NCBI GenBank assembly: GCA_013140765.1
Contig: JABFSE010000024.1
Location: 1 to 40,189, forward strand
Source of the DNA: Sulfuriferula sp.
GTDB taxonomy: Bacteria; Pseudomonadota; Gammaproteobacteria; Burkholderiales; Sulfuriferulaceae
Length of the DNA: 40,189 nt
Direction of reading: 5' to 3'
Shown here: piece after piece, positions 1 through 40,189 of the stretch
How the letters are laid out: each line of letters begins with the position of its first letter
How positions within the stretch are numbered: the first letter of the stretch is position 1
Made by a program: the position numbers and the translations under genes
Notes under the pieces: generated by a model
Database searches by the model: none
What the model was told of the DNA's origin: nothing
What the model saw: the letters and a program-made list of their open reading frames with translations, nothing else

Positions 1-120
1 GCGGTTATCGGCGCGGCGATGCGTAAACTCGTCCACCTTATCTATGGCGTAGTGAAGTCTGGCAAGCCATTTGATGCTAATTTCGCTAATAAGGGGCTTG
101 CTATTCAAGACGGTATCTGA
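1..120 (+). CDS. IS110-family transposase, C-terminal fragment cut by window start
   Basis: An open frame enters from the left edge and stops with TGA at 118-120, giving the last 39 residues of a protein. The tail reads AVIGAAMRKLVHLIYGV, then KSGKPFDANF, and ends QDGI. I recognise this from memory as the C-terminal end of IS110/IS116/IS902-type transposases (DEDD recombinases that move a circular intermediate without classical terminal repeats). The last part of that fold (transposase_20, with the helix-hairpin-helix and serine region) would lie mostly outside the window, so the catalytic residues cannot be checked and I cannot tell an intact element from a remnant. The downstream gene thiO begins only 166 bp later. 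Confidence 0.75.
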   Translation, partial: AVIGAAMRKLVHLIYGVVKSGKPFDANFANKGLAIQDGI

Positions 121-286
121 CCCCGTTGTACGTTGTATATCCGTTGTATCCAGCTAAATAAATACCATCTCACAGACTAAGTTTTTAAGTAAGTTATCGA
201 CCCAGCATCACATTGGTGGGTGGATATATTATAATCAGCGGTTGGTGCTATAAATTAGCGAATCAAAATTAACCAGTATTAGCATA
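121..286. other. AT-rich gap between transposase tail and thiO
   Basis: No gene is visible here. Just after the transposase stop, the heptamer CGTTGTA occurs three times, at 124-130, 131-137 and 142-148. A TATAAT hexamer at 230-235 could be the -10 element for thiO, but no good -35 lies 16-18 bp upstream. The right end of the IS110-family element should fall somewhere in this stretch. In the IS1111 subgroup the guide (bridge or seeker) RNA is encoded on this side, but I cannot assign the subgroup from 39 residues. Confidence 0.4.
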
Positions 287-1318
287 TTGCATTCCCACAC
301 TCTCATCATCGGCGGCGGTATTATTGGCTTGGCAACGGCTTTGCGTTTACGCACGGCTGGGGTGCAGGTGACGGTATTGGAACGGGGTGTCTGCGGGGCG
401 GAATCATCTTGGGCAGGCGGCGGGATATTGTCACCGCTGATGCCTTGGCAATACGCGCCTGAGGTGAGTGATTTATGTAACGCGGGGATAGTGCTGTATG
501 CAAGTTGGGCGCAACAAATCCATGCGCTGAGCGGTATTGACCCTGAATACTGGGTGAGTGGGATGCGGGTGTTGCCGCCGCTAGATTTAGCAACGGCGCA
601 GGCTTGGTGTGATACGCATGGCTGGCGTTATACGCTGGATGCAGGTGGATTGTACTTGCCCGACGTGGCGCAAGTGCGTAATCCGAGATTGGTGAAATCC
701 CTGCGTGCGGCAGTGCTTGCGTCTGGCGTGCGGCTTGTTGAGCATACTGCTGTGATTGATTTTCAAGTAAAAAATCAGCGTATTGCCAGTGTGGGCACAA
801 CTCAAGGTGCGTTTATAGCAGATACATTCGTTACTTGCGCAGGTGCCTGGAGCCAAGCTATGTTGGATTTTGCGCCGCCACTAAAAACCATCAAGCCCAT
901 GCGCGGGCAAATGTTGCTATTCAAAGCTTCTGTGGGTTTGTTACCCACCGTGCTTTACCAGCAAGGCGTTTACTTAATCCCACGGTTGGATGGGCATATT
1001 TTGGTAGGTAGCACCGTGGAAGATGTGGGGTTTGATAAATCCACTGACATTGCCACCCGTGACCAGCTCATGCAAGCCGCGTATAGATTGCTGCCCGCAC
1101 TCCAGCAAGCTGAATTTATTCAGCATTGGAGCGGCCTGCGACCTGGTTCGCCTGACAACATCCCAACTATCGCACCCCATCCACACATCACTAATTTATA
1201 TGCTAATGCTGGGCACTTTCGTTACGGTGTAACGATGGCACCGATTAGCGCAAATTTAATCAGCGAAATGATAACGGGACAACCGACCAGTATAGACGTA
1301 ACTGCATATCGCTGGTAA
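287..1318 (+). CDS. thiO: Glycine oxidase ThiO (FAD-dependent)
   Basis: An FAD-dependent amine oxidase of the DAO/GlyOX fold, 343 aa. In thiamine synthesis ThiO oxidises glycine to dehydroglycine for the thiazole ring. The N-terminus has the Rossmann dinucleotide motif GGGIIG at residues 9-14, followed by ERG at the end of the second strand. The ThiO-typical SSWAGGGILSP lies at 40-50, and a C-terminal GLRPGSPDNIP and NAGHFRYG segment closes the FAD site. No in-frame ATG precedes the Rossmann motif, so translation must start at TTG 287. I see no convincing Shine-Dalgarno sequence. The gene stands alone, with no thiS or thiG nearby. It converges on yceF across a palindromic repeat. Another D-amino-acid-oxidase family activity is possible. 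Confidence 0.85.
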   Translation: MHSHTLIIGGGIIGLATALRLRTAGVQVTVLERGVCGAESSWAGGGILSPLMPWQYAPEVSDLCNAGIVLYASWAQQIHALSGIDPEYWVSGMRVLPPLDLATAQAWCDTHGWRYTLDAGGLYLPDVAQVRNPRLVKSLRAAVLASGVRLVEHTAVIDFQVKNQRIASVGTTQGAFIADTFVTCAGAWSQAMLDFAPPLKTIKPMRGQMLLFKASVGLLPTVLYQQGVYLIPRLDGHILVGSTVEDVGFDKSTDIATRDQLMQAAYRLLPALQQAEFIQHWSGLRPGSPDNIPTIAPHPHITNLYANAGHFRYGVTMAPISANLISEMITGQPTSIDVTAYRW

Positions 1319-1355
1319 AGCTGAGTTCATCAAAAAATGTCCCTATTTGTTGTTT

Positions 1356-1417
1356 AGGGTCAGTTCTAACATTGCTATATTTGACTGGAATAATGTAGTA
1401 ATGTTAGAACTGACCCC
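1356..1417. repeat. Palindromic repeat, copy 1 (25-nt arms, 12-nt loop)
   Basis: The left arm at 1356-1380 and right arm at 1393-1417 are inverted copies around a 12-nt spacer. The core GGGTCAGTTCTAACATT is perfectly matched. Of the three differences, two would be G-U pairs in RNA and one is the outermost base. It sits in the convergent thiO/yceF gap, 38 nt past the thiO stop. A run of six T follows 13 nt beyond the right arm, so this is not a canonical intrinsic terminator, although it could still stop transcripts. Related copies lie near 18.6, 26.0 and 27.0 kb. Confidence 0.9.
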
Positions 1418-1430
1418 AATAAAATAAGTA

Positions 1431-1448
1431 TTTTTTATCCACGAAAAG
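1431..1448 (+). repeat. 18-bp dispersed repeat, first copy
   Basis: TTTTTTATCCACGAAAAG is identical to 26872-26889. Both copies lie beside a copy of the palindromic repeat and at a convergent gene junction. This copy ends three bases before the yceF stop codon complement. Confidence 0.8.
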
Positions 1449-1451
1449 GTT

Positions 1452-2045
1452 TCACAGTAATATGTCCCAACCTTCATTCATGAGCATTTGGGTGAGGGCG
1501 ATGAGGGGGAGTCCTATGAGGGCGTTAGGGTCTGTGCCTTCCATTTTTTCCATGATGGCGATGCCCATAGCTTCGGATTTGGCACTACCTGCGCATTGGT
1601 AGGGTTGCTCTTTGTGTAGGTAGCTGTGTATTTGTTCGTCGCTGAGGTGGCGGATGGTGACGCTGGTGGGGACGATTTGGGATTGTAGTTTGCCTGTTGC
1701 GCTGTTGTATAAGCTGACGGCAGTGTGGAAAATTATGCAGTTACCGCGCATAGTTTGCAGTTGTTTGACGGCGTTTTCGTGATTGCCTGGCTTGCCGATG
1801 TGGCTACCATTTAAGGTGGCAACTTGGTCTGATCCTATGATGAGTGCGCTGGGGAAGTCTAGGGCGACGGCTTTTGCTTTGAGCTCGGCTAAACGTAATG
1901 AGGTGCAAGCTGGGGTTTCGTCTAGCAGTGGCGTTTCATCAACTTTGGGGTTGGCGACGGTAAACGCAACTTGCAACTTCTGCAGCAACGCCCGTCGATA
2001 GGGCGAGGTGGAGGCGAGTACAAGTTGCGGTTGGGTGGTGTGCAA
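1452..2045 (-). CDS. yceF: Maf-family nucleotide pyrophosphatase, YceF type
   Basis: 197 aa, the usual length for Maf proteins, which hydrolyse non-canonical nucleoside triphosphates to the monophosphate and pyrophosphate. The N-terminal ASTSPYRRALL (11-21) is the substrate loop, DETP (36-39) and SDQVA (72-76) carry acidic active-site residues with Asp73 as the likely general base, and GK lies at 83-84. The sequence matches the YceF branch (7-methyl-GTP pyrophosphatase) better than the dTTP/UTP branch (YhdE), though this is from memory. It follows pycB by 5 bp, so it is probably the last gene of the pycA-pycB-yceF transcript. In E. coli yceF diverges directly from yceD. Here the two are separated by the pyc genes. 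Confidence 0.88.
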   Translation of the reverse strand: MHTTQPQLVLASTSPYRRALLQKLQVAFTVANPKVDETPLLDETPACTSLRLAELKAKAVALDFPSALIIGSDQVATLNGSHIGKPGNHENAVKQLQTMRGNCIIFHTAVSLYNSATGKLQSQIVPTSVTIRHLSDEQIHSYLHKEQPYQCAGSAKSEAMGIAIMEKMEGTDPNALIGLPLIALTQMLMNEGWDILL

Positions 2046-2050
2046 ATGCT

Positions 2051-3898
2051 TTACTCGGGTTGGATTTCGAGTAGCACTTGGTCTGGTGTGACTGCGTCGC
2101 CTTTGACGACGAATAAGTTAATCACTGTGCCTGAAATGGAGGCTTGGATTTCGTTTTCCATTTTCATGGCTTCGATGACTAATACTGCCTGACCAGCGGT
2201 GACTTTTTGCCCTGTGCTGACGAGTACGTCAACGATGTTGCCAGGCATAGCAGTGGTAACGTGACCTGCATGGGTGGGGCGTGGGCGACCTGTAGTGCTG
2301 GTTTTTTGTGTCGATTTAGCCTTGCTTGTGCTACCGTTAGCACTGATTTCGACTTCGTTGAGGGCTTCGACAAAGACTTCTTCGGTGACACCATCGACAG
2401 ATACGTAGTAAGGGCGATCTGTTTGTGAGCCGTGTCCTGTGCCTGTGAGGCGGATGTGGTAGGTTTCACCATGCAAGGTCACGCGGAATTCATCGGCGGC
2501 GAGTCGTGTGCAGTCGCTCGCTGCTTTGGCTTCAATAGGTAGTAAGGTTTCAGGTGTGAGGGTGTGGGCGTTGCGTTCTTGTAAGAAGGTGCGACCTAGG
2601 TCTGGGAACATGGCGTAGGTGAGCGTGTCTTCTTCAGAGTGTGCGACGTCTTCGATTTCAGCACGCAGTTTGTCCATTTCGTCGGCAATTAAATCAGCTG
2701 GGCGGCAGGTGATGACTTCTTGATCAGCAATTGCCATGCCGCGTACAGCGGCGTTGATAGCCCCTGGTGCTTGGCCATAACGGCCTTGCATGTAGAGTTT
2801 GACTTCGTTGGTAATGGTTTTGTAGCGACCGCCTGTGAGTACGTTAATCACGGCTTGGCTGCCTACGATTTGTGAAGTAGGGGTGACTAACGGTGGGTAG
2901 CCTAAGTCTTCACGGACGCGAGGGATTTCTGCCAGCACTTCGTCCATGCGATCTAATGCGCCTTGGTCTTTAAGCTGGTTAGACAAGTTGGAAATCATGC
3001 CGCCTGGTACTTGGCTAATGAGTACGCGAGGGTCAACTTTGGTGAATTTGCTTTCAAATTGCCAGTAGAGTTTACGGATTTCGCGGAAATAGGCGGCGAT
3101 TTCTTCTAAATCGTCGAGTTTAATGCCTGTGTCGTATTGTGTGCCTGCCAATGCGGCAACCATGCTTTCGGTGGTTGGGTGGCTAGCACCTTCAGCAAAA
3201 GCGGAGATGCAGGTGTCGATAATCGTTGCGCCAGCTTCTATGGATTTGAGCTGTGTCATGCTCGCCAAGCCTGATGTGGCGTGGCTGTGGGTGTGTACGG
3301 GCAAACCTGTGGCAGCCCGGATGGCAGTGACTAATTCAAATGCGGCATTGGGTGTGAGCAAGCCTGCCATGTCTTTGATGGCGATGGTGTCACAACCGAA
3401 ATTTGCCAAGCCTTTTGCTAATTCTACAAAGTGGGGGATATTGTGGACAGGGCTGGTGGTGTAGGAGATTGCGCCTTCTGCCATTTTGCCTGATTTTTTG
3501 ACGGCTTCGATAGATACGCGCATGTTGCGTAAGTCGTTCATGGCATCGAATACGCGGAATACGTCCACGCCGTTATCGGCTGATTTTTGCACGAAAGCAC
3601 GCACTACGTCATCGGCATAGTGACGATAACCTAGTAAATTTTGCCCACGCAATAGCATTTGTATGGGCGTGTTAGGTAGGGCTTTGCGTAGTTTGGTGAG
3701 ACGCTCCCATGGGTCTTCTTTGAGGAAACGCACGCAAGCATCGAAGGTCGCGCCGCCCCATGCTTCTAGCGACCAAAAGCCGATGTTGTCGAGCTTAGCG
3801 CAGATAGGGAGCATATGCTCAGTACGCATACGCGTTGCTATTAAAGATTGATGGCCGTCACGGAGGACAAGATCGGTGATAAATACTTTATTAGTCAT
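2051..3898 (-). CDS. pycB: Pyruvate carboxylase subunit B (carboxyltransferase plus biotin carrier)
   Basis: 615 aa. The N-terminal half is a DRE-TIM-type carboxyltransferase barrel starting near LRDGHQS (residues 12-18), which supplies metal ligands, with HTHSHATSG further along. A conserved PYC/OadA domain follows. A linker rich in Ser, Thr and Lys leads into a C-terminal biotinyl domain with EAMKME, where Lys579 is the predicted biotinylation site. It transfers CO2 from carboxybiotin to pyruvate, making oxaloacetate for anaplerosis. The protein also resembles the alpha subunit of oxaloacetate decarboxylase. The biotin carboxylase gene immediately upstream and the absence of membrane beta or gamma subunits favour pyruvate carboxylase. 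ATG start at 3898, with a 41-bp gap to pycA. Confidence 0.87.
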   Translation of the reverse strand: MTNKVFITDLVLRDGHQSLIATRMRTEHMLPICAKLDNIGFWSLEAWGGATFDACVRFLKEDPWERLTKLRKALPNTPIQMLLRGQNLLGYRHYADDVVRAFVQKSADNGVDVFRVFDAMNDLRNMRVSIEAVKKSGKMAEGAISYTTSPVHNIPHFVELAKGLANFGCDTIAIKDMAGLLTPNAAFELVTAIRAATGLPVHTHSHATSGLASMTQLKSIEAGATIIDTCISAFAEGASHPTTESMVAALAGTQYDTGIKLDDLEEIAAYFREIRKLYWQFESKFTKVDPRVLISQVPGGMISNLSNQLKDQGALDRMDEVLAEIPRVREDLGYPPLVTPTSQIVGSQAVINVLTGGRYKTITNEVKLYMQGRYGQAPGAINAAVRGMAIADQEVITCRPADLIADEMDKLRAEIEDVAHSEEDTLTYAMFPDLGRTFLQERNAHTLTPETLLPIEAKAASDCTRLAADEFRVTLHGETYHIRLTGTGHGSQTDRPYYVSVDGVTEEVFVEALNEVEISANGSTSKAKSTQKTSTTGRPRPTHAGHVTTAMPGNIVDVLVSTGQKVTAGQAVLVIEAMKMENEIQASISGTVINLFVVKGDAVTPDQVLLEIQPE

Positions 3899-3939
3899 GA
3901 TGTGCGCAATCTTTAGAGTATAAGTAAATTATGGATAAA

Positions 3940-5358
3940 TTATAAACCATTATGAGCCGCAATCGCAGCGGCAATCGCAGCGGCAAGCATTTCGGGTGGC
4001 TGTCCTGCATCGTAGTTGATCAGCTCTGGGTGCATATCGACGAATGAGGTGTTGAATTCGCCACTGCGAAAATCTTCGTTACCCAGTATGGCCAGATAGT
4101 AAGGTATGGTGGTTTTTACGCCAAATACGACCATGTCATTCAAAGCGCGACGACCGCGTGCAATGGCACTTTCCCAAGATAGATTCCATACCGTGAGCTT
4201 GGCACACATGGAGTCATAATAGGGTGGGATGACGTAGCCGCTATAGATAGCCGCGTCGGTACGCACGCCAGGGCCGCCAGGTGCATAGTAACGGGTGATG
4301 CGGCCGAAGCTAGGCAGAAATTGGTTTTTAGGGTCTTCTGCGTTAATGCGAAATTCTATCGCATAGCCGCGATGGTGGATGTCTTCTTGTTTGTATTGCA
4401 ATGGTAAACCGCTGGCAACGCGAATTTGCTCTTGCACAATATCAACGCCTGTAATGGTTTCGGTGATAGTGTGTTCAACTTGCAGACGGGTATTCATTTC
4501 CATGAAGTAAAATTGGTTTTCTTCATCGAGTAAAAATTCTACCGTGCCTGCGTTTTCATAGCCTACTGCTTTTGCCGCTTGCACTGCGAGCTTGCCTATA
4601 TATTGACGTTGCGCTTCGGTGAGTTGTGGCGATGGCGCGATTTCGATTAGTTTTTGATTGCGGCGTTGTATTGAACAATCACGCTCAAATAAGTGGATGG
4701 CATTACCAAAGCTGTCCGCTAATACTTGAACTTCTATGTGTTTAGGATTGACGACGCATTTTTCCATGAACACTTCGGGTTTGCCGAAGGCTTTGCTGGC
4801 CTCGGAGACGACGCGGTCGTAGTTTTTAAGCAGTTCGGCTTCAGAGTCGCAACGACGTATGCCGCGCCCACCACCGCCGTTGGTGGCTTTGAGCATGACG
4901 GGGTAGCCTATGCTATTGCCTAGTTGGCGTGCTTCTTCTACGTCGGCTAGGTTGTGGTCGCTACCTGGAATCACGGGGATGCCTGCTTTAATCATGGCTT
5001 TGCGTGCTTGGATTTTGTCACCCATCATGGTGATAACGTCGGCATTAGGACCGATAAAGCGGATGCCGCGACGGGCGCAAATTTCTGCTAAGGCAGGGTT
5101 CTCAGATAAGAAGCCATAACCAGGGTGTAGCGCGTCACAACCGCTGGCAACGGCTAGGTTGACTATATTATGCGCGTTCAAATAACCTTGTACGGGATCG
5201 GAGCCAATGTTGTATGATTCGTCAGCTTTTTTAACGTGTAGCGCATGGCGATCGGCATCGGCGTAAATGGCAACTGAGGTAATGTCCAATTCGGAGCAGG
5301 CGCGTACTATGCGCACTGCAATTTCGCCTCGATTGGCTATAAGTATCTTCTTAATCAC
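3940..5358 (-). CDS. pycA: Pyruvate carboxylase subunit A (biotin carboxylase)
   Basis: 472 aa, ATP-grasp biotin carboxylase. It carboxylates the biotin on PycB using ATP and bicarbonate. Visible elements are the N-terminal KILIANRGEIA, HPGYGFLSEN (78-87), MMGDK (111-115), the glycine-rich ATP loop GGGGRGIRR (161-169), EKCVVNPKHIEVQ, and the catalytic FMEMNTRLQVEH segment. It is closely related to AccC of acetyl-CoA carboxylase and could be mis-called as such. The partner gene pycB directly downstream is the reason for the assignment. The start is GTG at 5358, because the conserved N-terminus begins there. AAGG lies about 10 nt upstream, and a TATAAT hexamer on the minus strand (5395-5400) gives a plausible promoter with a short leader. 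Confidence 0.87.
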   Translation of the reverse strand: MIKKILIANRGEIAVRIVRACSELDITSVAIYADADRHALHVKKADESYNIGSDPVQGYLNAHNIVNLAVASGCDALHPGYGFLSENPALAEICARRGIRFIGPNADVITMMGDKIQARKAMIKAGIPVIPGSDHNLADVEEARQLGNSIGYPVMLKATNGGGGRGIRRCDSEAELLKNYDRVVSEASKAFGKPEVFMEKCVVNPKHIEVQVLADSFGNAIHLFERDCSIQRRNQKLIEIAPSPQLTEAQRQYIGKLAVQAAKAVGYENAGTVEFLLDEENQFYFMEMNTRLQVEHTITETITGVDIVQEQIRVASGLPLQYKQEDIHHRGYAIEFRINAEDPKNQFLPSFGRITRYYAPGGPGVRTDAAIYSGYVIPPYYDSMCAKLTVWNLSWESAIARGRRALNDMVVFGVKTTIPYYLAILGNEDFRSGEFNTSFVDMHPELINYDAGQPPEMLAAAIAAAIAAHNGL

Positions 5359-5375
5359 GCGTGTTAGCCTTTATT

Positions 5376-5404
5376 TTGACAATGCAATGAGAAAATTATA
5401 TCAT
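5376..5404. promoter_or_regulatory. Overlapping divergent promoters, yceD (+) and pycA (-)
   Basis: On the plus strand TTGACA (5376-5381) is followed after 17 bp by TATCAT (5399-5404), a near-consensus sigma-70 promoter pointing at yceD. On the minus strand a perfect TATAAT lies at 5395-5400, pointing at pycA, with only a weak -35. The two -10 elements overlap, so the polymerases should compete. With the plus-strand promoter, the start site would fall about 3 nt before the chosen yceD ATG, giving a nearly leaderless transcript. Confidence 0.5.
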
Positions 5405-5413
5405 GAGCGGCTT

Positions 5414-5908
5414 ATGTCGGAACAAGTTGCCATAAATAGTCTTGCCTTTGCGCAGGATCACAGTGTTTTATCAGGAGCCGTGCACGTGGATAGCTTGCCA
5501 CGTCTAGCGGCAGCGTTGATGGCGGGTGATGTTAATTTGAATTATATTATCGAGGGCGGTGTTGCAGTGCGCCCTTATTTGCGACTCAAATTAACCGCTG
5601 ATTTGCCATTGTTATGTCATCGTTGTGCGCAGATTTTTAAGTGGCATCTGGATACAGAATGCCAAGTTTGGTTAGCGCAAAACGAAGCAGAATTAGACGT
5701 GTGGGATAAAGTAGCAGACGGATTAGCCGATGCGATGTTAGCAGAGGATAAATTCGATTGGCAGGCTTGGTTGGAGGAAGAGGTGTTGTTGGCTTTGCCA
5801 GTATCGCCAGTTCACCCAGACGATGGATGTTTAGCTACGGCTGAACAAGGGAAAAGCGAGCGACCAAACCCATTTGCGGTATTGGCAACATTGAAACGGC
5901 AACATTAA
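5414..5908 (+). CDS. yceD: YceD family protein (DUF177), large-subunit rRNA accumulation factor
   Basis: 164 aa from ATG 5414, preceded by GAGCGG. An in-frame ATG at 5387 would add nine residues. The family is linked to 23S rRNA accumulation and nearly always sits beside rpmF. The protein has the typical metal-binding-like CHRC (after residue 60), an acidic middle, [14 protein letters not shown], and the C-terminal [13 protein letters not shown] signature. One conserved Cys follows in DDGC. rpmF begins 20 bp downstream. The frame is open upstream of 5387, into antisense pycA, but that part is not expected to be translated. Confidence 0.85.
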
Positions 5909-5928
5909 ATTTTTATTGGAGTACTAAC

Positions 5929-6108
5929 ATGGCTGTTCAACAGAACAAAAAATCACCGTCTAAACGTGGTATGCACCGCGCACATGACTTCTTGACCGCA
6001 CCTTCATTGGCTGTTGAGCCAACGACAGGTGAAGTCCACTTGCGTCACCATATCAGCCCTAACGGTTTTTACCGTGGTCGTAAGGTTGTTGCAACCAAAG
6101 GCGACTAA
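5929..6108 (+). CDS. rpmF: 50S ribosomal protein L32
   Basis: A short gene of 59 codons, read directly from the DNA. It begins [20 protein letters not shown], continues with [20 protein letters not shown], and ends [12 protein letters not shown]32 is a basic protein of the large subunit near the peptidyl-transferase region. The zinc-binding cysteines seen in some bacterial L32 proteins are absent, which is the usual proteobacterial form. TTGGAGT at 5916-5922 is the ribosome-binding site. The sequence style resembles betaproteobacterial L32 more than that of E. coli. It is followed by a hairpin with a T-rich tail. Confidence 0.97.
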
Positions 6109-6136
6109 AATCGCGTTTATGGTGGCTTGACCTTCT

Positions 6137-6170
6137 ATGCCGCAAGTGTACGCTTGCGGCATTTTGTTTT
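6137..6170 (+). terminator. Hairpin with T-rich tail after rpmF
   Basis: A 10-bp perfect stem (6137-6146 with 6153-6162, ATGCCGCAAG) and a 6-nt loop are followed by TTTGTTTT. It looks like an intrinsic terminator or attenuator that would lower transcription into plsX relative to rpmF. Confidence 0.75.
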
Positions 6171-6210
6171 GGTAGTGGCTTTTGCTGAGCGGTGTTTAAT
6201 CAGGTTAAAA

Positions 6211-7233
6211 ATGACTAAAAATATAACGGTGGCGATAGATGCGATGGGGGGCGATCACGGCGTGAAAGTGACCGTTGCCGCCGCCATTAAGTGCTTGGCG
6301 CGTGACCCTGATTTGCATGTCATTCTTGTTGGCGTTGAGGATGTGGTGCGCACTCAACTACGCACTTTGCGTGGCATAGAAGATGCGCGTTTACGCATTC
6401 ATCATGCCAGTGAAGTGGTCGGTATGGATGAATCGCCTGCGTTGGCGATGCGCAATAAAAAAGATTCCTCCATGCGTGTTGCTATCAATTTAGTGAAGTC
6501 GGGCGAGGCGGATGCGTGTGTGTCTGCGGGCAATACAGGGGCGTTGATGGCAACGGCGCGGTTTGTGCTGAAAATGTTGCCAGGTATAGAACGCCCCGCG
6601 ATTGCCAGCGAGTTACCTACGATTAAAGGTCGTACCTTTGTGCTCGATTTGGGGGCGAATGTGGATTGTACGCCTGAGCATTTATTGCAATTTGGTATCA
6701 TGGGCGCGATGTTGGTGTCCGCCTTGGAACGGCGTGACGCGCCTAGTGTGGGCTTGCTCAATATCGGCGAAGAAGAAATCAAGGGTAATGAAATTGTTAA
6801 GCAGGCGGCTGAACTGTTACGTCATAGCGGCTTGAATTTCTACGGTAATATCGAAGGCGACGATATTTATAAAGGCACGACCGATGTGGTCGTGTGCGAT
6901 GGTTTTGTCGGCAATGTGGCGTTAAAAACGTCAGAAGGGCTGGCTAAAATGATTTCTACCATGTTGCGAGAAGAGTTTAATCGCAATATATTGACCAAGC
7001 TGGCTGGGCTAGTTGCACTGCCAGTGTTGAAAGCATTCAAAAAACGCGTGGACCCGCGTCGTTATAATGGTGCGACGTTATTGGGCTTGCGCGGTGTGGT
7101 GGTAAAAAGTCACGGCGGTGCTGATAGATATGCGTTTGAGCACGCCATTCGGCAAGCTGCGCGTGAAGTGAAAAATAATGTGCAACAAAGAATTACTGAA
7201 AAAATGGCCGTATTGCATAAGGATGTCGCATAG
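6211..7233 (+). CDS. plsX: Phosphate acyltransferase PlsX
   Basis: 340 aa from ATG 6211. The frame stays open upstream, but the family's N-terminus ([13 protein letters not shown]) fixes this start. PlsX converts acyl-ACP to acyl-phosphate for phospholipid synthesis at the membrane. The glycine-rich AMGGDHG near residues 10-16 and later [25 protein letters not shown] and [11 protein letters not shown] segments are typical. The stop codon abuts the fabH start codon, so the two are translated from one message. The plsX-fabHDG-acpP-fabF order is the classic fatty-acid cluster. Confidence 0.95.
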
Positions 7234-8193
7234 ATGTACGCAAAAATAGTAGGAACAGGCAGTTATCTGCCCGAACGGATTATGTCCAACGAGGAGCTCG
7301 CCGCGACGGTCGATACCAGCGACGAATGGATTACTGAGCGCACGGGCATACGTCAGCGGCACTTGGCGGCGGATGGTCAAACGACTAGCGATTTAGCGAC
7401 CATGGCGGCGCGTCAAGCAGTGGCGGCGGCGGGCATTACGGCGAATGATATAGATTTAATTATTATTGCCACCACGACACCTGATTTGGTGTTTCCTAGT
7501 ACGGCGTGTTTAGTGCAGGCTAAATTAGACATAACCAATGGTTGCCCTGCATTTGATGTGCAGGCGGTGTGTAGTGGCTTTGTTTATGCGATGTCGATAG
7601 CGGATAACTTTATTCGCGCAGGGCAAGCGCGTTGTGCGTTGGTGATAGGCGCAGAAACACTCTCGCGCATTACCGATTGGACCGACAGAAGCAATTGTAT
7701 TTTATGGGGTGACGGCGCAGGTGCGGTGATTTTAACGGCGACGGAAACGCCAGGTATTATCGCGACACATTTACATGCAGATGGTCGTCATAAAAATTTG
7801 CTATGCGTCAATGGCGGCGTGTCTGCTGGCGTTGATGGCGCATATAAAATGCAAATGGAAGGCAATGCCGTATTCCGCGTGGCAGTTAAAACGCTGGATG
7901 CCATTGTCGATGAAACCTTGGCCGCGAATGGTTTGCAAAAATCAGACGTGACCTGGCTAGTACCGCATCAAGCTAATATCCGCATTATTCAGGCAACTGC
8001 GAAAAAACTGGGTATGAGTATGGATAATGTGGTGGTTACCGTTGATAAACATGCCAATACGTCAGCCGCCTCAGTGCCGCTGGCGTTAGATACGGCGGTG
8101 CGTGATGGGCGTATTAAAACGGGCGATATTGTGCTTATGGAAGCCTTTGGCGGCGGCTTTACTTGGGGTTCTGTGTTAGTGAAATGGGCGTAA
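7234..8193 (+). CDS. fabH: Beta-ketoacyl-ACP synthase III
   Basis: 319 aa. FabH condenses acetyl-CoA with malonyl-ACP to start fatty-acid chains. The catalytic triad is complete: Cys113 in AVCSGF, His245 in VPHQANIRI, and Asn275 in [10 protein letters not shown]. The C-terminal [13 protein letters not shown] is standard. ATG directly follows the plsX stop, and AAGGA lies 10 nt upstream inside plsX. Two bases separate the fabH stop from the fabD start. Confidence 0.96.
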
Positions 8194-8195
8194 AT

Positions 8196-9125
8196 ATGAA
8201 ATTTGCTTTTTTGTTTCCCGGGCAAGGCTCGCAGTCTATCGGCATGATGCAGGGCTTGGCTGGCATTGCTGTGGTGCGTGATACTTTTGACCAAGCGTCG
8301 GCTATTTTAGCACAGGATTTGTGGGCGATGGCCAATGACGGCCCTGCAGAATTATTGAACGCAACGGTCAATACTCAGCCTTTGATGTTGACTGCGGGTG
8401 TCGCAACTTATCGCGCTTGGCTGGCGCAAGGCGGGCGTGTGCCTGATGTGATGGCAGGGCATAGCTTGGGCGAATATACAGCTATGGTCGCGGCGGGTGT
8501 GTTGGATTTTGCAGATGCTTTGCCATTGGTGCGTGCGCGGGCATTGGCCATGCAGGATGCGGTGGCTGAAGGTGTAGGTGCAATGGCGGCGATATTGGGT
8601 TTGGATGACGATACCGTTCGTGCTGTGTGTGCCGAAGCTGCGCAAGATGAAGTGTTGGAAGCGGTTAATTTTAATTCGCCTGGGCAGGTGGTGATAGCGG
8701 GCAATAAAGCCGCTGTTGAGCGTGGCATGGCGTTGGCTAAGGAAAAAGGCGCAAAGCGTGCGTTAGCATTGCCTGTATCTGTGCCGTCACATTGCGCGTT
8801 AATGCGCCCTGCGGCTGAAAAAATGAGCGCGATAATGGCAAACATGGTGTTTAACACGCCTGTCATTCCCGTATTGCATAATGCTGACGTGCAAAGCTAT
8901 ATGCAGGCTGAACAGATACGCGATGCGTTGGCGCGGCAGTTATATAGCCCTGTGCGCTGGGTAGAAACAATACGCAGTATGGCGAATGACGGCGTGACTT
9001 TGGCGGCAGAGTGCGGTCCTGGTAAGGTGCTGACTGGCTTGACTAAACGTATAGATGAGCGCGTTGCCGCTACGGCGTTGATTGGCGTTGACGCGTTGAC
9101 CGAATTCAAAAATTTAATTGCGTAG
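8196..9125 (+). CDS. fabD: Malonyl-CoA:ACP transacylase
   Basis: 309 aa from ATG 8196, where the family's FAFLFPGQGSQ begins. It loads malonyl groups onto ACP. The nucleophile is Ser90 in GHSLGEY and the paired histidine is His199 in VPSHCALM. LYSPVRWVETI and GPGKVLTGL near the C-terminus are typical. An in-frame extension back to 8163 would overlap fabH and lacks conserved sequence. The gene lies between fabH and fabG in the expected order. Confidence 0.95.
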   Translation: MKFAFLFPGQGSQSIGMMQGLAGIAVVRDTFDQASAILAQDLWAMANDGPAELLNATVNTQPLMLTAGVATYRAWLAQGGRVPDVMAGHSLGEYTAMVAAGVLDFADALPLVRARALAMQDAVAEGVGAMAAILGLDDDTVRAVCAEAAQDEVLEAVNFNSPGQVVIAGNKAAVERGMALAKEKGAKRALALPVSVPSHCALMRPAAEKMSAIMANMVFNTPVIPVLHNADVQSYMQAEQIRDALARQLYSPVRWVETIRSMANDGVTLAAECGPGKVLTGLTKRIDERVAATALIGVDALTEFKNLIA

Positions 9126-9134
9126 GAGTTGAAT

Positions 9135-9869
9135 ATGCCACAAGTAGCATTGGTAACAGGGGCAAGTCGCGGCATAGGGCAGGCGATAGCGTTGGAATTA
9201 GCGCGGCAGGGTGTCACCGTGATAGGTACGGCAACCAGTGCATCAGGTGCGGCGGCGATTAGCGAGTATTTGCAACAAGCAGGCGCAACAGGTTGCGGTT
9301 TAGCACTCAATGTCACTGACGCGGCGAGTGTCGATGCGGTGATTGCGCAGATACAGGCTGACTATGGTGATATTGCTATTCTCGTCAATAATGCAGGCAT
9401 CACCCGCGATAATCTGCTAATGCGCATGAAAGATGATGAGTGGGATGACATCATACAAACTAATTTGACCTCCGTATTCCGTTTGTCACGCGCCGTATTA
9501 CGTGCCATGATGAAGGCGCGTTATGGTCGCATCATCAATATCGCTTCTGTGGTCGGTGCGATGGGTAATGCGGGGCAAACCAATTATGCGGCAACTAAAG
9601 CGGGTATGGTCGGTTTTTCTAAATCGCTGGCGCGTGAAGTCGGTAGCCGTAACATTACGGTGAATTGTATCGCACCTGGCTTTATTGATACCGACATGAC
9701 CCGCGCTTTGCCTGAAGCACAGCGTGATGCCTTGCTCACGCATATTCCTTTGGGGCGTTTGGGGCAAGTTGCCGATATTGCGCACGCAGTTGGTTTTTTG
9801 GCTTCTGCGCAAGCGGGCTATGTCACAGGCGCGACTTTGCATGTGAATGGTGGGATGTACATGGAATAA
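9135..9869 (+). CDS. fabG: 3-oxoacyl-ACP reductase FabG
   Basis: 244 aa, short-chain dehydrogenase. It performs the NADPH-dependent reduction of 3-oxoacyl-ACP. The cofactor loop TGASRGIG is at residues 8-15, NNAG near 86, and the catalytic Ser138, Tyr151 and Lys155 sit in the usual spacing. The C-terminal GYVTGATLHVNGGMYM is characteristic. ATG 9135 is chosen over an in-frame TTG at 9129 because TAGGAG (9123-9128), which includes the fabD stop, is well spaced for it. Confidence 0.96.
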   Translation: MPQVALVTGASRGIGQAIALELARQGVTVIGTATSASGAAAISEYLQQAGATGCGLALNVTDAASVDAVIAQIQADYGDIAILVNNAGITRDNLLMRMKDDEWDDIIQTNLTSVFRLSRAVLRAMMKARYGRIINIASVVGAMGNAGQTNYAATKAGMVGFSKSLAREVGSRNITVNCIAPGFIDTDMTRALPEAQRDALLTHIPLGRLGQVADIAHAVGFLASAQAGYVTGATLHVNGGMYME

Positions 9870-9871
9870 CC

Positions 9872-9900
9872 TTGGGTTATTTTCTGAACTTTGCTAGAAT
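9872..9900 (+). promoter_or_regulatory. Candidate acpP promoter
   Basis: TTGGGT (9872-9877), 17 bp, then TAGAAT (9895-9900) with an upstream TG (extended -10, TGCTAGAAT). An internal promoter for acpP makes sense because ACP is needed in great excess over the enzymes encoded around it. Confidence 0.5.
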
Positions 9901-9936
9901 AGGCAGGCTTTATTTTATTTTTTGGGAGTTACACAG

Positions 9937-10173
9937 ATGGATAGTATCGAACAACGCGTTAAAAAAGTCGTCGCTGAACAATTAGGCGTGAACGAAGCTG
10001 AAGTAAAAACAGAATCTTCATTCTCAGGCGACTTAGGCGCAGATTCACTGGATGCAGTAGAGTTGGTGATGGCGTTAGAAGAAGAATTCGAATGCGAGAT
10101 TCCTGACGAAGAAGCTGAAAAAATCACTACCGTGCAAGCGGCTATTGATTACGTTACTGGCCATCAAGCCTAA
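9937..10173 (+). CDS. acpP: Acyl carrier protein
   Basis: 78 aa, highly acidic, from ATG 9937 with GGGAG at 9924-9928. The carrier of growing acyl chains. The phosphopantetheine attachment site is Ser37 in GADSLD. Helix II ([20 protein letters not shown]) and helix IV (VQAAIDYV) match the ACP fold. The length is that of E. coli AcpP. An in-frame TTG at 9922 would add five residues and overlap the ribosome-binding site, so it was not used. Confidence 0.97.
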
Positions 10174-10193
10174 TTATTCCTCACGGAGCTGTT

Positions 10194-11432
10194 TTGTCGA
10201 AACGTAGAGTCGTTATTACAGGGTTGGGGATAGTTTCCCCAGCAGGTACGGGTGTTCAGGAAAACTGGGCAAATATCACAGCGGGTAAATCTTGCATCAC
10301 GCGGATTACCCGCTTTGATCCCAGTCCGTTCGCTTCTCAAGTCGCTGGCGAGGTGCAAAATTTCGATGTCAGCCAATTTTTGAACCCCAAAGATGCACGG
10401 CGCATGGACTTATTTATACAGTTCGGTATGGCGGCGGGTATTGAGGCATTCAAAGATTCTGGTCTGGTCGTTACAGAACAAAACGCCGTGAATATCGGGG
10501 TGAATATCGGTTCGGGTATAGGTGGCTTGCCGCTCATCGAAGAAACGCATACTACTTACAACACCAGCGGTGCGCGTAAAATTTCGCCATTCTTTATTCC
10601 CGCGTCTATTATCAATATGATTTCGGGTAATTTATCCATTTTATATGGCTTAAAAGGCCCGAATCTGGCGATGGTAACCGCTTGTGCGACAGCCACTCAC
10701 GCCATAGGCGATTCAGCGCGGATGATAGAATATGGCGATGCTGATGTGATGATAGCGGGTGGTGCCGAGTCTGCATTAAGTCCGCTAGGCATAGGTGGCT
10801 TTTCTGCCGCACGCGCCTTGTCAACACGCAATGATGATCCTGCTACTGCTTGCCGCCCGTGGGATAAAGATCGTGATGGTTTTATCATGGGCGAAGGCGC
10901 GGGTGTGGTGGTGCTGGAAGAATACGAGCACGCCAAAGCACGTGGTGCAAAAATCTATGCTGAATTAGCGGGTTTTGGCATGAGCGGCGACGCTTACCAT
11001 ATGACTGCCCCTGTAGAAACAGGCGAAGGCGCGGCACGTTGCATGGTTAATGCGATGCGCAATGCGGGTGTGAATCCTGAGCAGGTTAATTATATCAATG
11101 CGCATGGTACCTCCACGCCGTTGGGGGATTTGGCCGAAACAGCAGCGATGAAGCTCGCCTTGGGTGATGCGGCATACAAAGCGGCAGTGAGCTCAACTAA
11201 ATCTATGGTCGGGCATTTGTTAGGTGCGGCAGGTGGGGTTGAGGCGGTATATTCTGCTTTGAGTGTTTACCATCAAGTTGCGCCGCCTACCATCAATCTG
11301 CTTAATCAGGATGCGGCTTGTGATTTGGATTATGTGCCTAACATTGCACGTGATATGAAAATAGACGTAGCGTTGTCTAATTCGTTCGGTTTCGGCGGGA
11401 CTAATGGCACGTTGGTATTCCGTAAAGTCTAG
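10194..11432 (+). CDS. fabF: Beta-ketoacyl-ACP synthase II
   Basis: 412 aa. An elongating condensing enzyme of fatty-acid synthesis. The catalytic Cys164 (VTACATATHAIG), His304 (NAHGTSTPLGD) and His341 (KSMVGHLLGAAGG) are present, and the protein ends with SNSFGFGGTNGTLVF. The start is TTG 10194, where the SKRRVVITGLG N-terminus begins, with GGAG at 10185-10188. It lies 20 bp after acpP and is the last gene before a strong terminator. Confidence 0.95.
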   Translation: MSKRRVVITGLGIVSPAGTGVQENWANITAGKSCITRITRFDPSPFASQVAGEVQNFDVSQFLNPKDARRMDLFIQFGMAAGIEAFKDSGLVVTEQNAVNIGVNIGSGIGGLPLIEETHTTYNTSGARKISPFFIPASIINMISGNLSILYGLKGPNLAMVTACATATHAIGDSARMIEYGDADVMIAGGAESALSPLGIGGFSAARALSTRNDDPATACRPWDKDRDGFIMGEGAGVVVLEEYEHAKARGAKIYAELAGFGMSGDAYHMTAPVETGEGAARCMVNAMRNAGVNPEQVNYINAHGTSTPLGDLAETAAMKLALGDAAYKAAVSSTKSMVGHLLGAAGGVEAVYSALSVYHQVAPPTINLLNQDAACDLDYVPNIARDMKIDVALSNSFGFGGTNGTLVFRKV

Positions 11433-11445
11433 TTGTTATTACTTT

Positions 11446-11496
11446 AACAGCGATAATCCACACCCGTATCAGGGTGTGGATTATCGCTGTTTTTGT
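11446..11496 (+). terminator. Strong intrinsic terminator after fabF
   Basis: A perfect 20-bp stem (11446-11465 with 11472-11491) around the 6-nt loop GTATCA, followed by a T-rich tract (TTTTTGTTCTT, starting inside the stem end). It closes the fab block. The pabB start lies only 16 bp beyond, and no promoter is visible between them. Confidence 0.9.
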
Positions 11497-11511
11497 TCTT
11501 AAAACGCACCC

Positions 11512-12816
11512 GTGCCTAGTTTACGCTTAAGCAGTCCGCCTGATTTATTGGCATTACACGCGCAGTTTCCTGCGCAATACCCCGTTTTGTTAGAAACTGC
11601 TGTTGGTGCAGGCTGGGATATACTCATGGCGTATCCAGCGGCGACGCATTTATTTGATGCTAACCATGCCGCTGATTTCTTGCCGCAATTAGCGCAACAA
11701 TGGGCTGACAGTGCGACAGTAAAAAATGCAGAAATGGCACATTTACCGTTTCGCGGTGGTTGGTTCGTGTATTTGGGTTACGAATTGTTGCACGAAATCG
11801 AGCCTGTCGTCACGCCGCGTGTGGCGCAGAGCGGTTTTCCAACAGCTGCTTTGTTACGCATACCTGCCGCGATTATGGTCGATAAAACGCATCAACAAAC
11901 TTGGGTTTTTGCCGAAAGTGCCGCCACTATCGCCGCTATCAACGCCGATATTTCCAGTTTATCGCCCATGCGCTATAAGCCCGCGCAAGTGCAAGCTATG
12001 CACGAAGAAACTGACGCGGATTTCTTGGCTGGCGTGGCTAAAATTCAGGATTACATTGCCGCTGGCGATGTGTTCCAAGTTAATTTATCACGGCGTTGGC
12101 GTGGGCAGGTTGACAACACGGCGGCGGATATTTACCAGTCATTGCGGCAACAAAATCCCGCGCCTTTTGCGGGTAGTGCGTGCTTAGGCAATGCGCAATA
12201 CATACTCAGCTCATCACCCGAGCGTTTAGTGCAAGTGCAAGATGGGCGAGCGATTACCCGCCCTATAGCAGGCACGCATCCACGTCATAGCGACGCACAG
12301 CAAGACGCGCAAATTAAAGCGGATTTGCTGGCACACCCCAAAGAACGTGCCGAACACGTCATGCTAGTCGATTTGGAACGCAATGATTTGGGACGCGTGT
12401 GCGTACCCGGTAGCGTGACTGTGGACGAGCTGATGGCGGTCGCCACTTATCAGCATGTGCATCATATTGAATCCACGGTGAGCGGGCAGTTACGCCCTGA
12501 CATTACCCCTGTGGCACTAATCAAAGCCTTGTTTCCTGGCGGCACGATTACGGGATGCCCCAAAATCCGCACCATGCAAATCATTCGTGAATTAGAGCAA
12601 ACGCCGCGTGATGCTTATACGGGGAGCATGGGCTATATCAATTTGGATGGCGATTTGGATTTGAATATATTGATACGCACCCTGATGCTGTCAGCGCAAA
12701 CACTGACTTTTTCAGCAGGTGCGGGCATAGTTAAAGACTCCAACCCCGAACGTGAATTACACGAAACGCGGGCTAAGGCAAAAGGTTTACTACGTGCTGT
12801 TGGCGTGGGCGCATGA
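11512..12816 (+). CDS. pabB: Aminodeoxychorismate synthase component I
   Basis: 434 aa, chorismate-binding enzyme family. With a glutamine amidotransferase (PabA, not in the window) it turns chorismate into 4-amino-4-deoxychorismate for folate. The chorismate domain shows FQVNLSRRW, SSSPERLV, HVMLVDLERNDLGRV, FPGGTITGCPKIRTMQII and GSMGYINLDGDLD. Residues 251-255 are PIAGT. E. coli PabB has PIKGT there, with the lysine acting as nucleophile, whereas anthranilate synthases carry Ala. The adjacent pabC supports PabB rather than TrpE. Start is GTG 11512, with no clear ribosome-binding site. The stop overlaps pabC by four bases (ATGA). Confidence 0.85.
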   Translation: MPSLRLSSPPDLLALHAQFPAQYPVLLETAVGAGWDILMAYPAATHLFDANHAADFLPQLAQQWADSATVKNAEMAHLPFRGGWFVYLGYELLHEIEPVVTPRVAQSGFPTAALLRIPAAIMVDKTHQQTWVFAESAATIAAINADISSLSPMRYKPAQVQAMHEETDADFLAGVAKIQDYIAAGDVFQVNLSRRWRGQVDNTAADIYQSLRQQNPAPFAGSACLGNAQYILSSSPERLVQVQDGRAITRPIAGTHPRHSDAQQDAQIKADLLAHPKERAEHVMLVDLERNDLGRVCVPGSVTVDELMAVATYQHVHHIESTVSGQLRPDITPVALIKALFPGGTITGCPKIRTMQIIRELEQTPRDAYTGSMGYINLDGDLDLNILIRTLMLSAQTLTFSAGAGIVKDSNPERELHETRAKAKGLLRAVGVGA

Positions 12817-13625
12817 TGATATTAGTTGACGGTTATGCGGCTGATAAAATTGCGGTAACGGATAGAGGCTTGAGCTATGGCGATGGTGTTTTTCGCACCC
12901 TGCGCATGGTCGCTGGGCGGGTGCAAAACTGGCATTTGCATTATGCGAAATTAGCCGATGATTGCGCACGGCTGGCGTTGGCTTGCCCAGATAAAACGCT
13001 GTTTGAGCAAGATATAGCGCAGTTTACTGGACATCACGCTGGCGTGATTAAGCTCATGGTCACGCGTGGCGACGGCTTGCGCGGCTATGCGCCGCCCGCT
13101 ATGGCTACGCCGACGCGCATTAGCATGATAAGTGCATTGCCGCATGTTGACCCCGCGCGCTTGAGCGTGGGCATATCGGCGCGTTGGTGTCAGCTGAGAC
13201 TGGCACACCAGCCTCGATTGGCGGGCATTAAGCACTTAAACAGGCTAGAGAACGTATTGGCGCGGGCAGAGTGGCAGGATGCGGCTATCGCAGAAGGCTT
13301 GTTGTTGGATGTGGCAGGTAATGTGATAGGTGGCACGATGAGCAATGTGTTTATCGTCAATAACGGCGTTTTGTCCACGCCCGATTTGGCTTTATGCGGT
13401 ATCGCAGGGGTGACGCGTGCGCGTGTGCTGGCGTATGCGAAACAACTAAATTGGCAAGTGCGCATCACGCAATTAAGTCAGGAGGCTATTTTAGCCGCCG
13501 ATGAAGTCATGGTCGTCAATAGCGTGATAGGGATTTGGCAAATCCGCACACTGGCAGATAAAAATTGGGCGGCGGGGTCGGTCACGCCGTTATTACGAGC
13601 CTATTTAGAGGGTGATAATGATTAA
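12813..13625 (+). CDS. pabC: Aminodeoxychorismate lyase (PLP enzyme)
   Basis: 270 aa, fold-type IV PLP enzyme. It eliminates pyruvate from aminodeoxychorismate to give p-aminobenzoate. VTDRGLSYGDGVFRTLR (about residues 15-31) and the Schiff-base Lys140 in GIKHLNRLENVLAR are clear, followed by GTMSNVFIV for the phosphate cup. Tandem ATG codons at 12813 and 12816 leave the exact start open, and either overlaps the pabB stop. Branched-chain or D-amino-acid transaminases share the fold, but the context decides. Confidence 0.9.
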   Translation: MMILVDGYAADKIAVTDRGLSYGDGVFRTLRMVAGRVQNWHLHYAKLADDCARLALACPDKTLFEQDIAQFTGHHAGVIKLMVTRGDGLRGYAPPAMATPTRISMISALPHVDPARLSVGISARWCQLRLAHQPRLAGIKHLNRLENVLARAEWQDAAIAEGLLLDVAGNVIGGTMSNVFIVNNGVLSTPDLALCGIAGVTRARVLAYAKQLNWQVRITQLSQEAILAADEVMVVNSVIGIWQIRTLADKNWAAGSVTPLLRAYLEGDND

Positions 13626-14598
13626 AAAAATAATAAACTGGAGCGTGATTATCGCAATAGCCTGCGCGGGCTATTTGTATTATTACGCGCATACGCCGTT
13701 GGCGTTAAAGCAAGTGCCGATGGAGTTTAGTTTAACGGCAGGCAATAATTTATCGGCATTGAGTAAGCAAATGGTCAGCGCAGGCGTGTTGTCTGACAGT
13801 GTGCGTTTTCGCATATTGGTTCGCGCGCTGGGTAAGGCGAGTAAAATAAAGGCGGGATTTTATACGCTAAATCAGCCAGTTACGCCGTTGCAATTATTGG
13901 ATAAATTAACTAAAGGTGACACCAGCCTGCGTGAAATTGTTTTCATCGAAGGCTGGACGTTTGCACAAATGCGCGATGCGCTGGATGCGCAACCATTATT
14001 AAAGCATGAAACTAAGGGGATGCCCGTAGCGGATGTGTTGCGCACGCTGGATGTGCCGCTCACGTCGGCTGAAGGGTGGTTTTTCCCCGCTAAGTATTAT
14101 ATAGACGCAGGCAGCACCGATGTATCGGTATTGCGCCGCGCTTACGACACCATGCAACAGCATTTGCAAGCCGCTTGGGCGACGCGGGCGGCGGATTTGC
14201 CTTACGTTACGCCAGCCGAGGCGTTAATTATGGCATCCATTGTTGAAAAAGAAACCGCTGTCGCGGCTGAAAGACCTATCATCGCCGCCGTGTTTCTGAA
14301 TCGTCTGCGACTAGGGATGCGTTTGCAAACAGACCCCACCGTGATTTACGGGCTGGGTGAAGGTTACGATGGTAATATACATAAGCGTGATTTGCAGACC
14401 GATACGCCATACAATACCTATACGCGGGCAGGCTTGCCGCCCACGCCTATCGCCATGCCCGGTATGGCGGCTATCACGGCGGCGTTGCATCCTGCGAGCA
14501 GTGATGCACTGTATTTTGTGGCTAAAGGCGACGGTACGCATTATTTTTCTAATAATCTCATTGAGCATAATCGTGCCGTTGCACGTTATCAAAAATAG
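13618..14598 (+). CDS. mltG: Endolytic murein transglycosylase MltG
   Basis: 326 aa. It cleaves nascent peptidoglycan glycan strands. A single N-terminal membrane anchor spans about residues 7-23. A LysM-like region precedes the YceG domain. The catalytic glutamate is Glu210 in IMASIVEKE, followed by [21 protein letters not shown] and the conserved NTY and [11 protein letters not shown] segments. ATG 13618 overlaps the pabC stop by 8 bp and has AGAGGG just upstream. pabC-mltG-tmk-holB is a conserved order. Confidence 0.93.
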
Positions 14599-14605
14599 CA
14601 CAATC

Positions 14606-15226
14606 ATGGCATTTATTACATTAGAAGGCATAGACGGCGCAGGCAAAACCACGCATCTGCAGTGGATAGCGGACTACCTGCAAGCGCGTGGCGTTCAGGT
14701 CGTGGTCACGCGTGAGCCTGGCGGCACGCCGTTGGGCGAAGCATTGCGGGATTTATTACTGCATCAGTCTATGGACATAGATACCGAAGCCTTGCTGATG
14801 TTCGCGGCACGGCGTGAGCATATTACGCAAGTCATACAGCCCGCGTTACAGCGTGGTGCTTGGGTATTATCTGATCGTTTTACCGATGCTAGTTTTGCTT
14901 ATCAATGCGGCGGGCGCGGCATTGCCGAAGCGCGTTTGAGCATCTTAGAAAACTGGGTGCAACAAGGTTTACAGCCTGATTTAACAGTGCTGTTTGATGT
15001 TGATGTCGATGTTGCACACGAGCGCGTGCGCGGGCATTCTAACCCTGATCGTTTTGAGCAGGAACAGCTCACCTTCTTTGACCGTGTGCGATCTATGTAT
15101 CTGCACAGAGCCGCGCAATATCCAGCCCGTTTCCGCATCGTGCGTACCGACCAAAGCATAGTCGAGATTCGCGTTGCATTAAGCACGATGTTGACGACTT
15201 TACTAGGCGTATCAGCAGATGCTTGA
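14606..15226 (+). CDS. tmk: Thymidylate kinase
   Basis: 206 aa. It phosphorylates dTMP to dTDP. The P-loop [10 protein letters not shown] lies at residues 7-16, the DRF motif in [13 protein letters not shown], and [10 protein letters not shown] binds the nucleotide. [11 protein letters not shown] is the lid region. The start is ATG 14606, where the conserved N-terminus begins. The frame is open upstream inside mltG but unconserved there. The stop overlaps holB by 8 bp. Confidence 0.95.
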
Positions 15227-16214
15227 CGCGTACCCTTGGCAAATCGCCAGCGCACGGCGTTTAGTGGCATTTAATCAACACTTGCCGCATGCATTGTTAT
15301 TGCATGGGCGGGCAGGGTTGGGTAAACACGCGCTGGCATTGTCTTTTGCTAAATTTTTATTATGCGAACACGCCGATAAAGCAACGGATGCTTGTGGTGC
15401 GTGTGCTTCGTGCCACTGGTTTATGCAGGGTAGTCACCCTGATATGCACATTTTGCAACCCAGTATATTGGATGAAAGCGACGACAGCGAGGCTAAAAAA
15501 AGCGCATGGATTTCGGTTGAACAAGTACGTCATGCGATAGACTTTGTGCAATTAACTTCGCATCGTAACGGCTTGCGTATCGTCTTGATTTACCCCGCCG
15601 AAGCCATGCAAGCGGCGGCGGCAAATGCGCTGTTAAAAACCTTGGAAGAGCCGCCTGCGAATAGCTTGATACTATTAGTGAGCGACCAAGCGGCTAAGTT
15701 AATACCTACTATATTGAGTCGCTGTCACTTAGTCGGGTTTGATTTGCCTGACGAGGCCGTGGCATTGGATTGGTTGCAAGCGCAAGGTGTGAGCGAGGCG
15801 CAATTGTGCTTGAAACTGGCGGCAGGTTCGCCGTTGCGGGCACTGAATTTGGCTGATGCTGATTATCAAACGCGCCGCCGTGCCTTATTGACGGATTTAT
15901 TAGCGGGTAAAAAAGCCAACGCCCTAGCCTTAGCCGCCCGTTATGCCAAATTAAGCGGTGCTGAGTTTGCGCAAATTATTTTGTGGTTGCAACAATGGGC
16001 GCAAGACTTACTGGCGACTAAATTAGCGGGGCGTGTCTATTATCAGCTTGATTACGCCGAGCAATTGCATAGCCTTGCATTGCGTGTTAAGTTAAAGCCC
16101 TTGCAACTGTGGCAAACGCGTTTACAACAGGCAAAAGCGGCCGTTGCGCATCCGCTGAATGTGCAAATGGTGTTAGAAGATATATTGCTGGATTACCTTA
16201 ATTTGTTTGAGTGA
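15219..16214 (+). CDS. holB: DNA polymerase III subunit delta-prime
   Basis: 331 aa. A clamp-loader AAA+ subunit. The P-loop position is GRAGLGKH (30-37), and a zinc module is formed by Cys49, Cys59, Cys62 and Cys65 (C-x9-C-x2-C-x2-C). [19 protein letters not shown] and ILSRCHLV are the sensor region. ATG 15219 overlaps the tmk stop. The C-terminal third is the variable collar domain. The gene for the other AAA+ clamp-loader subunit, dnaX, lies at 33.9-35.5 kb in this window. Confidence 0.92.
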
Positions 16215-16221
16215 GAAAATC

Positions 16222-16581
16222 ATGAGTGCCGTCCCACCAGTACAACGCCCAGGCGTATTGTCATTAAGCATCAAAGAAAAAACAGCTTTATTTGCCGCCT
16301 ACATGCCTTTTGTCAAAGGCGGCGGTTTATTTGTGCCGTCCACCAAAGCCTATCAATTAGGCGATGAAGTATTTATGTTGTTATCGTTATTGGATGACGT
16401 GAACAAAATCCCCGTGGCGGGTAAAGTCGTGTGGGTTACGCCCGTCGGCTGTCACGGCGGCAAAACCCCAGGCATAGGCGTGCAATTTGATAATAATGAA
16501 AACGGTATTTTTGCGCGGAATAAAATCGAAAGTGGCTTAGGTAGTGCGCTCAAAGCAGTGCGCCCGACCCATACCTTGTAA
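16222..16581 (+). CDS. pilZ: PilZ-domain type IV pilus protein
   Basis: 119 aa from ATG 16222, 7 bp after the holB stop. The PilZ fold is seen in VLSLSIKEKTALFAAYMPFVKGG at the N-terminus, then AGKVVWVTPVG and a GIGVQF strand. The RxxxR loop that binds cyclic di-GMP in canonical PilZ domains is not visible, as in the founding PilZ protein of Pseudomonas, which acts through the PilB ATPase and FimX. It is cotranscribed with holB and tatD, a common arrangement, and works with the pilus genes a few kb downstream. Confidence 0.88.
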   Translation: MSAVPPVQRPGVLSLSIKEKTALFAAYMPFVKGGGLFVPSTKAYQLGDEVFMLLSLLDDVNKIPVAGKVVWVTPVGCHGGKTPGIGVQFDNNENGIFARNKIESGLGSALKAVRPTHTL

Positions 16582-16586
16582 CCACC

Positions 16587-17360
16587 ATGTTTGTTGATTC
16601 GCATTGTCATATTAACTTCCCCGATTTGGTCGCGCGTGAGGACGAGATTATCGCCAACATGCACGCCAATCAAGTTACCCACGCGCTATGTGTGAGTGTG
16701 GAGCTAGACCGCTATCCTGACGTGCTGGCAATGGCAGAGCGGCACGCGCATATTTTTGCCTCCGTTGGCGTACACCCCGATTACGAAAACATAACCGAGC
16801 CGACAGTGGCGCAATTAGTTGAGCTTGCAGGACATCCGCGCGTCGTCGCGATAGGTGAAACAGGCTTGGATTATTTTCGCCTGACGGGCGATTTAGACTG
16901 GCAACGCGAGCGTTTTCGCACCCATATACGCGCCGCAAAAATTGCCCGCAAGCCGTTAATCATCCACACTCGTTCCGCCGCAGAAGACACCTTACGGATT
17001 ATGCAAGAAGAGGGCGCGGCAGAAATCGGCGGCGTGATGCACTGCTTTACCGAAAGCCTAGCGGTCGCCGAAGCGGCAATGGCGATGAATTTTTACATCT
17101 CGTTTTCGGGTATCGTCACCTTCAAAAACGCGCTGGCGTTAAAAGAAGTCGCACGCACCATCCCGCTAGAGCGCATGTTAATCGAAACCGATTCGCCTTA
17201 TTTAGCCCCGATACCCTATCGAGGCAAGACTAACGAGCCCGCATGGGTTAAGCATGTCGCCGAACATATTGCCGATTTGCGCGGCGATAGCGCGGCGCAC
17301 ATAGGGGCAGTGACCACACGTAATTTCTTTCAGCTATTCAACAGCGCACAGCCCGCATGA
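16587..17360 (+). CDS. TatD-family metal-dependent hydrolase (YcfH type)
   Basis: 257 aa, TIM-barrel metallohydrolase with putative deoxyribonuclease activity. The metal ligands are in DSHCHINF (4-11), IGETGLDYF, IIHTRSA, MHCFTES and TDSPYLAPIPYRG. The position next to holB matches E. coli ycfH/tatD-like genes. The four-base ATGA overlap with the next gene indicates coupled translation. Its physiological substrate is uncertain. Confidence 0.9.
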   Translation: MFVDSHCHINFPDLVAREDEIIANMHANQVTHALCVSVELDRYPDVLAMAERHAHIFASVGVHPDYENITEPTVAQLVELAGHPRVVAIGETGLDYFRLTGDLDWQRERFRTHIRAAKIARKPLIIHTRSAAEDTLRIMQEEGAAEIGGVMHCFTESLAVAEAAMAMNFYISFSGIVTFKNALALKEVARTIPLERMLIETDSPYLAPIPYRGKTNEPAWVKHVAEHIADLRGDSAAHIGAVTTRNFFQLFNSAQPA

Positions 17361-18067
17361 GCGATATACTCGATGCCTTACTTGGCGCGTTAAAAAGCCT
17401 GCTACATCCTAAAATACTCGCCATCGTATTATGGCCAGTGATATTTGCATTGATATTATGGGGTGCGCTGGCTTGGCTGTTTTGGGCGGATTGGCTGAGT
17501 GCGTTAAATGGCTGGGTGCAACCTGCTGAATTATGGCTAGATCAATATGATTTTGCTTGGTTAGCCAGCATGTTAAGCGTGACTTTGCTGGTGTTGCTGA
17601 TTACGCCGCTGGCATTAACTAGCGCATTGCTAATCGCCGCTATCGTCGCCATGCCCATGATGGTGCGCCATGTTGCGGTACGCCATTACCCCGAGCTGGC
17701 GCGTGAACACGGCGGCACAGTGCTGGGTAGCCTATTTAATGCCTTAATCGCGGTGCTGGTTTACGTTGGCTTGTGGTTGATTACATTACCATTTTGGTTT
17801 GCCGCAGGCTTAGGTGCAGTGTTTTCGTTATTGCTTACCGCCTACTTGAATCAGCGTTTATTCCGCTACGACGCACTGGCTGAACATGCCAGCCGTGCAG
17901 AATTTGAGCAGATACTCAACAACGAAACAGCCAGCTTTTACGGCATGGGGTTGATACTAGCGTGCCTGCACTTCATCCCCGTCATCAACCTGTTTTCGCC
18001 CATTTACACAGGCTTGGCATACATACATTTAGGGCTACACAAGCTCCAAAAACTACGTGCGGGGTAA
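17357..18067 (+). CDS. EI24-domain membrane protein, CysZ-like
   Basis: 236 aa with at least four long hydrophobic segments, roughly residues 18-43, 69-97, 130-160 and 198-215. The overall pattern and C-terminal HFIPVINLFSPIYTGLAYIHL fit the EI24/CysZ superfamily. CysZ is a sulfate permease, but EI24 proteins in this genomic position have no fixed function, so I do not assign transport. It overlaps tatD by four bases and is followed two bases later by a lipoprotein gene. Confidence 0.75.
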   Translation: MSDILDALLGALKSLLHPKILAIVLWPVIFALILWGALAWLFWADWLSALNGWVQPAELWLDQYDFAWLASMLSVTLLVLLITPLALTSALLIAAIVAMPMMVRHVAVRHYPELAREHGGTVLGSLFNALIAVLVYVGLWLITLPFWFAAGLGAVFSLLLTAYLNQRLFRYDALAEHASRAEFEQILNNETASFYGMGLILACLHFIPVINLFSPIYTGLAYIHLGLHKLQKLRAG

Positions 18068-18069
18068 AT

Positions 18070-18606
18070 ATGCGTTCGATTATCGTCATTTTAGTGAGCC
18101 TATTATTAACAGGATGCGCGGGCAACCCGCTTAAACCCAGTAGCGTTAGCTTCACCAGTGCAGAAATGCAAACCGCGCTGGATAAAAAATTCCCCATAGA
18201 CAAAAAATACCTAGGCATTTTTGATTTAACCATCAGCCACCCCAGCGTACAACCGCGTCCAGCCGATAAACGCATCGCCGTACAATTCGATGCCCAAGTC
18301 TATACGCTAGGCTATAACGCCATCCTCAACAGCACTGTTAGTCTCACCACCAATCTAGCTTACGATGCCAGCAAACGCAGTATCGTCTTAAAAGACCCGC
18401 GCCTAGAAAAAATCAGCTTCACAGGCCTATCCAGCGCACAAGCCGAAGGACTAAATCAAATCGCCGCGCTCTTAGTTCGCGAACAACTAGACGGCGCGGC
18501 CGTTTATAACTTCAAACCCGAGCAATTGCGACTCCTAGGCATGAACATCACCCCAGAGCGCATAGAAATAACCAATACGGGCGTGACAGTGCATATACAG
18601 CAGTGA
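18070..18606 (+). CDS. YceB-like lipoprotein (DUF1439)
   Basis: 178 aa from ATG 18070. A short signal peptide ends in the lipobox LLTGC, so Cys17 should be lipidated and the protein anchored on the periplasmic face of a membrane. The rest resembles the DUF1439/YceB family, with FDLTISHPSVQ and a repeated hydrophobic beta pattern, and no catalytic motif. The function is unknown. It is the last gene of the pabB operon before a palindromic repeat. Confidence 0.78.
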   Translation: MRSIIVILVSLLLTGCAGNPLKPSSVSFTSAEMQTALDKKFPIDKKYLGIFDLTISHPSVQPRPADKRIAVQFDAQVYTLGYNAILNSTVSLTTNLAYDASKRSIVLKDPRLEKISFTGLSSAQAEGLNQIAALLVREQLDGAAVYNFKPEQLRLLGMNITPERIEITNTGVTVHIQQ

Positions 18607-18628
18607 AAACAGCGATTTGTGTTGTTTT

Positions 18629-18714
18629 GGGTCAGTTCTGTTGTTTGGGGTCAGTTCTAACAATCAAGCATTTTGAAGCGATAGTGTAGTAATGTTAGAA
18701 CTGACCCCAAACAA
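18629..18714. repeat. Palindromic repeat, copy 2 (22-bp perfect arms) with degenerate half-copy
   Basis: The arms at 18641-18662 and 18693-18714 are perfect inverted copies of TTGTTTGGGGTCAGTTCT plus AACA, around a 30-nt spacer. A partial direct copy of the left arm (GGGTCAGTTCT, 18629-18639) lies just upstream. The left inner sequence (AATCAAGCATTTTG) resembles the half-copy at 26953, and the right inner sequence (GTGTAGTAATG) resembles copy 1, so this is a hybrid. It separates the yceB-like gene from the pilin operon. Confidence 0.92.
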
Positions 18715-18778
18715 GGGGGCGCAGAGTCTAAAGCGCAGAGCCGTTTGTTATGGGAAATATACCGCTAGTCAGTCTGTG

Positions 18779-18808
18779 TTGGTGTTTGTGTTGGGGGGTG
18801 GTTATGAT
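18779..18808 (+). promoter_or_regulatory. Candidate promoter of the minor pilin operon
   Basis: TTGGTG (18779-18784), an 18-bp spacer, then TATGAT (18803-18808), 33 bp before the pilE start. No sigma-54 element (TGGC...TTGC with 11-bp periodicity) is evident. Confidence 0.4.
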
Positions 18809-18841
18809 GTAATGGTAGTGGTTTATTATTTGGGGATGGTG

Positions 18842-19252
18842 ATGAAGCGTATAAATAATGGGTTTACTTTGGTTGAGCTGATGGTGGTGGTGGCTATTAT
18901 TGGGATTATCGCGTCGATTGCGTTGCCGTCTTATACGGCTTACGTTGCGCGGAGTAAGGTGGCTGAGGCGACGAGTAATTTATCTAATTTACGCGTGGCA
19001 CTTGAGCAGTATTATCAAGATAATCGTACTTACGTCGGTGGGGTGGTATTGCCGCCAGCGGGGACGGATAAGAATTTTACTTACACTTCTGCGGTTACTG
19101 CGACGACTTATACGCTTACCGCTACAGGCAAAGCGGCTCAAAACATGAGTGGTTATGTTTATACCATAGACCAAAACAACGCCAAAACCTCCACTGTTGG
19201 TGGTGTTGCGGGTAATACTTGTTGGTTAGCTTCATCGAGCATGACATGTTAA
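18842..19252 (+). CDS. pilE: Type IV minor pilin PilE
   Basis: 136 aa. The prepilin leader MKRINNG is cleaved before Phe8, followed by the hydrophobic helix FTLVELMVVVAIIGIIASIA with Glu5 of the mature protein. LEQYYQDNRTYVGG after about residue 55 is typical of the minor pilin PilE found beside fimT-pilVWX-pilY1. Two C-terminal cysteines (NTCWLASSSMTC) should form the D-region disulfide. GGGGA upstream serves ATG 18842. An in-frame ATG two codons earlier is possible. The open frame back to 18692 runs through the palindromic repeat and is not coding. The stop overlaps fimT. Confidence 0.88.
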   Translation: MKRINNGFTLVELMVVVAIIGIIASIALPSYTAYVARSKVAEATSNLSNLRVALEQYYQDNRTYVGGVVLPPAGTDKNFTYTSAVTATTYTLTATGKAAQNMSGYVYTIDQNNAKTSTVGGVAGNTCWLASSSMTC

Positions 19253-19770
19253 TCCTACGTAAACAAGCGGGGGTGACCCTCATAGAGCTGATGGTCATCG
19301 TTGCGATTATTGCTATTCTGAGTATTTTGGCGATTCCGTCGTACTCTGATTGGATAGGCAACAGCCGCTTGCGTAATGGGGCAGAATCTGTGGTGAATGG
19401 TCTGCAACTAGCACGTGCTGAGGCGGTGCGGCGTAATACGGCGGTGCAGTTTCAATTAACAGGTGCTGGTACGACCAGTGCTTGGCAAGTGGGGTGCGTA
19501 GCTGTCACCGCCACCTGTCCAGCTAACATCCAGTCGCACACTGTGGGTGATGGGTCATCTGCTACGGTTAGCTTTACTATGGTTGTGGGTGGGGTTAATC
19601 CAGTGGCGTTTAATAACTTGGGGCGCACTGCCACGGCAACAAGCTGGAATGTGGACAATACTGCGTTGACTGCCGCTAATAGCCGCGATTTGCGGGTGGT
19701 TGTGAGCACGGGCGGCACGGTGCGCATGTGCGACCCTAACGTCGTTGCACCTGATACACGGGCTTGTTAA
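19246..19770 (+). CDS. fimT: Minor pseudopilin FimT/FimU (GspH/FimT domain)
   Basis: 174 aa from ATG 19246, which overlaps the pilE stop. The leader MLILRKQAG is cleaved before Val10, and VTLIELMVIVAIIAILSILA forms the N-terminal helix with the required Glu. SRLRNGAESVVNGLQLARAEAVRR is the GspH/FimT signature. Part of the priming complex that starts pilus polymerisation. In related Pseudomonas clusters the same slot is called fimU. A GV rather than GF cleavage site is tolerated in this family. Confidence 0.85.
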   Translation: MLILRKQAGVTLIELMVIVAIIAILSILAIPSYSDWIGNSRLRNGAESVVNGLQLARAEAVRRNTAVQFQLTGAGTTSAWQVGCVAVTATCPANIQSHTVGDGSSATVSFTMVVGGVNPVAFNNLGRTATATSWNVDNTALTAANSRDLRVVVSTGGTVRMCDPNVVAPDTRAC

Positions 19771-19779
19771 GAGGTGGAT

Positions 19780-20175
19780 ATGAACATAAAACATCAACGA
19801 AAATCGGCGGTTAATATACATTCGCAATCCGGTATGGTGTTAATCGAGGCGATGATAGCGGTGCTGATATTTTCGATAGGAATATTGGGCATAGTCGCCT
19901 TGCAGGCGGCGATGATTAAAAGCACATCGCAAGCGCAATACCGTGCACAGGCGCAGTACATTGCGCAACAAATGTTAGGTAATATGTGGGCTGACCCTAC
20001 TAATATCGCCAATCACTATGACTATGCCTGTACTGAGTTGCCTAATGGCGTTTGTACCGCTGCAGCGGCGACGAGTGGCATACCTGGTCAAGTGGTGATT
20101 ACCATTGCTTGGCAACCCCCTGGTGACGTTGCGCATAATTACGTTATGTTGGCGACTGTGGCAGGAGCGGCATGA
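19780..20175 (+). CDS. pilV: Minor pilin PilV
   Basis: 131 aa, starting at ATG 19780 with GAGG just upstream. The leader is longer than usual (about 18 residues) and ends SQSG before MVLIEAMIAVLIFSIGILGIVAL, the PilV N-terminal helix. QAQYRAQAQYIAQQML and ANHYDYACTE fit the PilV family. An in-frame GTG at 19774 would add two residues. It overlaps pilW at the ATGA junction. Confidence 0.87.
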   Translation: MNIKHQRKSAVNIHSQSGMVLIEAMIAVLIFSIGILGIVALQAAMIKSTSQAQYRAQAQYIAQQMLGNMWADPTNIANHYDYACTELPNGVCTAAAATSGIPGQVVITIAWQPPGDVAHNYVMLATVAGAA

Positions 20176-21263
20176 TGCGATATGCCTATTTGCAACGTGG
20201 TTTTAGTTTGGTTGAGCTCATGGTGGGCTTGGTGATAGGTCTAATCGCCACGCTGGTTATTGCGCAAGTTTATTCAACTTTTGAAGGCTTAAAACGCACC
20301 ACCACAGGCGGCGCAGATGCTCAAACCAATGGCACGATAGCACTCTATAGCATACAGCGTGATGCGGGTAATGCGGGGTTTGGTTTGCCTGTGTCGGATA
20401 GCACGGTAAACGTATTGAACTGCCCATTAGGGACGGCAATAGACCCTGACGGTGCGGGCGCGTTAGCGGCGATAGATATTTTTCCTGTAGCGGTAACGGA
20501 TGGCGGTGCGGGGGCGGGCAATAGTGATAGTGTTACTTTCCGTTTTGGTGCGGGTGCTTATAACATGGGTACTGCCGTGACTAAAATAAGCAGTGTGACG
20601 GGGACGAGTTTGGCAGTGTCTAACAGTCTGGCTTGTAAGAACGGTGATGCCGCTATTGTCATGAATGGTACTTTGGCTTGCAATAGCGCGGTGGTGAACG
20701 GCATCCCTGATGCCGCGCACGTCAGTTTGACAGCAGCACCTGCTGCAGCTGTCGCGGGTGCGAGTATTGCGTGCCTGGGTCAGGGCTTATCGCCTAGTGG
20801 TTTGCAGAACGCATGGAATGAACTTATTTACAGCATAGCGGGTAATCAGCTGGTGTTGACGCAAAATGGTGTAGCAAGCAATATCGCATCTGATATTGTC
20901 AATATCCAAGTGCAATATGGGATTTCTGCTGTGGCAAGCCAAGACACAATAGCGAATTGGGTAGATGCAACGGGGGCTACTTGGGGCACAACAGCAATCA
21001 CGCCGACGGTGACTAATCGTAATCGCATTAAAGCCATACGCATTGCGGTAGTTGCACGGAACGGTGAGTTAGAAAAAACCAATGTCACCAATGCGTGTAG
21101 CTCACTCACAACAGCATCGCCTACAGGGCTGTGTGCGTGGGCGGGCACAGCGACTGACCCTGCGCCAGCGATAGATGTGAGTAATGATGCGAATTGGCAA
21201 CGTTACCGTTATCGCGTATTTACGGCGATTATTCCATTACGTAGCTTGATATGGCCGTTATGA
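20172..21263 (+). CDS. pilW: Minor pilin PilW
   Basis: 363 aa. A short leader MMRYAYLQRG is cleaved before FSLVELMVGLVIGLIATLVI. The N-terminal helix continues into VYSTFEGLKRTTTGGADAQTNG, the PilW signature, and is followed by a large low-charge beta domain with several Cys (for example NCPLG, LACKNGD, LACNSA, IACLG). The C-terminal RYRYRVFTAIIPLRSLIW is typical. Works with FimT, PilV and PilX to load PilY1 at the pilus tip. The start is one of two adjacent ATGs. Confidence 0.9.
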   Translation: MMRYAYLQRGFSLVELMVGLVIGLIATLVIAQVYSTFEGLKRTTTGGADAQTNGTIALYSIQRDAGNAGFGLPVSDSTVNVLNCPLGTAIDPDGAGALAAIDIFPVAVTDGGAGAGNSDSVTFRFGAGAYNMGTAVTKISSVTGTSLAVSNSLACKNGDAAIVMNGTLACNSAVVNGIPDAAHVSLTAAPAAAVAGASIACLGQGLSPSGLQNAWNELIYSIAGNQLVLTQNGVASNIASDIVNIQVQYGISAVASQDTIANWVDATGATWGTTAITPTVTNRNRIKAIRIAVVARNGELEKTNVTNACSSLTTASPTGLCAWAGTATDPAPAIDVSNDANWQRYRYRVFTAIIPLRSLIWPL

Positions 21264-21889
21264 AAATCATGAATAATTCAATTAAAAAACAGCAAGGTGT
21301 GGTGCTACTCGTTGCGCTGATTGCATTAGTGGTGATGTCGTTAGGGGCGTTAGCAATCGTGCGGTCTGTTGATACGAACAGCTTAATCGCGGGTAACATC
21401 GCCTTTAAGCAAGCAACCACGTCGGCGGGGGATTTTGCGTTGGATGCCGTGACGACTTTTATCGCCAGCAAGGACACTACAGCAGTACCGACCGACCCTA
21501 ATCAATACCTTAACAATAGCAAAGCAAGTGACGGTTATTACGCCATCGTCAACACCACGGGCGCGGCGAGCACTGCCACCATGTTTAATATCGGTGATGA
21601 AGCCAGCTGGGCGAATGCGGGCAAGGTGGCGGCGCTGGTTAATGCAGATTTAACGGCGGCAGGTTTGACAGCGAGTTATGTTATAGAGCGTATGTGTACT
21701 ACGAATGCCGCTACGCCAACAGCGAGTAATTGCTTATTTGCCGCTACTGTTACCAACACTAATTCGAGTGGTGGGAATGCTGTTACACCCGCGCCTACTA
21801 CCGCCGGTGGTGCGCCTTTATACCGCATCACAGCACGAATAGCAGGGCCGCAAAATGCGGTGAGTTACATTCAAGCGTTTACTAATTAA
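21260..21889 (+). CDS. pilX: Minor pilin PilX
   Basis: 209 aa from ATG 21260, which overlaps the pilW stop. ATGs at 21251 and 21269 are also in frame. The N-terminus KKQQGVVLLVALIALVVMSLGALAIVRSVD is the PilX_N pattern, where the usual Glu after the cleavage site is absent, as is normal for PilX. A globular domain with two cysteines (MCTTN, NCLFA) follows. It precedes pilY1 by 28 bp. Confidence 0.85.
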   Translation: MKIMNNSIKKQQGVVLLVALIALVVMSLGALAIVRSVDTNSLIAGNIAFKQATTSAGDFALDAVTTFIASKDTTAVPTDPNQYLNNSKASDGYYAIVNTTGAASTATMFNIGDEASWANAGKVAALVNADLTAAGLTASYVIERMCTTNAATPTASNCLFAATVTNTNSSGGNAVTPAPTTAGGAPLYRITARIAGPQNAVSYIQAFTN

Positions 21890-21917
21890 ATCAGCTCGTC
21901 ATTAAAAGGAGCACATC

Positions 21918-24900
21918 ATGAAAAAACTCATACTACTCATACTACTCATCGCGCTAGGCGTTATCCAACCTAGTCAGGCGGCAACAGTGGCACTGGCTAC
22001 CGCGCCATTGAATACCACGACCACCGCAACAGTATTGCCCAACCTCATGTTTATACTTGATAATTCGGGGAGTATGGGGGCGAATTATTTGCCTGATAAA
22101 GCAGGTTCTTATAGTGGTGATGTGACTATATATAACAATCCCAAATTTAATGGCGTGATGTACGACACTAACATACGTTATGTTACACCTACTAACTTTA
22201 ATCCTGATGGCACAGTGAGTACCACGACTTATCTTAGCCAAGTGGGGACGAGTCTGGCGACAGGGGCGGATACTGCTTCATCGATACCTAACTGGAAAAA
22301 AGTGCTAGTCGATGCTTATAAAGTGCAATCCACCAGTACCATAGATACCTTAAACAGCACCAGTGTGGGTGCGGCTTACGGCAAGATATTCGGCTTTATT
22401 CCAGGTGAGATTTGTACTGCGATAGATTTGAAAACTTGCGTTTTAGGTACGGCGACTACGGCATCTTATCCATATGCCGCTTCACTGCGCTGGTGTAGTG
22501 ATACCGCCAGTGCGACACAGGCAGCCGCGCCAGCGACGGGTAAGTGTCGTGCATCTTATACGTCCACTTATAAATATGCGCGTTATCCTAGTGTGAGAAC
22601 GGCGACCATTACGGTTTCATCTTCTTCATCCAGCACTTCGGTGAGCAGTATTAAGGTTAATGGGGTTGAGATATTGTCAGCCGCTACTACTGCAAGCACT
22701 TCTTACACTGCGGTGGCATTAGATATTGCGAATAAAATCAATGCCTGTAACGGCACTGCCACGGGTAACTGCGCGGCAGCAGGTTATGGAGCGACAGTCT
22801 CTGGCGGTACGGTAACCGTATATGCCAATGCACAGACTACATTAGCAACGCCCGTGATTACCAAATCAGGGAGTATGCCCATATCAGCAAGTACATTTGC
22901 CACTAAAACGAATGCAACGACAGGTGGCTCTAACAGCGCACCTGGTTATAACCTAATCCGTATCATCCCCACCGTAGGTACAACGGCGATTTACCCAGCG
23001 ATAGGCTCAACCAGCAAAGGCGGTGGGCGTAGCGATTGTGCAGGCACGCTGTGTACGGCGAATGAAGAGTTGACTAACTTTGCTAACTGGTACACTTTTT
23101 ACCATACCCGTATGCAGATGATGAAAACGGGTACGAGCAATGCGTTTAAGTCTATAGGGAGCAATTTTCGTGTAGGATTTAATCGGATTGATGATAACTC
23201 CAGTGGCTCTTATAACACAGGTATCGTTTCGCCTGTAGCCACATTTGATGCCACGGGTAAGTACAACTGGTATCAACTGCTGTTTGCCAGTCTGCCTACA
23301 GGTGGCACACCATTGCGTATGGCGATTTCGCAAGCGGGTAAGTATTTTGCAAATAAGTTAGGTTCGGTTGCCGACCCTATGCAGTATTCATGTCAACAAA
23401 ATTTCACTATTTTGTCAACGGACGGTTATTGGAATGAATCTAATAGCTATGTGCAAAAAATAGATGGTAGCGCGATGACAGATCAGGATGGTAGTGGTAC
23501 TGCGAAACCAAAATATGAAGGCTCGACTGCGAGTGCTAATAGCTTGGCAGATGCGACCAAATATTATTACGATACCGATTTGCGTACCAGTGCTTTAGGC
23601 AATTGTACGGGGAATGGCGGTGCGGATGTCTGTACAGATAATGTGTTCACCAGTAGTACCGATACCAATACCAAGCAACATATGACCACGTTTACTTTGG
23701 GCTTGGGTAGCGACGGGCAGTTGATTTATCAGTCTGATTACCTTACCGCTACTACGGGAGATTATGCTGGTATTGTGGCAGGGACGGTGAATTGGCCTGT
23801 GCCAGTAAGTAACACAGAAACCACTACCGACGACTTATGGCACGCGGCAGTGAATGGTAATGGGCAGTATTTCAGCGCAGGCTCGCCACAAGCATTGAGT
23901 GATGGGCTGAATACCGCGTTATCGAGCATTAGCGCAAAAGTGGGTGCAGGTGCGGCGGCGGCAACGAGTAACCTTAACCCTGTAGCAGGTGATAACTATG
24001 CGTATGTCGCCAGCTATACCAGTGCAGACTGGTGGGGTAACCTTGAACAACGCAATATCAATACTACGACAGGTGTCGTGAGCGAAACAGCTAACTGGTG
24101 CGTGGAAGACGTTACTGCTGACGTGTGTAGCTCGCCTAGTGTTGTCGTTACTGATACATCAAGTGGCAGTACGCAAAAATCATGCGTGACTAGCGGCTCA
24201 ACAGCGGCGGCTTGCGTATCTCCTGGCGTTTTTGACTCATCTACCAGTACGTGTAGCGTGCCTATGGCGGTGGCGTGTAATGGTACGCTGTCGAGCAAAG
24301 TATCGGCAAATAGTGATACGCGCACTATTAAAATGGTGAGTGCTGGTACACTAGTTGATTTCACGCCTGCTAATTTGAACTTGGCTTATTTTAATGCGTC
24401 ATTATTAAGTCAATATACTAGCCTGAGTGCGGCACAACAGGCGAATGCGACTGCCAGCAATATGGTCAATTATTTACGTGGTCAAACAGGTTATGACATG
24501 TCGGGTGCGAATGCGGTGAATAACCAAGTATTCCGTCAACGTAAAGCAACCTTAGGTGACGCAGTAGAATCCACGCCGACTTATATTAAAAAACCTGTGT
24601 ATAGTTACGCCGATGCAGGCTACAGTGCTTTTATCACCGCCCAATCCAGCCGTGCGGGTGCGGTGTATTTGGGTACGAATGACGGTATGTTGCATAGCTT
24701 TGATTCGGCTACGGGTAATGAAAACTGGGCTTTTGTACCTACCCCCGTGATACCTAATATGTATAAATTAGCCGATAAAAACTACGCTAATTTGCATAAC
24801 TACTATGTAAACGGTGATATTACGATAGGTGATATTTGTACGGCGAACTGTACGTCATCCAGTGCGACATGGAAAACCATATTAGTAGGCGGTTTGCATG

Positions 24901-25958
24901 GCGGCGGTAAGGGTTATTATGCGTTGGATATCACCAATCCAACCAGCCCTGGCTTGCTGTGGGAATACACCAGCACGACCAATGCGAACTTAGGTTATAG
25001 CTTTGGTAAGCCTATTATCACCAAAAAAGCTGATGGTACTTGGGTGGTGTTGATGACTACAGGTTATAACAACGTCGGTGACGGGGTAGGGCGTTTGCTG
25101 GTGCTGAATGCCGCGACAGGTGCGACTATCAGTAGTATTAGTACAGGGGTAGGTAGCACCACTACCCCTAGCGGCTTGGCGCAAATCAATGACTTTGTCA
25201 GTGCCTTGAGTACCAACAATACAGCGGGCTATGTGTATGGTGGTGATTTGCTAGGTAACCTTTGGCGGTTTGACATCAATGCGGGTACGTCTATGCTGTT
25301 TGCGCAATTACTAGACCCTAGTGGAACTGCACAACCCATCACCGTTGCACCTGAGCTTGGTTTGGTCAACAACACACGGGTGTTGTTTGTGGGGACGGGT
25401 AAATACCTAGAAGGTAGCGATTTGAGCAATACGCAAGTGCAAACCTTGTATGCGATTACCGACCCTGAAGCAACCAGCACGCTAGTGAATCCACGCACTG
25501 TATTGACACAGCAAACCTTTACTACTGTGTCAGGCACTTCCTATCGCACGGTGAGTAATAACACCGTACCCGCTTCATCACGTGGCTGGTATATTAACTT
25601 GCCTGATGTCGGCGAGCGTCAAAACGTTGGCTCACAATTAGTTTCGGGGACATTGATTGCACCAACCAACGTCCCTACCAACACAGCCTGCTCACCTGGC
25701 GGTTATGGTTATATAAACTATGTGAATTACCAAACAGGTGGCGCAGTGCTTTATAACAACCCTAGTTATTATGCCTCGATTAAAACGAATGCAATGGTAG
25801 TCGGTTTGAATGTGATGTACTTAGGAACCTCATACACTCCTGTCGTTAATGTGGTCACAGCGGATAACCCAACACCAACGTTGGTCGATGTTAAATTTGC
25901 AACCTCGTCTGCGGGCTACCAGAAAAAACGCATCATCTGGCGTGAATTGATACAGTAG
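21918..25958 (+). CDS. pilY1: PilY1, type IV pilus tip adhesin / biogenesis protein
   Basis: 1346 aa, exported: a Lys-rich start, hydrophobic core and SQA cleavage site near residue 21. A von Willebrand A domain opens with DNSGSMG, where Asp48, Ser50 and Ser52 form the MIDAS metal site. A Ser/Thr-rich inserted segment (about residues 195-325) separates parts of this region. The C-terminal half is the PilY1 beta-propeller, marked by GAVYLGTNDGMLHSFDSATG near residue 915 and GGDLLGNLWRFD near 1110. AAAAGGAG precedes the start. PilY1 caps the minor-pilin complex, opposes pilus retraction, and mediates adhesion and surface sensing in studied species. Ligand binding here is unknown. Confidence 0.93.
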   Translation: MKKLILLILLIALGVIQPSQAATVALATAPLNTTTTATVLPNLMFILDNSGSMGANYLPDKAGSYSGDVTIYNNPKFNGVMYDTNIRYVTPTNFNPDGTVSTTTYLSQVGTSLATGADTASSIPNWKKVLVDAYKVQSTSTIDTLNSTSVGAAYGKIFGFIPGEICTAIDLKTCVLGTATTASYPYAASLRWCSDTASATQAAAPATGKCRASYTSTYKYARYPSVRTATITVSSSSSSTSVSSIKVNGVEILSAATTASTSYTAVALDIANKINACNGTATGNCAAAGYGATVSGGTVTVYANAQTTLATPVITKSGSMPISASTFATKTNATTGGSNSAPGYNLIRIIPTVGTTAIYPAIGSTSKGGGRSDCAGTLCTANEELTNFANWYTFYHTRMQMMKTGTSNAFKSIGSNFRVGFNRIDDNSSGSYNTGIVSPVATFDATGKYNWYQLLFASLPTGGTPLRMAISQAGKYFANKLGSVADPMQYSCQQNFTILSTDGYWNESNSYVQKIDGSAMTDQDGSGTAKPKYEGSTASANSLADATKYYYDTDLRTSALGNCTGNGGADVCTDNVFTSSTDTNTKQHMTTFTLGLGSDGQLIYQSDYLTATTGDYAGIVAGTVNWPVPVSNTETTTDDLWHAAVNGNGQYFSAGSPQALSDGLNTALSSISAKVGAGAAAATSNLNPVAGDNYAYVASYTSADWWGNLEQRNINTTTGVVSETANWCVEDVTADVCSSPSVVVTDTSSGSTQKSCVTSGSTAAACVSPGVFDSSTSTCSVPMAVACNGTLSSKVSANSDTRTIKMVSAGTLVDFTPANLNLAYFNASLLSQYTSLSAAQQANATASNMVNYLRGQTGYDMSGANAVNNQVFRQRKATLGDAVESTPTYIKKPVYSYADAGYSAFITAQSSRAGAVYLGTNDGMLHSFDSATGNENWAFVPTPVIPNMYKLADKNYANLHNYYVNGDITIGDICTANCTSSSATWKTILVGGLHGGGKGYYALDITNPTSPGLLWEYTSTTNANLGYSFGKPIITKKADGTWVVLMTTGYNNVGDGVGRLLVLNAATGATISSISTGVGSTTTPSGLAQINDFVSALSTNNTAGYVYGGDLLGNLWRFDINAGTSMLFAQLLDPSGTAQPITVAPELGLVNNTRVLFVGTGKYLEGSDLSNTQVQTLYAITDPEATSTLVNPRTVLTQQTFTTVSGTSYRTVSNNTVPASSRGWYINLPDVGERQNVGSQLVSGTLIAPTNVPTNTACSPGGYGYINYVNYQTGGAVLYNNPSYYASIKTNAMVVGLNVMYLGTSYTPVVNVVTADNPTPTLVDVKFATSSAGYQKKRIIWRELIQ

Positions 25959-25967
25959 CTAGCCCCC

Positions 25968-25999
25968 AACCCATCGCTGAATCTAGCGGTGGGTTTACT
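25968..25999 (+). terminator. Hairpin after pilY1
   Basis: An 11-bp stem (25968-25978 with 25985-25995, one T-G pair) and a 6-nt loop, followed by a weak T-rich tail. It is the likely terminator of the pil operon, 9 bp past the stop. Confidence 0.65.
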
Positions 26000-26007
26000 T
26001 ATTTCCG

Positions 26008-26037
26008 TTTGGGGTCAGTTCTAACATTGCTACATTA
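26008..26037 (+). repeat. Palindromic repeat, solo half-copy 3
   Basis: GTTTGGGGTCAGTTCTAAC followed by ATTGCTACATTA matches the left arm of copy 1, including the inner bases. No matching right arm exists in the 160 bp before vapB. It lies just past the pilY1 terminator and forms the left side of the segment holding vapBC. Confidence 0.85.
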
Positions 26038-26136
26038 TTCGTGTGAGTATTTTTATTTTAATTCGTTGCTATTCGATCGGTAACACCGAAAGGTTGGTGT
26101 GTAGCAGTGTATTTAATATAAGGCTTATGATTACGT

Positions 26137-26182
26137 GTATATACTTTTTTACGGGGTATGCTAGTATGTGTATGTCTAGTAT
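26137..26182 (+). promoter_or_regulatory. Candidate vapBC promoter/operator region
   Basis: Contains the palindrome GTATATAC (26137-26144) and two direct repeats CTAGTAT (26161-26167 and 26176-26182) spaced 15 bp start to start, immediately before the vapB ribosome-binding site. VapB-type antitoxins usually bind repeats or palindromes at this position with the toxin. The assignment as an operator is inference. Confidence 0.4.
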
Positions 26183-26197
26183 AAATGAGAGTTAATG

Positions 26198-26434
26198 ATG
26201 AGTACTACGCGGGTTTTCAAAAGCGGTAATTCTCAAGCGGTCAGAATACCGTCTGACATAGCATACGACCGTAATGATATTGAGCTGGAGATTGAGCGGA
26301 TTGGTGATGAGATTCGCATACGTCCAGTGGCTAAACGCTTAATAAATACACTCGATAAATTCAGCCAATTCTCACCTGACTTCATGCGCGAAGGTCGGGA
26401 CGAGAGCGAAGAAGCTACGCGAGACAGGTTATGA
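26198..26434 (+). CDS. vapB: VapB-type antitoxin (AbrB/SpoVT swapped-hairpin domain)
   Basis: 78 aa, starting at ATG 26198 with GAGAG at 26187-26191. An ATG three bases earlier is also in frame. The N-terminus STTRVFKSGNSQAVRIP is the AbrB-like DNA-binding hairpin, and the acidic C-terminus (RDESEEATRDRL) is the part expected to wrap the toxin. It overlaps vapC at ATGA, so the pair is translationally coupled. Together they form a type II toxin-antitoxin module lying between palindromic repeats, which suggests acquisition as a small cassette. Confidence 0.88.
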   Translation: MSTTRVFKSGNSQAVRIPSDIAYDRNDIELEIERIGDEIRIRPVAKRLINTLDKFSQFSPDFMREGRDESEEATRDRL

Positions 26435-26838
26435 TGCCAAAATATATGCTAGACACAAATATGTGTATTTATTTAATGAAAAATCAACCTGCTAGTGTGG
26501 CCGCTCGTTTTGCTGAGTGCTATTTTGGGGATGTTGTCATATCGGCAGTTACTTTAGCTGAATTGCAGTATGGTGTGGCGTGCTCTGTCAACAAGGAGCA
26601 GGATCAGCGGTCGTTGGCTTTGCTACTTGAGGATGTTCCAGCGATCCCTTTTGATATTCCAGCAGCGGCAATGTATGGAATGATTCGATATGCAAATAAG
26701 GATAAAAAGAGCGATGCGTTAGATAAACTTATTGCCGCACATGCTGTTGCACTTAAGGTGGTATTGGTGACAAATAATGAGCGTGATTTCAAAAGCTATC
26801 CTGGCTTGGTGTTGGATAATTGGATAGAGGCTCATTAA
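26431..26838 (+). CDS. vapC: VapC-type PIN-domain toxin ribonuclease
   Basis: 135 aa, or 134 from the second ATG. The PIN-domain acidic residues are all present: Asp8 in MLDTNM, Glu44 in TLAELQYG, Asp98 in DALDKLIAAHA, and Asp119 in TNNERDF. So the nuclease looks intact. The closest studied relatives cleave initiator tRNA in the anticodon loop, but the target here cannot be read from sequence. VapB, encoded just upstream, should neutralise it and together they repress the operon. Confidence 0.9.
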   Translation: MMPKYMLDTNMCIYLMKNQPASVAARFAECYFGDVVISAVTLAELQYGVACSVNKEQDQRSLALLLEDVPAIPFDIPAAAMYGMIRYANKDKKSDALDKLIAAHAVALKVVLVTNNERDFKSYPGLVLDNWIEAH

Positions 26839-26871
26839 AATGAACTGCCTTGATCTTCAAAAGACTTGAAT

Positions 26872-26899
26872 TTTTTTATCCACGAAAAGCACGAAAAAG
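26872..26899 (+). repeat. 18-bp dispersed repeat, second copy, with CACGAAAA tandem
   Basis: TTTTTTATCCACGAAAAG (26872-26889) is identical to 1431-1448. Here it continues into a second CACGAAAA unit, so CACGAAAAGCACGAAAAAG forms a short tandem. It begins 33 bp past the vapC stop. Confidence 0.8.
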
Positions 26900-26952
26900 T
26901 TCGTTTTGTTGTGAATATGGTTTTGTACTGTGTATATCGTATATATGTATGA

Positions 26953-26976
26953 TTGGGGTCTAACAATCAAACATTC
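26953..26976 (+). repeat. Palindromic repeat, degenerate half-copy
   Basis: TTGGGGTCTAACAATCAA aligns with the left arm of copy 2 (GGGGTCAGTTCTAACAATCAA) if five bases are deleted between the two TC dinucleotides. The inner AATCAAACATT also follows copy 2 and not copy 1. It is a decayed left half, lying 30 bp before an intact hairpin. Confidence 0.65.
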
Positions 26977-27005
26977 GTATTGCTGGATATATCGCTGTGT
27001 ATGCT

Positions 27006-27069
27006 TGGGGTCAGTTCTAACTTTCCAACAAATTGGCGGCAATTTGTTGGAAAGTTAGAACTGACCCCA
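27006..27069. repeat. Palindromic repeat, copy 4: perfect 29-bp hairpin
   Basis: The arms 27006-27034 and 27041-27069 are perfectly complementary around the 6-nt loop GGCGGC. The outer part is the family core (TGGGGTCAGTTCTAAC). The inner part (TTTCCAACAAATT) is unlike the other copies. It lies in the convergent vapC/tsaD gap. No T-tract follows either arm, so it is not a textbook terminator. Confidence 0.95.
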
Positions 27070-27125
27070 TTCGCACATTCGCATCATTTTTTCCGTATGT
27101 TGGTTTAGTGTGTGTGATAACGTTG

Positions 27126-28148
27126 TTAGCTTATAGTTTGCGGTGCGACTACGCTGGCTAAATCCCAGCGGGGGCGGACGGTGAATGTGCCTGCTGTTTT
27201 GCCGCTGTGCTTGAGGCGCATTGCGCCCGCAAAGGCTATCATTGCGCCGTTGTCGGTGCAAAACTCCATTTCGGGGAAATAGACTTTTGCGCCTATTTTT
27301 TGGGTGGCGTGCTGGAGGGCGGCACGTAGTTGTTTGTTTGCACCTACGCCACCTGCGACGACTAGGCGTTTGCTACGGGTGGCTTTGAGTGCGGCGAGTG
27401 ATTTGCTGCTGAGTACGTCGGTCATGGCGAGCTGGAAGGCGGCGGCGATGTCGGCGTAGTCGGTGGTTTGTGGGTTTTTTTGGCTGAGGGTGAGGACGGC
27501 GGTTTTTAAGCCGCTAAAGCTAAAATTTAAGTCGCCTGAGTGTAGCATGGGGCGGGGGAGGCGGAATCGTTGGGCGTTGCCTGTTTCAGCGAGTTTGGAT
27601 AATGCCGCGCCGCCAGGGTAGGGCAGGCCTAGTAGTTGGGCGGTTTTGTCGAAGGCTTCGCCTGCGGCATCGTCTAGGGTGTCGCCCAATAATGTGTATT
27701 CGCCTATGCCTGTGACGTGCATGAGTTGGCTGTGTCCACCTGAGACAAGCAGGGCGACAAAGGGAAATTCAGGCGGTTCGCTGGATAATAAGGGTGAGAG
27801 TAAATGGCCTTCTAGATGGTGTACGCCAAGCACGGGGATGTTGAGCGCAACGCCCATGGCGTGAGCTATGCCTGTGCCGACTAAGAGTGCGCCAGCGAGT
27901 CCTGGACCTTCGGTGTAGGCGATGGCATCTAGGTCGCTTAATTGGCGTTGTGCTTGGGTGAGCACTTGGCGTGTGAGTGGAAGTATGCGACGGATATGGT
28001 CGCGTGAGGCGAGCTCTGGCACGACACCGCCATATTCGGCGTGCATGGCAATTTGGGTGTGTAGGGCGTGTCCTAGCAAACCTGTTTCGGTGTCATAGAG
28101 TGCGATGCCGCTTTCGTCGCATGAAGATTCGATTCCCAATACCAGCAT
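27126..28148 (-). CDS. tsaD: tRNA threonylcarbamoyladenosine transferase TsaD
   Basis: 340 aa, ASKHA-fold enzyme. It transfers threonylcarbamoyl to A37 of ANN-decoding tRNAs as part of TsaBDE. The N-terminus [12 protein letters not shown] is diagnostic, the metal-binding histidines are His111 and His115 in HHLEGHLL, and [17 protein letters not shown] and [12 protein letters not shown] form the nucleotide site. ATG 28148 matches the family start. It diverges from phoB and converges with vapC. Confidence 0.96.
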
Positions 28149-28180
28149 TTATATTTCCAATTTAATTGTTTTTAGTTGCG

Positions 28181-28213
28181 TTTGTCACGAATTTGTCACA
28201 TCTTCGTCATAAG
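28181..28213 (+). promoter_or_regulatory. Pho box upstream of phoB
   Basis: Three 11-bp direct repeat units: TTTGTCACGAA (28181-28191), TTTGTCACATC (28192-28202) and TTCGTCATAAG (28203-28213). They match the known PhoB site pattern, CTGTCAT-type repeats at 11-bp spacing. This indicates autoregulation of phoBR by phosphate starvation. A TATAAT at 28254-28259 is the best -10 sequence, but it is 41 bp from the last unit, further than usual. Confidence 0.75.
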
Positions 28214-28282
28214 ATAGTGATGATGGTGTGGCGTGATGCGCTATGTCGGGTATTATAATCTTAAAGTCTAAAGGGGCGCGTG

Positions 28283-28972
28283 ATGGCGGCAACGATATTG
28301 TTGGTGGAAGATGAGGCGGGCATACAGGAGCTGGTCAAGTTTAATTTAACGCAGGCGGGACATGCGGTATTGTGCGCGGATTCAGCCGAGCAGGCGTTGG
28401 CGATTGTGCGTGATGTGTTGCCTGATCTGGTGTTGTTGGATTGGATGCTACCAGGTATGAGCGGGATAGAGTTGGCGCGTTTGTTTCGGGCGGATGCGCG
28501 ACTGAAAAGTGTGCCGATTATTATGTTGACGGCGCGTGGTGATGAACGTGATAAGGTGCTGGGGTTGGAAACGGGCGCGGATGATTATATTACTAAGCCG
28601 TTTTCCCCGCGTGAGTTGAGTGCACGAATTAAGGCGGTGTTGCGTCGCCGTGCGCCACAAATGACTGAGGATAAGGTTGAAGTGCGTGGTTTGAGCTTAG
28701 ATCCTGTGAGCCATAGGGTGACGGGTAATGGTACGCCGCTGGAGCTGGGACCGACTGAGTTTCGGCTATTGCATTTTATGATGACGCATCCCGAGCGCGT
28801 GTATTCGCGGGCGCAGTTGCTGGATCAGGTGTGGGGCGACCATGTGTTTGTGGAGGAACGTACTGTGGATGTGCATATACGTCGCTTGCGTTTGGCACTG
28901 GAAGTGACGCAACATGATAATTTGATTGATACGGTGCGCGGCGCAGGCTATCGTTTGTCGTCGCAAATTTAG
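28283..28972 (+). CDS. phoB: Phosphate regulon response regulator PhoB
   Basis: 229 aa from ATG 28283, the same length as E. coli PhoB. The receiver domain has the acidic pair at residues 10-11, phospho-acceptor Asp53, Thr83 and Lys105 in ITKPFSPREL. The C-terminal winged helix shows LELGPTEFRLLHFMM, RVYSRAQLLDQVWG and RTVDVHIRRLR. Phosphorylated by PhoR, it activates phosphate uptake genes. GGGG lies just upstream. A GTG one codon earlier is the alternative start. phoR follows after 16 bp. Confidence 0.94.
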   Translation: MAATILLVEDEAGIQELVKFNLTQAGHAVLCADSAEQALAIVRDVLPDLVLLDWMLPGMSGIELARLFRADARLKSVPIIMLTARGDERDKVLGLETGADDYITKPFSPRELSARIKAVLRRRAPQMTEDKVEVRGLSLDPVSHRVTGNGTPLELGPTEFRLLHFMMTHPERVYSRAQLLDQVWGDHVFVEERTVDVHIRRLRLALEVTQHDNLIDTVRGAGYRLSSQI

Positions 28973-28988
28973 CGTATTTAGGAAAATA

Positions 28989-30314
28989 ATGGATTTTTGG
29001 TGGCGACCTGTATTGGCTTTATCCGCGTTGTTGTTTGTGACGTTGGTGGCGGCGTTGTTCTGGGGCGGGTTGCTTGCGCTGTGGCTGTTGGTGGCAGGTT
29101 TGCTGGCTTATATAGGCTATAACTTGCGTCAAATGGCGGTGCTGGTGGCTTGGTTGGCGCATGGCGACAGGTCGCGGATACCCACGGCAAGCGGGGCCTG
29201 GGACGATATTTTTTATGGCTTGGATAGAATGCTACGGCGGCAAAAACGCAGCACGGCTAAAATTTCGGCAGTGTTGGAGCGTTTTGAACATGCCGCACAA
29301 GCGATACCTGATGGCATCGTGATGCTCAATGGCAATGATCAGATAGATTGGTTTAATCCTGCGGCAACGCGCCATTTTGGCTTGGATGATAATGCTGATA
29401 GAGGGCAGTTTATTGGCTATTTAATCCGTCAGGTGGCATTTGCGGATTATTTGACTAGCCATAATTATAGTGAACCGCTGGTGATGAAGTCGCCTACGCA
29501 CAAGGAGTTGACGTTGTCGGTGCAGATGGTGCCGTTTGGCGATAAGCAAAAAATGCTGATTTCGCGTGATGTGACGCAATTGGAATTGGTTGAAGCGATG
29601 CGGCGCGATTTTGTGGCGAATGTGTCGCATGAGCTACGCACGCCATTGACGGTAGTGGGGGGCTTTTTGGAAACTTTTCTGGATATGCCTAGTATCAATC
29701 AAGTGGATTTTCATAAGTACTGCGATTTGATGCAGCAACAAACCGAGCGTATGCGTCGTTTAATTGACGATTTGCTGGCGTTGTCGCGGCTGGAAAGTGC
29801 GCAAAATAAGTTGCTTGATGCGCCTGTCGATATGACGGCGTTGATACAAAGTTTGTATCAAGATGCGCAAAGTTTGAGCGCGGGGCGACATCAGATTACG
29901 TTGACACTGGAAAATGCCGACAATATCATGGGTAATGTCGATGAATTAAGTAGCGCGTTGGGTAATTTAGTCAGCAATGCGGTGCGCTATACGCCAGTAG
30001 ATGGCGTGATAGATTTGCACTGGGGTTGGCATAATAGACAGTTGTGTTTTAGTGTGCGCGATAGTGGTGAGGGGATAGATGCACACCATATTCCGCGTTT
30101 GACTGAGCGTTTTTATCGGGTTGACCGTGGTCGCTCACGCGAAACGGGCGGGACGGGTTTGGGCTTGGCGATTGTTAAACACGTGCTGACACGGCATCAG
30201 GCACGTTTGGTGATAGAAAGTAAGGTTGGGCATGGTAGCTGTTTTCGCGCGTGCTTCCCGAAAACACGCGTGGTCAAGATAGCTGTTGCGCCAACGTCGC
30301 CTTTAATACACTAG
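28989..30314 (+). CDS. phoR: Phosphate regulon sensor kinase PhoR
   Basis: 441 aa from ATG 28989 with AGGA upstream. One or two N-terminal membrane segments lie within residues 8-43, followed by a PAS domain (about 95-200; AIPDGIVMLNGNDQIDWFNPA). The HisKA box is DFVANVSHELRTPL with His214 as phospho-acceptor, and the ATPase domain has NLVSNAVRYTP, DSGEGI and GGTGLGLAIVKHV. There is almost no periplasmic loop, as in PhoR, which senses through the PstSCAB-PhoU complex. The last 41 bp overlap the 3' end of the opposite-strand HIT gene. Confidence 0.92.
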   Translation: MDFWWRPVLALSALLFVTLVAALFWGGLLALWLLVAGLLAYIGYNLRQMAVLVAWLAHGDRSRIPTASGAWDDIFYGLDRMLRRQKRSTAKISAVLERFEHAAQAIPDGIVMLNGNDQIDWFNPAATRHFGLDDNADRGQFIGYLIRQVAFADYLTSHNYSEPLVMKSPTHKELTLSVQMVPFGDKQKMLISRDVTQLELVEAMRRDFVANVSHELRTPLTVVGGFLETFLDMPSINQVDFHKYCDLMQQQTERMRRLIDDLLALSRLESAQNKLLDAPVDMTALIQSLYQDAQSLSAGRHQITLTLENADNIMGNVDELSSALGNLVSNAVRYTPVDGVIDLHWGWHNRQLCFSVRDSGEGIDAHHIPRLTERFYRVDRGRSRETGGTGLGLAIVKHVLTRHQARLVIESKVGHGSCFRACFPKTRVVKIAVAPTSPLIH

Positions 30315-30687
30315 CGATTAAATTATTATCATGTTGCGGTGCGCTCTCACGCATGACCGTACCCCAAATCGGATTAGGAAAATGCGCGTCTTGCTTAAAT
30401 CTGGGAATAACATGCCAGTGTAGGTGCGGTGTCATGTTACCTAAACTGGCAAGGTTGATTTTGTCGGGCTTGAGTGTGGCAATAATGGCGCGTTCAACCG
30501 CAAAAACCGTGCGCATGAGGCGGTGCTGCTCAGTCTGATTAAGGTCGCTCATTTCCTTAATATGCTCATGCCAAATGACACGGCAAAAGCCTGGGTAGGT
30601 TGCGTCATCCACTAATACCACGCGGCAAAAAGCGTCTTGCCAGAGTATTTCACCACCTGCTGTGGTGCATAAATCACAGTCGTTCAT
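30274..30687 (-). CDS. HIT-family protein (histidine triad hydrolase)
   Basis: 137 aa. The histidine triad is HLHWHVIPR, with His88, His90 and His92. An N-terminal CDLC (4-7) resembles the zinc-binding pair of some HIT proteins. These enzymes hydrolyse nucleoside phosphoramidates or dinucleotides. The substrate is unknown. The 3' end overlaps phoR by 41 bp, tail to tail. It lies 38 bp downstream of the restriction endonuclease gene on the same strand. Confidence 0.87.
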   Translation of the reverse strand: MNDCDLCTTAGGEILWQDAFCRVVLVDDATYPGFCRVIWHEHIKEMSDLNQTEQHRLMRTVFAVERAIIATLKPDKINLASLGNMTPHLHWHVIPRFKQDAHFPNPIWGTVMRESAPQHDNNLIASVLKATLAQQLS

Positions 30688-30725
30688 ATAGTACCTTTGT
30701 CGAAGTTGACCACAATGTTGGGAAT

Positions 30726-31886
30726 TTATAGGGTCAAAAGCGTTCGGAGAAAATCGGTGGACTCTTTTTCGTTGATGGTAGCAGGTTCAGGCGACAGGAT
30801 GAGCTTGCTAATGGTTTTGCCCTCAAACTGGCTAACGCCTCTCGAATTTCTTCCTGCCCAATGTTTCAACAGGATGGTGGCGTTCAGTAACTGCGTTTGG
30901 AATATTGAGACTAAAATGGTTTTGATAGCTTTTCCTGGCTCAACACCAATAAAGTAAAACATGAAGACCGATCGTTCAGCGGACAGGAATTCAAGCATTT
31001 TGTCTAGGTTGTATGCTTTTGGATTGGAGTTAAGTATCATAATCTTTGTTTTAATATCGGTTTCCGTGAAAAATTCGTCGAATTCTCTAGCGTAATCCCC
31101 TAATGAATTTTCTGTCTTAAATTGTGGAATGTCGTTTGTGCCCTTCTGGAGTGCGTCGATGATTCCTTGACGTAGGAGATCATCCTCCCCCGCAATCAGG
31201 TATTCAATTATGCGCCCTCGAACATTGACATTCTCGATCAAAGCCGCAAGTAGTATTTCGTTCTTAAATTTATTTACTTTTGCATCAAGCTCATTTTTGA
31301 GGGTTTGTGCATCCTGAGACGCGACGAACTTGATTGCCCTTGCTGGCGCGTGAAGTATTTGCGCTAGCTGGGTTTTATTTGCCTCGAATTTTTTGCCAGA
31401 GGGGCTGATGTTGTTTGTTGCTTCTACTAAACGGGTGAGGTTACCATCAAATCCCAGTCCTAAATGGATGTTAAATAATTGTTCAAAATTTTCTGGCGTA
31501 TTTTTAATGCCTTCAAATATACGCGCTATATCCGAGCCATTGAAGCTCCCTCGAATGTTGTTTTCACGTAACTCTTGGGAGCTATGACTGATTTTTTTGA
31601 GGAGTGTGGAGTTGGCCAGGTATGTGTAATTGCCTAAGGGTGTTACCAAGCAAACGATAAATGGTCGATTATCAAACTTTTGCAGATTTGACAATGAAAG
31701 GACTGTGTTCCCGAAGTTTTGATAGGCAGACGAACTAAACCTAACTGCGAAGTGCTGGCAGTAGTAAACAGACCTGTCTTGTGTTAGTTGAAAACGGTCA
31801 ACAGCGAACTTTGCTAATTGGGTCTTATCGTTGATGTTGTTATGTTGACGTAGGAAAGCTACAAGTTGTTCAATTGTATTGTTCAT
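30726..31886 (-). CDS. Putative type II restriction endonuclease
   Basis: 386 aa from ATG 31886, whose first 17 bp overlap the methyltransferase 3' end. I do not recognise a named enzyme. The identification rests on the coupled methyltransferase and on a possible PD-(D/E)xK site: Glu228 in GRIIEYL, then Asp277-x-Lys279 in TETDIKTK. Segments such as VLSLSNLQKFD, KKISHSSQELRENNIRGSF and PENFEQLFNIHLGLGF look conserved in type II endonucleases, from memory. It is visibly AT-richer than the surrounding genes, fitting transfer with its methylase. The recognition site is unknown. An upstream in-frame start at 31976 lies inside the methyltransferase and is less likely. Confidence 0.7.
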   Translation of the reverse strand: MNNTIEQLVAFLRQHNNINDKTQLAKFAVDRFQLTQDRSVYYCQHFAVRFSSSAYQNFGNTVLSLSNLQKFDNRPFIVCLVTPLGNYTYLANSTLLKKISHSSQELRENNIRGSFNGSDIARIFEGIKNTPENFEQLFNIHLGLGFDGNLTRLVEATNNISPSGKKFEANKTQLAQILHAPARAIKFVASQDAQTLKNELDAKVNKFKNEILLAALIENVNVRGRIIEYLIAGEDDLLRQGIIDALQKGTNDIPQFKTENSLGDYAREFDEFFTETDIKTKIMILNSNPKAYNLDKMLEFLSAERSVFMFYFIGVEPGKAIKTILVSIFQTQLLNATILLKHWAGRNSRGVSQFEGKTISKLILSPEPATINEKESTDFLRTLLTL

Positions 31887-32868
31887 CAAATAGCCCCACG
31901 ATAGTTTGAGTTTCGTTATCCGTGCTTTTGGTTTGTTTTTGGTCAGCAAGGCTATTTCGTTCCCAAAAATGCCCATCGTGATAGCCTTGGATTGTTCTGT
32001 CCGATTCGGCGCGGTTTAGTCTTTTCACGGCCATTTGGCAGTACTCTGACTCCTGCTCAACCCCAGAGAATTTCCTGTTTAGTTTTTTCGCAACCACGCA
32101 TGTTGTTCCTGAGCCAAAAAATGGGTCAAATACAAAATCGCCCGACTTTGAGCTTGCAAGAATTAGTTTTGCGATGAGTTTTTCTGGTTTCTGGGTTGGA
32201 TGGTCGGTGTTTTCTGGCATAGACCAGAATGGTATTGAGATGTCTGTCCAAAGATTCGATGGGTGTGTTAGGCGATAGTTTCCATTGCTGGTTTCCTCCC
32301 AATCTTTTGGATCACCTGAAGCATGGCGATAGGGGGCGATTACTTTTCGTTTTAATTTCACGGCTTCTACGTCAAAAAAGTATTCGTCTGAGACAGTGCA
32401 AAACCAAATATCTTCCGAACAGTTCTTCCAGTTTGCATTTGCACCACGCCCTTTTTCGCGTTCCCATGTGACTCTATTCCGCACAATGAAGTGTTTTTCA
32501 ATTACTGACTGCATAGATTTTGAGGATTGCCAATCACAGCAAAAATAGATAGAAGCGGTGCTTGTGAGACATCTTTTTAATTTTGAAACCCATGACTCAA
32601 GCCATTCTTCGTATAACGTCGCCGTGGTTTTGGCGAATTTATTGTTTCCAAATTTTTTGGTTAGGTTGTATGGTGGATCAATAATCGCGAGATCAATAAA
32701 AGCGTCGGGTAATAAATCTATGCAAGCAAATAGGTCTTGATGAATTAGTTTATTCTCAATTTCATTTGCCATAACGGGGCTACCCAATGAAATGGTTTGG
32801 CGCATGAGGATATCAGCTTCGTCTTGATTGACGACTAGGGTTCGATTGCGTGGTGCTCGTGCTTTCAT
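31870..32868 (-). CDS. Type II DNA methyltransferase, beta class (N6-adenine or N4-cytosine)
   Basis: 332 aa from ATG 32868. The catalytic motif IV DPPYN lies at residues 64-68 and precedes HPTQKP (223-228) and the SAM-binding DPFFGSGTT (248-256), the motif order of the beta class. DPPY favours N6-adenine over N4-cytosine. An ATG pair at 32922 would extend it by 18 residues and overlap the recR stop. I prefer 32868 because conserved-looking sequence (RNRTLVVNQDE) begins just after it. It overlaps the endonuclease gene by 17 bp. No control (C) protein gene is present. Confidence 0.85.
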   Translation of the reverse strand: MKARAPRNRTLVVNQDEADILMRQTISLGSPVMANEIENKLIHQDLFACIDLLPDAFIDLAIIDPPYNLTKKFGNNKFAKTTATLYEEWLESWVSKLKRCLTSTASIYFCCDWQSSKSMQSVIEKHFIVRNRVTWEREKGRGANANWKNCSEDIWFCTVSDEYFFDVEAVKLKRKVIAPYRHASGDPKDWEETSNGNYRLTHPSNLWTDISIPFWSMPENTDHPTQKPEKLIAKLILASSKSGDFVFDPFFGSGTTCVVAKKLNRKFSGVEQESEYCQMAVKRLNRAESDRTIQGYHDGHFWERNSLADQKQTKSTDNETQTIVGLFDEQYN

Positions 32869-32908
32869 TGTATGATATTGCCTTGATGGATATGTGGTTT
32901 TTGATGTT

Positions 32909-33514
32909 TTAATTTGCATCATAACGTCGTCTATCAGTCAGTGCCTGCGCGAGCGTGCCTGAATCTATGTGTTCGAGTTCGCCGCCTACGGGTACGCCAC
33001 GGGCAATGCGACTGACGGTGATGCCGCGTGCGTGCAGTAGCTCGGTAATGGCGTGGGCGGTGGCTTCGCCTTCCATAGTGAAATTAGTGGCGAGGATGAC
33101 TTCTTTAACGATGCCGTTGCTGGCGCGTTGTATGAGGCGGTCTAGGTGTATTTCGCGCGGACCTATGCCGTCTAGTGGCGAGAGCCGTCCCATAAGTACG
33201 AAATAGAGACCGTGATAGCTTAGGGTGTGCTCCAGCATGAGTAAGTCGGTGGGCATTTCAACGACGGCGAGTTGTGTTGCGTCGCGTTCGTTGGATGCGC
33301 ATAGCGGGCAGATGGGCGTTTCGCTAAAGTCGTTGCATAGCTCGCAATGCAGTAATTCGGTAAGGGCGCGTTCTATGGCTATGCCTAGTTTAGCCGCGCC
33401 TTTGCGATCGCGCTGTAATAGGTGATAAGCCATACGCTGCGCTGATTTTGGACCTATGCCTGGTAGTGCGCGTAAGGCGGTTACCAAATCAGCGAGGCGT
33501 GTGGGTGCTTTCAT
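32909..33514 (-). CDS. recR: Recombination protein RecR
   Basis: 201 aa. With RecF and RecO it helps load RecA at gaps. The helix-hairpin-helix [17 protein letters not shown] lies at 17-33, the four-cysteine zinc finger uses Cys57, Cys60, Cys69 and Cys72, and the Toprim region includes [12 protein letters not shown] and [12 protein letters not shown]. ybaB lies 7 bp upstream. dnaX-ybaB-recR is a widespread operon. The restriction-modification pair follows it directly. Confidence 0.96.
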
Positions 33515-33521
33515 GTCGCGC

Positions 33522-33848
33522 TTAGAATGGGAGTTTGAAGCCTGCGGGTAAATTCATGCCTGCGGTAAAACCGCCCATTTTTTCTTGGGTAAGTGCTTCG
33601 GCTTTGCGTACTGCGTCATTCATGGCGGCGGCGATGAGGTCTTCGAGCATGTCTTTGTCGTCGCTCATGAGGCTAGGGTCAATGGTGACGCGGCGCACGT
33701 CATTGCGGCAGGTCATGGTGACTTTGACTAAGCCCGCTCCTGAGATGCCTTCCACTTCGACTAAGGCGAGTTGTTCTTGCATCTTAGCCATATTTGCCTG
33801 CATTTGCTGGGCTTGTTTCATCATGTTGCCCAAACCACCTTTTAACAT
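33522..33848 (-). CDS. ybaB: YbaB/EbfC nucleoid-associated protein
   Basis: 108 aa. A small dimeric DNA-binding protein. It shows the [20 protein letters not shown] helix, the basic and amphipathic [10 protein letters not shown] strand, and [16 protein letters not shown]. It sits 18 bp after dnaX and 7 bp before recR. Confidence 0.95.
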
Positions 33849-33866
33849 AGTTTTACTCCTGGTTGA

Positions 33867-35498
33867 TTAGTCGATAGGTTGTATATTTTGCACGCTGGCA
33901 TCGAGTTGAGCGATGGCGGCTTGCGTGTAGGGATGTGCATTGATGCTGGCTTCGGCCTGTATTTGGCGTTCGGCGCGTGCATCGTTTTTTTGTTGTATTG
34001 GGGTGTTGGCAACTGCCGCCGTGGCGACGCTGATGTCTAGGCGTATAGGGCGGTTGAAGTAGTTGTTGAGTGAGTCATTTAGTTTGTCTTGGTAGCTTTT
34101 AGCGATGAGGTGCTTGTGTTCAGCAGAAACACAAAGCCGCATGGTATTTTGTTCAAACGATATAAATTCACATTGCACAGCTAACATGCGCCCTAAGCCG
34201 CCCAGTGTGAGCTGGTTGATTAAACTGCTCCAATTGCCGTCAAATTCACCTGTGTTTGTTGGTATAGGTACAGGCGTGCTAGTTGGTGCAGTTACGGCAG
34301 ACGTAGCGGCTGGCTGGCTGGCTGGGATAGCGGGTGTTGGAGTAACAGGTGCGGGAATAGTCGGCACAGGAATAATCGGTGCAGCGCGAGCTGATGTAGC
34401 GGGTATGGCTGTGGCTTGCGGGTAAAACGCGAGCATTCGTAATAAGGTCATGCTAAAGCCTGCGAATTCGTCAGGAGCTAAGGCTAAGTCACGTCGCCCA
34501 TGCAGGCTAATTTGATAATAGAGCTGGACGATTTGCGGGTCTAGCTGTTGCGCTAAGGCCATGAGTGCGTCACGATTTGGGGTGTCAGTGCTGAGTGCGT
34601 CAGGTACGATTTGTACTAATGCAATGTGCTGTAACAGCGCGGCTAAATCTTGTAATGCGGCATCGAAAGCGATACTGCGGGTTGCCATGTCGTCGGCTAG
34701 GCTGAGCAGGGCTTTGCCATCTTGGTTGATGAGCGCGTGCAGGATGTCGAATAAATAACGCTGGTCTATCGTACCGAGCATGGATTGCACGGTTTCTGCC
34801 AATACGACACCGCTACCATATGCGATAGCCTGGTCTAATAAAGACAGCGCATCACGCATACTGCCTTGGGCGGCGCGGGCGATAAGCGGTAGCGCGGCGG
34901 GCTCAAATTCTATGGCTTCGGCGGTGAGTACCTTGGTCAGATGCTCGCGTACCAGCTCGGGCGACATTTGTTTGAGGTTAAATTGCAGACAGCGCGATAA
35001 AACGGTGATGGGGATTTTTTGCGGGTCGGTGGTCGCTAAAATAAATTTGACGTGCTCGGGCGGCTCTTCCAGCGTTTTAAGCATGGAATTAAAAGCCGCT
35101 TTGGATAACATGTGTACTTCGTCGATAATATACACTTTGTAACGCCCGACGGACGGCGCATACTGGGCGTTGTCCAGCACTTCGCGCATATTGTCTATGC
35201 CTGTATTCGATGCTGCGTCCAGCTCTAGTAAATCAACGAATCGCCCCGCGTCGATTTGGGTGCAAGCCGAACACACGCCGCAGGGCGTAGCGGTAATGCC
35301 TGTTTCGCAATTAAGTGCTTTGGCTAAAATGCGGGCAACCGTGGTTTTGCCTACACCACGCGTGCCTGTGAATAAATAGGCGTGGTGTAAACGGTTTTGC
35401 GTCAGCGCATTGCTCAACGCACGCACGACGTGCGCTTGTCCTGCAAGCTCTGCAAAAGTTCGGGGGCGCCATTTACGCGCTAATACTTGATATGCCAT
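33867..35498 (-). CDS. dnaX: DNA polymerase III subunits gamma/tau
   Basis: 543 aa, AAA+ clamp-loader ATPase. The P-loop GTRGVGKTT lies at 45-53, zinc cysteines at 64, 73, 76 and 79, and the Walker B/DExx box at VYIIDEVHML, followed by [20 protein letters not shown] and the arginine finger SRC. A Pro/Ala/Thr-rich linker (about residues 365-415) precedes a C-terminal tau-like domain that is shorter than in E. coli (643 aa). I see no AAAAAAG slippery site at the expected position for making gamma. It diverges from rpsU. Confidence 0.96.
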   Translation of the reverse strand: MAYQVLARKWRPRTFAELAGQAHVVRALSNALTQNRLHHAYLFTGTRGVGKTTVARILAKALNCETGITATPCGVCSACTQIDAGRFVDLLELDAASNTGIDNMREVLDNAQYAPSVGRYKVYIIDEVHMLSKAAFNSMLKTLEEPPEHVKFILATTDPQKIPITVLSRCLQFNLKQMSPELVREHLTKVLTAEAIEFEPAALPLIARAAQGSMRDALSLLDQAIAYGSGVVLAETVQSMLGTIDQRYLFDILHALINQDGKALLSLADDMATRSIAFDAALQDLAALLQHIALVQIVPDALSTDTPNRDALMALAQQLDPQIVQLYYQISLHGRRDLALAPDEFAGFSMTLLRMLAFYPQATAIPATSARAAPIIPVPTIPAPVTPTPAIPASQPAATSAVTAPTSTPVPIPTNTGEFDGNWSSLINQLTLGGLGRMLAVQCEFISFEQNTMRLCVSAEHKHLIAKSYQDKLNDSLNNYFNRPIRLDISVATAAVANTPIQQKNDARAERQIQAEASINAHPYTQAAIAQLDASVQNIQPID

Positions 35499-35572
35499 GA
35501 CGCGTATTTTAGCAGAAGCCGTTACGGAATAAACCAGTAAATGTGACTTAGCGTAGGCTAGATTGTTTTGTA

Positions 35573-35601
35573 TTGGTAAAAAGTCAAATTAGGGTTATAA
35601 T
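35573..35601 (+). promoter_or_regulatory. Promoter of the rpsU macromolecular-synthesis operon
   Basis: TTGGTA (35573-35578), 17 bp, TATAAT (35596-35601), followed by a 35-bp leader and TTGGAG before rpsU. A good sigma-70 match, in the dnaX/rpsU divergent gap. Confidence 0.7.
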
Positions 35602-35636
35602 CTTTGTTTTTATGCCCCCTTTTGGAGTTTAGTTAC

Positions 35637-35849
35637 ATGCCTAGTGTTCGTGTTAAAGAAAATGAGCCGTTTGAAGTTGCGATGCGTCGTTTTAAGCGTA
35701 CTGTTGAAAAAACAGGTTTGTTGACCGAGTTACGTGCTCGTGAGTTTTACGAAAAACCGACTGCAGAGCGTAAGCGCAAATTGGCTGCTGCGGTTAAGCG
35801 TCACTTCAAACGCATCCGTAGTCAAACATTGCCACCAAAAATGTACTAA
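35637..35849 (+). CDS. rpsU: 30S ribosomal protein S21
   Basis: 70 aa from ATG 35637. The basic sequence [20 protein letters not shown] is diagnostic of S21, and the C-terminus is rich in Arg and Lys. S21 helps translation initiation and is the first gene of the rpsU-dnaG-rpoD macromolecular-synthesis operon, here with yqeY inserted. The frame extends upstream to a TTG at 35604, but GGAG and the family start fix the ATG. Confidence 0.97.
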
Positions 35850-35858
35850 GTATCTACT

Positions 35859-36305
35859 ATGAGCTTGAAAGCAGTCATTACCGAAGATATGAAGTCAGCC
35901 ATGCGTGCCAAAGAAACGGCGCGTTTGGGTGCGATACGCTTGTTGCTTGCCGCAATCAAGCAAATTGAGGTAGATGAACGTATAGAGCTGGATGATGCGC
36001 AAATTATCGCCATCATCGACAAAATGTTGAAGCAACGCCGTGACTCTATTTCACAATATGAAGCGGCGGGTCGGCAAGAATTAGCCGATATTGAACATTT
36101 TGAAATGGGTGTGTTGCAAACTTATATGCCAGAAGCGGCAAGTGATGCTGAGGTTGATAGCGTTATTGCGGCGGCAGTTGCTCAAACGGGTGCTGCAGGC
36201 ATTAAAGATATGGGTAAAGTCATGGCGGCTGTGAAGCCTGTGTTGGCTGGACGCGCTGATATGGCGCAAGTTTCGACTCGTATCAAGGCGCAGTTAGCCA
36301 TTTAA
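35859..36305 (+). CDS. yqeY: GatB/YqeY domain protein
   Basis: 148 aa, the usual length. The C-terminal helical bundle resembles the tail domain of GatB, suggesting tRNA binding or a role near aminoacyl-tRNA. Typical features are SAMRAKETARLGAIRLLLAAIKQ, EVDERIELDD, MLKQRRDSISQYEAAGRQELA and IKDMGKVMAAVKP. The function is not established. It lies between rpsU and dnaG, as in many betaproteobacteria. Confidence 0.92.
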   Translation: MSLKAVITEDMKSAMRAKETARLGAIRLLLAAIKQIEVDERIELDDAQIIAIIDKMLKQRRDSISQYEAAGRQELADIEHFEMGVLQTYMPEAASDAEVDSVIAAAVAQTGAAGIKDMGKVMAAVKPVLAGRADMAQVSTRIKAQLAI

Positions 36306-36359
36306 TCTTCATTGTGTGCGTTTTACGCGCATAGTCTTACTCCATTTTAAGGACGCGTC

Positions 36360-38066
36360 ATGATTCCGCAGGATTTTATTCAATCCCTGTTAAATCGTGT
36401 GGACATCGTTGATGTCATAGATAGGCGTGTACCATTAAAAAAAGCAGGCGCAAACTATCAAGCCTGTTGTCCATTTCATAACGAAAAATCCCCTTCTTTT
36501 ACCGTTTCGCAAACTAAACAGTTTTATCACTGCTTTGGTTGTGGTGCGCATGGTACGGCAATCGGTTTCATGATGGAATATGCAGGCTTAAATTATGTCG
36601 ATGCAATTAAAGCATTGGCTGACCAAGTCGGTATGCAAGTGCCTGAATCTGCGGCAGTTAATCCTGTTCGTGCGCAACAAGCCGCCAGCCTGCTAGAGGT
36701 AATGCAAGCCGCTGAACAATATTACCGCCAGCAGTTGAAAATAGCCCCTGATGCCGTCGCGTATCTGAAAAAACGAGGTCTAACAGGCGAAATCGCCGCA
36801 CGTTTTGGCTTGGGCTATGCGCCTGATGGCTGGCAAAATTTGCAAGCGGTGTTTACTAATTATGCCGATGCCAGTTTGCATGAAGCGGGCTTGGTGGTAG
36901 TGAATGATGCGGGACAGCGTTATGACCGTTTTCGTGAGCGTATTATGTTCCCGATTATCAACCAAAAGGGCGATGTAATCGGGTTTGGTGGGCGTATTTT
37001 AGATAAAGGTGAGCCTAAGTATTTGAATTCACCTGAAACGCCACTGTTCCAAAAAGGCAGTGAATTATACGGCTTGTTTCAGGCGCGACGGGCGATACGC
37101 GATGCGGGCAAGGTGATTGTTGTCGAAGGTTACATGGATGTCGTGGCGTTGGCACAGCATGGCGTGGGCTATGCGGTGGCAACATTGGGGACGGCAACGA
37201 CGGCGATACATATACAGAAACTATTGCGCCATACTGAGGTATTGGTGTTTTGTTTTGATGGCGACGCGGCTGGGCAGCGTGCGGCTTGGCGGGCTTTGGA
37301 ACATAGTTTGCCGATGTTGACTGACAGCAGTCGTTTTGGATTTTTGTTTTTGCCTGATGGGCATGATCCCGATAGTTATATTCGGGAATTTAGTCAGGCA
37401 GGTTTTGAACAATTATTGACGCAGGCGGTGATGCCGTTATCGGCTTATTTATTCAAGCAAATCGCGCAACAGCATGATTTGACGACCGATGAGGGCAGGA
37501 GCGCGTTTTTGAAAGCGTTGCAACCCTTGATTGCACAAGTGCAAGCGCCTAATCTGGCGTTGATGATGCGTAAACGTGCGGCTGAATTGGCGCAAATTGA
37601 TATGGCTGATTTGGCGACCATCTGGCAAATTAAATCATATCGTAAAGCCAGTATAGGTACTGCCCGCGCACCCCGCCCCGCACCTATGTCGGTGAGTCGA
37701 CAATTACTGCGTATCGGTTTGTTTCAGCCTGCTTTGCTGTTGCAATTGCCCGCTGAATTGTTGAATTTGGCTGATGCGGCAACGCAAACTTTACGTGCAC
37801 TGGTTGAAATTATGCACCATCACCCCCAACTATCGACTACTTCGCTGATGGAGCAGGCTAAGCATTTACCGCAGGCTGATATGCTCAAGCAGTGTGCGGC
37901 AGAAATGATGGATTGGGCGGCAGATGTTGATGTTATGCCTGATTTTGACAATGCGCTTGCACAGTTGCAGGCAAGTTATCGGCAACAACGCTTACAAGTA
38001 TTGGCACAAAAATCGCTTCGTGATTTAACCGTGGCAGAAAAACAGGAATTGTTGCAATTGCGTTAA
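36360..38066 (+). CDS. dnaG: DNA primase
   Basis: 568 aa, preceded by AAGGA. The N-terminal zinc domain uses Cys37, His40, Cys58 and Cys61 (CPFHNEKSPSFTVSQTKQFY). The catalytic core has FRERIMFPI, GFGGRILD and YLNSPETPLFQKG, and the Toprim acidic residues are in VVEGYMDVVAL and FDGDAAGQRAA. The C-terminal helicase-binding domain is present. It makes RNA primers for replication. Confidence 0.97.
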   Translation: MIPQDFIQSLLNRVDIVDVIDRRVPLKKAGANYQACCPFHNEKSPSFTVSQTKQFYHCFGCGAHGTAIGFMMEYAGLNYVDAIKALADQVGMQVPESAAVNPVRAQQAASLLEVMQAAEQYYRQQLKIAPDAVAYLKKRGLTGEIAARFGLGYAPDGWQNLQAVFTNYADASLHEAGLVVVNDAGQRYDRFRERIMFPIINQKGDVIGFGGRILDKGEPKYLNSPETPLFQKGSELYGLFQARRAIRDAGKVIVVEGYMDVVALAQHGVGYAVATLGTATTAIHIQKLLRHTEVLVFCFDGDAAGQRAAWRALEHSLPMLTDSSRFGFLFLPDGHDPDSYIREFSQAGFEQLLTQAVMPLSAYLFKQIAQQHDLTTDEGRSAFLKALQPLIAQVQAPNLALMMRKRAAELAQIDMADLATIWQIKSYRKASIGTARAPRPAPMSVSRQLLRIGLFQPALLLQLPAELLNLADAATQTLRALVEIMHHHPQLSTTSLMEQAKHLPQADMLKQCAAEMMDWAADVDVMPDFDNALAQLQASYRQQRLQVLAQKSLRDLTVAEKQELLQLR

Positions 38067-38105
38067 ATCCTTGCTCATTGAGTGGGAAATTGATGCAAAT
38101 TCGTT

Positions 38106-38131
38106 AATAACAGTCGTTGGGCTGTTATAAT
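38106..38131 (+). promoter_or_regulatory. Internal promoter before rpoD, with overlapping inverted repeat
   Basis: A perfect TATAAT at 38126-38131 has no convincing -35. A 7-bp inverted repeat, ATAACAG (38107-38113) and CTGTTAT (38122-38128), covers the spacer and the -10 start. An internal rpoD promoter in the dnaG-rpoD gap is usual. Operator function of the repeat is a guess. Confidence 0.45.
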
Positions 38132-38190
38132 TACCCTTTTAATTAAACAGGTCTTGAGGCTTGTTTAGTAGCAATAATGGATATTCTAAA

Positions 38191-40095
38191 ATGGCGATAG
38201 AGCAAGAAAAAAGTGAAGTTAAACAAACTGACGCAGAGATTCGCCGTTCACGCCTTAAAACGCTGATTATATTAGGTAAAGAGCGTGGTTATCTGACATA
38301 TGCAGAAATCAACGATCATCTGCCTGATGATATGCTGGACGCTGAGCAGATAGAAGGCGTCGTTGGCATGATTAACGACATGGGGATACAAGTCTATGAC
38401 GAAGCCCCTGACGCTGAAGCCTTGCTCATGTCCGATGCCGCGCCTGCGGTGACTGATGAAGACGCGGTGGCGGAGGCCGAAGCTGCACTTTCTACAGTCG
38501 ATTCAGAGTTCGGTCGCACCACCGACCCTGTGCGTATGTATATGCGCGAAATGGGTACGGTAGAATTACTTACGCGTGAGGGCGAAATCGTTATCGCCAA
38601 GCGCATAGAAGAAGGTTTGCGCAACATGGTGCAAGCGATTTCTGCGTGCCCTGTGACGATAGATCAAATTTTATCTTTGGTAGATAAAGTCGAGCGTGAT
38701 GAAATTAAAATAGATGATTTTGTCGATGGTATTGTTGCCACAGAAGCAGAATTAGAAGCCGCCGCATTGCTCGCCGCCAGCCAGCCTGTTGAAGATGAAA
38801 ATGCTGAGTTAGACATAGAAGAAGTGGACGACGAAGAGGAGGACGACGGCAGTGCAATGGCCGCCGCCAATCTGGCACAACTAAAAGCGGATGCGATGGA
38901 GCGTTTTGAGCTGTTGCGCAAGCATGTCAAACGTATGCAGACGGTACAAAAAAAATACGGCTACGGCAGTAAGCAATATGTAGAGTTGCAGACGGAAGTT
39001 TCTAATGTGTTGTTGGAAATACGATTTTCTGCCAAGCAAGTTGAGTCGCTATGTAACTTGATTCGCGAAATGGTAGAAACGGTACGCACCCAAGAACGTG
39101 AAATCATGGACGTGGTGGTGCGTCGTTCAGGTATGCCACGCGATCATTTTATTAAAGTGTTCCCAGGGCAAGAAACCAATCTGGAATGGCTGGGTGAACA
39201 AATTGCGAGCAAAAAACCTTACGTCGAGCATCTGATACGCCACCAATATACGATATTGGAGCGTCAAAACAATTTGATTTCTTTGCAAGATAAAATCGGC
39301 ATACCTATTCAAGATTTGAAAGAAATCAATCGCCAGATGACAGCGGGCGAAAAACGCACGCTCATGGCTAAACGCGAAATGATAGAAGCTAACTTGCGTT
39401 TAGTTATTTCTATTGCCAAAAAATATACCAATCGTGGCTTGCAGTTCTTGGATTTGATACAAGAAGGCAATATCGGTTTGATGAAAGCAGTAGATAAATT
39501 TGAGTACCGTCGTGGTTACAAATTCTCGACTTACGCAACTTGGTGGATACGTCAGGCGATTACACGTTCTATTGCCGACCAGGCGCGCACCATACGTATT
39601 CCTGTGCATATGATAGAAACGATTAACAAAATGAACCGTATTGCGCGGCAAATTTTGCAAGAAACAGGGCAAGAGCCAGATCCGTCAGTGTTGGCAGAAA
39701 AAATGGAAATGCCTGAGGAAAAAATCCGTAAAATCCTCAAAATATCCAAAGAGCCGATTTCTATGGAAACGCCAATTGGTGATGATGAAGATTCACATTT
39801 GGGTGATTTTATCGAGGATACTTCTACGCTTGCGCCTATGGATGCGGCGATTTACGACAGTTTGCAAGATGTGACCAAAGAGATATTGGATGGCTTGACG
39901 CCACGCGAGGCAAAAGTATTGCGTATGCGTTTTGGTATCGAGATGAATACCGATCACACGCTAGAGGAAGTGGGTAAACAATTTGACGTGACGCGTGAGC
40001 GCATACGTCAAATCGAAGCCAAAGCCTTGCGTAAATTGCGTCATCCGTCACGTTCTGACCGTCTCAAGAGCTTTATTGATAACGGTACGCAATAA
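38191..40095 (+). CDS. rpoD: Primary sigma factor RpoD (sigma-70)
   Basis: 634 aa from ATG 38191. An in-frame TTG at 38161 would add ten residues not seen in the family. Region 1.1 starts at [26 protein letters not shown]. Then [21 protein letters not shown] (region 1.2), an acidic non-conserved insert (rich in Glu and Asp near residue 205), and regions 2-4, with [20 protein letters not shown] (2.3-2.4) and [24 protein letters not shown] (4.2). It is the housekeeping sigma factor. A tRNA gene follows. Confidence 0.97.
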
Positions 40096-40100
40096 GTCAC

Positions 40101-40129
40101 TGGCAAAACGAGCATAAAGCCGTTATAAT
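40101..40129 (+). promoter_or_regulatory. Candidate tRNA promoter
   Basis: TGGCAA (40101-40106), 17 bp, TATAAT (40124-40129), then 11 bp to the tRNA 5' end. Transcription would begin only a few bases before the mature end. Confidence 0.5.
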
Positions 40130-40140
40130 CTTGCCTCTTC

Positions 40141-40189
40141 GGGTCTGTAGCTCAGTTGGTTAGAGCAGAGGACTCATAATCCTTTGGTC
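40141..40189 (+). tRNA. tRNA with CAT anticodon (Met or Ile2), cut by window end
   Basis: The 5' acceptor GGGTCTG, T8-A9, D-arm GCTC/GAGC around AGTTGGTTA, and the anticodon arm GAGGA/TCCTT (one G-T pair) enclosing CTCATAA are all in register. The anticodon is CAT. The T-arm and 3' acceptor lie beyond the window, so elongator Met and lysidine-modified Ile2 cannot be separated with confidence. It follows rpoD, as in many betaproteobacteria. Confidence 0.9.

Follow-up and report, generated by a model that had tools for sequence, protein, structure and literature searches.

The window analysed here, a 40,189-nt stretch of a Sulfuriferula sp. genome, carries three copies of a 62-bp repeat made of two inward-facing halves, together with single and damaged halves. 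We call each half an arm and each inward-facing pair a doublet. Doublet 1 (1356..1417, no strand assigned), whose first base is A and not G, lies between convergent FAD-oxidoreductase and Maf genes and folds into a hairpin of -20.7 kcal/mol (z -10.6) with a loop of 10. Doublet 2 (18647..18708, no strand assigned; 62 bp) joins two inner types, AATCAAGC on the left and ATTACTAC on the right, and its flanks, TTGTTT and AAACAA, are complementary at 6/6 positions. Its left edge is spanned by a 19-bp tandem duplication (18620..18657, plus strand; units 18620-18638 and 18639-18657, 18/19 identical) that comprises 8 bp of flank and 11 bp of arm. Doublet 3 (27007..27068, no strand assigned), a 62-bp hairpin of 29 pairs (-33.7 kcal/mol, z -15.8), has a PIN-domain gene and tsaD as neighbours. 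Two of the three doublets lie between convergent genes. The plus strand also bears a solo arm of 28 nt (26011..26038), with no mate at 60-64 bp and no hairpin, and a degenerate arm (26955..26976) in which direct reading finds five internal bases (AGTTC) missing. At positions 1..118 (plus strand), the 3′ end of an IS110-family-like transposase gene is inserted in a further arm, cutting it so that its outer 8 bp (GGGGTCAG, 117..124, minus strand) remain and its inner half is absent from the contig; the inserted sequence is multi-copy and the assembly breaks here. An Rfam search returned a tRNA at the window edge and nothing else.

The half-copies listed in the initial annotation are all present, that at 26955 included despite its missing bases, and their common core is enriched: GGGTCAGTTCTAAC has nine matches in the window at up to 3 mismatches, against a mean of 1.74 and a maximum of 6 in shuffled sequences (0/100 reaching 9). 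One of the nine, at 35798 with 3 mismatches, is probably due to chance; the arm at 26955 is too damaged to be counted among them. The sequence reported as a half-copy at 18629 does exist, but it is the first unit of the 19-bp tandem duplication and not a separate copy. The spacers had been described as varying (6, 12 and 30 nt). Pairing extent, and hence the loop, does differ, but the description is misleading because all three copies total 62 bp. That the forward half lies on the left in each of them is true but uninformative, since any inward-facing inverted pair has this layout.

The family extends throughout the genome and well beyond the window, as the initial annotation had supposed of a dispersed, mostly intergenic, MITE-like repeat. 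Across 2.18 Mb we found the core at 37 sites with at most one mismatch (32 exact), and the reversed pattern, searched in the same way over the whole genome, at none. Confinement to gene gaps holds for 33/37 arms, which lie outside ORFs of at least 120 aa, but not for the other 4/37; of 1000 positions drawn at random, 778 lie within such ORFs. Each arm of about 28 nt consists of GGGGTCAG, a 7-nt address (TTCTAAC here) and a looser tail of approximately AWTNNNACATT, and two arms facing inward about 6 nt apart make a doublet of 62 bp. Five intact doublets were found in the genome, four measuring 62 bp and the fifth 63 bp; one additional 62-bp doublet is split by an IS110-like element. Counted by hand, 21 of the 37 arms have no mate and occur solo or in tandem. 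Two longer derivatives keep both ends (C8:147-461, 315 bp; C40:78908-79024, 117 bp). A match to ComP_DUS was noted for the gene at 18752-19249. DNA uptake sequences occur at copy numbers far above 37 per genome, and we rejected that identity for the repeats because 37 copies are far too few.

Two Y1 transposase genes were found in the genome, on contigs C2 and C39, and both are bracketed by inverted arms, at 905 bp (C2) and 952 bp (C39) from outer edge to outer edge. The association with a Y1 transposase flanked by the same arms, predicted by the initial annotation, is thus borne out in 2/2 cases, one C2 arm being of a different inner type. In both genes the right arm supplies the stop codon. 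PF01797 (Y1_Tnp, with its HuH motif and tyrosine) scores above cut-off in both, and the best fold match in the PDB is the REP-associated transposase 4er8 (E 6.8e-6; by profile, E 7.3e-4). The C-terminus of the C39 protein resembles helix-turn-helix domains (HTH_23, E 1.3e-4; HTH_28, E 2.6e-4, both under the curated bit cut-offs), HTH_28 is above cut-off in a relative (L118, E 9.6e-8), and a structural model has helices in this region. A HuH/Y1 tyrosine transposase that carries a helix-turn-helix at its C-terminus and is encoded between terminal inverted repeats, here two arms of about 28 nt, is known as a TIRYT.

Of 80 loci that encode related proteins, 62 have GGGGTCA no more than 450 nt from the gene on one side or both, and 34 have it on both; since ends in these genomes were located by GGGGTCA itself, its conservation there is not independent evidence. 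The inner 7-mer tracks the transposase tree with 8 changes, against a mean of 31.8 after shuffling (0/200 shuffles as low). The C2 element departs from this agreement. Its arms share GGGGTCAG and differ in the next seven bases, and its transposase belongs to a clade with GTCTTGC/GTCTTTC ends, yet its right end is TTCTAAC, which upholds the earlier suggestion that ends are exchanged. Inward-facing GGGGTCAG pairs of 50-80 bp overall occur in 78/369 genomes of the class and reversed control pairs in 2/369, so elements of the TIRYT type probably form a common class of mobile DNA in bacteria, most of it unstudied. In the genus the family is patchy (9/18 genomes), which favours a mobile repeat. A tblastn search against plasmids matched 21 records, every one below 60% identity, and the 62-mer had no plasmid match; viral contigs contained no TIRYT relative and one doublet with this address pattern.

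We propose, with a probability of roughly 0.8, that the repeats stem from an element of the TIRYT type, being its terminal inverted repeats and its non-autonomous derivatives, and that its transposase moves them in trans. The doublets are indeed short non-coding elements whose terminal inverted repeats are common to an autonomous element, as in MITEs generically, and in another genome (G009) a 187-bp element retains the C-terminus of the transposase. The TIRYT would bind arms in trans and recognise the 7-nt address through its helix-turn-helix or a region close by, and its tyrosine would cut a single strand at or close to GGGGTCAG, where we infer both position and strand. A doublet or a longer element would then enter short, often AT-rich palindromic intergenic sites without target duplication. 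Settled ends may be attacked again, and faulty re-joining or repair would leave tandem scars of flank plus arm prefix at the edges; solo arms would be remnants. The failure to find an empty site, described below, goes against this proposal, and so do two further observations. The 21/37 mateless arms are not what a clean element with two ends would be expected to leave, and the 37 arms compare with just two transposase genes found, of which that on C2 has mismatched ends.

The flanks bear on the putative insertion sites. Our listing of doublets covered at least 80 places, 3 of them in the Sulfuriferula genome and 77 in others, and the flanks of these 77, most of which have other address types with transposases that were not identified, are partly palindromic (3.87 versus 2.13 of 6 positions; 0/3000 shuffles as high). 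The first flank set held 60 of the 77 and gave 4.18 versus 2.21. The remaining 17, set aside there as surplus, as nested or because their arms pair poorly, score 2.76 of 6 on their own. The five doublets of the Sulfuriferula genome score 4, 6, 2, 4 and 2 of 6, too few for a test. Symmetry is weaker around the 33 transposase pairs (2.39 versus 1.67 of 6), among which are two arrays (L076, L078) and a pair present in duplicate (L058/L158). Direct repeats of 3-6 nt, as expected of a target-site duplication, were found at the outer edges of 0/33 transposase elements, and repeats of 2 nt in 2.

Tandem duplications across the edge, like that at doublet 2, were found at 39/230 ends and at 330/81,600 random positions. 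Palindromes provoke slippage, usually through microhomology, and with long inverted repeats present these duplications could be ordinary replication slippage at the hairpin base, unrelated to cutting by the transposase. We consider this a serious possibility, though not the one we favour. Indeed, duplications also occur at the ends of elements of about 900-1000 bp, whose arms are far apart, the overlap at the joint is 0-2 nt in 34/39, and 13/39 have an end point at the precise position behind GGGGTCA.

The proposed movement in trans also has to be weighed against a relic family, in which the TIRYT acts or acted on its own element only and arms and doublets persist through recombination, slippage and decay. 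Five doublets of G172 with 150-bp flanks, searched against the four genomes of the G172 genus, G172 among them, gave nothing contiguous, and four G009 elements whose flanks had been joined without the element gave no junction-crossing match in four genomes of the genus, against which six arm-bearing stretches of G009 and G008 were also searched. Neither attempt found an empty site, so movement is inferred and not observed. Of the G009 elements, E3 and E4 matched with both flanks on different contigs of G004, E2 with one flank and E1 with none. A TIRYT end in G004 differs from that in G009 immediately outside the right arm, and one gap, whose neighbouring flank is 84% identical, is occupied by a TTCTAAC arm in G009 and, by reading, by a 62-bp GTCTTGT doublet in G004. 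The failure to find empty sites, the majority of solo arms and the mixed C2 ends, which point to recombination between arms, all suit a relic family. The recurrence of the 62-bp geometry at several unrelated sites in the genome, the patchy distribution and the internally deleted derivatives, which keep both ends and lie at unrelated sites, do not, and we regard this reading as rather unlikely.

The initial annotation had favoured REP/MITE-like elements mobilised in trans, perhaps by a RAYT. In a canonical RAYT system the doublet would be a REPIN, made of two REP hairpins that each have a guide tetranucleotide of the GTAG type. The transposase superfamily is the same, the layout is REPIN-like, and both genes match the NCBIfam model REP_Tyr_transpos (NF047646), scoring 66.1 and 78.2 bits, under its cut-off of 80, although the second comes near. 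However, the one lone arm tested, in the stretch 26011-26072, folds at 0 kcal/mol, and hairpins with a 5′ GT[AG]G guide at the foot number 1 and 0 around the two transposase genes, against null means of 0.3 and 0.2. On this evidence, with no hairpin in that arm and no excess of guide-tagged hairpins, the arms are not REPs; a long protein with a C-terminal helix-turn-helix fits the published non-REP subclass 2.1. This reading is therefore very improbable: its REP label falls, its link to the transposase superfamily stands, and the family is better filed under TIRYT. Conserved regulatory or terminator hairpins, suggested by strong intergenic hairpins often set between convergent genes, are scarcely credible, since the same sequence flanks transposase genes, the GGGTCAGTTC core occurs at 0/19 tsaD-matching loci of other genomes (the tsaD site alone being compared), and a terminator scan made no call for doublets 1 and 3, the doublet 1 loop of 10 exceeding its range of 3-8. 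Copies throughout the genome and the lack of the core at the tsaD loci are the opposite of the two outcomes that the initial annotation named as refuting it.

The movement in trans proposed above leaves room for a more detailed and more tentative scheme, which we would sooner bet against than for as a whole. Ends would be symmetric, with GGGGTCAG as a shared cut box and the next 7 nt as the address that the transposase reads; insertion would be into short palindromes; and re-cut ends would build lineage-specific arrays of 5-12 nt of flank plus arm prefix, with a preferred end point after GGGGTCA. The arms themselves would offer a programmed target to an IS110 element guided by a bridge RNA. 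Such a route is undescribed for IS200/IS605 or RAYT systems. An IS110-like element is inserted inside arms. The sole plasmid record matched by its 3′ piece is an annotated IS110 transposase, with 70.4% identity across 27 residues; Pfam gave no match for this 39-aa piece, and PF02371 (DEDD/Transposase_20 recombinase) was not found in the draft genome, whose assembly conceals multi-copy sequence. Arms serving as IS110-like landing sites would extend the known IS-REP link to another kind of repeat.

With IS200/IS605 elements (IS608, ISDra2) the family shares the HuH-Y1 catalytic domain. To our knowledge these elements make no target-site duplication, and none was seen here. In contrast to them, the ends are inverted and near-symmetric, the flanks partly symmetric, a single end is free of hairpin and there is an extra helix-turn-helix domain. 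The catalytic fold and the intergenic hairpin doublets recall RAYT/REPtron systems and REPINs (E. coli TnpA-REP, PDB 4er8), whereas here no GTAG guide was found, the single unit tested forms no hairpin and the arms are element ends.

Judged from sequence, the published category that fits both repeats and genes is TIRYT/TIRtron (subclass 2.1). In the portion of the 2013 article available to us, TIRtrons have a Y1 gene between long terminal inverted repeats with GGGGWSAS, and some genomes additionally carry these repeats scattered about, singly, as dimers or in groups (Di Nocera et al. 2013, PMC3733652). The present family is alike in its Y1 gene between inverted arms, with GGGGTCAG for GGGGWSAS, and in its dispersed singles and dimers. 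Similarly, the accessible part of a later study describes TnpA-Y1 subclass 2.1 as long TnpA(REP)-like proteins with a C-terminal helix-turn-helix (HTH_23/HTH_28/Bac_DnaA_C-like), no REPs near the gene and flanking repeats that mostly contain GGGG[AT][CG]A[CG] (Quentin et al. 2018, PMC6006769), all of which have counterparts here. According to that part, recognition of the ends may not be a task of the C-terminal domain, or the domain may have acquired a new target (PMC6006769); in our data the inner 7-mer follows the protein tree, and the transposase may read it as an address. After their naming in 2013 and a discussion in 2018, TIRYTs appear by name in no further paper found by our literature search, and we consider them little studied. 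The agreement between address and tree, the edge duplications, the palindromic flanks and the IS110-like insertion in arms, none of which is mentioned in the portion of PMC3733652 available to us, are what this study adds. With a common box, a tree-following address, doublets that in this genome have a set length, and scars that may mark the action of the enzyme, the working of TIRYTs becomes testable.

The palindromic repeat family with a common core that the initial annotation described in the window is upheld at the positions it proposed. GGGTCAGTTCTAAC gives nine matches at up to three mismatches, above the shuffle mean of 1.74, and none of 100 shuffles reaches nine. Genome-wide (2,175,092 bases, 40 contigs), the core is found at 37 sites at up to one mismatch and its reversed pattern at none. 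These arms, units of about 28 nt made of core, seven-base address and tail, lie outside open reading frames of at least 120 aa in 33 of 37 cases, whereas such frames cover 778 of 1000 random positions taken from the same loci. The remaining four are the two ends of the transposase element on contig C39, one arm under an ORF starting within it and one under a 136-aa ORF. Twenty-one arms in this genome are solo or in tandem. The three complete window copies (1356-1417, 18647-18708 and 27007-27068) are doublets of inward-facing arms, each 62 bp long (the first base of copy 1 being A), and are distinguished by how far their inner sequences pair; their hairpin energies, -20.7, -16.3 and -33.7 kcal/mol, each beat all 200 shuffles. 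A 19-bp tandem duplication spans the edge of copy 2, and the half-copy reported at 18629, which does match the core, is its outer unit.

Two gene neighbourhoods of the window may be mentioned here. At 18752-19249, a pilin-like gene matches ComP_DUS, a DNA-uptake receptor, near a PilY1-like gene at 21918-25958. At 26011-27068, a PIN-domain (VapC-like) gene and the small ORF preceding it stand between inverted arms, 26011 (+) and 27068 (-). This span of 1058 bp is close to the size of TIRYT elements, in which a HuH/Y1 transposase gene with a C-terminal HTH lies between terminal inverted repeats, and the stretch may be an element with a passenger gene. In 12 loci compared from other genomes, the neighbourhood of tsaD gave no match to the PIN gene.

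A Y1 transposase with the same arms in its flanks, as the initial annotation had envisaged, is indeed present: two Y1_Tnp genes were found in this genome, 54% identical to each other, both bracketed by inverted arms. On C39 (952 bp) the address is TTCTAAC at both ends; on C2 (905 bp) it is GTCTTGC on the left and TTCTAAC on the right. The stop codon of both genes comes from the right arm, as the TAG within GTTAGAAC, and the C2 protein ends in MLES on a TTCTAAC-type arm (L033, 2380-2425). Among 86 proteins compared, nine take their stop from the TGA of CTGACCCC, eight of them ending in arm-encoded KT or QT. For the C39 protein, a structure prediction with a mean pLDDT of 73.7 is closest in the PDB to 4er8 (E 6.8e-6), in which a REP-associated transposase is in complex with a REP hairpin; a profile search also recovers this entry from sequence (E 7.3e-4). 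The C-terminal HTH_23/HTH_28 domains are matched weakly in C39 and over the curated cut-off in a relative, L118. Adjoining the C39 element, a 293-aa ORF, presumably RsmI-like, has its called ATG start at the right arm (L034, 1450-1490), and the insertion may supply this start.

Related proteins are encoded in at least 567 places, the best 80 of which were used for the analysis of ends. GGGGTCA occurs within 450 nt of the gene on the left in 53/80, on the right in 43/80, on either side in 62/80 and on both in 34/80, counts in which many loci are truncated by contig ends and which are not an independent measure of the motif's conservation, since it served to locate the ends. The layout is a GGGGTCA-type box, then seven variable bases, then a tail close to AWTNNNACATT. 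The seven-base address tracks the transposase tree: over 85 rows, of which 65 have a typed end, it requires 8 changes, where shuffling gives a mean of 31.8 and reaches so low a count in 0/200 trials, a test that shows clustering only. The C2 protein falls in the GTCTTGC/GTCTTTC clade, its nearest relatives having one or the other address at their ends; therefore its TTCTAAC right end seems swapped in, an apparent end capture by the other type. The same combination of mixed ends is seen on two short elements of this genome (C8:147-461 and C40:78908-79024), and a 187-bp element of G009, from the same genus, has the transposase gene's end preserved between its arms.

Within the genus, the 15-base core is found at up to one mismatch in 9/18 genomes, this genome having the most, and a transposase profile match in 11/18. 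The sites are not conserved with their flanking genes at tsaD, beside doublet 3: the GGGTCAGTTC core is present in 0/19 matching loci from other genomes, one of which has GGGGTCAG with different inner sequences. Across the class, inward GGGGTCAG pairs of 50-80 bp overall occur in 78/369 genomes, against 2/369 for the reversed control. Among the matches listed, doublet length recurs within some genomes (52 bp in 7/10 in G172, 59 in 3/3 in G272, 51 in 3/3 in G234) and varies in others (74, 63, 53 and 75 in G349; 70, 52 and 54 in G287). Several genera of this taxonomic class, again among the matches listed, have a type of doublet, mostly of 52 bp, whose central core resembles CTAATATTAG (L207-L214, L218, L219, L223, L228, L230, L232, L238, L257, L345). 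Two G172 doublets (L207, L208) adjoin stretches containing GTTAGGCG, which we take to resemble integron attC sites.

The flanks of doublets are partly symmetric. In 77 listed doublets of other genomes (60 first chosen plus 17 initially left out), the six flanking positions are complementary at a mean of 3.87/6, against 2.13 with shuffled partners (0/3000 as high). The values are 4.18 against 2.21 for the first 60, 4.03 against 2.20 when each genome contributes a single doublet (32 of these 60), and only 2.76 for the other 17; positions 9-12 give no symmetry signal. Some sites have a common target, such as TTCAA/TTGAA at 5/5 in G131 among the matches listed. Transposase elements have weaker symmetry (2.39 against 1.67), and target duplications of at least 3 nt are seen in none of the 33 pairs. 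The pattern points to short palindromes as insertion sites, although the symmetry could also have been made later, by correction of imperfect palindromes.

The outer edge of many ends carries a tandem copy of some flank plus the first arm bases. By exact matching in own, genus and external loci, this is the case at 39/230 ends, against 330/81,600 random positions, the arm's share being only 1-2 bases in 6/39. By locus, a duplication is seen at 25 of the 64 external loci that offer a testable end, against 1/2,842 nearby control positions. With mismatches allowed, the counts are 41/158 for external ends (null 111/24,000) and 5/46 in this genome (null 18/8,400). Doublets of other genomes, among the matches listed, have a weaker excess (10/129 ends against 134/12,000), and three of these ten are flank repeats extending hardly at all into the arm. 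The joint overlaps by 0-2 nt in 34/39, and one of the duplication's end points falls directly after GGGGTCA in 13/39. G009 and G004, also of the genus, appear to share one transposase insertion (identity is 94% at the gene end and 92% in the adjacent gene, and the left side lies beyond the G004 contig). Just outside the right arm they differ, one having a 9-bp unit three times and the other a common 6-11-nt flank to which prefixes of the arm, 6, 12, 13 and 25 nt long, are attached; therefore such arrays seem to keep forming. The duplications would be scars left at settled ends that are cut repeatedly and then re-joined or repaired from a template. A less likely but quite conceivable source is slippage that does not involve the transposase.

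Arms also contain inserts. At ten right junctions, GGGGTCAG abuts a transposase-like gene at its 3' end; one lies at window 1-124 and the others at contig ends of C2, C9, C10, C14, C18, C27, C28, C31 and C40. At the left junctions (contig ends of C2, C6, C8, C15, C20, C32 and C38, and one within C25), the insert is preceded in 8/8 by bases like those of the inner arm, AAGAC[CT] or TAGA[AC]C; at L197 only about seven arm bases are left. The element is IS110-like and multi-copy, and the assembly is broken at it. The C-terminal 39 residues of its gene product have one plasmid match, an annotated IS110 transposase (70.4% over 27 residues); Pfam gave nothing on this piece, and PF02371 was not found in the draft assembly. 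The insert's left end contains GCTAGACTT, with one mismatch to the left target in 2/8 junctions and at least two in the other six, two of which suit another stretch as well or better. It also has GGTCAG (CTGACC in reverse complement), a hexamer that appears by itself in 123/5000 shuffles and together with GCTAGACTT in 0/5000. Target guides of bridge RNAs have the same layout as these two guide-like stretches (PMC11208160), and several IS elements are known to target REPs (PMC1525189).

We infer movement of arms and doublets in trans, as well as the cut site, the cut strand, the contact of the HTH with the arm, what causes the edge duplications and the origin of the solo or tandem arms. Counting against a mobile element are the many solo arms, the finding of only two transposase genes in this genome, and the lack of an empty site when five G172 doublets with their flanks, and flanks of four G009 elements plus arm-bearing stretches of G009 and G008, were each compared with four genomes of their own genus. 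In one gap, with one side 84% identical, G009 has a TTCTAAC arm (L296 857, C10) and G004 a GTCTTGT-type doublet, counted as 62 bp and with GGAGTCAG as first box (L312 990-1075, C46), both behind the same terminator-like hairpin; these are different elements in one gap, not an empty site.

The REP/RAYT label of the initial annotation is not borne out: the one lone arm folded has no hairpin, GT[AG]G hairpins are not in excess near either transposase gene, and the NCBIfam REP transposase model gives 66.1 and 78.2 bits for the two genes, both below its cut-off of 80. In the literature searched, which includes few subscription papers, the term TIRYT occurs in two papers, and among the listed papers that contain GGGGTCAG and a transposase none has a title on TIRYT-type elements; the novelty of what is added here to the TIRYT picture reaches only as far as that literature. 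The repeat family and its transposase fit TIRYT/TIRtron elements, whose ends carry GGGGWSAS according to Di Nocera 2013 (PMC3733652), and subclass 2.1 of Quentin 2018 (PMC6006769), described in that paper as long proteins with a C-terminal HTH, without REPs and with GGGG[AT][CG]A[CG] ends.
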